Below are positions 1-64,000 of a stretch of 64,000 bases of DNA, one piece after another (position 1 is the first letter of the stretch; each line of letters opens with the position of its first letter). The notes beneath the pieces were generated by a model, which ran no database searches, was not told where the DNA came from, and saw nothing but the letters and a program-made list of their open reading frames with translations. Location of the stretch: contig CM049308.1 in assembly GCA_026874595.1 (NCBI GenBank), positions 26,522,367 to 26,586,366 on the forward strand, in the 5' to 3' direction. Both the position numbers and the translations under genes were made by a program. The stretch is from Sipunculus nudus. Lineage: Eukaryota > Annelida > Sipuncula > Golfingiida > Sipunculidae.

Positions 1-174
1 ACGATCAACACAAAACATAGTTCAATTTCCTTGCTTTAAAGAATTCTTGTAGGGAATTTGTGCCATATAGTGCAAAGTTAGCAACATTACCAAATCCTGG
101 CCTTCATTTGCCAAAAAAAAAATTGATCCATGAAAAATTACAAAAGCAAACCATTGAACAACAAATGTATGTAT

Positions 175-480
175 GACCTAACCAGGGTCAATTCAGTTTT
201 TAAATTTAATTCAGTTCCAGTTAAAAAATGTTTATGACATTTCAATTCTAACTTGATTGCAGTGCAAGAATATTTATGGTAATTTAATCGAATTTCGATT
301 ACAATTACAATTCTGTTAATTCCAATTCAATATATTTTCTTAAACGTCAGTTCCAATTCAGTTCTGTTTACCAAGTGAATTATCAATCAAAATTGGAGAC
401 TTTTTATGAAACTGCAGTACCAGTTCATTTAAATTTGTCCAGACAAAAATCATTTTAATTTAGTTTAAATTCATTTCAGA
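175..480. repeat. Interspersed repeat rich in 'CAATTCAGTTCCAG'
   Basis: A run of variants of GGTCAATTCAG and AATTCAGTTCCAGTT over about 300 bases. The opening segment recurs at 57574-57640 in another intron of the same gene, which makes it an interspersed family. It has no coding content. The remaining parts of 1-1640 are AT-rich intron with only a short fragment at about 750-835 (TTAGCTCAGTTGACTGAAAG, GACTGGTGGCACCACCTG) that belongs to the GCTCAGCTGACTG family seen at 4021. Confidence 0.5.
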
Positions 481-1639
481 ATTCAAATTTAGTAAGACAG
501 ATGTGTTCTTTTATCTGAATCTGTGGCAAAATTTGGCATGTGTCCTCCCCCTTTACAAAGTTTCACTGGAATTAGATCAGCAGCTTTTGCATATAGTCTT
601 TGCTAAAAGACAAACATTAAGACAAGGGTGAAAAACATAACCTTCTTGTCAGTGGTATCTTAAGCTCTTTTACACAAAAATTATGTTTATGTGTTTCATT
701 TGTCTAATATTGGGCATATGATTATGCAAATAAGTGAGTATGTTTCATTTTTAGCTCAGTTGACTGAAAGTCCTGAAGACTGGTGGCACCACCTGTATTT
801 TTTCTGCTTTTTTTTTCCCCTTTATTTTGAGACTGCCAAATTATTTTAATACTAACTGATATGCAACTGTGGTTTCATCTGTGTCCTGAAATCTTGTGTG
901 TTTATCAGGGCCCTCCTTGAATAAGCTTATTTATCCAGCCACACACCCATGCATTTGATCAAACAAAGATAAAAAACAAGGTCTGCCATTTATGTCATTT
1001 ATTAAAATGACTCAATAATTCAGCTGGATGTGCCCAAATTAAATGTCAATCATGCCAGGCAGAAACGTAAGCAGAGTCCAAGATTACCTGGGTGATAATA
1101 TTAATATGTACTAGTTAGTTATTATAATGCATTAAAGCTTCTCAAGGGGCACTGCCAGGTAAAATCAAACACCAAGTGATACAATTATAATTATAAACAT
1201 AAGACATAGTGCTTGGGGGAACCAAAAAAGGCCACCCCAGCATAAACACAAAGGCATAGAACTCGAGCATTGTTTATGTAAGTGTGGTGCAAAATGGAGC
1301 TTAAAAGAAAGAACCATAGCTGAGGTAAATTTTTTTACAACTAAAAGAACCCAAGTTAACAAACATACAAAAATTATTTGACAAAGGGTGGAGGATGGGG
1401 AGGTGGTAGAAAAAGTAAAAATTCTTGCCACGTGCTGTTCAGTGGCATGGCGCAAGAGAAAAGACCAGATATCCCAAGTGGAACTCTGACTACAAGTTCT
1501 GCGCATGCGCAGTGGAGAACTAACAATGTTTGATAAAGTGATAACCAATCACATTCAGTTATCTCTCCACCTTCTGTATATGATAGATCACTAAATCTAC
1601 AAGTTATACATGAGAAACCTTGAATGCATGTGTGGTGCT

Positions 1640-2570
1640 AAATAAATATTTAATGGTCCTTCGACCCTGAAAGGTCATATTCATCACCCTGTCAGATCTG
1701 TTTGTCTGTTCATCTGTTCGTCTTTCAGTTGTACCAGTATATCCGTCAAGTTTGTTTCCTGATGATAACTCCAGTGTGAATTGCCATATGGATTTCAAAC
1801 TTGACTTATATATGGCCCACCTCTAACGCAAGAATGTTGATTTTTTGGGTCATGAGGTCAAAGGTCAAATTCACGAACCCACTTATTTAGAAAGATTGTG
1901 GATGCATTTTAAGCCAAACTTTTTATTCTAAACTTTCCATCTTGCACATACAGCTCACCTGCCAATAGGGGAATGAATTGATTGATTTTGGGGTCACAAA
2001 ATCAAAGGGCAAGGTCACAGTGGCCATCTATCCACATATTTGATTCCAAATGATAACTTCAGTTTGGAATGATATATTGATTTCAATCTTGACTTATATA
2101 TGACTCTCCAATAATGTAAGAACCCTTTTGATATTGGGGACATGAGGGTAAAGGTCAAGATCACAGGAGATCACTAGGGTCACAGGGAGTTTCCTTTCTT
2201 TTTGGGGGGTCACTAGGATCACAGGCATTTGACGTGTTATTCAACCAACTGGTTAAATAAGCAAAATAAACTAGTATGAAAGCTGCCTCTGTGTACTATA
2301 TGTTGTATACAGAGGCAGCTTTCATACTAGTTTATTTTGCTTATTTAACCAGCTGGTTGAATAACACGTCAAATGCCTGTGACTAGGATAAAGGCAAATT
2401 TCACAGGGCCCATCCATTCACAAATTAGTTTATGGATGATGACTTTAGTTTGGGTAGACGGGTTGGCTCCAAACTGATCTCAGGACCCATATTTTGAAAG
2501 CGCTTATAAACATATCCTTGTAGACAAACTCAGCTGAGTGTCAAGACCCATGTGTCCCTAGTTATTGGTT
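1640..2570. repeat. Degenerate tandem-repeat element, about 290-bp units
   Basis: Two diverged units are visible: CTTGACTTATATATG followed by a 'GAGGTCAAAGGTCAA' type segment occurs near 1801 and again near 2090. The right end (ACTCAGCTGAGTGTCAAGAC, CCATGTGTCCCTAGTT at about 2527-2563) resembles the right end of the 4021-7450 element, so it is probably a related family. It contains the foldback at 2219-2382. Confidence 0.55.
2219..2382. repeat. Near-perfect foldback, 78-bp arms with 8-bp loop
   Basis: The left arm starts TCACAGGCATTTGACGTG and ends CTGCCTCTGTGTAC; the right arm is its reverse complement, ending CACGTCAAATGCCTGTGA. I count only about two mismatches across 78 pairs. It lies inside a diverged repeat, yet its arms are nearly identical, so it is younger than its surroundings. 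It would form a long hairpin in the pre-mRNA. Confidence 0.85.
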
Positions 2571-2611
2571 ATAGTTTAATTTTTTTCTTAATGTGATACA
2601 TGTGTGTATGT

Positions 2612-2615
<4 letters not shown>

Positions 2616-2652
<37 letters not shown>
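2616..2652. repeat. (TA)n microsatellite
   Basis: About 18 uninterrupted TA units just upstream of exon 1. Confidence 0.95.
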
Positions 2653-2654
<2 letters not shown>

Positions 2655-2773
2655 ATAGACAGCCTGTTTTCTTATCTATCTAAATTAATTAATGAAAATT
2701 TTTTTTTTAAATATTTGCATTTTGTTTAACACGTCATATTAATGATAAATATATTTGTTGTTTCTCTTTATAG

Positions 2774-2926
2774 CAATTATTGCCGTTCCCACCAGATCTG
2801 CCAGAACCAGTTGTCAGGGAGCACTGCACAGCAACGGTCCAGAACAGTGTGACCTTTGACATGTGTGCTGAAAAACTTGACATTGACATTACTGCTGAAG
2901 TTGAGGCATGTGTGATAGATGTCAAG
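2774..2926 (+). CDS. VWDE-like exon 1: Cys segment after an upstream VWD domain
   Basis: Fifty-one codons, phase 0 to 0, preceded by a pyrimidine-rich acceptor ending TTTATAG and followed by donor GTATAT. The peptide runs from QLLPFPPDLPEP to EACVIDVK and has three cysteines spaced C-x12-C-x14-C, then an Asp three residues later. Exon 19 has exactly the same spacing, and there it follows a complete VWD domain, so the VWD belonging to this exon must lie upstream of the window. The segment resembles the disulfide-rich C8-type region that usually follows VWD domains. It is the first recognisable exon here; nothing coding is seen in the 2.7 kb before it. Confidence 0.88.
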
Positions 2927-3432
2927 GTATATAATATTGCACGTCTGTTTATTTATGTGAATTTATAACTCCTCAGGTACTGTACACTAAAATCCTAAAA
3001 ATGTCATGATAAATGATATGTGAAATGTAATTACCTATGAAAATTACATATATTTGAAAAACTAATGACAAATCCAAATATCATTCATCAGTGTTCTTAA
3101 ATGGCACCTTAAGGACTTAATAATCAATGTCTTCATTGTTAGGTGGGAAAGTATACGTGAATAGAAATAATAAATATTTCATATTACATGTATAATGTAA
3201 GTTCTTTTTCAGCTCAACTGAATTTCTAAAGGGCCATTAGAAAATTTTAAACTGGTTTCAGTGTTGGCCACTTCCTGGAAACAGTTCACTTAATAATAGC
3301 AAAACATTAAATGAATAAGAATACATGAATAGAAATAATTCATGTATAGAAATAATTAAATTTCTGTAATGGGGGATCAGTCATTGATATTATTTAAGTG
3401 CCCCAATCAGTATTTTGTTTGCTTTTCTTAAG
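2927..3432 (+). other. Intron 1, no recognised content
   Basis: About 500 AT-rich bases between exons 1 and 2. No repeat family seen elsewhere in the window is recognised here. There is a small local duplication of 'GAATAGAAATAAT' type sequence near 3160, 3325 and 3350. Confidence 0.6.
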
Positions 3433-3619
3433 CTTACTGGTAACCTGGACTGGGGTTTTACGGCTGCCGATGCTGTCAACGCAAAATGCAAGGATCAAAT
3501 CGTCGCAATTCCAGACCTGTGGGAAGATGACGGTGAAGGCAATATGGTGCCTCCAGTTTTGTTACCTGCCTTTAAGCCATGCCCTGACAACTGCAAAGGT
3601 CATGGTGAATGCAAAGAAG
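3433..3619 (+). CDS. VWDE-like exon 2: linker and first half of EGF domain
   Basis: Phase 0 to 1, acceptor TTTTCTTAAG, donor GTATGA. The first 45 or so residues (LTGNLDWGFTAADAV onward) continue the post-VWD segment. The last 14 begin an EGF domain with CPDNCKGHGEC. The domain is completed by exon 3, giving C-x3-C-x5-C-x4-C-x1-C-x8-C, the same spacing as exons 20-21. The intron splits the EGF domain after the third cysteine in both copies. Exon 20 is nine bases shorter and otherwise parallel. Confidence 0.9.
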
Positions 3620-4020
3620 GTATGACCAAACGTTTCCTTTTTTTAGCCAAGATCTGTCAGTGAATACTGATACAGTCGTTAAAAAATTGTTGGTTGTAAA
3701 TTATATTACAAAAAATATCATTTGCTCAGACACTGATTATTTAGGGTTAGGCTGTATTTATGAAAATAATGAATTTTACCATACCATTCTTGTCTGTGTT
3801 TATCATTATATATACTTTGGAACCTTGTTTATATGAGCATCCTTGGGACTGGGATGAACTGCCCACATTACAGTGGTGTCCACTGTATGGAGCTGCCCAT
3901 TAGGAGAGGTCCACAATACTGTGATTGGTGTCATATTCGGGAGGTTAAACTATAACAATTTTCACTTTTTCAGTGTTTCACGAGGGCTCACAACATAGTA
4001 AACTACACAGATTTTATCCT

Positions 4021-7000
4021 TTTTTAGCTCAGCTGACTGAAAGTCATCTGAGCTATAGCGATCACTCTTTGTCCGTCGTCCGTCTGTCCGTCTGTCTGTC
4101 TGTCCGTCTGTCCGTCCGTTAACCAGGCACAAATGGTAACCGCTGGACCTAGAACCTTGTAACTTGGGATTCTGAGAGGTCCATAAAAAATCTCCTTGGA
4201 AACCAGAAATTAGGTCTCTGTTACCCATATCCTTCGAGCTATGTGGCCCCAAAGTACCCCCCAGAAAAGTCAAAAATTTCATACAAAAACTTCAATATCT
4301 CATTAACTACTTGACTGATGGTCATGATTTTTGGCATACATATTGATCATGAGATGTTACATCACTTCCTGCAGACTGGTGGCGCCACCTGTATTTTTCG
4401 ATTTTTTACGAATTTTTTCCTCTATTTTTGAGACCTTTAAAAATGTGAACATCTGTTAACAAGGCACAAATCATAAAGACTGGACTTAGAATCTTAATTC
4501 TTGACACACTGAGAGGTCCATGAAAAATCTCCTTGGAAACCAGAAATTAGGTCTCTGTTACCCATATCCTTTGAGCTATGGGGCCCCAAAGTACCCCCCA
4601 GAATAGTAAAAAATTTCATACAAAAACTTCAATATCTCAATAACTACATCACTGATGGTCTTCATTTTTGGTAAACATATTGATCATGAGATGTTCGATC
4701 AGTTCCTGCAGACTGGTGGCGCCACCTGTACTGTTTGATTTTTTACGATTTTTTCCTCTATTTTTGAGACCTTTGAGGATGCTGTCATCTGTTAGCGTGG
4801 CACAAATTGTAACGACTGGACCTAGAATCTTCATTTTCGACACACTGAGAGACCTATGAAAAGTCTCCATGGAAACCAGAAATTAGGTCTCTGTTACCCA
4901 TATCCTTCGAGCTATGGGGCCCAAAATTACCCCCCAGAATAGTCAAAAATTTCATACAAAAACTTCAATATCTCATTAACTACATCACTGATGGTCATGA
5001 TTTTCGACATACATATTGATCATGAGATGTTTCATCAGTTTGTGCAGACTGGTGGCGCCACCTGTATTTTTCAATGTTCACGAATTGTTTTCTCCAATTT
5101 TGAGACCTTTAAGGATGTAGTTATCTGTCAACAGGGTACAAATCGTAACGACTGGACCTAGAATCTTCGTTCTTGACACACAGGGAGACCCATGATAAGT
5201 CTCAATGGAAACCTGAAATTTGGTCTCTGTTACCCATATCCTTTGAGCTATGGCACTCCAAAGTACAGCTCAGAATAATGGAAAATTTGATACAAAAGCT
5301 AAAGTATCTGAACAACTAATGCAGAGATAACCATAATTGTTTGCATGGATATTGATCATGGAGTGTTTCATAAGTTTCTGCAGACTGGTGGCACCACCTG
5401 TATTTGTTCGTTTTTTTTTACGAAATTTTTCTGTATTTTTGAGACCTTTAAAGATATGAACATCTGTTAACAGGGCACAAATCATAAAAACTGGACCAAG
5501 AATCTTCATTCTTGACACACAGGGAGACCCATGAAAAGTCTCCATGGAAACTTGAAATTAGGTCTCTGTTACCCATATTCTTTAAGCTGTATGGGTCCAA
5601 AATACCCCCCCCCCCCCCAGAAAAATGGAAAATTTGATACAAAAACTGCAGTATTTCAATAACTACAACACTGATGGTCATGATTTTCGGCATACATATT
5701 GATCATGAGCTGTTCCATCAGTTTCTGCAGACTGGGTGTGCCACCTCTATTTTTTTTTCAAATTTTTATGAATTTTATTCTTTTTTTTGAGACCTTTAAA
5801 GATGTGGTTATCTGTCAACAGGGTACAAATCGCAACAACTGGACCTAGAATCTTCATTCTTGTCATGCAAGGAGGCCCATGAAAGGTGCCTGTGGAAACT
5901 TGAAATTAGGTCTCTGTTACCCATATCCTTCAAGCTATAGGACTCCGAAGTATCCCTCAGAATAATGGACAATTTGATACAAAAACTGAAGTATCTGAAC
6001 AACTAATGCAGAGATCACCATGATTTTTTGCATGGATATTGACCATTAAGTGTTTTTATTAGTTTCTGCAGACTGGTGGAGCCACCTGTATTTTTGTATC
6101 CGCCAAAAGGAAGTTTTGCGGATACTATGTTTTTAACCGAGTTCCTCCGCCGCGGCGGCGTTCCTTTCCAGAGAGCTCCTCGGAGACTAATGGACCGATT
6201 TTTCCCAAACTTACACCTATTATTGGGTCACATGTGAACTGGTGCCTAACCAATTTGCATTGACCTCTGACCTTTCCTCTCTATCCAGTGTCAATTTGTT
6301 GGTCTGTTTCCACTCATAAACCCTCATATCTCGGGAACCGTTTGACCGATCAGGAAATAAAATTGATACAAATGTAGCCCTTGGATTGCTTTATAACATA
6401 CACAAAAAATGGTGGCGCCACCTGTAACCATGTTTGCACAGTGTCCATCTGTTCATCTGCCTTGGGTTAAAATCACTCATATCTCTGCAGTGAATTGACT
6501 AATTCACCTGAAATTCGTCATGTGTATACATCCAGGATAGCTTTCTTGATTTTATGACAGGTGGCGCCACCTACGTTCACGTTCACGCTGATGACATCCA
6601 AGCTTGTATCTCGGGAACCGTTTGACCGATCAGGAAATAGAATTTATACAAATGTAGCCCTTTGATAGCTCTGTAACATACACAAAAAATGGTGGCGCCA
6701 CCTGTAACAATGTTTGCACAGCGTCTGTCTGTTAGTCTGCCGTGGCCTAAAATACTCATTTCTCTGTAGTGGTTCGACATAACTGCCTAAAATTTTGCAG
6801 GTTTATACATCGTGGACAGCTTTCTTGATTTTATGACAGGTGGCGCCACCTACATTCTAGTTAACGCTGGACACATCCAAGCTCATATCTCAGGAACCAT
6901 TTGATCGATTGGGCCAAAATTGTGCATGTGTTTAGATCTCACATAGGTCTTTATCATACACAAAACTGGAGGGGTTACCTGCAAAGATTTTTGCACAGTG

Positions 7001-7450
7001 TTTGTCTGTTTGTCTGCCATGGGCAAAAATCGCTCATATACATGTAGTGGTTTGACTTTTCTGCCTAAAATTTTGCAGGTGTATACAACTTGGACAGCTT
7101 TCTGGATTTGTGGTAGGTGGCACAACCTACATACACATTTAGGCTGCAGACATCCATGCTAATATGCAACATACCTCACTCTATTTCCCCTTGCCACTCA
7201 ATCCATGCCTCACCATCCGATTTTGGCAGATACATGTAGTCACTTGTCGGTTACCCGTATTCTAGTTTTAAAAGTTTACACATTTTTCTCTATTTTTGAG
7301 ATATATAAATACAGACTAAATCTTGGCCTGTTGGTTAATCTGTTTGATGCTTCAGTTGAATGGGTATATACTACCATTCTGATGATAAAATTTCCTTTTG
7401 CGAATCTCTTCCCAGTCAGCTGAGCGTCATGACCCATGGGTCACTTGTTG
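4021..7450 (+). mobile_element. TIR element with internal ~340-bp tandem repeats (GCTCAGCTGACTG family)
   Basis: The 5' end has GCTCAGCTGACTG (4027) and the 3' end its exact reverse complement CAGTCAGCTGAGC (7413), giving 13-bp terminal inverted repeats. The 5' end is followed by a GTCCGTCTGTCC-rich stretch. The interior is six tandem units starting at GACTGGTGGCGCCACCTG near 4374, 4711, 5047, 5383, 5730 and 6071 (spacings 336-347). There is no coding capacity, so it is non-autonomous. The unit after 6071 is interrupted by a Helitron-like insertion and resumes after it. The rest of this intron (3620-4020, 7450-8177, 9611-10089) shows nothing recognisable apart from a TACAGTAGACCCTC-type repeat scrap near 7609. 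Confidence 0.8.
6099..7265 (+). mobile_element. Helitron-like non-autonomous element, copy 1 (nested)
   Basis: It begins TCCGCC after an A, with a 5' hairpin (CCAAAAGGAAGTTTTGCGGA), and ends CTAG followed by T, with a degenerate hairpin (GTAGTCACTTGTCGGTTAC) 7 bases before CTAG. It sits inside the tandem element at 4021-7450. Removing it rejoins TATTTTTGTA to TTTTAAAAG, which aligns with neighbouring units. This fixes the insertion between A and T, the known Helitron target preference. The interior has alternating blocks with the palindrome GGTGGCGCCACC. No Rep/helicase coding is present. Confidence 0.82.
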
Positions 7451-8177
7451 TATGAATTAAGTGCTATATTTGAAAAAATGTATACAATTTTAAAAGACCC
7501 AGGAAACATAGAGCAAGTGAAAATTCTTGTTCATTAGATACTGTAGATACTGTAATAGTCTCATATATTATGCATGGTATCAATCTTTAACTTAGAGATA
7601 ACACAAATACAGTAGACCCTCAAATATCCAAATGATTTGGGGGACATAAAATTTGTTTGAATAATTGATTTTACAGATATGCAAGTCAGACATTTTTCAA
7701 GATGTATACACTGCTTATATATTGGGCATATCATTATCAACATTTCATTAATATGTTAATCCTGGCATACCATTTTTGATCATCATTAATCCTGTTTTCC
7801 TTTCAAAATCAGCAAAACATTTAATCAAGGTAAATTTTCCTTACTTTAAATTTTGGAAAAACAAATTTTCCGTGAAAAGAGATACAGAAATTCAAGGCTC
7901 TATTGTATATGTTAATATATATAATGTCAAAATTTTACCATGCATAACTACAAACACAGATAATGTAAATGAAATGAGAATCAGACTAAATTATAAACTC
8001 AGAAGTATGTTTTCAACTAAATAGTTTAGGCAAATTATTTATAACAGTTTTATTTTTGCAATAATTCCTCTATCAAGAGTATCACAAATTTAAACCCTCA
8101 CAAAACAAAAAGCTGACCACTGTACGGTATCTTCAGACTGCCAAATCCTAAATAGTATAAAAATAAATTCTAATTGT

Positions 8178-9278
8178 ATGTTTTTGACTGGGTTCCGCCG
8201 CCGCGGCTTTTGTTTCCAGAGAACTTCTCTGAGACTACTGGAATGATTTTTCCGAAACTTACACCAATTATCGGGTCACATGTGAACTGGTGCCTAACCA
8301 ATTTTTCGTGACCTCTGACCTTTCCTTTTTGCCCAGCGTCTATTTGTGGGTCTGTTTCCACACATAAACCCACATATCTTGGGAACGGTTTGACCTATCG
8401 GTAAAAATTTTTTGTACAAATGTAGCCTTTGGATAGCTTTATAACATACACAAAAAATGGTGGCGCCACCTGCAACTGTGTTTGCACAGTGTCCATCTGT
8501 CCATCTGCCTTGGGTTAAAATCACTCATATCTCTGCAGTGGTTTGACTAATTCACCTGAAAATCCTGGATAGCTTTCTTGATTTTATGACACGTTGCACC
8601 ACCTACATTCACATTCACGCTGCAGACATCAATGCTTTTATCTCTGGACTGGTTTGACATATATTCCTGAAAATTTGCATGTGTATAGATTTTACATAGC
8701 TCTTTATCATAAGCAAAACTGGTGGTGCCACCTGCAACCATTTTTGCACAGCATCCGTCTGTTTGTCTGCCGTGGGATAAAATCACTCATATCTAGTCAG
8801 TGGTTTGACATATCTGCCAAAAATTTTGCAGGTTTATACATCCTGGACAGCTTTCTTGATTTTATGACAGGTGGCGCCACCTACATTCTTGTTTACGCTG
8901 CAGACTTCCAAGCTCATATCTCAGGACTGGTTCGACATATCCCCCTAAAATTTTGCATGTGTATTGATCTCACATAACTCTTAATCATACACAAAATTGG
9001 TGGCACCACCTGCCACCATTTTTGCACAAGTCCATCTGTTTGTCTGCTGTAGGATAAAATCACTCATATACATTTAGTGGTTTGACCTATCTGTCTAAAA
9101 TTTGGCATATGTATATAACTTGGACAGCTTTCTGGATTTTGTGGTAGGTGGTGCAGCTTACATACACATTTCAGCTGCAGACATTCATGCTAATATGCAA
9201 CACACCTCACTCTATTTCCCTTTGCCACTCTGATTTTGGCAGATAGACGTAGTCGCTTGTCGACTACCCGTATTCTAG
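8178..9278 (+). mobile_element. Helitron-like element, copy 2 (5' hairpin missing)
   Basis: It is homologous throughout to copy 1. The 3' end is intact: GTAGTCGCTTGTCGACTAC forms a 7-bp-stem hairpin, then CCGTATT, CTAG and a flanking T. At the 5' end the sequence passes from TTGTA straight to TGTTTTTGACTGGG, so the 28 bases holding the 5' hairpin are absent. Confidence 0.8.
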
Positions 9279-9610
9279 TTTATATAAGAACTCCCAACAT
9301 GGCCCCCTGCATGACACAGTGACCTGCAATTCTCTGAGAACTTACAATAGATAACTAAAAATTTGCACTCACAGATCAAAGACCTCCGCCATATAGCATT
9401 GTCAGAAATGTAGCATTTGTCCATAAAAAATTCTAGGATCAAGATGGTGATCCAGATCACCCTTAAAACTATTCAGTTGTTCCTTACATCATTGCTGAAT
9501 TGTCCTGAAAATTTCATCAAATTCATTCATAATTTTTTTAGCAATGTTGCAAAAAAAAAACAGACCAAAAAAAATGCAGAAAACATAAACACTGCTTGGA
9601 GGAGTTAATG
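9279..9610. repeat. Interspersed repeat (FATE: 'TCCTGAAAATTTCATC' family)
   Basis: This contains CTGAATTGTCCTGAAAATTT and a poly-A-rich end with AACAGACCAAAAAAAATGC. The same block order (fail-safe landmarks 'CTGAAATGTCCTGAAAATTT', 'GTTGTGAACAGAC', 'GGAGGCAATGATT') occurs near 14400-14650, 30050-30355 and 38770-39000. It is a short interspersed family with no coding capacity; class unknown. Confidence 0.5.
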
Positions 9611-10089
9611 ATTGACTGCAACTGCTACCCACATCATATTGTTTCTACATTTTCCTCAGATTTCCTGCAGTGTACCATAACAAATCAATTAATAATTGTG
9701 TACAAGTTCAAATCCTACTATTTGCTGTTGAGGTGATTTCCTGCAATTTCTTCTAATACAGTATCTAATAATTATCCTGAAACAAATTTCAATTTGCTAA
9801 GATTTCTGTCAACAAATATTGCAGTTAATTAAAGGAATTCATATTAGGAGAAGCCTGTTTTACTCTAAAATGGTTGGAAATGTATTAATATGAAATTTTA
9901 AATGTTTAATTACCCAGTGAAAGTTTGTGTAGCACTTATTGATTCAATAATTCACTAATGTTATGTCACTTATTGAATTGTGGTTAAAGGTCATAAGTTT
10001 TATGAATTGAAAATATCACAAACCCAGTATAATTATGAAGATTTGCTTAATCTTAGTGAGTCAATATGGAGATCCTGTTTTTTCTCCAG

Positions 10090-10277
10090 GTGTATGTGAG
10101 TGTGAAGAAGACTGGTTTGGTGTTAACTGCGGCATTCCCGTTCCTGCACCTATCCCAGAATGCAGTATACCTAAGCCAATTTGCGATCCTCGCAAAGAAG
10201 ATTGTTCAGTCATTGAGATCGATGGGGATGAGTTTGCTAATGTGCCTGGGCTTGTTGTGCTGGTGACCTATATCACA
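10090..10277 (+). CDS. VWDE-like exon 3: end of EGF domain and start of beta-rich segment
   Basis: Phase 1 to 0, acceptor TTTTTCTCCAG, donor GTGAGT. It opens with VCECEEDWFGVNC, the second half of the EGF domain including the usual aromatic-Gly before the last Cys. After a Pro-rich hinge comes CDPRKEDC (C-x6-C), the start of the segment that in VWDE proteins follows the first EGF and looks like an Ig/TIG-type beta fold. Exon 21 is the paralogue (185 against 188 bases, same phases, CDRSLGPC). The preceding intron of 6.5 kb is one of the longest here and carries two Helitron-like copies. Confidence 0.9.
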
Positions 10278-10384
10278 GTGAGTACATCATTTCTGGATAC
10301 ACTAGCTGACCTTGTAGAAGTATTATACTTGTCTGAGAAAGTGATTTATTTTTTACTTTTTATATGCCTCTCAAATGACAGAAG

Positions 10385-10790
10385 TATTATCGTATACCCA
10401 CTGTCTGTCACTGTGACCTATATTCTCCAAGTTATACAGCAAAAACTAAAAATCCATCTGTCTTAGTGTTGAAATGCAAATTTTTTACCAAAAGATCCAG
10501 GAACTTCAAACTTCACCTGCTAATTGGTCCATTCAGGTCCTCCAAAGAAACAAGAAAGTAGGTAAATGTGGCCAATATTCTCCAAGTTATCCAGCAAAAA
10601 CCTTGAGAACCATTGTCTATCATTAAAGGGCACAAGTCATAACCATAACCAAGGAAGTTCTTACTTCACACATTGACAGAACCTGATAGGTTCTCTATGA
10701 AATCTGATTTAGTAGGTCAATGTGACCTTTATTCTTTGAGTTATGCAGCAAAAATATCAGAATCCATCTGTCAGACTATATACAACTCAC
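10385..10790. repeat. Tandem repeat, three ~150-bp units
   Basis: A segment of the form TTCTCCAAGTTATACAGCAAAA followed by 'CCATCTGTC' recurs near 10420, 10571 and 10722, each preceded by a GTGACCTATATT-like motif. It belongs to the diverse tandem-repeat-bearing elements seen in other introns. From 10790 to 11235 I recognise only a scrap near 11105-11210 resembling 48170-48250. Confidence 0.55.
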
Positions 10791-11235
10791 ACAAACTTTG
10801 AAGTAATTCTAGCTTTAGTATTTTACTGTATATTTGCTTCATTATCCATTCTTATTTACAGTTTTGTGCAGAGTGAATGGAAGGCATGTTAAAATTCAAT
10901 ATACAGGCGCCTTCTGGAGACATGGATGCCAGTGGGTTAGTCCACTGTTAAGGGAGGGGTGGCCAGGATATCTTACAGGTAGATGGCATGAGGATCGGTG
11001 TTGATTTCCCTGTACATAAAATTCAGGGCAAGAAAATCATAATGTTCAGGGTTTGTGTTTCAAGAAACATGTTCATTGTGTTATTCTGCTCTGTATTACA
11101 TATACACAGTGCTGTCTCACTAACATGACAACTTGCATGACCAGCCAAAGTGGTCAATGTAGAAGGGTGGTTGTTTAAGTGGGTTGTTATAAGGATGCTT
11201 GATATTAGTTTAGGACTGAAAAGGTGGCTGTCTTA

Positions 11236-11581
11236 GGCCAAAAAAAATAAAAGGTTACGGTTCTCAGGCACCGCCCGCATAAATTTTAACCCCCACCTCA
11301 AAATGTTTTATTTTGAATTTTCAGTCTATTGAAACTTACCAGTTTTGAGCTCCAGCCACTCAGATATTTCTTTCAATAAGATAACATAATACAGTTTTAA
11401 TAAAATTTCCTTTGTTTTGTAGTGCTTTCACTTATTTATCAAAGAAAATCTGTTATTATCATGCTTTTCCCTGATCATATGACATTTTTTTTCGAAAACA
11501 TACAAAAAAGGTAAAAAAAGCCCGCCCGCATTGATTTCTCAAAAAAGTGCCTGAGAACCAAAACTTATTTCATTTTTGGCC
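11236..11581 (+). mobile_element. Harbinger-like MITE, copy A
   Basis: 346 bases with long terminal inverted repeats: the left end is GGCCAAAAAAAATAAAAGG then GGTTCTCAGGCAC, and the right end is GTGCCTGAGAACC ... TTTTTGGCC. It is flanked on both sides by TTA, a 3-bp target duplication. A/T-rich 3-bp target duplications fit the PIF/Harbinger superfamily. There is no ORF. Confidence 0.8.
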
Positions 11582-11653
11582 TTACCAGGATGGTAGAGAT
11601 AGTAGGGTTTTCATCAGAGGAGATTTCACTGTATATTACATTTTGTTTTACAG

Positions 11654-11884
11654 ATAAAGCCAACAGGAACAGAAAAAGATGCCCCAATTGAGGTAGTACC
11701 CACCTTCATCAGCACAGTCAAAATATCCATCACTATTGAGATCAAGTCCGGTTTACACCCGACAGGTATAATAATCCAAGTCAGCAAAGATGGTGGAGAA
11801 ACCCTGGGCCCTGAGGTCAAAATCGTCTTCCCAAACACAGATTGCTTTGAATGTGACCCAGAAACAGCAGAATGTCTGCAAAAG
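11654..11884 (+). CDS. VWDE-like exon 4: beta-rich segment
   Basis: Seventy-seven codons, phase 0 to 0, acceptor TTTGTTTTACAG, donor GTCAGT. Alternating hydrophobic residues (ISTVKISITIEI, GIIIQVSKDGG) suggest beta strands. The end, TDCFECDPETAEC, matches the place where VWDE proteins have a Cys pair after a conserved 'sNDG' type motif. Exon 22 has exactly the same length (231 bases) and phases and a parallel sequence, which supports both boundaries. A possible earlier donor about 120 bases inside the exon is rejected on that ground. Confidence 0.87.
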
Positions 11885-12776
11885 GTCAGTGCAATAGATC
11901 AGTATATTCAGGGGCAGATCCCTGTGGGAGATTAGTGGGTTTAACCCTCTCCAAATTGGGAAATACTTTGGTTGCCTTTTAGTTTGTGAGGAATTCAATT
12001 TTTGTGATTTTTAGGAAAGGGTCACTATTGTGAAAATAAAATTAAGAGGCCCATTTGTCAAAAGTAAGTTGAAAAGCAAATGATTGATGTTATAAATAAT
12101 AATTGAACTTCTATGTTACTGTTTATCTAAGATAGCTATTATAGATAATCAGAATAAGGATTTCAACTCGCTCCATATTCACTTAGGTCCCTGTCAGATT
12201 CCTCAGCAATGTTTGACAGCATGTATTGTCCTGAAATTCTATGTGACTACCAACCTTGATTGCATATATAATCAGATAAACAACTTAGCCCCTTTGATAA
12301 GATGGGAGAATGCTCTCTCAATTTTAATGATTTAACAGTGTCACACTCTCCCTAGTGTTAGCTACAATAAGTCATCCAGCCCTGTACCAGCAAGCTACAA
12401 ACAGATTAGATTTCTCTGCATTAAAATTTTAAACCCCAGTGATCAGCATATCTCTTAAAGAACAAAATATCAACCTTATTTCAATTTTAGTCAGTTTCCA
12501 GAAGGCTGAGCTGTAGGAATTTGGATTAACAAATTTAAGATGCTGATATTATTTTTAACATATCTCTTAGTAGTCACAGTTATCTCTGCTCACAACACAA
12601 TTGTTGGCAGATTTTTATGTCATCAACAGAGTTTGTTTGTTGGTTTGTGTGTATTTTATCATCCATGCAATGTATCAAAAAATCATTGATGAATTTCAGT
12701 TAAATATGTTTCGGTAGTCCTCAGAACAAAGTCTCTGTGAGTGCTCTCCTTTTACTGATATGAAAATATTTTTCAG
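11885..12776 (+). other. Intron 4, no recognised content
   Basis: About 890 AT-rich bases with no repeat family seen elsewhere in the window and no coding signal. Confidence 0.55.
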
Positions 12777-12891
12777 CCTAATGTGTGTATTATCGGTGAA
12801 ACATGTGTCACTGCTGGAACTCCTGACCCCGATGACCCACTTCAGAGATGCAACCCCTCCATCAGTTCTACTGAGTACACAGTGGTACCAT
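12777..12891 (+). CDS. VWDE-like exon 5: small Cys module
   Basis: 115 bases, phase 0 to 1, acceptor ATTTTTCAG, donor GTAAGT. It encodes PNVCIIGETC followed by an acidic Pro-rich loop (TPDPDDPLQRC), with spacing C-x5-C-x14-C. Exon 23 has the same length, phases and spacing (PNTCFIDGEC ... LDPDPGNPLKAC). In VWDE family proteins an equivalent C-x-I-x-G-x-C-Y module follows the beta segment. It is the last exon of the first duplicated block; the next exon begins the array of unassigned domains. Confidence 0.88.
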
Positions 12892-13142
12892 GTAAGTCAT
12901 GTAAAAGCACTTCACAGAGGTGTACAAGCAGGGCACCAAAAGCCCTCACAAATTTTAGAAAAAATACAAGTGGTAACGGTGGGGGTTTATAATAATAATA
13001 ATCATATACAGCATTTCAAATTTCTAAAGTGTCCTATTCATTTTTTTAAATATGCTCTCAGGTGCTGTACAATGAATTAAATGTATCTACTTAGTACATA
13101 AAATGCTACAAAAAGATATACAATCCATTAAAATATGCTTGT

Positions 13143-13475
13143 TTAAAAATATAAATCATTAAAAGATTCATAAAAAATGAAAAATGAGAGTTTATCTCTG
13201 ATGTGATTAGTAAGTCCATCCCATAATAGGGGAGCTGAAGTTCTAAAGGATCTGTTTCCATATGTAATCGTCCTTGACTTAGGAACGTTTAAATTAACAT
13301 AGGAGGCTGGTCTTAAAGCTTGTGCTGGTTGGTTCTGCTGGACTAGTTTCCCAATATACATTGGTACAAGTGCATGTAGTGATTTAAAAGTATATAATAA
13401 AACTTAATATTGTAACCTACATTCAAAGGGTAGCCAGTGAAGGCCAGTAAGGTCTGATATCACTGACAATGTCAG
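13143..13475 (-). mobile_element. LINE fragment: C-terminal end of a non-LTR reverse transcriptase ORF
   Basis: The minus strand reads DLTGLHWLPFECRLQY, then a stop where Lys is expected, then VLLYTFKSLHALVPMYIGKL, PASYVNLNVPKSRTITYGNR, SFRTSAPLLWDGLTNHIRDK and a final FNDLYF. LHWLP, FK-x-LH-x-L-x-P-x-YI, YG-x-RSF-x-x-x-AP-x-LW-x-x-L are the standard thumb and C-terminal motifs of CR1/L2/Jockey-type LINE ORF2 proteins. One internal stop and the lack of any upstream catalytic part show a dead 5'-truncated remnant. It is antisense to the host gene. Confidence 0.85.
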
Positions 13476-13599
13476 TCTCATCTGTCTGTACAATTCACCC
13501 TCCTGGTCTCTCAGTAATGTTCATTCTTGTAGCTTTTCTCTGCTCCCTTGGGAGCATACAATCCAAGCAGCAATAACATGTGATATAAGGTTATTCTTT

Positions 13600-13776
13600 C
13601 TACATTTGTCTGCCACACATGACCAGTACCCATTCACTCCTGGGTGCAGAGAGCACACCCTTGTGGTAAAGACTTTGGCTAGGAATCTTAGGATGGAAGA
13701 AGGTCAGAATGGGACATGAACCCATAACCTCAGGGTCACAAGTTCATCGCAAGTTTGTGTTAATCATTATGCCGCC
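13600..13776 (-). mobile_element. tRNA-derived SINE, antisense
   Basis: On the minus strand it starts GGCGGCATAATGATTAACAC (A-box-like) and continues to GGTTATGGGTTCATGTCCC (B-box-like, GGTTCRANNCC type), the order and distance of a tRNA head. Beyond it lies the reverse of CCATTCACTCCTGGGTGCAG, a segment I associate with molluscan and other invertebrate SINE bodies. It lies directly beside the LINE remnant on the same strand; a SINE often shares the tail of its partner LINE. The true right boundary is unclear. Confidence 0.55.
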
Positions 13777-14035
13777 ATGAAAGACATGCAGATTCCGTCT
13801 AAGCTGGAAAAAAACAAAGACCAAAAAGGCAATAGATTGTAGTTCATACAGGTACCTGTGTCACCATATGTTTTTTTTAGCTGAAAATATTTAAACAACT
13901 AAGCCAGTATAAAAATGTATGAAACTAATATGCAGATTAAAAAAAATATGAATTCCTTAAAATCAGTGAATTATTAACGTATTTACATTAAACTATCAAT
14001 CTAGAATAACTAGAAATCTGCATTCTGGTGAATGC

Positions 14036-14650
14036 AAGCCTCCACCATTTAGGGAGTATGCCCCTATTGTTTGCTTTCATTGATTCAGGGGACGAATTAG
14101 GCTAAAAAATTTACATGCTCCAGGTGCACTGTTGACACAAAACCAACATGCACCTCAAGATTTCAACATGCACCTTGTAATACTAGTGAGAAAATTTGCT
14201 GGTGAAGGAGTTTCTGTTGCTTAAAAAATGGAAATGCTAATATGTGATTGTGATGTTAATGAATAGTGAAAAAATAAGATGCTGCACCAACATTTTTTTC
14301 ATTGGTTTTATAATACATGCATAGAGTGCACCCTTGGTATGATTTCTAACTTTCTGTACATGCAAACGTGCACCCTTTATTTCGCAACCTGTTGATTAGT
14401 CCCATATTCCGAGGTTCATTCATGTATAAACGACTCTACATTCATGAATATTCCTTGATGAGATTCCTGAATCTGGATTATGTGTTGGATCCACACCAAA
14501 ATCTAGCCAATTCTTCATACATCCATTGCTGAAATGCCCTTAAAATATCATGAGATTCCTTACGTAATTTTGTGAGTGATGTTGTGAACAAACATACAAA
14601 CACACACAGGAATAAAGATGAACGCATACCCTTCTGGCAGAGGCAATAAA
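14036..14650. repeat. Interspersed repeat ('CATTCATGAATATTCCTTGATG' family), possibly composite
   Basis: The block CATGAATATTCCTTGATGAG, then TTCCTGAATCTGGATTATGT, then GTTGTGAACAAACATACAAA and CTGGCAGAGGCAATAAAAT is repeated at about 30050-30355 and, in a shorter form, at 38770-39000. The left part (14036-14400) repeats CATGCACCTNNANNTT-like short segments. No coding capacity. Confidence 0.55.
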
Positions 14651-14718
14651 ATCATAGTGTCACATGTGCCTATAAGCTGAGAGTCATGACAAATGGTTCA
14701 CTTTCTAATTTGTTTCAG

Positions 14719-15228
14719 CTACTCCAACTTGGCCTAACATTGTCTTAGGAAATATCGGACCAGTGCTAGACTACAGAGGTGTGACAATCTTCGGAGGTCC
14801 GTCCTTCTCTGGCCCAGGGGCTGTAATGGAGTGGAGATTCTTTGCCAAGACCATTGGCACCATCACATTTGCGATCTTCCGGCCAGATGGAGATGACCCA
14901 ACAAAATTTGTTGTGATTGGTATGAACACAGTGCCTGTTATGCAGCCAGGTCTCAACGTGATCAAAGTCCCTGCAGAACTCCAAATTATTGTTAACACTG
15001 GAGATCTAATGGGAGTGATGTTCCCGCAGACTTTTGACGCAGAAGCACTCGGAATCATTGCCATTGGAGTTGAAGATGACGTTAGTCCAGATGTTCCCGC
15101 TGATGCTATGGTGCCTTACTTCACTGTGAACATGAATACTGAAGATTTTGACGCGCCTGATATTGAAATCACAGCTACTATTGGAACTCAGAATGTATAC
15201 CCTGCTGTTATGCCTTCAACAGTGTCAG
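14719..15228 (+). CDS. VWDE-like exon 6: unassigned 'GD' domain, copy 1
   Basis: About 170 residues in one exon, phase 1 to 1, acceptor TTTGTTTCAG, donor GTATGT. It is a member of a repeated domain with landmarks: an aromatic-rich strand (MEWRFFAKTIGTITFAIFRP), a strand ending in the Ile-Gly of VVIGMNTVPV, a central strand leading to GDLMG, then an Ile-rich strand and an acidic tail. This copy is divergent: FRP stands in place of WRP, and the HY and IIP of the common GDxxGxHY...IIP motif are not kept. There is no cysteine in the core. The composition fits an extracellular beta sandwich. I do not recognise the family; the function is unknown. Confidence 0.9.
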
Positions 15229-15329
15229 GTATGTATACAGCATTTATATTTAAAGGGATCTATTCACTTCCCAGGTATGTTAAATATACTGTGTTATTAC
15301 AGTGTTATCTCCTTCAAATATTATGTACA

Positions 15330-16250
15330 GTTAGATGTTGCTTACCTCTCCTACCATACCCAAACCTGGGTTGCTGGCACTTTGTTCTTTTTAGAAATTA
15401 AGGGAAAATCTCCATTTTTCCATTGAAAACATAATGTTACACTTAAAATCTGCCTACTATTAAAACCACTGTTTACAGCTGGCACAATTATTCCTCTAAA
15501 TATTTCCTGTGTAAACGTTAAAAATTATGTCAATGTTGTGTAAATCATAGAAGTTATTAACACTAACATATTGTACCTTGTCAAAACATCATTAAATATA
15601 TTCCTCACTTTCCATGGTAATTATAGAAGCTAAAGAGCAGTTTTCAAGTATTTAAAAATATTTTTTTTTTATTTAATTGTATGCCAGAAATAAGGTCAAG
15701 ATTTAATGGATTTCTTAGTTATTAGCAAAATTGTACAATCATTACCTTAAATTTTGCCCAACTCTGACCATGGCACATTTTCCCTATAAGGCCAAAAAAA
15801 ATTAAAGGTATGGTTCTCAGGCACCGCCCGCATTAATTTTAAACCCCCGCATCAAAAATTTTTATTTTAATTTTCAATGAAAACTTTCCAATTTTGAGCT
15901 GCTGCCTCTCTGACATTTCTTTCAAGAAGATAAAACCATACAATTTCCTTTGTTTTGTAGTGCTTTTACTTATTTAGTAAAATAAAACTGTTATTTTCAT
16001 GCTTTTCCCTTATCATTTGACATTTTTATCGAAACATACCAAAAAATTTAAATTAAAAAAAGCGCCCGCCCGCATTGATTTATGAAAAAAAGTGCCTGAG
16101 AACCATACCTTTTTTTTTAATTTGGCCTAAGCACTGTTGATTTAATTTTCATATCATGCTCACAGGAGCCAGCTAGTGTACCTCTCTCCTCTCTCCAATT
16201 GTCAGGTTCCATACAGTTTCCATAAACAAGTTATAATTTCTATGTTAAAT
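15330..16250 (+). repeat. Degraded GCTCAGCTGACTG-family element, interrupted by MITE copy B
   Basis: It aligns in blocks with 35816-36450 and 58036-58660: CTCCTACCATACCCAAACCT, AGAAATTAAGGGAAAATCTC, TATTCCTCTAAATAT, then TTTTGCCCAACTCTGACCAT and, after the inserted MITE, TTGATTTAATTTTCATATCA. The left terminal part is lost or unrecognisable. The rest of this intron, about 16250-17264, shows nothing recognisable. Confidence 0.7.
15790..16127 (+). mobile_element. Harbinger-like MITE, copy B (nested, with empty-site evidence)
   Basis: 338 bases. The ends are GGCCAAAAAAAATTAAAGG then TATGGTTCTCAGGCAC, and GTGCCTGAGAACCATA then TTAATTTGGCC. TAA flanks both sides. The same host repeat without the insertion is present at 36400-36420 and 58620-58640, where a single TAA stands at the equivalent position (CCTGTAAGTACC and CTCGTAAGTA). 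This confirms both boundaries and the 3-bp duplication. Confidence 0.88.
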
Positions 16251-17264
16251 TCAGATATTATTTCAAGACTAATGATACATTTTGATAAAAGTCCTAATGT
16301 AGTCATTTGTCCTTAAAATGATATAATAGTGCTTGTCAAGTGAGGAATGTTCATGATGTGAGGAATTCCCATTTGCCAGATACAGAAGAGCTGGAAACTT
16401 TGTGTTATTATTTTTAAATGTGTTAAATTCTCAGTACTTAAAAAGTTGAGCAATCTTTAATTATAAGCATGGTGATATTGTTTATATGATAAACCCTCAC
16501 TTCAAAATGACAGTGTGTATGCCAGATTTAAATAGGTGTTTTTTTTATCAATTTTACTTATTTATTTCAGTTAAAAATGAAACATTGAAACATTTAATTT
16601 AATTTGGAAACCTCTTGTCACGCCATTGTACAAAACTTATTTGAAATAGTGGTCCATGGTGGTCTAAATGGAAGCAGCATATGAACATAAACAAAGAAAG
16701 AGAACTTAGAATTCCCATTTTGTGATATGTTTATTATAAATGTAGATTGAAGTCATGATAAGGAGTACTCAAGCCAGAGCCAGGTGATGCTTATGGAGTG
16801 CTCAAATTCAAATCTTGCTACCCATTTCAGCCCTAGCTTTTAATAAGACTTTTACGATTTACTATTGAACTGATACATCACAATACAAATTCAAGAGTTG
16901 TAGTATTATCATCAGATGTCCCTTTATCGAAGCATTGACAGTATTTGATTATCCAATAGGAAGTAACATCTAACATTTAAAATAGTCTCTCAGCAACATG
17001 TCAGACATATGAGTGTGTAATTTCACTAATAAGAGACCAATTTAACAACACCCTAATGCCTAATTGTTTGTATATATATTTAATGGGTATGAAAATATCT
17101 TATGAGCATAAGCTTATATACATTTCTGAATACAAGGAAAAATTTGACTTGGAATTTAAATTGTAAAGTATCAAATACGTATGGTGTAGTGTATAATGAA
17201 TAAAGTATAGTAATAGTATCGTTACAGACCTAACTTTTGATAATGTAGTATTTAAATATTTCAG

Positions 17265-17759
17265 GAGCTATACCTCTGCCTGTTCCGTCACTGACTGCGT
17301 CTAAGGTTGCCGTGAAACCAGCACTGATGATTTTCCCCGGCCTCGCCTTCCCGGCGGGGGACACTATCAAAGGATTCTCATTTTATGCCATGGCTAAAGG
17401 AGACTTCTTTGTCAGTTTTTGGAGAGTAGATCCTAATGATGCTAAAGTCTACATTCTCATTGGTAAAATCTTGGTTACTGTAAAGAAACCGGGTAAGGTA
17501 GACTTCATGGCCACACCAGACACCTGGGTCGGTGTTATGCCCGGTGACGTGATTGGTATCCATTTCCCAGATGGCGCCACTGAGTCACCGTTGTCCATTT
17601 TTGATTCATCAGATCCAGGAGATGTGGATCCAGCAACCTTGATCCCTGTCCTTGAAGGAAAGTTGTTTGACGGAAAATTAACCATTGATTTCAAAGCAAA
17701 ACTCAAACCTGCAAAGAATGTTCAGCGTATGCCAGCTTTGACTGTTATAACTACCATTG
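17265..17759 (+). CDS. VWDE-like exon 7: unassigned 'GD' domain, copy 2
   Basis: About 165 residues, phase 1 to 1, acceptor AATATTTCAG, donor GTAAGT. It shows the repeat landmarks clearly: GFSFYAMAKGDFFVSFWRV, then YILIGKILVTV, then VGVMPGDVIGIHFPDG, and a tail rich in Lys and Pro. It belongs to the same family as exons 6 and 24-28. It is the second and last GD domain before the LamG-like exon, so this array has two units where the next has at least five. The 2-kb intron before it holds a degenerate repeat with a nested MITE. Confidence 0.91.
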
Positions 17760-18002
17760 GTAAGTTACCACTTATTATACTGTTTTTATTTAAAATAATT
17801 GATTAATTTCTATCAATGTATAAACCTAGGTCTAAATTTGTTGAAGTAACTCAGTTTTGCTCAGCAAAACTACTGTGACTGATTAAAGTATTTGGGATGT
17901 ACCCTGTGACCCCCAGGTTGCTGCATGCTAGTTATGCACATCATTTTGATAAATGTTTTGCATTGTGGATCTGCTTTAGGTCTTTCTAATTGAATAATAG
18001 AC

Positions 18003-18990
18003 TAATTATGCCCCCCCCCCAATGTTGTTTTCAGTGCCATCATCTGTCTCTGATATCTTGTGAACACAATAATTTTTGAAGGGCTGTATATTTTCCTCCT
18101 AAATTTGTAACACACATTGTTCCTATGAAAATCCTTGAAATCCATTGACCTTGACCTTCATCTTCAGGGTCAAATTTGCTGCAATGTTAAAGTTTTGTTA
18201 ACCCCAGACTTTTGAAGGGCTTTATATTTGGTCCTTAAAAAGTTACACAAATTATTCCTACCAATTTGAATGCAAAATCAAAAACCTGTGACCTTGACAA
18301 GGATCTTCAAGGTCAAATCAGCAAAATTAAAGTTATGGTCTTGTGAATGCAGTAACTTTTGAAGGGCTCCACTTTTTGTCCACAAATTTGGTACATCGAT
18401 TGTTCCTACCAAGTTTTTGGCTGAGTTCGAAAACTGGTGACCTTCACCAGGATCTTCAAGGTCCAATCTGCGAAAATGTAAAATTATTGTGAACTCCATA
18501 ACTTTTAAAGGGCTCCGCATTTTGTCCTTAAATTGGTTACAGAAATTGTCCCTTCTAAGTTGTTGGGCAAATTTAAAAACCAGTGACCTTGACCAGGAGC
18601 TTCAAGGTCAAATCAGCTGAATTATAGTTATTGTCTTGAAAATGGGATAACTTTTGAAGGGCTTCAAATTTTCCTCTAAAATTTGAAACACTCATTTTTC
18701 CAACCAAAATCTGGTACAAATTGGAAATCCTGTGAACTTAACCTACCTTACTCTTTAAGTTCAAGGTCAAATTTATGCTATTCTAGGATTATAACTTTAG
18801 AAGTACTGAAGATTTTTTCTTCAAATTTGACCCAGCAGTTCATTCTGCCTAAAATCTCTGAGAAGTTCAAAAAGACTTGACCTTGATCTTTAAGGTCAAG
18901 TCTCCTGAAATCTAGAATCATTGTTTTGAGTGCCTATTTTATCGCTAATGTTTTGGGATGGCCCATAGTGGTTAGACATAGCCATTCTTG
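18003..18990. repeat. 'GTGACCTTGACC' tandem-repeat element, poly-C start
   Basis: After TATG and ten C residues (18011-18020) come about seven diverged units of roughly 120 bases, each with AACTTTTGAAGGGCT, AAATTTGGTACA, GTGACCTTGACC, ATCTTCAAGGTCAAATC. The same family is at 27509-28240, about 40980-41425 and 54540-54990. The 27.5-kb copy keeps a poly-G and GGCATA at the right end, forming inverted ends with TATG-poly-C. Confidence 0.75.
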
Positions 18991-19321
18991 TTGTTATTGG
19001 ATTCTTAAATTAATGTACCTTTTAAACATTCAAAATTTTCAGAATGTTAAAATATCATATGAAAATTATAAAAATTTTTAAAAAATGCTTTCCAACAGAA
19101 ACGACACTGTACCAGGTTTAAAATAATTTGTGCTTTATGGGATCTGTTTTGAATTTAAAGCAACTATTGGATTGATTCTAGGGGTTTTAGCCAATTGTGC
19201 TAGCTTAAATACCTAGGCCATTGTCTGCCTAAGTCATCCATCCAGTAACTATGTCATACTGGGTCTACTGACATACTTTTTGTGCAGCAATGGTCAATAG
19301 TTTGCCATTTGGTTTTTGCAG

Positions 19322-19930
19322 ATATCTCCCTTGCTGGAGCATTCCCTCTGGATGCCACGACAGCAGGTGCTGACATAGGAAACAAGGGCGTAAACGCAGA
19401 GTTGACCAATGTGGTTTTTGGAGAGGGCCCAACAGCGAGTGGCGGTATCGTTCTTACTGGAGGAGTGGACAGCTTTGTGAACATCCCCAACACAGGCTCT
19501 CTAGATGTCAAGAAGTCCTTGAGCTTGATGATTAGCGTGAAGGTAGAAGGCACAGGTCCCATCTTGAACTTTGGTGCCGACAAACCCGGCGTCAGTTTAG
19601 AAATCACAGCTCCAGGAACTTTGGTCTTCAATCTCATCAGCGAAGGTGGCATTGCCAAAGGGGCTGTCACCGTTACCATAGAAATGAATGTCTGGGTTCA
19701 AATCACAGCTACTTATGACTATGACAAGGGAGTAGCTATGATTCTGCTGGATGGTAAGAAGGCAGGTTCAGCAAAGGTTGGGTCCTTCTTCTTGGCAACT
19801 GGCTTTGATGTGAGGCTGGGTGCTACAAGTTTCCACAAGATTGGGTTTAAGGGAGGAATCGCAAATCTGCAGATTTTCAGCAGAGTAGTCAGCACCAAGG
19901 AAGTGACAACCCTTACACTGGCTGCTGCAA
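19322..19930 (+). CDS. VWDE-like exon 8: LamG/concanavalin-like domain
   Basis: The longest exon here, 203 codons, phase 1 to 1, acceptor GGTTTTTGCAG, donor GTAAGT. The pattern is that of a LamG/pentraxin-like jelly roll: an opening FPLDATTAGADIGN, SFVNIPNTGSLDVKKSLSL, then WVQITATYDYDKG, AMILLDGKKAGS, VRLGAT and a closing FKGGIANLQIFSRVVS. These correspond to the usual strand order, including W-x-x-I-x-x-x-Y and the G-x-I-x-x-L-x-I-F end. Such domains bind carbohydrate or protein ligands, often with calcium; no specific site can be named here. No cysteines are seen. It sits between the GD pair and the next VWDE unit. Confidence 0.87.
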
Positions 19931-20400
19931 GTAAGTGAGAAAACAGACAGGGTATTCCTATACTTAAAACCGTGAAATTCTTTTAAACTTTTATTGTATT
20001 TTAAAGGCCTTGAAAGTACTTGTACTGAGCTATTTTTGACAATTTTCTTGAACAGACATTAAATTTTATTCATTCTAATTGTTTGCTCATTAAACTTAAT
20101 GACATAATCATGCAATGACATGACTCAAATCTTTCTTACCAAATTACATGCAATAATTATATTACTAGGCTTTTAGATGGCAGCACCAGTTAGCCTATAA
20201 CAAGCATACTTTGTGAAAACGTTCAGTATGGTGGCTTTGACCAAAAACCGTCAAACTATTTGATGAAAACACTACTCTTGCAATTTGTATACATATAAAG
20301 AAAGTTGCTAAATTGGTCTACTAAGATGGTCTGTGTCTGTCTTTCCATCCTTCCATCTGTCTTGTCCGCCCAATCACTGATGCCATGTTACTTAGTTGTA

Positions 20401-21017
20401 TCCGCCAAAACAAAGTTTTGACCGGGTTCCGCCGCTGCTGCCACTGCCGCCGCCGTATATGTTTCTGGAGAACTCCACTGAGACTACTGTACTGATTTTT
20501 CTGAAACTTACACCAATTATCGGGTCACATGTGAACTGGTGCCTAACCAATTGGCGTTGACCTCTGACCTTTCCTCTCTGCCCAGCGTCAATATGTGCGT
20601 CTGTTTCCACACATAAACCCACATATCTCTGGGTCTATTTGACCGAACAGGAAAAAAATTTTTTACAAATGTAGCCCTTGGATAGCTTTATAACATACAC
20701 AAAAAATTGTGGTGCCACCTGCAACCATGTTTGCACAGTGTCCATCTGTTTGTCTGCCTTTGGTTAAAGTCACTCATATCTCAGCAGTGGTTTGACTTTT
20801 CCGCCTGAAATTTTGCATGGGTATATATCTTGGATAGTTTCTTGTTCAAACAACAGGTGGTGCCACCTACAATCATGTTTACGTAGCAGACATCCATGCT
20901 AATATGTAACACATCTAACTCTATTTCCCCTTGCCACTCAATCCATGCCTCACTTCATCCGTCCTACTCTGATTTTGGCGGATACACGTAGTCGCTTGTC
21001 GACTACCAGTATTCTAG
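20401..21017 (+). mobile_element. Helitron-like element, copy 3 (short)
   Basis: It begins TCCGCCAAAACAAAGTTTTG after an A and ends CTAG before a T, with hairpin GTAGTCGCTTGTCGACTAC at 20988-21006. Compared with copy 4 it lacks the segment between two TTTTG repeats at the 5' end and about half of the interior, so it is 617 bases instead of about 1.18 kb. The intron part before it (19931-20400) holds nothing recognised. Confidence 0.82.
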
Positions 21018-21330
21018 TTTAACTATAGAGTTGTCCAGAATATCGAGTCTGTAACTTGGACATAAGCGGGGTATTCAACTTAAGCGAGTTCAACACAACA
21101 AGGTTTCACTGTTTTTAGTACTTAAATATCACCAAATGCTAGGGCCATGTCCTCTTAGCTGTTCAAATGATAATAAATGTAAAAAACAGTAATAACAGAA
21201 ATAAGAAATAATTTTATCTAAATCAGTTGAGCGCCTAGACCAATAGGTCCCTTGTTATTAAGTAGTCATTACAAGGTCAGTATGAAAAAAACCAGCAAAA
21301 CAGTATGTAACTTGTGCTCAGTTCACCTTT

Positions 21331-22335
21331 TTAGCCCTCAGCCCTTAGGCTGATGGGCTATTGTCGTCACCCAAGCTGTCCGTCCGTCCGGCGTCCGTTA
21401 ACTTTTTCCTTGTGAGTGGGATATCTGGAAAAGAATTAACCGTCAGAATTTTATTTCCTCGGTAAAGATGTATATAGACAAAATCTAGGTCAAGTTCGAA
21501 GATGGGTGACCTTGACCTATTTCTCTACATTTTAGAGCTGATTATAGAAAAACACTTAGATGCTTATTACTCAGGAACCATTTGGTGGATTTTTACAAAA
21601 CTTACTATGATTATTGGCACTGACAGTCTGTACCTGCCACACAAGTTTGGTGGCACCACCTACAATTTCTGATTTTAATTAATTTTTATTGGATTTTTCA
21701 ACTTTGGGCTTGTGAGCGGGATATCTCTAAAAGGATTTACCGTAGGAATTTTATTTTTTCGGTGAAGATGTATATTGACAAAATCTCAGTCAAGTTCGAA
21801 GATGGAAGACCTTGACCTATTTTTCTACGTTTTAGAGCTGATTATAGAAAAAACACTTAGATGCTTATTACTCAGGAACCATTTGGTGGATTTTTACAAA
21901 ACTTACTATGCTCATTGGGACTGATAGTCTGTACCTGCTACACAAGTTTTGGGGCACCACCTACAATTTCTGATTTTTAATGAATTTTTCTTGGATTTTT
22001 CAACTTTGGCCTTGTGAGCGGGATATCTCTAAAAGGATTCTTATTAGGAATTTTATTTCTTTGGTGAAGATGTATATCGACACAATCTCAGTCAAGTTCG
22101 AAGATGGAAGACCTTGACCTATTTTTCTACGTTTTAGAGCTGATTATAGAAAAAACACTTAGATGCTTATTACTCAGGAACCATTTGGTGGATTGTCATG
22201 AATCATGGTAAATACCTCTCCATTTTAAATTTATAACTGAGACATGTACAGATATACATCCATGTGAGAACAGATATTTAGTGCTTGTTGCTGTTACCAC
22301 CTTTAAACACTCTTCTTTTGGCTGAGGGCTTTTGT
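21331..22335 (+). mobile_element. TIR element with three ~300-bp tandem units (AGCCCTCAGCC family)
   Basis: The left end is AGCCCTCAGCC (21333) and the right end GGCTGAGGGCT (22320-22330), exact reverse complements. The left end is followed by GTCCGTCCGTCCGGCGTCCG. Inside, CTTGTGAGCGGGATATCT recurs at about 21411, 21711 and 22013, and each unit includes AAGTTCGAAGATGG and GATGCTTATTACTCAGGAAC. The architecture is the same as the 4021-7450 element with a different terminal sequence. No coding capacity. Confidence 0.78.
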
Positions 22336-22476
22336 CAGCTTCTGCTGATGTTCTAGTTCCTTAATTGATACCCTCACTTATCTGCTAGCCTCACTAACTG
22401 GCAGTCTTTCTTGTGATTTTCATGTAGGTGAAAAAAGGAAGTAATACTGTATTTAATATATTTTAATCTATTTCAG

Positions 22477-22700
22477 GCGCGACAGCACCAACCCTTGACA
22501 GTCCCCCTGAGATCACAATGGAGGGAGATGGAAGCTTTATCTGTATCATTAAGACTACCCTTGGTGCTTCTGTTACCTTCACCATCAAGTGGTACATCGG
22601 CAAAAACCTTGTAGATACCATAACAATGCCAGGAACAGGGGCAGAAATTAAATTGACTCTGACAACTGATATGATTGGTAAACTGGACATTGCTCTCGGT
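22477..22700 (+). CDS. VWDE-like exon 9: Ig-like region before the VWD domain, part 1
   Basis: Phase 1 to 0, acceptor CTATTTCAG, donor GTAAGT. It encodes a Pro-rich entry (APTLDSPPEI), a strand ending in GSFICII, then FTIKWYIGKNLV and LTTDMIGKLDIAL. The F-x-C ... K-W-Y arrangement is the B and C strands of an Ig-type fold, but the partner cysteine is not obvious. In VWDE proteins an equivalent region with a W-[FY] strand precedes the VWD domain. It continues directly into exon 10. Confidence 0.87.
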
Positions 22701-22854
22701 GTAAGTACCTCTTTGCCATTTTCCATAATTTCATGTTTTATTCCCACAAGTAAGCCACTGGCCAAGGTCATCAACTCCAGGCCAACATTACTGGTGTCTA
22801 CACACTTGTTGGCCATCATGTAGGACCCAGTATTAAAGAAAACTCTGCAAACAG

Positions 22855-23110
22855 CCCTCTTTGGTCTCGGGATAGAGCACAAGACTCAAAGCTGTCAGGT
22901 CGTGAGTTCAAATTTCAGCTGAAAAGTGGTGAGATTTTTTTTGTTGGCTCCATCCCAGGGTAAGTGTTGTGCAGGCTTAATGGGAATTCTGTGCCCCACA
23001 ATGGTATACATCACTCACAAAATAACGCATCTTTAGGGGGTTCTTTGGTGTTATGTACTAGTGGTGGAGATGAAAACATACCCAGGACCTGCAGGTATGA
23101 AAGACTGCCC
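22855..23110 (+). mobile_element. Possible tRNA-derived SINE
   Basis: TCTCGGGATAGAGCACAAGA followed 20 bases later by GGTCGTGAGTTCAAATTTC has the A-box and B-box layout of a tRNA-derived head. Downstream, GGCTCCATCCCAGGGTAAGT and GGGGGTTCTTTGGTG look like a SINE body. No cloverleaf complete enough for a functional tRNA. The remainder of this 2.6-kb intron to 24180 and from 24400 to 25331 holds nothing recognised. Confidence 0.5.
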
Positions 23111-24195
23111 AGTCATATAGTCCCATACCAAAACAGAACTCTGCAGATGTATATACTTAGATTAAAGGTGCCCATTCACCTGTCTTTTGAAAAAGAATTT
23201 ATGTGATATCTGGCTTCCTCTGTGTATACATTTATGATCTAAGGGTAATTTTGGTTGTCAGATGTTTTTATAAGGCCTTCGTGATGGATGTATAAATTTG
23301 TTTATCAACAACCTATTTGTAAACACAGCAATGTTGCCAAACTGGAAAAACATTTAACCTAAGGTGGTAAGTTGCATTTATGCAGAGGTAGAATGTCACT
23401 TGTTGCAAAACACCATTTGCAAAGCTCTGGCTTATCTGACATGCTGCTAGATGCCCTTGTTGACTTTGTTTTGATTATTTTGGTGGGTCCCCACATATTA
23501 TAAACATGTTGATATAAACAAAACAAGCAGCCTGTGTGCGGTGATATCCACGTTTTCTGGTTTATTTTTAAAAAAGCTCATAGGGATTACCTGTAGTTTA
23601 TAAAGGTCAGATAGGTGATTGGGCCCCTTTAAGAATTAGATCAGTTAGCATAAAAAATGGAGATGGTTACCTCTGTAACTTAGGACTATTATAAGACCAG
23701 ATGCCATTGTATAAAATCTACCAAAACAGACTGGTTGCCTTCATATTTGCAGGTCAAAATTTTGGATGTTTTTATTTTGTAGGGGATCTCAATTGAAACC
23801 TTTACAGAGAGGACAATTTTACTCAGAAATATGGTTGTAATATGTTCATATTCTAGGCTATTTGCCCTTATGGCTATCCAACCAAAAAAAATTAATTGTG
23901 TTTGGACAGAAACTGCTCTTTGTTTCCATGGCACGTAACTGTCCTAACATGAGTCTGTCCCAGTGCCATATGTTTTTTTTTCACAGTAATTGCGTAAAGG
24001 ATATTCTTTTCACCTGAAATATGTATGCAGATGATCTGCAAATTTTGTGTAAAGTAATAATATATCAAGTAAAAAGCATTTATTTTGCAATGTTGATGCC
24101 AATGGCCAATGGAGGTTTCACAATATTCCAACCATCAAATGGTTCAATTATTATTTGTCAATAATTTTAATAATTTTTTGGTCAAGGTAAATGCC

Positions 24196-24400
24196 TCCAT
24201 TTTTAGCTCAGCTGACTATAAAGGATGGTCCTTTGTCTGTCAGCTGTCTGTCTGTCCATTAAACTGGCATGTTTTGAAATGTTAGACCTATTAATCTGAA
24301 ATTTGGCATACAGTTAGGTGTCCCTAAGTTCTCCTACCAGCTCCAAATTTTAAATATATGATGTAAAATATAAAAATGTCTGTCTTTAGTTAGGCATACT
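24196..24400 (+). repeat. GCTCAGCTGACTG-family left-end fragment
   Basis: It starts TTTTTAGCTCAGCTGACTA and continues through a CTGTCTGTCTGTCC stretch into CTGAAATTTGGCATACAG and TCTCCTACCAGCTCC, matching the left third of the copies at 35816 and 58036. The right end is absent. Confidence 0.65.
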
Positions 24401-25331
24401 AGTTATAGAAAATGGACTGTAATATTAGAACATGTACTAAAAAACAAATCGAGACATCGCTTTTTGTGAAAAAAAAAAAAACAAGGTTAGGGGTCACGCC
24501 AGTTTGAAGTCACGTACGTTGATCATGTGCATGGAGAATCGCCATTGGAAGATGGGTGATAAGTTCTTTGTGGTTCATGTAAAACAATTCAAAATTATAA
24601 AAATGATTCAATTTGGTAGTATTTAATGGAGGCTATAAATGGAGGCTTCTGTTGTGTTGTCCATTTGGATAACCCAAAAGGCGGGTTCTGAGGATATTTC
24701 GGCTAATGTCTCATGTCATGGGGATTTAGATATTTGCATGGCCAACTTGAGAGATATTGATGTTAACAAAAACATTCTATTTACTTTGTTGATTAAAGTA
24801 AAAATACACATTTATAAATGTAACAAAAGAATATTAAATCTTATCAATTGGCAAATCTGTTATGTGTTTGTCATTCAAAAGCACCATATTATCACTTAAG
24901 TACCAGCCCTCCGATGATGTCGGCATGGAAGATATCCAGGAAACCTTCCATTTAAAACTGAACCCTACTTGTTGGAAAAAACACCTAGTTTCAGGATTTC
25001 AGTTTCTATTTTAAACCACGGTTAAAAAAGAAGAAATACGTAATACAAAAAGGAGAACTGGGATGACTGCATTGTATAACCACCGTGTGAAGAGTGTATA
25101 TTCATAAAAAGTAGATACTTGATGAAGAGAAAATGTTATATGAATAACTAACCTGCCAACATAGGTTGGTAAAATATGACTATAATGTCTGGGGTCTTAT
25201 TTTTGGTGATTTGAACCCTTTGGCAAATATTGCAGATTTGATACCCCTTCATATATGAAGCCAGTATGTTATATAATCCAGGATACTGATAAGAAATATT
25301 GGGATATAAGACTTTTTTACATGCCTTACAG

Positions 25332-25424
25332 GTGAGAGTGGAGGTGACAGTGGCTTACACAAGTAACCCGACAGCAACCATCAGTGCTCCATTTACATTG
25401 CCTCCAGTCACACCTGAATTCAAG
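25332..25424 (+). CDS. VWDE-like exon 10: Ig-like region, part 2
   Basis: A short 31-codon exon, phase 0 to 0, acceptor GCCTTACAG, donor GTTCGT (weaker than the other donors). It encodes VRVEVTVAYTSNPTATISAP, finishing the fold started in exon 9, and then a PPVTPEFK linker. It is supported by frame continuity from exon 9 to exon 11 and by its position in the VWDE layout. Its small size and weak donor make it a candidate for inefficient inclusion; skipping would keep the frame. Confidence 0.8.
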
Positions 25425-25965
25425 GTTCGTTATCTGTTATTTTTTACTGTATTTCTACTGATATGTCTATATTTTATAAGAAAAAATACATGTAATAAAT
25501 ATAAATTGTACAACATCTACAACCAAAAAATATGGTTATGAATATGATAAAGTCAGTGCTGCCACTTTCTTTTTATTTTCTTAAACTTCTACTATCTTTC
25601 CAAAGAGACTACTTCTTATGCTTATTATTTTCATTTCTGTAACCATAAATCTCTTTATTGACTGCAGCTGTCAGCATTAGATCTTACAAACTTATGTTTA
25701 AAATAGTATTCTTGTTTTCACTGATACCACTGATCATGCAGGCATAATATTGCACAAAATTAAAGTAAGATCTCTTCTTAAGGATGACAGAATAAAGCTA
25801 TCAATTTTGTAGGATATAAAAGTGTAACCAGCATGACAGGGGTGGTAAAAATTAACATGCAGATAGATTCTGGCAAATATTCCCTGAAATATAAAATTAG
25901 GTCACTGTGATCTATATTGATATGTGATCTATCATGACCCATGGGCCATATGCCTGTCATTGCAG
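25425..25965 (+). other. Intron 10, no recognised content
   Basis: About 540 AT-rich bases; nothing beyond normal intron sequence is seen. Confidence 0.55.
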
Positions 25966-26385
25966 ATCGAGACTGAGGGTCCATTGGTTATAACTGAGGG
26001 TGATACCGACCCAGTAACAATCACTGTTACAGCGACTGCCGGACCTGATGACCTTTGTCGACTAATCAAACCTTCCCTCAAGTCCTGCACCATCAAACTT
26101 ATGGCAGTATTGGCTGAGGATGTATCAAAAGACTTCAAATGCCCGAACGGTGATATCATCCCTCAAGTGGTGGTCCAGCCAGAGGGAACGACATCGGAAG
26201 AGATCGAACTGTCATTCTGTGGAAGCATCATGACAAAGGAGAACTTTGAAACTGGTGTAACAATAAACATCATTGCCAAGGATGACGGTTTGATTGACGG
26301 TGACCAAACACGTGATGTTGTGGTTCAGGCCATGGCCTTGGTTAACAATAAACCACAGGGACTTCTCTTCATTGGTACCATCCAG
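25966..26385 (+). CDS. VWDE-like exon 11: beta domain immediately before VWD
   Basis: 140 codons, phase 0 to 0, acceptor TGTCATTGCAG, donor GTGAGC. It opens with IETEGPLVITEGDTDPVTIT, followed by four cysteines (DDLC, KSCTIKL, FKCPNGD, LSFCGS) and KDDGLIDGDQTRDVVVQ. The closing strand LLFIGTIQ leads into VTVKD of exon 12. Vertebrate VWDE has the same arrangement: SEDG-type strand, paired cysteines, a 'DG' strand, then VTVRD and the VWD start. Probably two disulfides in a beta fold. Confidence 0.89.
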
Positions 26386-27230
26386 GTGAGCAGCTCTTGT
26401 TTCACTAACAGACTGGGTTCCTCCAGGCCCTTATAAAGTCATAATTATTATTTTGCATTTTTAAGGCCTTGAAAAGGTAGTAAAAATGCTAGGAATTCTG
26501 ACATAGTTCTTAAAAAGATATTAATTTTGATTTTACCCATCCTGATATAATGAATGTGCACAATCAGTTCGGTGATCAAACATAAGATTGAGACAGTTTA
26601 GGAGAAGTTGCCTTGGTTACTTGTCCAAGAAACATCTCTGTAGATTCTCAGGACTGCTTTTTTGCACAGACTACCATGAAACCAGTCCGAACTTGTAGTG
26701 ATCACCAATTGTGATCTTTAGTAGTTTTAAGGCATGAAAGGACCATTAAAGAATTCCGTGTATAAAAGGGTCTTCAATTTTCTGTCATCTGGTCTTAAAA
26801 AGACTTAAAAAGGTCTTAAATTTGCTTTGGCAAGAGGTGAAGAAACCCTGAAAGAACTGTGCTAAAAAAAAATTTGTTTACATTTTGTCAATATGCTTAC
26901 TCATGGAGATATTACCGATATTTGAAATGAAGAAAGTGCTCCATTTGGTGTGTTTTTGTGTGAGAATTGTGGGGCCGGGGGGGGGGGGGGGATTGGGGTT
27001 ATATCTTCAAGTTGAGCAAACGTATAACTAACAAAAACTTGTTATAAAAAAAACAGATATGCCTTTGGAAAATTAATAAACTGTGGAAACTATATACCAT
27101 GTTTGACTACATGTTTGAAGTTGCACCCAAGCACCTAAGTTCCGATGGCACACAGTATGTGATTTATGAGAGCATACAGAAACTGTTTTCTTTTTCTTTA
27201 TATAATCGGGATCTACTTTTTTTTCTCCAG
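26386..27230 (+). other. Intron 11, only a poly-G tract
   Basis: A GGGGCCGGGG-led run of about 16 G near 26975-26991 is the only distinctive feature. The rest is AT-rich with no family recognised. Confidence 0.55.
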
Positions 27231-27310
27231 GTAACAGTGAAGGATGCAAATACCAAACTGTCAACATGTTCTGTCTTCAATGATCCTCATATCAGAACAT
27301 TTGATGGGAA
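27231..27310 (+). CDS. VWDE-like exon 12: start of VWD domain
   Basis: Eighty bases, phase 0 to 2, acceptor TTTTCTCCAG directly before GTAACAGTG, donor GTAAGT. It encodes VTVKDANTKLSTC and then CSVFNDPHIRTFDGK, the diagnostic start of a von Willebrand type D domain (C-x-x-x-x-D-P-H-x-x-T-F-D-G). The split codon for the final Lys is completed by exon 13. Confidence 0.94.
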
Positions 27311-27508
27311 GTAAGTGGTTTTTTTTTTTACAGTCTTCTACAGGGTTCAAATCCCTTAAAAACAGTAAAGATAAATATGTAATTTTGAAATTTAAGTTCT
27401 TAGATTTCATCGAGTTTCAGAAGATATGTAAAAAGTCATTAAAAATCCACATTTATTCCCTTGAAAGACCCTTTAGATAAAATGCAAACATTTTTGGAAC
27501 CTCTGTTA

Positions 27509-28240
27509 CTATGTCTCCCCCCCCCCCCCCCCCCCCCCCCTCCAGGGAAGACATTTTCAGTGCCATCGTCTGTCATTTGTCGTCTGTAGAATATCTTGTG
27601 AACATGATTACTTTTGAAGGGCTGAATATTTTTTCCCAAAATTTTAAACACTAATTGTGTCTCCCAAAATCTCGCTAGAGTTTGAAAACTGATGACCTTG
27701 ACCTACATCTTCAAGGTCAAATCTGCGGAAATGTAAAATTTTTGTGAACCCTATTACTTTTGAGGTATTTCACATTTTGTCATCAAATTTAGTACACAGC
27801 TTTTTTTATCAATAAAGTTCTTTGACAAGTTCAAAAACTAGTGAACTTGACCAGGATCTGCAAGGTCAAATAAGCTGATTTATAGTTATTGTCTTGTGAA
27901 AACAATAACTTGTGAAGTATTGGGTATTTTCCCCCTCAGATTCAAGACACAAGTTATTTCTACTGAGTTCTCGGAATAGCTTGGGGATTGATGACCTTTC
28001 AAGGTCAAATCAATGCATTTCTAGGATTACTGGGAACCCCATAACTTTGGCAGTACTGAAGTTTTTTTCTTCAAATTTGACACACCAGTTCTTTCTGCCA
28101 AAATCCCACAGGTTACCTTGATGGCGATCTTGAAGGTCAAATCTGCTGACATAATAGAATCATTATTTTGAGATATTGCATATTTTCTACCCTTAATGTT
28201 TTGAAGTGGCCCAATGGGGGGGGGGGGGGGAGGCATATAT
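27509..28240. repeat. 'GTGACCTTGACC' tandem-repeat element bounded by poly-C and poly-G
   Basis: Left: TATGTCT and about 24 C (27517-27540). Right: about 15 G (28216-28230), then AGGCATATA. The ends are therefore inverted repeats of the form TATG-Cn and Gn-CATA. The interior has about five ~120-base units with GATGACCTTGACC and CTTCAAGGTCAAATC motifs, homologous to 18003-18990. From 28240 to 29623 nothing further is recognised. Confidence 0.75.
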
Positions 28241-29623
28241 CTGCTTTGTGCTGTATAAATAAAACCATTTTAGTGTTCTTAGAATTTTCTTTCATAAATT
28301 CTTCCATAAATATACAGACAAGGTGAGAATAAATTGTTTGGTCAACAAATTTGTTTACAATTTACCAAAAAAATCTGTTTTTGGTGTTAAACATAAAATA
28401 CTGTATTTGACCTAATAAGTGGCTGGCCTGCCCTGATAAGCTTCCCTTCATGATTTTATGCTATTTGCTAGCCATGAAAAGCCTCCATTTCATTTAGTTA
28501 TGTAGTCCATATCAGTCATACATTCTTGTATAAAAGAAGACCATAAAAGCTAGGCTTGTGAATTGTGAGGGGCCTTTGAATCAATCCAATTTATCAATGC
28601 TTTACCTTTGGTTCAATTCTTGATTAATTTTACTTTAGTAGTTAATTTCAGACTTTCTTTCTAAAATAAAAACGAATATTTTACCATATTGGAATGTTAG
28701 TTGATTTAAGCAGGCAAAGGAACGATTTATCTTGCCCTCTGGTTATAGCCACTTTTTTGTTTCTATGTGAGAGGAGCAATTCTGGCAAACGATGAAAGTC
28801 GATTTTTAGTACACACATAAAAAATACCGGAAGTCTTGACCTCAAAGCATGCTCAGTCAAACTTGCCAGCACACTGAGGGTTTATGGGTGGTACACACAA
28901 AAAAATAATACTGGAATGAATAGATTCAGAGGCTATCAAATGATTATAGTTCTATCTTGTACAAGCTTATGCATCTAATTTGATGCCTTGTTACACTCCG
29001 GTGAATGGAAGATTCACCAAATACCAGTATGACATATCTGGGTGAGGAATTCTAAACAACATCAGTTTGGGATGGTTTTGAAAATTGATTTGAAAAGTCA
29101 GATCTATTTAGAATGTCAAATATTTTAAAATAAAGTAAGCCCCTTGGGACTTCATCAGGTCAAATACAGTAACTTGCTCAAAGAAGAATAAAAAAATAAT
29201 ATAACATTATGACTTGCATTTTAAGGGCTTGATATTATTTTTTTAATTATTTGCCCCATTGGGAAAGTCACCTTGTACTTTTACTTTACCTACATAAATT
29301 TTTATGTGCTCCAAAAATTTAGTCATTGAGGTTTTAAATACAAAGTTTGATCCCCACAATTTTTTTTTTATTTTATAATGCATATAAGACAACAAATGTG
29401 TTAAAAATTGTCACTTGTTAATTATTTCTCTTTTATCTATGAAATACAGTGCATAAATAATTTAAGACATTTCTATGGTGTAAGTCAAGTTTTTCACTTT
29501 TTTACCTCCAATTTTATTCTTTCTAAAATATGTAAAAAATGTGACAGTTAAAAATATGCTTATTATATATCTATAAAATTTGTCTTTGAATGGAATGTAT
29601 TGGTGATGTTAATTGTATTGCAG

Positions 29624-29687
29624 GAAGTATGACAACATGCATTTGGGTGAATTTATACTTTATCAACATACTACAAGACCATACAGT
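29624..29687 (+). CDS. VWDE-like exon 13: VWD domain, second part
   Basis: A 64-base microexon-sized exon, phase 2 to 0, acceptor TTGTATTGCAG, donor GTAAGT. It encodes KYDNMHLGEFILYQHTTRP, the YD...GEF-x-LY strand that follows DPHI-x-TFDG in VWDE-type VWD domains. The long 2.3-kb intron before it contains a poly-C/poly-G bounded repeat. Confidence 0.93.
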
Positions 29688-30049
29688 GTAAGTTATATTT
29701 TCTTTTTTTTTGGTGGGACAAAACAAAATATTGTCTGACAAAAAGACAAACGAATTAATAAGCACAAGTGTAAACATAACCTCCTTTGCAGTTGATGGAG
29801 ATAACAAATGAGTCGACAGCACATGTACTTTGTTTTGCACAGAGAAAATGCACTATTACATTTATGTGAAAATCATGGTTTCACCCAGCATCCAAGCTTA
29901 CACATGATGGTAGTTTGGTTTGATAATTCATTGATAGTTACTTAAATTAATCAAACATGAGTATACACTAACCTCACCAGTAAATATTCCACAAATAACG
30001 GGAAATCAGTTTTATTTTGAAGTAGAAATGTGCGTTGTTAGAAATGCAA

Positions 30050-30355
30050 GTCTCCCACCATGTTGGGGGGATGATCCTCAACCCAGGTTTGCATTCACTT
30101 ATTCGGGTCACATTCCCATGTTTGTTCCGGCATAAATGACTCTACATTTGTGAATATTCCTTGATGACATTCCTGAATCCGGATCATGTGCCTTATCCTC
30201 ACCAAATGTTTATTAGTTCTTCAGTGGCCTATTCCTGAAATGTCCTGAAAATTTCATGAGATTCCTTTCATGACTGTGTGAGATTTGTTGTGAACAGACA
30301 CACACACAAACACACATGAATGAACACTTACCTTCCTGATGGAGGCAATGATTCA
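30050..30355. repeat. Interspersed repeat, second full copy of the 14036 family
   Basis: It has GTGAATATTCCTTGATGACA, TTCCTGAATCCGGATCATGT, CTGAAATGTCCTGAAAATTT, GTTGTGAACAGACACACACA and CTGATGGAGGCAATGATT in the same order as at 14400-14650. The rest of intron 13 on both sides (29688-30050, 30355-31033) is AT-rich with nothing recognised. Confidence 0.6.
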
Positions 30356-31033
30356 GTGACAATTCAAAATTGGCAGAGGGTCAGTTAAGTGCACTTTATG
30401 ATCACTGATGTTGGTTTGTATTTTTTTTTTGCAGTACTTTGGACCATTATTTAAAAAAAGGCAGAAATTTCAGTTTGAAAAAATATTTATTTTGAGCAGA
30501 GTATGCTATATTTCATTATAGTCAATAAATGTTTTGGAATTATTTTTTAACATAAAGGATTTTTTAGATACAGCATAAATATCAGTAAAACAAATTCCAG
30601 CTCTTTGGTACATACAGAATCCCATGTTGATTAGTACTAGTAGAAGGAATAGTTTGTAAAATCATGAGAGAAAAATGACCGATGATCGATTATCTATCAG
30701 ATATTTATATACCATCTATATTGCTAGTTTTTCTGCTTTATAGAGTCATATTTAAATATTGAATAGGTAAATTTAGCCTGACTTGTATACATTTTGTTCA
30801 TTGGTCAAGATAATGACCAGGTTGTTAGTACTTGTTCACCACCTTGCGTCAAGTCTTGATTATATACTTGACAGGATTAAAATATTTTTCTGGATAATAT
30901 TACTTCTTTGCAATTGCATACATAAGCATTTCTGATTATGCAAAAAATGAAACCAGTTTATGAAATTAATGACAAATCAATGATATAATCAATTAATTGA
31001 CACGGCACTAATTAGCAGATTTTTTCTTAATAG

Positions 31034-31231
31034 GTACACTCCTTTGAGGAACCATGCAGCTTTGGAAAGCCTGGAGCAACATGCAACTGTGCCGCTGCTG
31101 TGCGTGCTGTTGATGATGTCTTCTACTTTAACAGCTGTGAAACAGGGGCGCTTACAGCAAAGTTGTACCTGAATGGTGAAATGACCCCAGGAACATATGT
31201 GTATTCAGTGAAGAATGGAAAATCATATGTG
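31034..31231 (+). CDS. VWDE-like exon 14: VWD domain, central part
   Basis: 66 codons, phase 0 to 0, acceptor TTTCTTAATAG, donor GTATTT. It starts with VHSFEEPCSFGKPGATCNCA. The CNC after a short Cys loop and AVRAVDDVFYFNSC match the 'CNCGVA-x-R-x-G-D-D' signature of the VWDE subfamily of VWD domains. This is the best single argument for VWDE rather than mucins, vitellogenins or other VWD proteins. It ends in a strand NGKSYV that continues as VILP in exon 15. Confidence 0.93.
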
Positions 31232-31254
31232 GTATTTATATTTCCAGCTTAAAT

Positions 31255-31600
31255 TGGTTTAAATGCTATTTATTAAAATTATGGCAGATTAATTATAAAC
31301 AAATTGAAGAAAAAATTGGCTAAATTTGGTGAAGAAATGTGGATACTACTTGTCATGCTATGTTTGAAACCCACAAATATATTAAAATTTATCTTAGTAA
31401 CAAACAGTTTTTGTTTTTAACAAAAAAAATTGGATTTAATGCTATTCATTAAAATAATGGCAGATTAATTATTAACAAGTAGAAGAAAAAAAGGGGTGAA
31501 TATGGTTAAGAAATGTAGATACTACATGCCATGCCATGTTTGAAACCCACAGCACTATTTAATTTATATAAGAAACAAACATATATTGCTTTAGGTCTGT
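31255..31600. repeat. Local tandem duplication, ~177-bp unit, two copies
   Basis: TTTAAATGCTATTTATTAAA at 31259 and TTTAATGCTATTCATTAAAA at 31434 begin two diverged copies. Both contain ATGGCAGATTAATTAT, GAAGAAATGTGGATACTAC (second copy AAGAAATGTAGATACTAC), CATGTTTGAAACCCACA and AACAAAC. It is confined to this intron. Confidence 0.75.
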
Positions 31601-31903
31601 TAAATTGTACTCAGCTTATTATAGCAATATACAGGTATTAATAAACATTTCCTAATGGAATGGAACAGGGAACCATCCACAAGTATAAATTGCTCTATGG
31701 ATGGGCTTTGACATGCTCTCAACACAATAAATTGCAACAGAAAAAATGAAAATAATTTTTTAAATTCAATATTTTTTCCAAAGAAATTTGAGATATGTTT
31801 AGTAAAACCCTCCCAAAATAAAAGAAAAAATTGGCTTAATGATATGGGCCCCCATGTTTCAACTGATGCTGTATACATGAGTCTCTTGTATCTCCTATAT
31901 CAG

Positions 31904-32006
31904 GTCATTCTTCCAACTGGCACCCGCGTCATCATTATGCTTGGAGCACAGGGCTTCTTGACAGTCACTGTCAAGGCTGGTATTCACGACAAAGAGAACG
32001 TTGCAG
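31904..32006 (+). CDS. VWDE-like exon 15: VWD domain, core strands
   Basis: Phase 0 to 1, acceptor CCTATATCAG, donor GTTTGT. It encodes VILPTGTRVIIMLGAQGFLT and VTVKAGIHDKENVAG, the buried strands preceding the conserved GLCG turn. Hydrophobic alternation is strong and there is no cysteine. The frame closes with exon 16 to give VAGLCG. Confidence 0.92.
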
Positions 32007-33210
32007 GTTTGTTACCTGTTTTAATATAAATCTACAGGGCTTCAAATGTTAAAAGAAGAGAAATTTTTCAAGGGATAGTAACTTAAAGCTTTTCTATATG
32101 TAACTATTTATTTTGCTTCATTTCAGGGTGTATTTTTTTCTAATGCTGGCTTAACTAAGTATGTTCACCTGCATAATTCCATTCTAGCTTGGGACAACAT
32201 GATATTGCAGTAGCACATTCTTCCTCTTTATATTATATCCTGGTGTTAACCAGGCCCGGTGGCAACTGCACCTGCGAGATCTGGGTGTGCAATATTTCCA
32301 ATTGCTGGGTCATACCATTGAGTCATCCCCAAAGGAAGCACAGCTTTGTGAGTGAAACACAGCTGTGGGGCCGGTCTTCCCAGCAATTCGGTCACCCTGG
32401 GTGTTCGCCGACTGTGAAAAATATCATCTATTAGAACTCACAATCACAGAAGCAGGTTATCTTAGGGTTTAGTTTGTGTGATTGTTCAGTATGACAGTGC
32501 CCCCTGAATGATAAGTAAAGAGATTTCTGATTAAAATGTGCTTTTTTGAAGATTAAAACTTTTAATCATTGCTTAAGTAAGACTCAGATATTTAAGGATT
32601 TCCACTGCTCATCACATTTTAATATACTTGGGGAAATAAGAACATTTGATACTTACCTTTAAGATGAAGGAATTAGTTGTTAAATCATTGATCTCCCAAT
32701 CAGGAATCCTACAGGTGTACAAATTTCCCAGAAAACAATTTGATGTCACAGTCTTCTGTTCACATATTGAGTCTATTCTGGTCACTGACAAGTGGTTAAT
32801 CACGGAATACACAGCATTTTTTCTGGCACAAGTATTTCCTTCTAGTGAGGAGTGTAAATGTGAGGAACTTTCAAGTATAGGCCAATCTCATAGATGTATC
32901 AGGTAATGGTATGGCCAGTGTGCATCTTGCCATCTGTCTGTCTGTCTGTCTTTTACACTTTTGTTTCACCAAAATAGCATACTAGGCATCCGATGGATTT
33001 TCATGAAACTCTCAAGAGTTATTTATCAATTAAATATGTCATGTTACATGATTCTCAGGAAAATCTGTCAATAATTAATGGGTCAAAAGACAGGCAAATC
33101 TTGTTGTCTTAGAGTGCTCTTGTTGCAAGATAAATATATCTATCCCAGGATAAGAATGATTAATGTAAATTTGACATATAATAAATATACTTGTGTTTTT
33201 CTCTTTTCAG
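32007..33210 (+). other. Intron 15, mostly unrecognised
   Basis: A GC-richer island at about 32245-32420 (CCAGGCCCGGTGGCAACTG, GTGGGGCCGGTCTTCCCAG) may be a repeat of unknown class. A short CTGT microsatellite lies at 32935-32950. Nothing coding is supported. Confidence 0.5.
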
Positions 33211-33325
33211 GATTGTGTGGAACATTTGATGGTGACACTTCAAATGATCTTACCATGCCAGATGGCAAAGTCTCAACAGAAGAAGCTGATTTGAGATACC
33301 CTGATAAGTTCTCCCTGTCTTGGCA
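33211..33325 (+). CDS. VWDE-like exon 16: VWD domain, GLCG calcium loop
   Basis: Phase 1 to 2, acceptor CTCTTTTCAG, donor GTAAGT. It encodes the (G)LCGTFDGDTSNDLTMPDGK loop. In VWD domains the GLCG-x-x-[DN]-G-D-x-x-[ND]-D stretch binds calcium, and Asp, Asn and Asp positions are all present here, so the site looks intact. It ends in FSLSWQ, the conserved tryptophan strand near the end of VWD domains. Confidence 0.94.
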
Positions 33326-34534
33326 GTAAGTTCTTAAAATCAAACTACTATAGTCTGTTCCACCAGTCGGTGCCCATTAAAATTTGGTGATTATTCCCTT
33401 AAACTGAGATATGATCACACAATTTGACACTACAGCTGATGAGTGAGCAAAGGCCTGACATGAGACGTAAAAATTCATACCAGTGTTTATATTTTGCAAC
33501 CCTCTTGTTCTTCTGAATCATATGACTAAGTGTCATGGCGTCTGTCATTGGTTTGCAGTCTCACTTTAACAGTTACATTTTTTGTACACCCATCTATGAC
33601 TGGATGTATTATAGCCACCGTCTGTCTGTTTGTCTGTTAACTTTTAGTGTTGCTGTGGTAACTTACTGGGGCATGATGGATTTTCACTAAACTCACCATA
33701 ACTACTTACCTATAGATTATCTTGTTCGAGATGTTGTAAAAAAATTTACTTTTTACTCAGATATAGCTTTTATCACATTACTTGAATATCTTGTCAGATA
33801 TGATTTTTAATTAATTATCTTTAATCAGGGGTATACTCCATTCTTTCAGTGCAGCATGCCATTTGGAATTATTCTGTAAATTTATTAAAATATTGCAAAA
33901 TTTAAATGAGCACACCACCATTTATACAGACTATATATAGTTGTTCCTTCCCCTCATGTCCACCTGATTTTTGCTATGAAAATATTTGTTATATTCAAGG
34001 GGGAAAAAATTTTAATGTAGGGTAGAAGGATATAAAGGACCTAATTTTTGGCAAGGTAAAAATGTACCTGCCCTGCATCTTATTACAGAAACAGAATTAT
34101 TTAAAAATATGAGAAATCAGTCTACATTTTACAACATATCAGCCCTACTTATAGCAGTTAAGGTCATTGGTCAAATGCAAAAGCAGTCTCAATTTACTGC
34201 TGCTGATTGGACAATGTCATGTAAACACTCTAAAAATAAAACCAGCTAAAACACAGATGGCTACTCTTGCAAGGAAACATCTGATCTGTCAGTTCATTGT
34301 AAAGATATCTAAAAAGTTGTGAAACATAAACTGATAATATTTTATTAAATTCTTAATTGCCATTTTTATGCCTTCATATCTCATATACAGCTTTGAAGGG
34401 AATCATTGAAATATATAAATTTTAAAAGAAATCTTCTCCAAAAACAAGGTGGACACAGGTTGATGGAACAGAGTATAGTAAATCTTCATGTTTACATTTG
34501 CTGAATCATTCATATGTGTATTTTATTTATCTAT

Positions 34535-34869
34535 CACCAAAAAAAATAAGGTTTGGTTTTCAGGCACTTTTTTTTTTCAGAAATCAAAGTGGGTTTTTAT
34601 TTTAAATATTTTGTGTGTTTCAACAAAAATGTCAAATGAAAAGGGAAAGATAATGACATCTTTATTTTGCTAAACAAGTAAAAGCACTGCAGAAATAGGG
34701 AAATTTTTATCAAAATTGTATGATTTTATCTTCTTGAAAGAAATGTCTGAGCGGCTGGAGCTCAAAATTGATAAGTTTCTATTGAAAATCAAAATAAAAA
34801 TGTTTGATGCGGGGGTTTAAAATTGGCATGGATGGTGCCTGAGAACCATACATTTTATTATATTTGGCC
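34535..34869 (-). mobile_element. Harbinger-like MITE, copy C (inverted orientation)
   Basis: 335 bases in the opposite orientation to copies A and B (GCGGGGGTTTAAAATT lies near the right end here and CCCGCATTAATTTTAAAC near the left end there). The right end is GTGCCTGAGAACCATACA then TTTGGCC; the left end is decayed to CACCAAAAAAAATAAGG. TAT flanks both sides, again a 3-bp duplication. The remaining parts of intron 16 (33326-34534 and 34870-35229) hold nothing else recognised. Confidence 0.8.
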
Positions 34870-35229
34870 TATTCATGATTATTTTTAATTATAATATTTG
34901 TCTTTAGTGAATCTAGAACTGTCATAGATTCAAGAACTGTCACAGTACCCTTAGATACAGCTGTTCATGTTGTGTTTCCACTTAGGTGTTGAAGTTGGAT
35001 TGGTGGTATCTGTTAATTGAGGACATATTAGTTTGATAAACTTTTTATCAGATTTATGAACTAGTATACTATCTTTTGAATCAGGCATTGATGGTTTATT
35101 AAAGAGCTATTTCTAATAATAGTTTTTTGGGTGGTATGTATTAATGTGTTGGCATATAAGTTTTAACAGATGAATATGTTGTCATGAATTCAAAAATATA
35201 TTGAATCAGAAACTGTTGTTTTATTACAG

Positions 35230-35366
35230 AGCTAAGCTTGAGAATAGCTTGTTGGGTGGTATCTGTGCCTCTGACCCCGATGAGGTCACCATGACTTGCG
35301 AGTGCCAGTTTGACACGTATACCTGTGGTCCATACATGCGTAATAACCTCTGTCAGCCAAAGGATG
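35230..35366 (+). CDS. VWDE-like exon 17: end of VWD and Cys-rich follow-on
   Basis: Phase 2 to 1, acceptor TTTTATTACAG, donor GTAAGT. The acceptor is set by frame: using the AG two bases later would create an immediate stop. It encodes AKLENSLLGGICASDPDEVT and then CECQFDTYTCGPYMRNNLC with five cysteines in the second half. The CxC ... C pattern begins the linker after the VWD domain. Confidence 0.88.
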
Positions 35367-35814
35367 GTAAGTAAAACAGTTTCACTCTTGTTATACCTTC
35401 ATCTCATGTCTGTTAACTGTTGTTGTCTCTGCAGCGGTTATGGAAAAGGCAGGGGAAAAAATTATCTTGAAGGTCAAGTCAGGGAATTTCATAAAAGGTC
35501 AGGGAACTCTATGATATTTTGAGAAGTCAGGGAATGTTAAATGGCTATGTGGATTGTAGTTAGTTATCAGGTTGAAAGAGTTTGGCATCTCTTATAAAAA
35601 TATGGTAAGTTTGAAGATTTAATCTTGTTTCTTATTATTTTTGTATGCAATATCTAAGGTTGATGATTCAGGGTATGGATACACAACATATAACATCAAC
35701 AATTAATGATTGACTAATTCTGTTTCTGAGTAGTAATATAAAAAAGCAGGATCTGATGTATGATTCTGTACACTTTTCAGATGAAGTTTTGCAATGGGTT
35801 GGCTGTAAACCAGT

Positions 35815-36450
35815 TTTTAGCTCAGCTGACTGTAAGTCATCTGAGCTATAGTCGTGGTCCGTTGTCCGTTCGTCTGTCCGTAGATGTGGCACATTTTGAA
35901 ACCACAGGACCTAGGAATCCAAAATTCAGCATAATGTTAGATGTCCCCAAGATCTCCTACCAAGCCGAAAACTGGGTCTTTGCGACTTCGTTCCATTGAG
36001 AAATTAAAGAAAAACCTCAATTTTTTATTAAAAACCACTTTCTTACTTCAGGATTGCCTTATATCAAAACCACTCATCAGTTTTTCCTCATATTTACCAT
36101 AAATATTCCTCTATATAGTTCCTATGTACATGTTAGAAATTAAGTCTGTTAAGTATAAATTCTTTAAGTTATGGGCCCAAACATAATGGACTTTGTAAAA
36201 AATCAGGAAAATATTTACTCACTTAACATGAAAAATTTTGAAACAAGAGTCTATTTTCCCAAGTATATAACCATGATTTATTAAGATTCAATTGTTTACC
36301 CAAAATTAGATCTGAATTTTGTAAATTTTTTAAGTTATTAGCATAAAAATAAATTCAGTACCTTAAATTTTGCCCAACTTTGACCATGGCACGTTTTTTT
36401 TTCCTGTAAGTACCATTGATTTAATTTTCACATCATGTAAACATAAATAT
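35815..36450 (+). mobile_element. GCTCAGCTGACTG-family element, left part
   Basis: It starts TTTTTAGCTCAGCTGACTG and TAAGTCATCTGAGCTATAG, then a GTCCGTTCGTCTGTCCG stretch and a unique ~550-base body ending in TTTTGCCCAACTTTGACCAT and TTGATTTAATTTTCACATCA. It is nearly collinear with 58036-58660. A matching right end (TTCAGCTGAGC, then GACCCATGGGTCCCTTGTT) lies at 37671-37712, so the full element may span 35815-37712 with unrelated sequence in between, including a poly-C tract at 36689-36706. Confidence 0.72.
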
Positions 36451-37664
36451 TTAATTTGTTTTAATCTGAAATTTGAAAATAAAAGCTTGAAAATTAAGCT
36501 AGTTATTGCTTTTTTCTTGAGGCTCTATTGTAGTCATTTGCTTTGATTACAGATTACAGATGCAGGGTCCCACTCCAGGTGACTGGAAGTCAGCAATGCC
36601 AGGGTTTCTGATTTGTTACAGTCACTGGGGGAGATCCCCTGCTGTGACAAGTGTACAGTTGTTCTCATGTCACCACCCCAATCATCCCTCCCCCCCCCCC
36701 CCCCCCCTGCGAACCCAACCCACCAAGTGTTATGCAGTAATTGTTATTGTTTTCACTATATCTCCTTAATTGTAATGCTGTTTCCACTCCGATATGCAAA
36801 AACTTTCCTTGAAAAAGTAATCCAAGGTGTAATCCAGAAGATGCAATGTTGTGTAATGTAGTATTTTTAAAGAAATCAATTTTCTTTTAAATGATTTTAA
36901 CAAATATAATTGAACCCATCAGTATGCTTAAATTTATAAAATATGAAGCACATTATGGATAAATAAAGACACAATTTAAAATTGTGAAATCTAAATCAAG
37001 TATTATTTTTAGATATTTATTGTTTTGCATATTTAAAAGATATATTTTTGTGGTAAGAAATAAACATTTGTATGCATGATGTGGTGTTATCTGACAAGAT
37101 TGAGGATTATGATGATGCAATTGAGAATAATGAATCAACTTTTATATTCAGATATATATATGTTATATTGGAAATGTATGGAAAAATAAACTTAAATTTA
37201 AAAAAAAATTGATGTGATAAAAAAATGAGGATTTAATACAAACATTTGTTCACTATTTTCCTGCCTCAGCAGACTTTGAGATCAGGCTTTGTTTGCCCTG
37301 TTTATGTTGTTAATTAGTTATATTTCAACTGTATACATTTCATTAAAAAAATACATATATATTTAATAATATATATTATACAAAAAAATACATTCAGTTG
37401 AACAAATGTGTAAACTATTGAAAAGTAAACAGTTAATCAAAAAGCCGACTAATGATCATGGTAATAGTACAGATCATTTGTTCACAAACTGCTCACATGC
37501 TTCAGTTTCAACATTAAGAAACACATGGTGAGGTCACAAAATATTATTTGCAACAATTTCTTGCTCATCAATACAAACCAATCATATAAACCAATCATGG
37601 CCTTTATTACCTCTTCCTTTTACACTTTATCTCCATTTGATATTATTTTAGATTTTTACCTACA

Positions 37665-37715
37665 AGGTCAACTTCAGCTGAGCACAGTGACCCATGGGTC
37701 CCTTGTTTTTTAGAC
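37665..37715 (+). mobile_element. GCTCAGCTGACTG-family right end
   Basis: CAGCTGAGC followed by ACAGTGACCCATGGGTCCCT is the right terminal module of this family, compare 7413-7450. It probably pairs with the left end at 35815. Between 36450 and 37665 the sequence is AT-rich and unrecognised. Confidence 0.6.
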
Positions 37716-38079
37716 CAATTTCAAAATTTGTGTGATAATTTATCCATGAAAACAACTGAAAGTCAGGGAATATTCAGGAAAAAGTCAGGGAATTTTTTAG
37801 AGTTGGCTGCTGGCAACTGTAATACCAGGGCTGTGATGGATTTTCATGAAACTCACTATGACAACTTGCCAATAGATTATATTGTCTGAGTTGAGTTCTA
37901 GGCAAAATTCACTCCTTTTTAGATTGGGCAGAGGTCACCTGGCTTCTTTGTTGTTTTGTCTCAATAACTTCCCTGGAATATGATGAATTTGATGAAACTC
38001 AAAAGAAATGTTCACCAATATAATACTGTTTTTGGCTTTATATTCACAAGGCTAATATCAGGATTTCTTCATTTGAATA

Positions 38080-38480
38080 ATTCGTGAGGGTTTCATTTTC
38101 TTGGTTGCACACAAACCTACGCTATCTAAATACAGCAGTATTGTATTTGGTGTGAAATACACCATACCTCAGTCCTGTCTGTTACAGTCATGATACTATG
38201 ACTGGTGTCAGAGTTGATATATCCCCTTTGATTACCACAGGTCTTACAATAATTAATGTATGTTTGAATTGGCTGGCTTTGAAACCATAAGCATATTAGG
38301 TTCGCTAATTAATGAACCCTGCTTTCAGAGGTGTTATAACCCCTTTGCGCACAACCATCAGTATCCCTTCTTGTTCATTTTAGTTGATAGGATATCTTAT
38401 TCCTGAGGGTTTCATATTCGTGATTATTTCCCATTTAAACCCACGTGAACAAAAAGGGAACCACAGTATCTCACATAAGT
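38080..38480. repeat. 'GAGGGTTTCAT...AACCACAGTA' repeat fragments
   Basis: GTGAGGGTTTCATTTTC (38086) and CTGAGGGTTTCATATTCGTG with GAACAAAAAGGGAACCACAG (38402-38468) are pieces of a short family also present at 43078-43160, 53345-53395, 53635-53712 and 56755-56855. The 53.6-kb copy is the most complete (GTTTCATATTCGCGAATAT ... CGTGAACAAAAGAGCAACCA) and looks like a small element with imperfect inverted ends. Confidence 0.5.
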
Positions 38481-38769
38481 TCAATTCATGGCAAAATCCA
38501 CATATTTTATGAGGTTTTCGTTCTCTTTTGTTGATGATGAGTGATATAACAATTGATTAGTGCACTGAAGCATCATGGTACAAAGTCAGATATTAAATTG
38601 ATATTGTCAGTTTTCCCTGTATTCTTATATTAATAACACATATCAATCCAACAGAAAGAATGGTGATATCCAGCAATTGAAAAGAGCAGCCCACCACCTG
38701 TACAGTAAACATGATTGGCCAGAAATCATTTCATCATTTGGCTTACTGCTGCATGATTACTCCAACAGT

Positions 38770-39005
38770 AGGGGCTTATTTATTGTTCAGTATTGCTGAA
38801 TTTACTCATTTGGTCCATATTCCCAGATTCGTTTGTGCAAACCCGGATCGTGCACTGGAACCACACCAAAATCTAATCAGTTCTGCGTAGGCTCATTCCT
38901 GAAATGCCCTGATTGCCTGATTTATGTTGTAAACAAATACACAAACACACACACGAACAGGGATGAACACATACCCTCCTGGCAGAGGAAAAAAATAAAC
39001 ATTGA
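38770..39005. repeat. Interspersed repeat, third copy of the 14036 family
   Basis: It has CTGGAACCACACCAAAATCT, CTGAAATGCCCTGATTG, GTTGTAAACAAATACACAAAC and CTGGCAGAGGAAAAAAATAA, collinear with 14480-14650. It lies shortly upstream of exon 18. Confidence 0.6.
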
Positions 39006-39165
39006 AGGGAAATGACTCGGGCAGTGAACTGTTATACTACTTGTCATACAACTTGTAAGTATCATATCATGTAGAGTGTTGTGAGCGAAGTATCACTGTA
39101 CACGTTGTTTCACGAGATAAAGAATTGGTACACCTCTAATGATGGTTGTCTTTTTCTCCCTCCAG

Positions 39166-39272
39166 CTGAAGATATACTTGACCAACTTATCGATGAAGCT
39201 ATGGCCCCAGTGGGTTGCGATAATCCTGACGAGAGACCTGTTGTTGTGATTGATCCAGATTATGATCCAACG
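39166..39272 (+). CDS. VWDE-like exon 18: acidic linker after VWD
   Basis: Phase 1 to 0, acceptor TTTCTCCCTCCAG, donor GTAAGT. It encodes EDILDQLIDEAMAPVGCDNP and DERPVVVIDPDYDPT: strongly acidic, one cysteine, no recognisable domain. It joins the VWD block to the three-Cys exon 19. Its counterpart in the first unit must lie just upstream of the window. Confidence 0.86.
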
Positions 39273-39338
39273 GTAAGTCGCTCATGGGAAGGGATTCTTG
39301 TCATGGGCTGGGTTCATGCACGTCCTTGATTTCCTAAG

Positions 39339-39455
39339 AAGTCCTGGAAAATGGCCATTTCAAACCAAAGCCTTGGAAGTCCTGGAAAATGGCCATTTCA
39401 AACTAAGGCCAGGGAAGTCCTGGAAAATGGCCATTTCAAATCCAGGCCTAGGAAT
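39339..39455. repeat. Minisatellite, 38-bp unit, three copies
   Basis: GAAGTCCTGGAAAATGGCC followed by ATTTCAAA and a variable AGGCC-rich end is repeated three times just after exon 18. The rest of the intron to 39980 is AT-rich and unrecognised. Confidence 0.85.
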
Positions 39456-39980
39456 TCCGGGTAAAACAGATTTTGATCATGTGTCCTAGAATTAGTGAGA
39501 ATTGGTTTGACCAGAGCTGAACATACAGATCAGGTCAAATTCAGCTAAACAAAGATGTCTGAATGTTTTTAAATGCATCTACCAGTCAATATATAGTCAA
39601 TCTTCCAAATTTTCAATCATGCGTTTTCATAAACTGTACCAAACACTTGTTTTAAGTCTAATTGTTGCTTGAGATCCACACAAGGTGCAATATAATATTG
39701 TATTCTGTTTGTTATCCATCCAAGGGTTTTGCCATTCACTATTTGTATGTCAGTACTATCTCTTCTATGTCAAATGCCATGTATGCTAGAGTATGCTCTA
39801 GAGCTGTATGAATTTTGAGCTATAAAAATATTTTTATATTAATAATGAAAAAAATAAAAATAATAATTAGGGGATTATTTTTAAGGGAATATCAAGATTG
39901 GTTTTATTAAATATTTGAACATTATGCATTTCATTCTTCTTTGTGTATTTTCATATTTATTTTTTTTTATCATTTTTCAG

Positions 39981-40127
39981 CCACCAAATATCAAGGAAAA
40001 AGACCTTGTCAAAGCTCAGAAGAAATGTGACAAAGTTATTAAAAAACTGGAAATATTTGGAACATGCTCAGCAATTCCAGAAGTGAACATCGCGGGAAAA
40101 ATGGAAGATTGTGCAATGGACTTAGCA
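39981..40127 (+). CDS. VWDE-like exon 19: post-VWD Cys segment (paralogue of exon 1)
   Basis: 49 codons, phase 0 to 0, acceptor CATTTTTCAG, donor GTAAGG. It encodes PPNIKEKDLVKAQKKC onward with cysteines at C-x12-C-x14-C, identical to exon 1, ending CAMDLA. In human VWDE a comparable Cys segment lies between VWD and the first EGF. Just downstream lies a tandem array whose unit contains CAG followed by GTAAAC, a donor-like motif; see the findings. Confidence 0.88.
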
Positions 40128-40164
40128 GTAAGGAAATTTTTCTGTTTTTGACCTTCAAGGGCAA

Positions 40165-40600
40165 ACTGATTTAAGAGCCTCACAGGCAAACTGTTAAGAG
40201 AGCCTCAAATTCAAAATGTAGGAACAGGCTAAAAGACAAAATTAATTTTTTTTGAAAACCTCACAGGAAAACTATTGTCAGAGCCTCACAGGTAAACTAT
40301 TGTCAGAGCCTAAAAGGTAAACTGTTGTGAGAACCTCACAGAAAAAAATTTTGTTAGAGCCTCAGAGAGAAATGGTTGTTAAAGCCTCACAGGTAAACTA
40401 TTGTTAGAGCCTCACAGAAAAACTATTTTCAGAGCCTCACAGGTAAACTATTGTCAGAACCTCACATGTAAACTGTTGTGAGAACCTCACAGGTAATCTA
40501 TTGTTAGAGCCTCATAGGTAAACTGTTGTAAGAGCCTCACAGGTAAACCTTTGTTAGAGCTTCCAATTAGCTTTTACAGCCCTTTGGTTAAATTTTGTCA
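40165..40600. repeat. Minisatellite, 25-bp unit carrying a donor-like CAG|GTAAAC
   Basis: About sixteen diverged copies of GAGCCTCACAGGTAAACTAT plus TGTCA. It begins roughly 40 bases after the exon 19 donor. Many units keep the string CACAGGTAAACT. No ORF function is suggested. Confidence 0.85.
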
Positions 40601-40979
40601 GAGCCTGGAGAGAAACTCCTCAAATGCAAAATAATCTCAGTAATTTGCTCTTGTTTTATGTCTGAGATTATTACATCCTCTTTTCGCCAACCTTCATTTC
40701 TGAAAGTTTGTGGTGGAAACAATTGTATAGTTTCCCAATAAAAACTACTAGTGACAAGTTGATCCTGTCATAGTCTGAGAGACTGAATCAAGGCTCCTGT
40801 CATATTTTTTTTTTTGAATCAACAACAGTCTCTGAAGATAAATCCAAATTAAACAGAATCAAGGGGTTAAGTGGTTTTGTGACAGTTGGTGGCTCCAGAG
40901 TCCAAAATCTATGTAAGAATCTAGAGCACAAATATTTGCCCTCTGCAAAATCACCGATTCATGAATCTTAACTTTATTT

Positions 40980-41425
40980 AAGTTACCAGACATATAGGAT
41001 TAGCAAAGAATGAATCAACAATTTCTTATTGGACTTAAACCTTGACCTTCATCTTCAAGGTCAAATCTGCTGAAATGTTAACTTTTTTGGGTTATCTTGT
41101 GAACAAAATAACTTTTGAAGGGCATCATATTTTCAACCAAAATTTTTAAACACTAATGGTTCCTACCAAAATCTCAGACCCGTTCAAAACCTGGTGACCT
41201 TGATCTTCATCTTCTGCTGAAATGGAAAATTATTTTGAAGCCCATAACTTTTGAAGTATTTCACATTTTGTCTACCAATTTGGTACACCATTGTATCCAC
41301 ACTGATTGTTCCTATGTAAATCTTGGATGAGTGTGAAACCTGGTCACAGGACAGGGTCAGATCTCTCACTGTGTCTTCATTGATATAATCTATTTGCAAA
41401 CGGAGGTTTGGGGGGGGGGGGACCA
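40980..41425. repeat. 'GTGACCTTGACC' tandem-repeat fragment ending in poly-G
   Basis: It has CCTTGACCTTCATCTTCAAG, AACTTTTGAAGGGCA, TGGTGACCTTGATC and ends in about 12 G at 41410-41421, in keeping with the poly-G right end at 28216. A degraded third copy of the family. Confidence 0.6.
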
Positions 41426-41663
41426 TTTTTGCAAGTGCAAAAACAATCCATCATAGTGTTGTACTGTTGCAGCTAGAGACTTCAAATATTGGATTCATTT
41501 CCCTCAGGCATAGTCAAGTTAAAACAGGAAAGTAGGACAGTTTTTAATAATCTGCAGCTGTTACAGAGATAAATAAAAAGTTATTTTCTGTATTTATAAT
41601 GCTTTATAAAATACACTGATATTGTTAATAAAATTCAACACTCTTTTATAATGCTTTATCCAG

Positions 41664-41841
41664 ATCACTAAAAATGACGATTGGATAAACAACATCATCG
41701 ATGTGATCACGGAGCACTGCGTGGATATTGCTTCAACTGATACCACCTTGTTTCAAGTGACTGCAACTGGCCCAGCCCCACCAAGCTTCATTGCAAACAT
41801 ATGTCCAAGAGGCTGCAGTGGACAAGGAACATGTGCAGCTG
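41664..41841 (+). CDS. VWDE-like exon 20: linker and first half of EGF domain (paralogue of exon 2)
   Basis: Phase 0 to 1, acceptor TGCTTTATCCAG, donor GTATGT. It opens ITKNDDWINNIIDVITEHC, then a Thr- and Pro-containing linker, then CPRGCSGQGTC, the first three EGF cysteines. Together with exon 21 the spacing is C-x3-C-x5-C-x4-C-x1-C-x8-C, identical to exons 2-3, and the intron interrupts at the same codon. Confidence 0.9.
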
Positions 41842-41950
41842 GTATGTTTAAAGTCACTGATGTATTTAAACTTGACTTCATAACTGAGGGGTTAAAATTT
41901 TCAAAATTTCCAAGTTTTCAGTGTTTCCCTATGGTCCTATTTTCATAATT

Positions 41951-42796
41951 AGGGCCCCGCTTGACAAGGGCTGCCCTATAGTGATCACCGTGTCAGTCCA
42001 TTCTTCCGTCCATCCGTACTTCCATCCTTCTGTCAGTGACACTTTCTTTCCCGCGCGATAACTCAACAACAACATACTGCAGCTTTCCAAAATTCACAGG
42101 GATGATTAGTACCTATGAGGGCTCCAGACCTATCAAATAACAGACATGTTGGAATTCCAGTATGGCAGCCACAGCCCTATTATTGATTTTCTTTCACATG
42201 CAATAACTCAACAACAACATACTGCAGCTTTCCAAAATTCACAGGGATGATAAGTACCTATGAGGGCTCTAGACCTATTGAATTTCAAACCTGTCGGAAT
42301 TTAATATGGCAGCCTAAGCCCAAATGCTGAATTTCTTTCGCACGCAATTACTCAACAACAAAATACTGCAGCTTTCCCAAATTCACAGGGATGATTGGTA
42401 CCTATGAGGGCTCCAGACCTATCCAGTTACAGACATGTCAGAATTCCAATATGGCCGCCACAGCCTAATCGCTCATTTTCTATCGCACGCAATAACTCAA
42501 CAACAACCTACTGCAGCTTTCCCTATTTCACAGGGATCATTGGTGCCTATGAGGTCTCCAGACCTGTTGAATTACAGACTTGCTCAAAATCTAATATGGC
42601 TAACCAACTACATTCAGTGTTTATCTGTTGCACACATTATTTCAGACATATCTTCTTTAATATCATTTGATCCAGTAGAATTTTTCCCTCATGCATATGG
42701 ATAAAAACCTGTTTCTGTTTGTCATATTTGTCAAATTTAACTTTATTTTTCACCCATATGTAAACAAGTCAAGCACTAGCAGAAACGCGGGGCCCT
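41951..42796 (+). mobile_element. TIR element with four 145-bp tandem units (AGGGCCCCGC family)
   Basis: The left end AGGGCCCCGC (41951) and right end GCGGGGCCCT (42787-42796) are exact inverted repeats. After the left end comes TCCGTCCATCCG. ACTCAACAACAACATACTGC recurs at 42061, 42206, 42350 and 42495 with 144-145-base spacing. Units include ACAGGGATGATTAGTACCTA. This is a third terminal-sequence family with the same architecture as 4021-7450 and 21331-22335. Confidence 0.78.
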
Positions 42797-43329
42797 TCAA
42801 GGACTTTTGTCCAACCACATCTAGTCTCACCATATATTTCAAACCTACTCAAAGTTATCAGTTATTATATGAATTAATTATTAATTGGACTGGATCCCTA
42901 ATCACTCTCAAAGGATTTTATTCATTAATGGCATATAAGTTGAGAGATCTTAGATTTGAAAAATTTGATAATTCATTTAAATAGCATGCAGTCTCTGAAC
43001 ACGAAAGATCTATTTTTGTTTATATACCATTGTTCTACCTTTTGACTTGCTTTCCATTATATGGCCTCTTATTCACAGAGGTTTTATTTTCATGATAATT
43101 CACCTTTCACAAATATTGCTAATTGGAAACTCTCACAAATGAACAGGAAACCACAGTACCAACCTTAAGTATTATATAAAACATTTTCCCAGAATGAGTT
43201 TTGTAAGACATTTGAAAGGGATACAGTGTGAAGAAATCGCAGGTTTATTGTTAGCCGTGAATTCATGCCTCAGTAGGTATTAATATTGGGCTGGTAAACT
43301 TAACTTGAGTCATGATATAAAACACAGGG

Positions 43330-43851
43330 GGAATGCACTGCAAATCACTCATATCTGGGCAGTAGTTTGACTTATCTTCCTAAAATTTTGCATATTTATA
43401 CATATTGGATAGCTTTCTGGATATTGTGGCAGGTGGTGCCACCTCCATTAACATTAAGCTGCAGACATCCACGCTTATATCTCAGGATTTGATAGACGTA
43501 TTGGGCTAACATTTTGCCTGAGTATAGATCTTGCATAGCTCTATAACTTACACAATTAGCTTTCAAACATTTTTGCATGGTATCCATCTATTCATCTGCC
43601 TAGGGTAAAAATCACTCATCTCAGCAGTGGTTTTACTTATCCACCTGTAATTATGTATACATATTGGATAGCTTTCTCTTCCAAATAACAGGTGGCACCA
43701 CCTACAATCATGTTTACATGGCAGACATCCATGCTAATATGCAACACATCTCACTCTTTTTCCCTTTGCCACTCAATCCATGCCTCACTCTACCGGCCAA
43801 CTTTGATTTCAGCGGATACACATATTCGCTGGTTGACTGCCCTTATTCTAG
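43330..43851 (+). mobile_element. Helitron-like element, copy 5 (5'-truncated, old)
   Basis: The right half of the family is recognisable: CACTCATATCTGGGCAG, GGTGGTGCCACCTCC, GACATCCATGCTAATATGCA, CACTCAATCCATGCCTCACT, then a decayed hairpin and TTATT-CTAG followed by T. The left half is missing. The intron after it to 44332 is AT-rich and unrecognised. Confidence 0.7.
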
Positions 43852-44332
43852 TTTTAAACAACTTTATAATAATTTCATACTTTTTAGAAAATGTTGATTG
43901 TTTTTCTCTCACAAATTTGTTTTTATGTTTAGATTGTCATTTTGTGACTATAAAAAGAAACACTTTATTGTAACACTTGAATAAAAGTTATTTTTGTTAA
44001 AATTTATAATCAGCTCATACTTATTATTAATAATTTAATTTTTATCTTAGAAATATGTACAGACATTAAGTGACTACACCTTATATTGAAAAACAATTAT
44101 TTAGAAAGATATCTTGTCATCTCCGGAATATAGCTTATTTTATATGCAAATAATATTTATCATTTTAATGTACTTTTTTACTCTTTTTATTAAAACAAAT
44201 TTGCACATGTTCAGTGTGTGAAGCAGCACTGTATGGTTAAAAATGGTTATAAAAATTTTAACAAATTTAAAAAAAAAAAAATTTACAGTAAATGTTAAAT
44301 TTTATTTTAAAAAAATTACTTTATCTTGGCAG

Positions 44333-44517
44333 GTATCTGTAAGTGTGATGAAGGCTTCATGGGCCCAGACTGCTCAATCAAAGTTGGTGTAGTCCCAGAA
44401 ATTGTGACCGAGCCTGTTATCTGTGATCGCAGCCTTGGACCATGTGTGGAGATAACAATTAGCGGATCAAATCTCATACCATCACCCGAAGCTGCATGTG
44501 CCTTCACTGAAATGAAG
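44333..44517 (+). CDS. VWDE-like exon 21: end of EGF and start of beta-rich segment (paralogue of exon 3)
   Basis: Phase 1 to 0, acceptor TTATCTTGGCAG, donor GTAACA. ICKCDEGFMGPDC completes the EGF domain. After VGVVPEIVTEPVI comes CDRSLGPC (C-x6-C), then VEITISGSNLIP and a further cysteine in EAACAF. The ISGSNL stretch is like the first strand and loop of TIG/IPT folds. The paralogue exon 3 has VIEIDGDEFANVP in the same place. Confidence 0.9.
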
Positions 44518-44713
44518 GTAACATAGTTATGAGATACATTCAGTCACACAAGAATAATGGAGACCAGACCTTCTAACCAATCTTAATAAAATAGAGTGAC
44601 TCTTTATTTTGAAGATTTACTGATAATGATGCTTATCACTTTTTTTCACTCTTTCTTTCACCAGCATTCTTTCTTTAAAAAAGTTGCGCGATTCACTATT
44701 TCTCTTGTGCTAT

Positions 44714-44845
44714 TACAGTCCACTTAGTAAAAGATGGGACACAACATGTCCAGCATGTGTCAAAATAGGTGGTAAATGCTCTAATCTTCAGGCAGGGGCA
44801 TTTGCACCATGCATGTTTCTGACTTAGGGAGCAATATATATATAC
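44714..44845. repeat. Shared intronic segment, also at 55178-55328
   Basis: ATTACAGTCCACTTAGTAAA with AGATGGGACACAAC, CAGCATGT, CAGGCAGGGGCA and CACCATGCATGTTTCTG matches the block at 55178-55328 (ACAGTGCAGTTAGTACAAGA, AGATGGGACAAATT, CAGCATGT, CAGGCTGGTAGATGCCCACC, ATGTTTGTTTCTG). It is either a short interspersed family or a relic of the intragenic duplication; the two introns are not equivalent positions. Confidence 0.55.
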
Positions 44846-44956
44846 ATTTTGTAGTATGGCAGGATAAGAGGCTGAAACAGTGCTGACTTCACCTTAACTA
44901 CCTACCATTGCCTTAAACCACTGATGACATAACAATCTACTGATTGGTTTTATAAT

Positions 44957-46606
44957 CCACATACTACTTAAAATCATTATGAGAGAGTCACTAGACCATG
45001 CTTATGACTGGTAAAGGCTACCCACATACTACTTAAATGGCATTATGAGAGAGTCACTAGACCATGCTTATGACTGGTAAAGGCTACCCACATACTACTT
45101 AAATGGCATTATGAGAGAGTCACTAGACCATGCTTGTGACTGGTAAAGGCTACCCACATACTACTTAAATGGCATTATGAGAGAGTCACTAGACCATGCT
45201 TATGACTGGTAAAGGCTACCCACATACTACTTAAATGGCATTATGAGAGAGTCACTAGACCATGCTTATGACTGGTAAAGGCTACCCACATACTACTTAA
45301 ATGGCATTATGAGAGAGTCACTAGACCATGCTTATGACTGGTAAAGGCTACCCACATACTACTTAAATGGCATTATGAGAGAGTCACTAGACCATGCTTA
45401 TGACTGGTAAAGGCTACCCACATACTACTTAAATGGCATTATGAGAGAGTCACTAGACCATGCTTATGACTGGTAAAGGCTACCCACATACTACTTAAAT
45501 GGCATTATGAGAGAGTCACTAGACCATGCTTATGACTGGTAAAGGCTACCCACATACTACTTAAATGGCATTATGAGAGAGTCACTAGTCCATGCTTATG
45601 ACTGGTAAAGGCTACCCACATACTACTTAAATGGCATTATGAGAGAGTCACTAGACCATGCTTATGACTGGTAAAGGCTACCCACATACTACTTAAATGG
45701 CATTATGAGAGAGTCACTAGACCATGCTTATGACTGGTAAAGGCTACCCACATACTACTTAAATGGCATTATGAGAGAGTCACTAGACCATGCTTATGAC
45801 TGGTAAAGGCTACCCACATACTACTTAAATGGCATTATGAGAGAGTCACTAGACCATGCTTATGACTGGTAAAGGCTACCCACATACTACTTAAATGGCA
45901 TTCTGAGAGAGTCACTAGACCATGCTTATGACTGGTAAAGGCTACCCACATACTACTTAAATGGCATTCTGAGAGAGTCACTAGACCATGCTTATGACTG
46001 GTAAAGGCTACCCACATACTACTTAAATGGCATTATGAGAGAGTCACTAGACCATGCTTATGACTGGTAAAGGCTACCCACATACTACTTAAATGGCATT
46101 ATGAGAGAGTCACTAGACCATGCTTATGACTGGTAAAGGCTACCCACATACTACTTAAATGGCATTATGAGAGAGTCACTAGACCATGCTTATGACTGGT
46201 AAAGGCTACCCACATACTACTTAAATGGCATTATGAGAGAGTCACTAGACCATGCTTATGACTGGTAAAGGCTACCCACATACTACTTAAATGGCATTCT
46301 GAGAGAGTCACTAGACCATGCTTATGACTGGTAAAGGCTACCCACATACTACTTAAATGGCATTCTGAGAGAGTCACTAGACCATGCTAATGACTGGTAA
46401 AGGCTACCCACATACTACTTAAATGGCATTATGAGAGAGTCACTAGACCATGCTTATGACTGGTAAAGGCTACCCACATACTACTTAAATGGCATTATGA
46501 GAGAGTCACTAGACCATGCTTATGACTGGTAAAGGCTACCCACATACTACTTAAATGGCATTATGAGAGAGTCACTAGACCATGCTTATGACTGGTAAAG
46601 GCTACC
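44957..46606. repeat. Minisatellite, 66-bp unit, 25 copies
   Basis: The unit CTTATGACTGGTAAAGGCTA, CCCACATACTACTTAAATGG, CATTATGAGAGAGTCACTAG, ACCATG is repeated 25 times with almost no change; the commonest variant is CATTCTGAGAG. Because 66 is divisible by three, one strand stays open over part of the array, but there is no codon bias or homology. It lies in the intron between exons 21 and 22. Confidence 0.97.
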
Positions 46607-47515
46607 ATAGCCAGTGCACCCCCATGTAAAAAAAGGTGAAAACCATAGGGCACATGTTTTCGTAAAATTTCTTTGCCTTGCAGGCAGATTTGGAATTTTT
46701 TTTAAAGGATAGGTCCATGGCCTGAAGGAAGGGCTTGCTTTTGAATTTGGATGATTGTAATCCAGCCAAGAACAGTAACATAGAAATCAAGTCAAATCTG
46801 TGACTTGAACCACACTCAGATATTCCCCTGTCACATGGCAATAGACCTTTTCCACGAGCATGCACACAGTGTGTTTGAGCAGAGTTTGGGGCTGCAAGGT
46901 ACAGGTCGTCTAACCTCCAGACATGCGAGATGATGATATCAGATATCCAGGTGTCTAATATTAATAAACAGGAGGTAGAACACAACTATTTTATAGCTAG
47001 ATAGCCATATTTTCTTGTAATATGGCCAAAATAAAGGAATTAACATCATTATTTGTTTACGTATGTAGAATGGACTGTCAGCTATAAATAGGTTCAAAAG
47101 ATACAAGTTGAACTCTGTTTCATTCAGGTTCTCATGGTTGTCAAGGACACTACAAGTTATGTCACTGCAACAGGACCAAATACCCAAATTTGAATGTGGA
47201 TTGAAACCATTTTCAATGTGGATTGACCTTTCACACTGCAATAAAAATATGAACTTATCCATTTTGGCTCAATGTCATGTACTGTCAATTGACATCACAC
47301 TTGTGGCCTGTTGTTTCATATGACATTGATTGTTCTGCATGATGACGCAGGTATATGAAACCCAGACTTTAGGTCCATATTGTTTTGGTTTAGTTGTTAT
47401 GTGAAAGCACTAAATTGATTTCTACTATCTGCTTTGGCCTAAAGGGTTTGGGCACAGTGGCCATGTGAAATTGGTGTTAGACAATTAGGAAGTTGTAGAC
47501 TAAGACTTTGACATA

Positions 47516-48016
47516 AGCCCTTTTTACACTAGAAAAATGTGGCGCCCGCTAGACTGGTCCAGAAAAATGTGGAGCGGGCTACATTTTAACTTGCATTCAC
47601 ACTGTGCCGGACCAAGTGACCATGTAGAGCGCGCTACCCTGTCAACTTAGACCCCATTGCACTTGGCCCAGCCTATAATCTGCATTTTGTTTACACGCAG
47701 ATAAGTACTGCAATCTAGCGCGGTCTAGATTGGATTCCCCCTTGCGCGCATGGCTTAATCCTAGTCACATGACAGCCAAGTCTTGCTGGAGCGTGCTGTA
47801 TAGGTAGCATGATCCATTTCTGTTTACACTTGTTCGAAGCACATATGTAGGCAGCGCCAGAAGCATCTGGCGCGCGCCAGAATGTAGAACCAACTCAAAC
47901 CTGTGATCAAAATGTAGCATGCTCAAGACCTAAAATCCTCCTAATCTGGCGTGTTTGGGGGACTTGGCGCGCTAAATGATGTAGAGCTCTCCAGAAAAAC
48001 ATGTGTAAATGGGGCT
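47516..48016. mobile_element. Candidate MITE with AGCCC...GGGCT ends
   Basis: The left end AGCCCTTTTTACACTAGAAA and the reverse of the right end (AGCCCCATTTACACATG) match at most positions, so the ends are inverted repeats. ATA flanks both sides. The interior is GC-richer than the intron and full of GCGCGC, TCTAGCGCGG and TGTAGAGCG motifs. Superfamily not assigned. From 46607 to 47515 nothing is recognised. Confidence 0.6.
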
Positions 48017-48169
48017 ATAGACTCTTAGGTAAGGACTTTAGAAATTAACCTGAGAAATCATCAAGCTCAGGTTCCTCAGTGTAAAAATCTGCCAAATACA
48101 GTCTAATGGTCACATGCTCTCAACATTCATATTTCAAATTATTTATATTATAATAAAAATTAGATAAAG

Positions 48170-48250
48170 TGGAACTTGTCTGAAAGACCACCAGTCTAAT
48201 ATGACCATCTCTCTATTAAGACCACCCTTGAGTGAACTGAAAAGATTCAC
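48170..48250. repeat. Short interspersed repeat scrap
   Basis: GGAACTTGTCTGAAAGACCA and TCTATTAAGACCACCCTTGA resemble the segment near 11105-11210 (TGTCTCACTAACATGACAAC, GGGTGGTTGTTTAAGTGGG) in general pattern. Low confidence as to family. Confidence 0.35.
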
Positions 48251-48322
48251 AATAGTTATAAACCCAGTTATCAGCATCCCTGCAGAAGATTACCACAAGT
48301 TAATCATGCAATAATGTTTCAG

Positions 48323-48553
48323 ATTGAGAACGGAGCATTGGTAGCAACAGAAAACGTGGAGGTGGTGAAAGCAGTACCTGTCGGAACCACAGCCATCAAG
48401 TGTCAAATCCCCGGAACCTCATCTTTCAGTATTAAGATCAGCAACTTTGGCACCGACTTCAGCACCTCATTCATGCTGCTCCTGCAGGTTGACAAACGCT
48501 GCTTCGATGTCGACTATGACGCCAAAAAGGGTCTCATCACCCTCGCCAGACTG
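48323..48553 (+). CDS. VWDE-like exon 22: beta-rich segment (paralogue of exon 4)
   Basis: 77 codons, phase 0 to 0, acceptor ATAATGTTTCAG, donor GTAAGG. It encodes IKCQIPGTSSFSIKISNFGT, DFSTSFMLLLQVDKRCFDVD and a Lys-Gly linker. The SNFG-x-x-FS motif corresponds to the SNDG-x-x-[YF]S motif that VWDE proteins have at this place, and to SKDGGETL in exon 4. Length and phases equal exon 4. The introns on both sides carry the two large minisatellites. Confidence 0.88.
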
Positions 48554-49164
48554 GTAAGGATTTTATTCTTTTGTTTTTATTTATAATTTTCTAGGGTGGT
48601 ATATTTTAAGTGGTCAGTTTTGTTTTTATATTTTTATGAGATAACCACCTCCAATTCAGTATGCAAAGCTTAACCAATTTTACCCAGATGTTCTTTTTAT
48701 GGGCTCTCTACCATGGTGTACTAGTTAATTGACCTAACCATGAACTCTATGTGACCTTAGTAGCATATTCATTTAATGAATTATCATAAGCAGAGTAGTT
48801 GCAAGCAACCAATCAAATAACTGTTGGCAATGCAAAACAGTCTATCAACTGACAAGTTCAAAACTGGCATTATTTTTGCAACTCTCCCAAACAGAACACA
48901 TGTATCCTTCACCAGTATCACTCTCCGCATGTTTTTCAGGGATATATTATATTTCAGGGAAAATATAAAAAATTTCTAGGTCACAGGTTGCAGAAGCTGT
49001 CCTGCTGAGTGAATAATAATATCCCTACTTGCACTGAATTCAAATGAGACATATAATCGAAAATATGGCAAAACACTTACAAAACAATGATTGTGATGTA
49101 GCAGATTCTAGCTGCTGATGTCATTCAATGTGACGGCATATGCTACTGTACCCAAAGTGCCAGG

Positions 49165-52100
49165 ATAGTCCAGTACTGGAGCCAGGGGTTACCCCTCACT
49201 AAATGGTCTACTTGCTCAAGGATAGGCCAGTACTGGAGCCAGGGGATACCCTTCACTAAGTGGTCTACTTGCTCAAGGATAGGCCAGTACTGGAGCCAGG
49301 GGTTACCCCTCACTAAGTGGTCTACTTGCTCAAGGATAGGCCAGTACTGGAGCCAGGGGTGACCCCTCACTAATTGGTCTACTTGCTCAAGGATAGGCCA
49401 GTACTGGAGCCAGGGGATACCCTTCACTAAGTGGTCTACTTGCTCAAGGATAGGCCAGTACTGGAGCCAGGGGTGACCCCTCACTAATTGGTCTACTTGC
49501 TCAAGGATAGGCCAGTACTGGAGCCAGGGGATACCCTTCACTAAGTGGTCTACTTGCTCAAGGATAGGCCAGTACTGGAGCCAGGGGTGACCCCTCACTA
49601 AGTGGTCTACTTGTTCAATGATAGGCCAGTACTGGAGCCAGGGGTTACCCCTCACTAAGTGGTCTACTTGCTCAAGGATAGGCCAGCACTGGAGCCAGGG
49701 GTTACCCCTCACTAAGTGGTCTACTTGCTCAAGGATAGGCCAGTACTGGAGCCAGGGGTTACCCCTCACTAAGTGGTCTACTTGCTCAAGGATAGGCCAG
49801 TACTGGAGCCAGGGGTGACCCCTCACTAAGTGGTCTACTTGCTCAAGGATAGGCCAGCACTGGAGCCAGGGGTGACCCCTCACTAATTGGTCTACTTGCT
49901 CGTGGATAGGCCAGTACTGGAGCCAGGGGTTACCCCTCACTAAGTGGTCTACTTGCTCAAGGATAGGCCAGTACTGGAGCCAGGGGTGACCCCTCACTAA
50001 GTGGTCTACTTGCTCAAGGATAGGCCAGTACTGGAGCCAGGGGTTACCCCTCACTAAGTGGTCTACTTGCTAATGGATAGGCCAGTACTGGAGCCAGGGG
50101 ATACCCCTCACTAAGTGGTCTACTTGCTCAAGGATAGGCCAGCACTGGAGCCAGGGGTTACCCCTCACTAAGTGGTCTACTTGCTCAAGGATAGGCCAGC
50201 ACTGGAGCCAGGGGTTACCCCTCACTAAGTGGTCTACTTGCTCAAGGATAGGCCAGCACTGGAGCCAGGGGTTACCCCTCACTAAGTGGTCTACTTGCTC
50301 AAGGATAGGCCAGTACTGGAGCCAGGGGATACCCCTCACTAAGTGGTCTACTTGCTCAAGGATAGGCCAGCACTGGAGCCAGGGGTTACCCCTCACTAAG
50401 TGGTCTACTTGCTCAAGGATAGGCCAGTACTGGAGCCAGGGGTGACCCCTCACTAAGTGGTCTACTTGCTCAAGGATAGGCCAGTATTGGAGCCAGGGGT
50501 TACCCCTCACTAAGTGGTCTACTTGCTCAAGGATAGGCCAGTACTGGAGCCAGGGGTTACCCCTCACTAAGTGGTCTACTTGCTCAAGGATAGGCCAGTA
50601 CTGGAGCCAGGGGTTACCCCTCACTAAGTGGTCTACTTGCTCAAGGATAGGCCAGCACTGGAGCCAGGGGTTATCCCTCACTAAGTGGTCTACTTGCTCA
50701 AGGATAGGCCAGTACTGGAGCCAGGGGTGACCCCTCACTAAGTGGTCTACTTGCTCAAGGATAGGCCAGTACTGGAGCCAGGGGTTACCCCTCACTAAGT
50801 GGTCTACTTGCTCAAGGATAGGCCAGCACTGGAGCCAGGGGTGACCCCTCACTAAGTGGTCTACTTGTTCAATGATAGGCCAGTACTGGAGCCAGGGGTT
50901 ACCCCTCACTAAGTGGTCTACTTGCTCAAGGATAGGCCAGTACTGGAGCCAGGGGTTACCCCTCACTAAGTGGTCTACTTGCTCAAGGATAGGCCAGTAC
51001 TGGAGCCAGGGGTTACCCCTCACTAAGTGGTCTACTTGCTCAATGATTGGCAAGCACTGGAGCCAGGGGTTACCCCTCACTAAGTGGTGTGCTTGCTCAA
51101 TGATAGGCCAGTACTGGAGCCAGGGGTTACCCCTCACTAAGTGGTCTACTTGCTCAAGGATAGGCCAGTACTGGAGCCAGGGGATACCCCTCACTAAGTG
51201 GTCTACTTGCTCAAGGATAGGCCAGCACTGGAGCCAGGGGTGACCCCTCACTAAGTGGTCTACTTGCTCAAGGATAGGCCAGTACTGGAGCCAGGGGTGA
51301 CCCCTCACTAAGTGGTCTACTTGCTCAAGGATAGGCCAGTACTGGAGCCAGGGGTTACCCCTCACTAAGTGGTCTACTTGCTCAAGGATAGGCCAGCACT
51401 GGAGCCAGGGGTTACCCCTCACTAAGTGGTCTACTTGCTAAAGGATAGGCCAGCACTGGAGCCAGGGGTTACCCCTCACTAAGTGGTCTACTTGCTCAAG
51501 GATAGGCCAGCACTGGAGCCAGGGGTTACCCCTCACTAAGTGGTCTACTTGCTCAAGGATAGGCCAGTACTGGAGCCAGGGGATACCCCTCACTAAGTGG
51601 TCTACTTGCTCAAGGATAGGCCAGCACTGGAGCCAGGGGTTACCCCTCACTAAGTGGTCTACTTGCTCAAGGATAGGCCAGCACTGGAGCCAGGGGTTAC
51701 CCCTCAGTAAGTGGTCTACTTGCTCAAGGATAGGCCAGCACTGGAGCCAGGGGTTACCCCTCACTAAGTGGTCTACTTGCTCAAGGATAGGCCAGTACTG
51801 GAGCCAGGGGATACCCCTCACTAAGTGGTCTACTTGCTCAAGGATAGGCCAGCACTGGAGCCAGGGGTTACCCCTCACTAAGTGGTCTACTTGCTCAAGG
51901 ATAGGCCAGCACTGGAGCCAGGGGTGACCCCTCACTAAGTGGTCTACTTGCTCAAGGATAGGCCAGTACTGGAGCCAGGGGTTACCCCTCACTAAGTGGT
52001 CTACTTGCTCAAGGATAGGCCAGTACTGGAGCCAGGGGTTACCCCTCACTAAGTGGTCTACTTGCTCAAGGATAGGCCAGTACTGGAGCCAGGGGTTACC

Positions 52101-52797
52101 CCTCACTAAGTGGTCTACTTGCTCAAGGATAGGCCAGCACTGGAGCCAGGGGTTACCCCTCACTAAGTGGTCTACTTGCTCAAGGATAGGCCAGTACTGG
52201 AGCCAGGGGTGACCCCTCACTAAGTGGTCTACTTGCTCAAGGATAGGCCAGTACTGGAGCCAGGGGTTACCCCTCACTAAGTGGTCTACTTGCTCAAGGA
52301 TAGGCCAGTACTGGAGCCAGGGGTTACCCCTCACTAAGTGGTCTACTTGCTCAAGGATAGGCCAGTACTGGAGCCAGGGGTTACCCCTCACTAAGTGGTC
52401 TACTCGCTCAAGGATAGGCCAGTACTGGAGCCAGGGGTGACCCCTCACTAAGTGGTCTACTTGGTCAAGGATAGGCCAGTACTGGAGCCAGGGGTTACCC
52501 CTCAATAAGTGGTCTACTTGCTCAAGGATAGGCCAGCACTGGAGCCAGGGGTGACCCCTCACTAAGTGGTCTACTTGTTCAATGATAGGCCAGTACTGGA
52601 GCCAGGGGTTACCCCTCACTAAGTGGTCTACTTGCTCAAGGATAGGCCAGTACTGGAGCCAGGGGTTACCCCTCACTAAGTGGTCTACTTGCTCAATGAT
52701 AGGCAAGCACTGGAGCCAGGGGTTACCCCTCACTAAGTGGTGTGCTTGCTCAATGATAGGCCAGTACTGGAGCCAGGGGTTACCCCTCACTAAGTGG
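49165..52797. repeat. Minisatellite, 57-bp unit, about 64 copies, with higher-order structure
   Basis: The unit GGATAGGCCAGTACTGGAGC, CAGGGGTTACCCCTCACTAA, GTGGTCTACTTGCTCAA occurs about 64 times. Three variable sites recur: GTAC/GCAC, GGGGTTA/GGGGTGA/GGGGATA and CAAGG/CAATG. A rare variant pair (GGCAAGCACTGG followed by TGGTGTGCTTGC) occurs at 51051 and 52704, exactly 29 units apart, showing a duplicated block. The unit carries CCAGTACTGG, a perfect palindrome, and AGGGGTTACCCCT, a hairpin. The antisense reading of 19 residues per unit (LVRGNPWLQYWPILEQVDH) is open for hundreds of codons only because 57 is divisible by three. Confidence 0.97.
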
Positions 52798-53030
52798 TGT
52801 TTTGCAAAAGGAATTATAGGCTACTGACTGCTAAGCACATGTATAGTGTTTAAAGCTATTTGAGCTTTTAGCAATAGAAGTCAAGTGTGAAATACACGGT
52901 GTAATCAAACCTCCTCTGAACAGGTTAAGTAATTAAAAGTGAAACCAACTGAAACCAGTACCCCTACAAAATATCCAAAATTAATATACACAAACACACA
53001 CACATATATAGAGATAAATAGATAGATAGG

Positions 53031-53033
<3 letters not shown>

Positions 53034-53091
<58 letters not shown>
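53034..53091. repeat. (GA)n microsatellite
   Basis: About 28 GA units, preceded by a short ATAGATAGATAG tract and ACACACAC. Confidence 0.95.
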
Positions 53092-53094
<3 letters not shown>

Positions 53095-53634
53095 AAATAG
53101 GGGTGGCAGGGTGGCAGTGCAGGTTTCATGGGTTCAGGCATGAAAACTGTAGATTTTATGTAACCTTTTTGTAAAAGGTGTTCTTGCAATTGTTACAGGT
53201 AAAACATATTTTTTAGCAAATGGTGGACAGATGCACACCCTTGTGTCCTTGCCCAGCTTATGTGAGAGGATATTTACAGTATGTGGCAGCAGGTTTACTG
53301 TGGTTGACTTCATATTTGCAATGATTTCTTCATTTTAAATGTATTGTGAGGGTTTCATTTTTGCTATTGCACCAGTATCGAAATACAACAATTTTTTTTA
53401 CTTTTATTTAAAATAAATCCTACAATACTTCCTCATAACGTATAGTAGCTGTATTAAGATTTGCATCATAGTTATTGTTTTGACAATTATTATTGCTTGT
53501 TTGTATGAGAACTTTCCGATATACCATCCACAGATTATGTTGTTGATTAAAAAAACCATGATAACCTATGCATTTACGCAGATGAATCATACCATATTGT
53601 GCAACCTCGATAAAAGGGCAGTTTTTCCCAGAGG

Positions 53635-53715
53635 GTTTCATATTCGCGAATATATCTCATTCGTGAATATTGCGAAAATAAAACCCTCGTGAACAAAAGA
53701 GCAACCACAGTCCAC
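53635..53715. repeat. 'GGGTTTCATATTCGCGAATAT' short repeat, best copy
   Basis: GGGTTTCATATTCGCGAATA, CATTCGTGAATATTGCGAAA and AAAACCCTCGTGAACAAAAG with AGCAACCACAGT. The segment is self-complementary in parts (CGCGAATAT against ATATTCGCG; GAGGGTTT against AAACCCTC) and ends just upstream of exon 23. Fragments occur at 38086, 38402, 43078, 53345 and 56755. Confidence 0.6.
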
Positions 53716-53768
53716 AGTATTTGTTGATGGACATTATTTTATCTGACAGGACTGTCTTTATTTTTCAG

Positions 53769-53883
53769 CCTAACACATGCTTTATCGATGGAGAATGCTA
53801 CATGCCTCTTGATCCTGATCCTGGAAATCCACTCAAGGCCTGTAATCCGACATCCAGCACAGATACATTCGTTGAAGTCGGAG
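53769..53883 (+). CDS. VWDE-like exon 23: small Cys module (paralogue of exon 5)
   Basis: 115 bases, phase 0 to 1, acceptor TTTATTTTTCAG, donor GTCAGT. It encodes PNTCFIDGECYMPLDPDPG then NPLKACNPTSSTDTFVEVG, with C-x5-C-x14-C as in exon 5. The C-x-I-x-G-x-CY form is even closer to the vertebrate VWDE module than exon 5. It closes the second duplicated block. The donor was chosen for equal length with exon 5 and for the frame into exon 24. Confidence 0.88.
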
Positions 53884-54539
53884 GTCAGTTTTATTTAATA
53901 TATAATCACCTATAAAGCATTTATATAAATTGGTACCTGCCAAAATATTGCCCTGAATCATTTGCTTACTCCTGTACAAGGGTGTTGAAAAAAGTGGTTT
54001 GGGCAGGATCACAGGCGTCAACATTAACACAGCGTGTCGGACTCATGCTTCGACTGGGCTACAGCACCTGTCAATCAGATGCCCTGACTGACTGGGCCCC
54101 AAAAATGTAATAAATGTTACCGCTGGCTGAAACATCACATTTTCTGTGACTCAGGCCTGGAACCTTATACACAATCTGTGCTACCCGTGTCATTTCCGCT
54201 GATCCCCCTTGACCTATCGTACAGATATGTTGTGACAGGTTCTATAATGAATTTACATTCTGTCATGGACCGTCATGTCCATCCAATAGAGATATATCAG
54301 TTTGGACTACTCTTTGGGATCTGTCGTGCATGCGCAAAACTGGACCTGCGGTCACACTTTGTTTGTTATTTTTAAACAGACACATGTGTACTGTGTTTAC
54401 TAGCACACAAAACCATAACAACGTCCATAAACATCTCAAAGGAAGGTATTGAGACTGTATGTTGGGACTGTTTTTGCCTGGAAACTTTTAAATAAAGCCA
54501 AGGGGAACTGATAGTGTGAAAGAATAGTCGTATTATTAC

Positions 54540-54990
54540 TTCTGATTTTAAATCATGATGACCTTGACCTTGATGTTTATTTTTTACACAATAACTTTTG
54601 AACCATTCATGATTTTATCATGAAATTTTGTAAATGTATTGTTTCTTCCAAAATGTTTGATGAGCCAGAAAAACTGGTGACCTTGACCTTTGACCAAGAT
54701 TTCGGATGAGTTTGAAAACTGATGATCTTTATGTTCGTCTTCTCTGTAAAATTTGCAGAAATCTCAGATTTTAAAGGACCCCATCACACATGAAGTGCTG
54801 CATATTTTATCTCCAGTATAATACACAAATTGTTTTAACCAAATTCTCAGAGGACTTAAAAAACTTATGAACGTGACTTTGATCTTAATGGTCAAATTTG
54901 TTGAAGTATATGATTTTTGTAAATACCACAATTTTTGAAGTAGTGCATATTTTTCCTCAAATTTGGGGATAGAGGCCTTAAGGCTTGGGG
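54540..54990. repeat. 'GTGACCTTGACC' tandem-repeat fragment
   Basis: GATGACCTTGACCTTGATG, AATAACTTTTGAACC, TGGTGACCTTGACCTTTGAC and later degraded units place it with 18003-18990. The poly-C and poly-G ends are not present. The sequence before it (53884-54540) includes a GC-richer stretch, 54000-54370, of unknown repeat type; after it, 54990-55999 shows only the 55178 segment. Confidence 0.6.
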
Positions 54991-55999
54991 AGACATCTGT
55001 TTTTGCAATCTTAAAAACAAACCTAGGATAGTTAAAATAAAGTTAAAGGAACTTGAAACTTTGCAGCCTTTACAGTGATCAATTTTGTTGTTGTCTCAGT
55101 CCTATTTTTCACACTAATACTTCAAAAAAATATATTCTTTTTCCTACTTTTTCTTTGCTTTGAGAAGTGTGTTTATGTTACAGTGCAGTTAGTACAAGAT
55201 GGGACAAATTATTATTTTTGTGTATGCAAATGTTCAGCATGTACCACAACATGTTGAAAACGCCCTCATCTCCAGGCTGGTAGATGCCCACCATGTTTGT
55301 TTCTGCCTTTTAGATTGATATATATGAACATATTTGTAGTATGCCAAGCACATATCTTTATTTAATCTGTAATAAAAAATGGGGAATATGATGCCTTTTC
55401 AACTCTTTTTCATTATTTATTTCAAAGAAGGCTACCTTTTAATTTCAGAGCACTTACTCCTCTTTTTATTGGACATTTACCTTTGGGAGATTTGGTATAA
55501 AATTTTATCCAGCATTAATAATGTGTGGTTCAGACCTGTTTTTCCCTACTTTTTCTTTTGTTTTCCTACTTTTATTTTCCATTTCTATTTCTGTCCTACA
55601 TTTTTTGTAATGGTGTGCTGGGCAGCCTGAACTTATGACTTACAGACAAAAAGTTTTCCAACATGTATTACAATTTCGTCTTTAGTCATACAATTTGAAT
55701 GACTTCATCTTAACAACTTTAAAAGGTAAAAAAACATAATATAAATTGTAATACATGCATGTATATAAAAAATGCATAATATTAATATATCTTACCACTG
55801 CCAGCAAGACTGTTAGATTAATGAAAGTACACACAGGCAGTGAAAAAAATTTGAACATTCAGAATGGTACAGTTATTTGGTGTAAAAAGAGATTTTTTTA
55901 TGTGTTTTCATCTTATAGACATTTGTATAATTCAGGAATTAAAAAAAAGAGAAAATCAGTTTGTATCACAATTTAATGTTTTTTTATTTGACGTTTTAG

Positions 56000-56506
56000 G
56001 ATCCCTTACCTTCCCTACCGTTCCAATCGCTGCATTCCCACGTCCTGGCAAGCTTGAACTGACCATCATGTTGGATATGAAATTCACGGAGGATTCGCTG
56101 CTGACGTCCTTCAAACTCTTCGCAGAAAATACAGGAAAGATGTTCCTTGACGTGTTCAGACCGGGCAAGAAAGGTCTGACGTTAGTGTTCAAGGTCGAGG
56201 TTGACATTACAACTACCGGAGCTGTCCTCATCGAACTTGACACATCACTACAGTTCCTGGTCAAAGCTGGTGATGTGCTTGGCTTCCATTATGAAAAAGG
56301 TGATGGAAAAGAGGGTGGAGTTATTCCGTTCTGCGACAATGCTAAAGGAGGACTCATCGCAGGACTATCCAAGGCAGCCCTTAGTTCAGTGTTTACAGCA
56401 AAAATGGGAGATGCGGACCTGAGCTTGGACATCGAAATAAATGTTAAACCTGTGGCTGGTCTAAAGATCATGGCTGCCCTCTCACCACTTACTGTGCCAC
56501 CACCAG
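56000..56506 (+). CDS. VWDE-like exon 24: unassigned 'GD' domain, copy 3
   Basis: 169 residues, phase 1 to 1, acceptor TTGACGTTTTAG, donor GTAATG. Landmarks: TSFKLFAENTGKMFLDVFRP, then VLIELDTSLQFLVKAGDVLG, FHYEKGDGKEGGVIPF and a tail ending in SLDIEINVKP. Like exon 6 it has FRP rather than WRP and follows the small Cys module directly, so exons 6 and 24 are probably the paired first members of the two arrays (510 and 507 bases). It lacks the CCG motif of exons 25-27. Confidence 0.91.
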
Positions 56507-57006
56507 GTAATGTTCACAATCTTTTTATTTCATTGTCATAATAACAAATTTATAGAGGTTCTTTTAAGAAAACTATTTGTGACACTGATTGCCTATTATT
56601 TATTGATTGTATGATTCTTGAATCGTTATATACATGTTCTCTTGAATAACTAATCACAATTTCTTCGTTTTACCTTTTATTATATTATGGGTTCATAAAT
56701 ATACATAAGTATATCAGAATTCAGGTCAGTTGATCTTTTTTTAGCCTTCAGCAATTGGGCCTCTTATTCAAGATTTTTTTTCTCAATAATGGCCCTTTAG
56801 TGAATATTCAAAATTTAAACATTTGCAAAACAAAAAGGCAACCGCAGTATTGGTTTAAGGAAATTGGTAGATTATAAATAGGAAAAACTATATAAGAAAT
56901 TGTTCGAACCCTGAAATAGAAAATCTCTCTTTTCTCCATGTCCAGTATTTTTCAAACCATGTAACTCGTATGCATATAACAATGTTTTTATTATTGCTTC
57001 TTGCAG
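56507..57006 (+). other. Intron 24, one repeat scrap only
   Basis: About 500 AT-rich bases. Only AACAAAAAGGCAACCGCAGTA near 56830 resembles the short repeat at 53635. Confidence 0.5.
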
Positions 57007-57501
57007 ATAAACCCATGGCTTTCCCTCCAATGCCAGTCGTGAAACTGTCATACACACCAGACAGGAAGCTGATCGCATTCAAGGGCATATCCTTCATGAA
57101 CCTTGCTGTGACCAGTTCGTTCAAATTCTACGCCCTCACCAATGGAGTGTTTTACGTTATCTATACAGCTGTAGTTTCAGGCAAGCTCATGGTTCTTGGA
57201 ACTAACAAGGTCTTTGCCCCCAATGCCGGTGAGGTCACTGTGAACATCGATCCATCAGTTCGACTTATCGGAGCGCCAGGGCTTACCATTGGTATTGCTT
57301 ATGATGAAGACCCGACAACGAAATTTGGTATCATACCAGTTGAGCTTTTGACGAAGAAGCCTTGCTGTGGCTTGACCTCCAATATGTTCTATGATGTTCT
57401 CAAATTTGATGCATATTTCTCAGATATCGGAAAAGGTGACCTACCACCCATCTCACTTGACGTCAAGTTGACTGTTGCCTTACAGCCGAATCCTTCCACA
57501 T
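57007..57501 (+). CDS. VWDE-like exon 25: unassigned 'GD' domain, copy 4
   Basis: 165 residues, phase 1 to 1, acceptor TTGCTTCTTGCAG, donor GTAAGT. Landmarks: SSFKFYALTNGVFYVIYTAV and a strand before GLTIGIAYDEDPTTKFGIIP. The usual Trp-Arg is replaced and GD is changed to GL, so this copy is divergent at the two most conserved points. It carries KKPCCGLTSNMFYDVLKF after IIPVE, a motif shared with exons 26 and 27. Confidence 0.9.
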
Positions 57502-57573
57502 GTAAGTACCAGAACTTGTGTAATTAATTATACTATTCAAATAAATTAAACTTAATAAGTCTAGAGATAATGA

Positions 57574-57640
57574 CCTGGGGTCAATTCAGATTTTTCAATT
57601 CCAATTCAGTTCCAGTTTATCAAAAAATTTTTATCAAACT
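57574..57640. repeat. 'CAATTCAGTTCCAG' repeat fragment
   Basis: GGGGTCAATTCAGATTTTTC and CCAATTCAGTTCCAGTTTAT match the start of the repeat at 175-480. Confidence 0.55.
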
Positions 57641-58035
57641 TTTAAGTCCATTTGCTGATAAGTGTTATGAAAGAAAATATCAATTGCATTTGAACTTGTT
57701 TCCTTTTCATTTGCTCAAAGTCCTATATTGCAAATGATGCTCGTAACAATAAAATCTGTGGGGCTTTCACACCCAAGCCTACTGGCTCTGAGCCCCAAGC
57801 TTATCCCAGTTTCTGTAGCAATGAAGTGACTTAGGAGAGAAACTCCTCTTTGGTAGGAAGCTAGTCCAGCACCGGAAAATATTCCATGGCTCATCTGTAA
57901 AATAAACTGCTTCAAGAAAAGAAGAACAACTCTTGGGCAAGGTTAAGGTAGTATCAGTGACAAATTTGAAATTTCATGATAGGAGATCTGTATTGTTTCA
58001 TTTGTGTAAATTTTAATATTTAACAGATAAAAAAC

Positions 58036-58660
58036 TGTTTTTTAGCTCAGCTGACTTATGAGTCATCTTAGCTTTAGTCGTGGTTCATTGTCCGTCATCC
58101 ATAGATGTGGCACATTTTGAAACCGTAAGACCTAGGAATCCAAAATTCTGCATGTTAGATGACCCCAAAATCTCCTACCAAGCTGAAAACTGTCCTTCGC
58201 GACTTCGTTCCTTCGAGAAATTAAGGAAAAACCTCAATTTTTTATTGAAAACCTATTTTCACACTACAGGACTGCCTAATATCAAAACCACTCATCTGTT
58301 TTTCCTCATATTTACCATAAATATTCCTCTATATAGTTCCTATGTACATGCCAGAAATTAGGTCTGTATTATATAATTTAAAAAAGTTGTGGGCCCAAAC
58401 ATATTGCACTTTGTAAAAAATCAGGAAAAAATATTTGGTCACATTTACACAAAAAAACGTTAAAGCTAGGCACTTTTTTTTCAGTTATATAACTTTAATT
58501 AATCAAAATTTAATTGTATACCCAAAATTAGATCAAAATCTTTTAAATTTTTAAAAATATAAGCAAAAATATAAAATTGGTATCTTAAATTTTGCCCAAA
58601 TTTGACCATGGCACATTTTTTTCTCGTAAGTATATTTAATTTATTTTTCACAGCTGGGAT
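58036..58660 (+). mobile_element. GCTCAGCTGACTG-family element, second long left part
   Basis: TTTTTTAGCTCAGCTGACTTA, GATGTGGCACATTTTGAAAC, CTCCTACCAAGCTGAAAACT, TTACCATAAATATTCCTCTA and TTTGACCATGGCACATTTTT are collinear with 35815-36450. No right terminal module was found before exon 26, which starts about 40 bases later. Confidence 0.72.
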
Positions 58661-58703
58661 ACATGTGGATTTATGTGGAATTCTGAATGTTTTTTCTTTG
58701 CAG

Positions 58704-59186
58704 ACTTTGGTCCCGTTCCTGTGATCCCAATTAGCCCTGAATTTGCAGAAGTACCAGGACAGGATTTGTATGTGTTTACTGACCTGAAGTTCCACGATCA
58801 CGCTCACTTCGTAGGATTTACATTCATTAGCCTGGGCGCTGGTGATATTTACTTTGGCCTCTGGCGTCTGGAGGATGAGAAGTACACACTGATAACAGAC
58901 ATGAAGGTCACAAGCTTCGGTGCTGGTAAAATCATGGTGCTCATCCGTCCCCAGATTGTGGTGCAGCCCGGTGATATGATCGGCATCCACTACCCTAAAT
59001 ATGTCAAAAAACAACCAGGGCTGGTCCCATTTGCCTCTAAGAAGAAGCTCTGCTGCGGACTCACCGAGGACCACCTGTCTGGATACTTGAAGCTGCCTAT
59101 TGGTGCTGACAAGATTACAGTGCAACCCAAGTTCAAGAAGCCTGCATCTGGCTTACTTCCAGCCATCCAGCTTCTATCCATTAAAG
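58704..59186 (+). CDS. VWDE-like exon 26: unassigned 'GD' domain, copy 5
   Basis: 161 residues, phase 1 to 1, acceptor TTTTTTCTTTGCAG, donor GTATTT. This is a canonical copy: VGFTFISLGAGDIYFGLWRL, YTLITDMKVTSFGAGKI, VVQPGDMIGIHYPKYV, then GLVPF and KKKLCCGLTEDHLSGYLKL. The adjacent cysteines after the P-F strand suggest a vicinal pair or pairing with a neighbouring domain. It serves as a good seed for searching the family. Confidence 0.92.
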
Positions 59187-60057
59187 GTATTTGTCTTTTC
59201 ATTATTGTATACTCTCCTAAATCATATGTCATATATGGCCTAGATTTCACAGAACTGGTAGAAATTCACAGCTTGTGAGAGCCTCCACAAATTTCTGTTA
59301 CAGAAAGGCATCACACCATAAAATTGCAGTATAATTTGATAAATTTGTTCCAGAAAATCATTCAGAAAGTTGGAGTCCACTTATACTCTAGTATAAGTAT
59401 ACAAATATATTTGCCAGACTTGGCAAACATGTCGGCTTTGGTCTCAAACTACATCAATTATGCCATGTCTGACTCCTCACCTCACGATGTCATTCCAGTT
59501 GAATTAGGTCGGTACTTGGCTGTTTGAATAAATAAATATATTTACATCCAAATAGCAATGTAATTCATTTATTTTGATATGATGCTCATTAAATAAATGA
59601 AAAAGTTAAAAAAACTGAGCAAAACACTTGCCCAAATGTTTTCTGCCATTCCCTGTTACCATACAACCAGCATGGTATGACCAGAGGCCCAACACATATG
59701 ATTAACAATAATAGATTGTAGCTAAGTACCAGAAAATAGTTGTAGGCAACCAAAAGTCAGCTTCTGCTTGCCCAGCTTTTGATATGATTGTGTACCTTAA
59801 CCTGAATCTCAACTAATCTTTAATTAGATATTTTATTTCTTGAAGAAATAAAATCATATTGATAATAACTTATTATCTTAAATTACCTATATGTTTATCT
59901 GTACAAATACTTTAGAGAAATTATTTTTAAAAAAAAAGAAAATATTTATAGTCTAAATAAAATCAAATGAGCAACATAAAAATATGGAACACATTTTGTA
60001 TACATCCATTTTGGTTGTTTAGAATCCAAAACAATGTACATGAACTTATTATTCTGT
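59187..60057 (+). other. Intron 26, first part, no recognised content
   Basis: About 870 AT-rich bases after exon 26. No repeat family seen elsewhere is recognised. Confidence 0.5.
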
Positions 60058-61551
60058 TTGATTGATAGATATGCAATTGATTGACAGGGGTGTATATTAT
60101 GTTCTTATTGTATCCGCCAAAACGAAGTTTTGCGGATACTATGTTTTTGACCGGGTTCCTCCGCCGCCCTGGCGTTCATTTCCGGAGAACTCCTCTGAGA
60201 CTACTGGATGGATTTTTCTGAAACTTACACAAATTATGGGGTCACATGTGAACTGGTGCCTAACCAAGTAACCTTGACTTCTGACCTTTCCTCTCTGCCC
60301 AGCGTCCGTTTGTGCGTCTGTTTCCACACATAAACCCACATATCTCGGGAACCGTTTGACCGATCAGGAAAAAAAATTTACCCAAATGTAGCCCTGGGAT
60401 AGCTTTATAACATACACAAAAAAAGGTGGCGCCACCTGCAACCATTTTTGCACTGTGTCCATCTGTTCATCTGCCTTAGGTTTAAATCACTCATATCTCT
60501 ACAGTGGTTTGACTAATTCACCTAAAATTCGGATTGCGTATACATCCTAGATAGCTTTCTTGATTTTATGACAGGTGGCGCCACCTGCATTCACGTTAAC
60601 GCTGCAGACATCAAAGCTCATATCTCGGGAACCGTTTGACCAATCAGGAAAAAAAATTTACACAAATGTAGCCCTTGGATAGCTTTATCACTTACACAAA
60701 AATGGTGGCGCCACCTGTAGCCTTTTTTGCACAGCGTCCATCTGTTTGTCTGCCTTAAGTTAAAATCACTCATATCTCGGCAGTGGTTTGACCAAATTAC
60801 CTGAAATTCGGCATGCGTATACATCCCGCATAGCTTTCTTGATTTTATGACAGGTGGCGCCACCTACATTCACGTTCACGCTGTAGACATCCATGCTTAT
60901 ATCTCCCGACTCGTTCAACCAGTCAGGAAAAAACTTTTACACAAATGTAGCCCTTGGATAGCTTTATAACATACACAAAAATGGTGGTGCCACCTCTAGC
61001 CACTTATGCACAGCGTCCATCTGTTTGTCTGCTGTGGGTTAAAATCACTCATATCTCTGCAATGGTTTGATTTTTCCACATGAAATTTTGCATGTGTATA
61101 CATCTTGGATAGTTTCTCGTTCAAATAACAGATGGCACCACCTACAATCATGTTTATGTGGCAGAGATCCATTCTAATATGTAACACATGTAACTATTTC
61201 CCCTTGCCACTCAATCCATGCCTCACTTCACCCGGTCTTCTCTGATTTTGGGGGATACACGTAGTCGCTTGTCGACTACCCGTATTCTAGTTGATTGAGG
61301 TATTTACATCATGTTCTGATTGATTGACAGGTGTGTACATCATATTATAATTTGATTGACAATGTGTGTATGTCATGTTGTAATTGATTGACAGGTGTGT
61401 ACATTATATTATAATTTGATTGACGGTGTGTCTGTCATGTTGTAATTGATTGACAGGTGTGTACATTATATTATAATTTGATTGACAGTGTGTGTCTGTC
61501 ATTTTGTAATTTATTGACAGTTGTGTACATTATGCTTTATTTGATTGACAG
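60058..61551 (+). repeat. Minisatellite of TTGATTGACAG units, split by a Helitron and ending at the exon 27 acceptor
   Basis: Units of about 31-33 bases alternate in two forms: TTGATTGACAGGTGTGTAC with an ATTATATTATAA tail, and a form with GTGTGTCTGTCATGTTGTAA. TGATTGACAG or a near form ends at 60087, 61330, 61394, 61456, 61520 and 61551. The last is the acceptor of exon 27 (TTGATTGACAG then GTGTCTGG). The array begins at 60058 before the inserted Helitron and resumes at 61291. Confidence 0.88.
60113..61290 (+). mobile_element. Helitron-like element, copy 4 (best preserved)
   Basis: 1178 bases. The 5' end is TC after an A, with an inverted repeat CCAAAACGAAGTTTTGCGGA; the 3' end is hairpin GTAGTCGCTTGTCGACTAC, 7 bases, then CTAG before a T. 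The interior is a series of blocks with TGGTGGCGCCACC and CAGGTGGCGCCACCTG, each followed by a GTTTGCACAG/TTCACGTTCACGCTG-type segment. No coding capacity. It interrupts the TTGATTGACAG array. Confidence 0.85.
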
Positions 61552-62067
61552 GTGTCTGGCCATCCCCACCAGTTCCAATGGGTACATTCCCTGTGAAATC
61601 TCAGCGATATTTGAACATCATGATGGAGCCAAAAATAAAGATTGCTTCCAAGATCTGCGGTTTTAAGTTTATCACTGATGAAGTTGGTGATGCTTACCTC
61701 AGCATCTGGCGCCCAGATTCTACTGGATCTCAGGTGACAAGGGTTGGTTCCATCCGTGTTTTTGTTGACAGCCCTGGAGAACATCACATCAATGTACCAC
61801 TAAACCTGCAAATAGATGCTCAGCCCGGTGACATCACAGGAGTTCATTACCATGATGCCTCTGGCGGTGATGGCATTATACCTTATGCACAGATTGACAA
61901 GACTTCAGGTCCCTCAATATGCTGCGGTGCGAGACCATCCAATATGGCTCCAGTGTTTTACCAGCAACTGAGCGAGGGAGACCTACCCACAGATCATACA
62001 CCAAAGAAAATCGACATCTCCCAAGACTTCCAAAGGGTCATGCCTGTTCGACCAATGGCCTACTTTG
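61552..62067 (+). CDS. VWDE-like exon 27: unassigned 'GD' domain, copy 6
   Basis: 172 residues, phase 1 to 1, donor GTAAGT. The acceptor ATTTGATTGACAG is itself the last unit of a tandem array (61310-61551) with several near-identical AG sites upstream. Protein landmarks: CGFKFITDEVGDAYLSIWRP, VTRVGSIRVFVDSPGEHHI, IDAQPGDITGVHYHDASGG, GIIPY and GPSICCGARPSNMAPVFY. It is the longest GD copy. The intron after it also begins with a tandem array. Confidence 0.91.
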
Positions 62068-62069
62068 GT

Positions 62070-62390
62070 AAGTTAAATAAGTGATTGTAAAGTGATGAAT
62101 GACAGTAAAGTGATGACTGACTGTTAAGTAATGACTGATAGTAAAGTGACAACTGACAGTTAAGTGATGACTGACAGTACAATGATGACAGACAATAGAG
62201 TGCTACTGAAAATAAAGTGTTTATTGACACTAAATGTGATGACTGACTGTTAAGTGATGACTGACTGTAAAGTTATGGTTTATAGTAAAGTAATGATTGA
62301 CTTAAGTGGTAACAGACAGGTGATGACTGACTAAAGTGAATACTGAGACTAAAATGATTATTGATAGTGAAGTGAATGATTGACTGACTA
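62070..62390 (+). repeat. Minisatellite of GTAAAGTGATGACTGACA units directly after the exon 27 donor
   Basis: Roughly sixteen diverged 18-base units start within a few bases of the donor (TTTG then GTAAGTTAAATAAGTGATTG). Units often read AGTAAAGTGATGACTGACA or TTAAGTGATGACTGAC. The remainder of the intron to 62836 is unrecognised apart from a terminal scrap near 62640 resembling the right end of the GCTCAGCTGACTG family. Confidence 0.82.
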
Positions 62391-62836
62391 ACCAGTTTTA
62401 GGGTTGGTTGCATGTGGTCTGAAATTCATCAGACATACAGGAAGATTCTCTGATATGCTGAGTTTTAACAAAATCCCTTTGCACATTGTGGGTATTGTTA
62501 TAAAGTAAACAATTATATTTATGGTAAAGAGATTTGTTTCCTCACTGAGATTTTTCAACAGATTTATTTTCTCTGAGATTTTTTTAATGCTGTTCCACTC
62601 TGACATCTTGGTAGTTTGCTCTTACATTAAAATGAGAAAAGGTCTTTGCTCCTGAGCACCATGACCTATTGGTCACTTCTTTTTATATCAAAATGTGACT
62701 GAACCTGTTCTAGATGTAATCAAAAACAAAATTATTTTGAGTGCATTTCTAATAGTTTTCAGTTCTGATGGAATATGCTGTTTTTATTATCAAATACTTT
62801 GAACAAATTTTATAAGGTTTTGTTTTTCATTTCTAG

Positions 62837-63304
62837 ATCTTCCAGCCCCTGCTGCCCCTGACATGGTTGTAGGTGAATACACTGGCAAGAGTAACCCCAA
62901 ATTCACCGTAGTGAAAGCACCTTTCACGTCCAAGGCTATGGTGACCGGATTCACGTTATACAGCCTTCTTGAAGGCCGAGTCCTGTTTTTGGATATTCTC
63001 CGACCAACGAGTGAAACTGAGGTGGAGATCGTTTGCAGCTACTCACACAAGACAACAGCTACAGGCTTTGTGACCTTTGCCCTCTCTACTGATGAATTCT
63101 GCCCAGTGGAAGTGGGTGACATGTGGGGCGTCCATTACACTGACTCGAAATCCGGAAGCATCATCCCTGTAGAGATGTCTAATGAAGCGCCATACGAGCT
63201 GTTCACTGCTAATACATTTGCAGCTGATGCTGAAGTTGGAGCAACAGTTACAGTCAAATCAGCAGGAAACGGAAACCTTGCTTTATACCCCAGCACAGTT
63301 GGAG
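62837..63304 (+). CDS. VWDE-like exon 28: unassigned 'GD' domain, copy 7
   Basis: 156 residues, phase 1 to 1, acceptor TTTTTCATTTCTAG, donor GTTTGT. Landmarks: VTGFTLYSLLEGRVLFLDIL, RPTSETEVEIVCSYS, CPVEVGDMWGVHYTDSKSG, SIIPVEM. It keeps GD-x-x-G-x-HY and IIP but has LRP for WRP, lacks the CCG motif and has two cysteines elsewhere. The phase-1 end shows that at least one more exon follows beyond 64000; none is visible in the last 700 bases. Confidence 0.9.
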
Positions 63305-64000
63305 GTTTGTGTTCAGTTTTATTTTCTTTTTTCTTTCATTCATAACCAGGCATACAAAATCCATAATAAGTATGGTATGTAGGGCGTCTGCTGACTCCTA
63401 CATTTTTCCCATTAAAAAAATTATCTCCTATAATTTCCTATATTCTACAGTTTTTTTTACCATAATCTCCTGTAAATGTTCACTGCACAATGGTATTTTG
63501 ACGGATAATATAAAAGATACCTGTTATAATTGATAATGTCAGTAATAATTGCCTTATGGCACTACAGGCACAGATAATGTATATGTCAGTGCCACTATAT
63601 TATAAACGAATGTTCATTTGTGTAGTTTACACACCTTTTTTTGTGAAGTTTTTTTTTATAATAATTTACCTTGCACATATATCACTTTTTTTTACACTGG
63701 TGTACCAAATGCTCACCACATCAGTGACATGTTAACACAAAGGAAAGCATGTCAGTATATAAGCATAATGCAGATCCCATCTCTTCGGTAACTGACACTT
63801 TTTTCTGCGCTTTGCACAACTTAACTGTCAAACTGCCAATTTATGACAAAAAATGCTGGGTCATTTACTGTTGTCAACTGATATAACATAACTCTTTACA
63901 TTTTGTGGGTGTTTCTCGAGAATAAACAAACTTAGTAAATGGTTGGCCCAGTCAGTTCTACGTGTCACTATTAGTGATGAAAAAAATACAAACTTGAAAT
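63305..64000 (+). other. Intron 28, partial, no recognised content
   Basis: The last 696 bases are AT-rich with no repeat family seen elsewhere and no acceptable further exon in frame. Confidence 0.55.

Follow-up and report, generated by a model that had tools for sequence, protein, structure and literature searches.

Among the class 1-1 modules that have moved between extracellular proteins of animals are EGF, Ig, FN3, and CUB. Jelly-roll folds also serve protein-protein contacts, and PHR is an intracellular protein-binding domain. The DUF4082 family (PF13313) occurs in secreted proteins of bacteria; we know of no function for it. In the available part of PMC8001218, class 1-1 is given as a hallmark of shuffled, mostly beta, extracellular modules. 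The lectin-like domain of Cwp84 (Lectin_like, PF18560) is a jelly roll whose function is termed unclear in the available part of PMC4089489, which lists PHR and IFT25, an intracellular protein-binding domain, as its fold neighbours.

We analysed a stretch of 64,000 nucleotides from Sipunculus nudus (contig CM049308.1), the whole of which we call the window, and found seven copies of a domain in two arrays. On balance, we favour reading these as copies of an unnamed extracellular domain of the class 1-1 mobile kind, folded as a jelly roll like those of carbohydrate-binding modules (CBMs) and lectins, which is probably a remote DUF4082 relative and likely binds glycans or other ligands. The copies are as follows.

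14719..15228, + strand: copy c1, one exon, phase 1-1; leave-one-out score 65.3 bits
17265..17759, + strand: copy c2, one exon, phase 1-1; leave-one-out score 70.8 bits
56000..56506, + strand: copy c3, one exon, phase 1-1; leave-one-out score 106.3 bits; confident AlphaFold model
57007..57501, + strand: copy c4, one exon, phase 1-1; leave-one-out score 53.8 bits
58704..59186, + strand: copy c5, one exon, phase 1-1; leave-one-out score 80.3 bits; donor less sure
61552..62067, + strand: copy c6, one exon, phase 1-1; leave-one-out score 92.4 bits; acceptor disputed
62837..63304, + strand: copy c7, one exon, phase 1-1; leave-one-out score 50.9 bits; last copy found

A preliminary description had read these seven exons as one domain, and its positions held: each copy is open, and each was recovered when a profile was built from the remaining six. 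Leave-one-out scores were 50.9–106.3 bits, compared with 4.1–12.1 bits for the best of 200 shuffles per copy. We scored 1497 open frames of at least 40 residues, drawn from the window and from eight further stretches; apart from the seven copies, no window frame exceeded 5.6 bits, and with a different profile the highest was 6.4 bits (E 0.58). The motif proposed earlier survives as a shared pattern and not in its exact wording, which is looser in the alignment of seven: GF stands at the first motif site in four of the seven copies, RP is likewise present in four, GD-x-x-G is kept in six (c4 deviates), and five columns are invariant. Core G, WR, GD..G, and IP positions were kept in 19–23 of 23 copies from the genome; the 23-copy profile leaves out the partial copies L168, L169, and L174, and alignment A6 leaves out L163, which has a stop between its two pieces. 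Window copies were very divergent (18%–28% identity to c5 or c3), with terminal branches of 0.6–2.4 among the copies. Of 55 paralogue pairs, 23 had a pS below 0.7, and in these dN/dS was below 1 (0.26–0.96).

An AG acceptor and a GT donor fit the proposed phase 1-1 borders in all seven copies, as read from the DNA rather than from transcripts. A simple exon-chaining script picked the same borders for five of the seven; it placed the c5 donor later, at 59274, and the c6 acceptor later, at 61703, so we regard these two sites as less sure. The reported difference in copy number between the arrays, two versus five, is correct within the window. Frames of at least 40 residues in the 20 kb past its downstream end all scored 4 bits or less, in a scan that an intron-split copy could escape.

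The domain totals 27 copies on seven contigs (C1, C3, C4, C7, C12, C13, and C15), some of them partial and one with an internal stop. About 20 of these lie away from the seven described here. A third cluster stands upstream of the window, with one clear copy, a weak candidate, and a split candidate. Since about 27 family copies occur across the genome, the array is not special to this gene. A single-exon domain flanked on either side by phase 1 introns can be read in 7/7 window copies (the script agreeing for five) and in 10 of the 18 outside copies examined, the latter judged by whether the best-scoring acceptor and donor at the domain ends were both phase 1. Next to the L174 copy, a start that resembles a signal peptide was dismissed, since we read this stretch as a pyrimidine tract leading into a phase 1 acceptor. 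In its single exon, phase 1-1 borders, beta fold, and extracellular-type partners, the domain resembles class 1-1 mobile modules, whereas its sequence family, unlike theirs, is absent from the Pfam copy searched.

Of six families compared by profile-profile alignment, DUF4082 gave the highest score. The two are similar in length and share an order of features, namely F...G-x-[IV]-x-G-x-R-F-Y, an LW/IWRP strand, a strand after a glycine, V-x-x-G, and a final strand. They differ in that DUF4082 is bacterial and has GTLLA and GWQ (both of which served to pick the DUF4082 sequences) where the domain has YRLxGxT and GxH. The DUF4082 set was built from at least 120 stretches found by a DNA pattern; 93 were in frame, and a motif filter kept 69, all of which reached at least about 160 bits against the A7 profile (alignment A7 contains 31 of them) and none of which lay in a control locus. 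Of the remaining in-frame stretches, six were used as CBM6, 14 as other controls, and four were unused. With 23 copies, hhalign scored 25.1 over 126 columns, a value that 0/200 column shuffles reached (maximum 20.4); with 11 copies, one of 200 shuffles exceeded the real score. Twenty nine-member subsets scored 17.6–28.8 against DUF4082 (eight of them below the highest shuffle), compared with 9.7–14.3 for five other families. Cross-family HMM scores were above the 95th shuffle percentile in 42/69 and 11/23 sequences, with medians of 0.6 and 0.0 bits, and none of 20 control sequences scored above zero; reversed sequences did not show the excess either. DUF4082 was also the only Pfam family to match more than one of 26 members (2/26). 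The match is far under the Pfam cut-off (best E 0.046; cut-off 28.4 bits), and a DUF4082 HMM search of the genome did not find the copies. In summary, DUF4082 is the only compared family above controls at the sequence level, a weak and register-consistent signal, and the domain is probably its remote relative. Against PDB sequences, the matches of a DUF4082 profile were to designed WD40/propeller proteins (best E 6e-6, over short repeats), to antibody chains, and to a single NADH dehydrogenase subunit; we took all of these as spurious.

The likeness could instead be due to convergent strand patterns, with the family a metazoan invention that has no traceable bacterial relative; we consider this somewhat improbable. 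It is favoured by low hhalign probabilities for DUF4082 (1.9% with 11 copies, 8.7% with 23, and 22% in another comparison) and by the score of 31.4 between DUF4082 and CBM6, which we set aside because one DNA pattern picked both sets. Moreover, the shuffles preserve composition and lose strand periodicity, and therefore may flatter the DUF4082 score. Against convergence, neither the five other beta-sandwich sets nor the reversed sequences produced the effect, and the 23-copy alignment retains the motif order to the last strand.

AlphaFold gave a confident all-beta model for c3 (pLDDT 87.8, pTM 0.85), with a wide spread across its five models (87.8, 74.7, 58.5, 56.3, and 56.1); the c5 model was weaker (pLDDT 70.6, pTM 0.70). 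Structural neighbours of the c3 model were CBM/lectin-like jelly rolls, comprising phage tail-tip and baseplate domains, esterase domains, PHR, and F5/8C. The top matches were tail-tip, central-fibre, and baseplate domains of phi812, Douge, and Bxb1, aligned over nearly the whole domain (Z 9.6–10.5, rmsd 3.2–4.1, 145–153 aligned), although these belong to viral tails and share only 8%–14% identity, and a PHROG search with the domain gave no match below E 0.05. Individual matches were the phi812 baseplate (Z 10.5, rmsd 3.2, 145 aligned), Bxb1 tail tip (Z 9.6, rmsd 3.7, 149 aligned), acetylxylan esterase (Z 8.4, rmsd 3.5, 142 aligned), PHR (Z 6.7, rmsd 3.9, 124 aligned), and a fucose-binding module (Z 6.1, rmsd 3.1, 101 aligned). 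We note that a Z of about 10 only modestly exceeds the 7–8 usual for models without relatives, and that Foldseek against PDB gave no match at E ≤0.001 for the c3 or c5 model. Lectin_like was among the top matches of the weaker c5 model (Z 8.1, rmsd 3.3, 131 aligned) but absent from the best 50 of the better c3 model; its Pfam HMM did not match the domain, and an HMM search of the genome misses the copies. The domain had been put forward as undescribed, which stands for the sequence family and not for the fold: the family looks new, and the fold is common.

These neighbours bear on function in two ways. Carbohydrate-binding modules and phage-tail parts make up many of the closest structural matches, which is in line with the glycan- or ligand-binding domain that we favour. 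PHR and IFT25 are also among the structural neighbours, and these, along with the unclear function of the similar Cwp84 domain and the high divergence of the window copies, would fit a module that acts as a structural spacer or in protein-protein adhesion, its arrays making a matrix protein longer or stiffer and binding no sugar. We find this alternative doubtful, as the core positions are so widely kept.

Searches for a named family supported the earlier failure to assign one. The best match of any Pfam family was to DUF4082, at the E value given above (26 members, 24,736 models, E ≤10), and nothing significant for the domain was found in Pfam, NCBIfam, PDB sequences, or PHROGs. Because the copies had no significant match to an existing family, that part of the preliminary description holds. 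Weak single matches (HphA_N 0.24, Tudor 0.22, an NCBIfam lyase 0.016, a PHROG 0.051, and cytochrome c 0.66) were taken as chance. C1q, LamG, and CUB had been named as possible identities; their Pfam HMMs did not match the copies, and all three were absent from the best 50 structural matches of the c3 model, an absence that does not exclude them. In profile-profile comparison, the C1q, LamG, F5/8C, PHR, and CBM6 sets scored 9.5–14.3, about shuffle level. Sequence profiles of C1q (PF00386; hhalign 12.3, nine sequences), F5/8 type C (PF00754; 9.7, nine sequences, most of them partial domains), and PHR (PF08005; 14.3, two sequences only) did not match, and the remaining sets were also small (CBM6 six sequences, LamG one). 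Thus a divergent member of C1q, LamG, CUB, F5/8C, PHR, or CBM6 beyond HMM reach is very improbable, even though all six are beta sandwiches and PHR and F5/8C are structural neighbours, given no Pfam match and hhalign scores of 9.7–14.3 at about shuffle level (23-copy profile, small sets, CUB by Pfam only). Scans of bacterial and viral contigs with single proteins or a close alignment as query, which reach close relatives only, gave no relative, and no published description of the domain was found in the parts of the literature searched.

As long as an expanded, shuffled extracellular animal domain has no Pfam entry, many proteins stay only partly annotated, and the profile and predicted fold allow such proteins to be found and tested for glycan binding. 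If the DUF4082 link is true, it would give a handle on a bacterial family that hardly appears in print; in the literature searched, it came up once, in a single paper. More speculatively, and with little confidence, we suggest that an animal recognition domain (about 27 copies, seven contigs) arose from an adhesin module of bacteria or phages that resembled DUF4082, and gained border phase 1 introns. Exon shuffling and tandem duplication would then have multiplied it into a lectin family of several genes that forms arrays, much as C1q has expanded in this genome.

The window copies sit with VWD, EGF, and LamG domains, and other copies exist on other contigs. The neighbouring features are as follows.

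3433..10277, + strand: exons resembling an earlier unit with EGF, placed ahead of the two-copy array (exon-chaining script); sub-threshold Pfam matches only (DUF7630 E 0.033, EGF_Teneurin E 0.076)
19322..19930, + strand: Laminin_G_3 exon, phase 1-1 (PF13385, E 4.2e-13), the next exon found past the two-copy array
31904..33325, + strand: exons encoding the C-terminal portion of a VWD domain (PF00094, E 2.4e-6, spliced conceptual translation)
41664..44517, + strand: exons of a teneurin-type EGF repeat (PF23106, E 2.2e-6); an Ig-like stretch appears to begin within these exons, by our reading rather than by a tool match
53769..53883, + strand: short exon before c3 (exon-chaining script)

In the reading that we favour, the domain would be deployed in tandem, one per exon, within a large modular VWD-EGF-LamG protein that is presumably secreted. 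Each domain may bind a ligand, most likely a glycan, and the array could thereby provide multivalent binding in matrix, mucus, or foreign-surface recognition, while intronic recombination may generate new copies. The open frame of the short exon before c3 resembles the frame holding the short exon before c1 (12846–12891; 45% over 40 residues, E 3e-8), a likeness that we take as a sign of duplication of a super-unit.

Seven exons of the window, which spans C3:26522367-26586366 of the assembly, encode the same unnamed domain of ~160 residues (the array domain), as the preliminary description had claimed: a profile built from six copies recovered the seventh every time (7/7; 50.9 to 106.3 bits), with leave-one-out E values of 7e-15 to 8e-32 per 1000 sequences. 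Top scores in the shuffle control were 4.1–12.1 bits (200 shuffles per copy). The exons form a two-copy array (c1, c2) and a five-copy array (c3–c7):

c1, 14719-15228, plus strand, one array-domain exon
c2, 17265-17759, plus strand, one array-domain exon
c3, 56000-56506, plus strand, one array-domain exon
c4, 57007-57501, plus strand, one array-domain exon
c5, 58704-59186, plus strand, one array-domain exon; exon-chaining prefers another border at one end
c6, 61552-62067, plus strand, one array-domain exon; exon-chaining prefers another border at one end
c7, 62837-63304, plus strand, one array-domain exon

The proposed phase 1-1 packaging also held on reading the DNA, since all seven copies (7/7) could be bounded by an AG acceptor and a GT donor, each interrupting a codon after its first base. 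An exon-chaining script obtained the same borders for five of the seven. Identity among window copies was 18–27% to c5 and 22–28% to c3, five alignment columns were invariant among c1–c7, and in the tree these copies sat on long branches (0.6–2.4 changes per site), with recent sister pairs absent. Because pairwise identity is low, we consider the window copies old. Across 23 array-domain copies, two glycines were kept in 23/23, the WR motif had arginine in 22 and tryptophan in 19, the GD motif had Gly and Asp in 21 each, and the Pro of the IP motif was present in 21.

Single-protein searches of the assembly (1.43 Gb, 153 contigs) found one clear copy, together with a weak and a split candidate, 35 kb upstream of the window, and further matches on contigs C13 (two), C15 (two), C1, C4, C7 and C12. 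All 16 second-round stretches matched a profile built without them (best piece of each 18.9–53.0 bits), one of them, L163, in two pieces. The total is at least 27 copies on 7 contigs, some partial and one with an internal stop (7 in the window, 1 upstream, 2 on C13, 1 on C15 and 16 second-round; search counts are lower bounds). Among 18 outside copies, 10 (L004, L159-L162, L165, L166, L171-L173) had a phase 1 acceptor and a phase 1 donor as their best sites at the ends of the domain; in the other eight one good site was absent or second best, and L008 extends downstream.

The C7, C12 and C4 copies included in the tree all fell on the same side of a branch with full support (100/100; 12 rows). 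Among 11 copies of this group, 23 of 55 pairs had pS <0.7, and dN/dS in these pairs was 0.26–0.96. The copies are thus maintained at the protein level, and constraint on the youngest is loose. Recent tandem arrays lie at C7:72.37-72.44 Mb and C12:52.50-52.53 Mb. Values of dN/dS were 0.43–0.96 among the four C7 copies and 0.70 for one C12 pair, and L163 is a C12 copy with a stop inside. These arrays are possibly fast-evolving recognition clusters.

The domain could not be assigned to a named family, in agreement with the earlier description: there was no significant match in Pfam, NCBIfam or PDB sequences. AlphaFold runs, with input restricted to the seven window copies, predicted all-beta folds for c3 (pLDDT 87.8, pTM 0.85) and c5 (pLDDT 70.6, pTM 0.70); the top c3 model was well above the other four (74.7, 58.5, 56.3, 56.1). 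At an E cut-off of 0.001, Foldseek matched neither model to any PDB chain, and two viral models passed that cut-off (best 2.8e-5). In the structural alignment of the c3 model, domains of phage baseplates, central fibres and tail tips headed the ranking (Z 9.6–10.5), followed at Z 7.8–8.5 by a cyanophage capsid protein and by esterase domains of the carbohydrate and polyvinyl-alcohol types. PHR (Z 6.7), fucose-binding modules and lectinolysin (Z about 6) and F5/8C, CBM32 and SUN domains (Z 5–6) stood further down, single Z values <8 carrying little weight. Judging by their names, most of these neighbours would share a single fold type, the CBM-like jelly roll. The c5 model matched the Cwp84 lectin-like domain (Z 8.1).

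The DUF4082 lead came from a motif order that we take to be the same as in the array domain. Bacterial members were collected by a DNA pattern, and Pfam confirmed 4/4 tested. With sequences inside each set non-independent, hhalign scored 19.6 for 11 array-domain copies (reached by 1/200 column shuffles), 25.1 for 23 copies across 126 columns (0/200; maximum 20.4) and 23.6 for the C7/C12/C4 group alone (0/200; maximum 22.3). An alignment of array-domain copies (A6) against one holding 31 DUF4082 stretches (A7) gave 28.2 (probability 22%); nine-member DUF4082 subsets gave 17.6–28.8 in 20 draws, 12 exceeding the highest shuffle. Profile-profile scores for F5/8C, C1q, PHR, CBM6 and LamG sets were 9.7–14.3. 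Two-way HMM scores exceeded the 95th shuffle percentile for 42/69 DUF4082 sequences and 11/23 array-domain copies (medians 0.6 and 0.0 bits), and controls with the array-domain profile (six CBM6, 14 others) were all <0. DUF4082 was the sole family touched by more than one member in a Pfam scan of 26 (2/26). The hhalign probabilities for DUF4082 were all low (1.9–22%), and searching the genome with the HMMs of DUF4082 and Lectin_like did not recover array-domain copies. The array domain is a probable remote relative of DUF4082 by sequence comparison, rather than a member. The DNA pattern found at least 120 bacterial stretches (L033-L152), from streptomycetes, rhizobia and other bacteria, sometimes two per locus; yet the name DUF4082 occurred in a single paper of the literature searched.

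The exons that surround the arrays encode the end of a VWD domain (E 2.4e-6), an EGF of the teneurin type (E 2.2e-6) and a LamG domain (E 4e-13), with two EGF stretches further downstream; these surroundings presumably resemble those of VWDE proteins. The VWD and EGF matches precede the five-copy array, and ahead of the two-copy array there is only an EGF-like exon, below threshold. The open frames that hold the short exons preceding c1 and c3 are alike, so each array probably belongs to one copy of a duplicated super-unit, either within a single long gene or in adjacent genes. Homology, exon packaging read from the DNA, predicted fold, partner domains and genome spread are the observed basis for a putative secreted VWD-EGF protein with two to five tandem jelly rolls, which would allow multivalent binding. 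The ligands would most likely be glycans, and the protein may act in the matrix, in mucus or in recognising foreign surfaces. Class 1-1 modules are described as movable by intronic recombination with the reading frame kept, and as mostly extracellular beta domains (PMC8001218).

A minisatellite (window 49162-52798; 57-base units, 63.8 copies, 96% matches) lies between the exon predicted at 48.5 kb and that at 53.8 kb, ahead of the five-copy array, and is open in several frames because 57 is divisible by three. Among the matches listed, an interspersed repeat at C3:26491163-26492985, on the contig of the window, has copies near 26519829-26521867 and 26558123-26560076 and parts near 26580428 and 26586478. 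Such repeats in and around the locus, often >85% alike at the protein level among the matches listed, are probably transposable elements. A cysteine-bearing exon adjoining the upstream copy (L029:3227-3574; C3:26485.6 kb) looks PAN/Apple-like by eye, and Pfam gives no confirmation.

F5/8C matches at C114:73293 and C119:95009 lie in frames that run uninterrupted for 524 and 1883 codons, and these high-numbered contigs are possible bacterial contaminants of the assembly. By sequence matches, the C1q family appears greatly expanded in this genome (at least 141 matches, many clustered), which recalls the C1q expansion reportedly described for bivalves.
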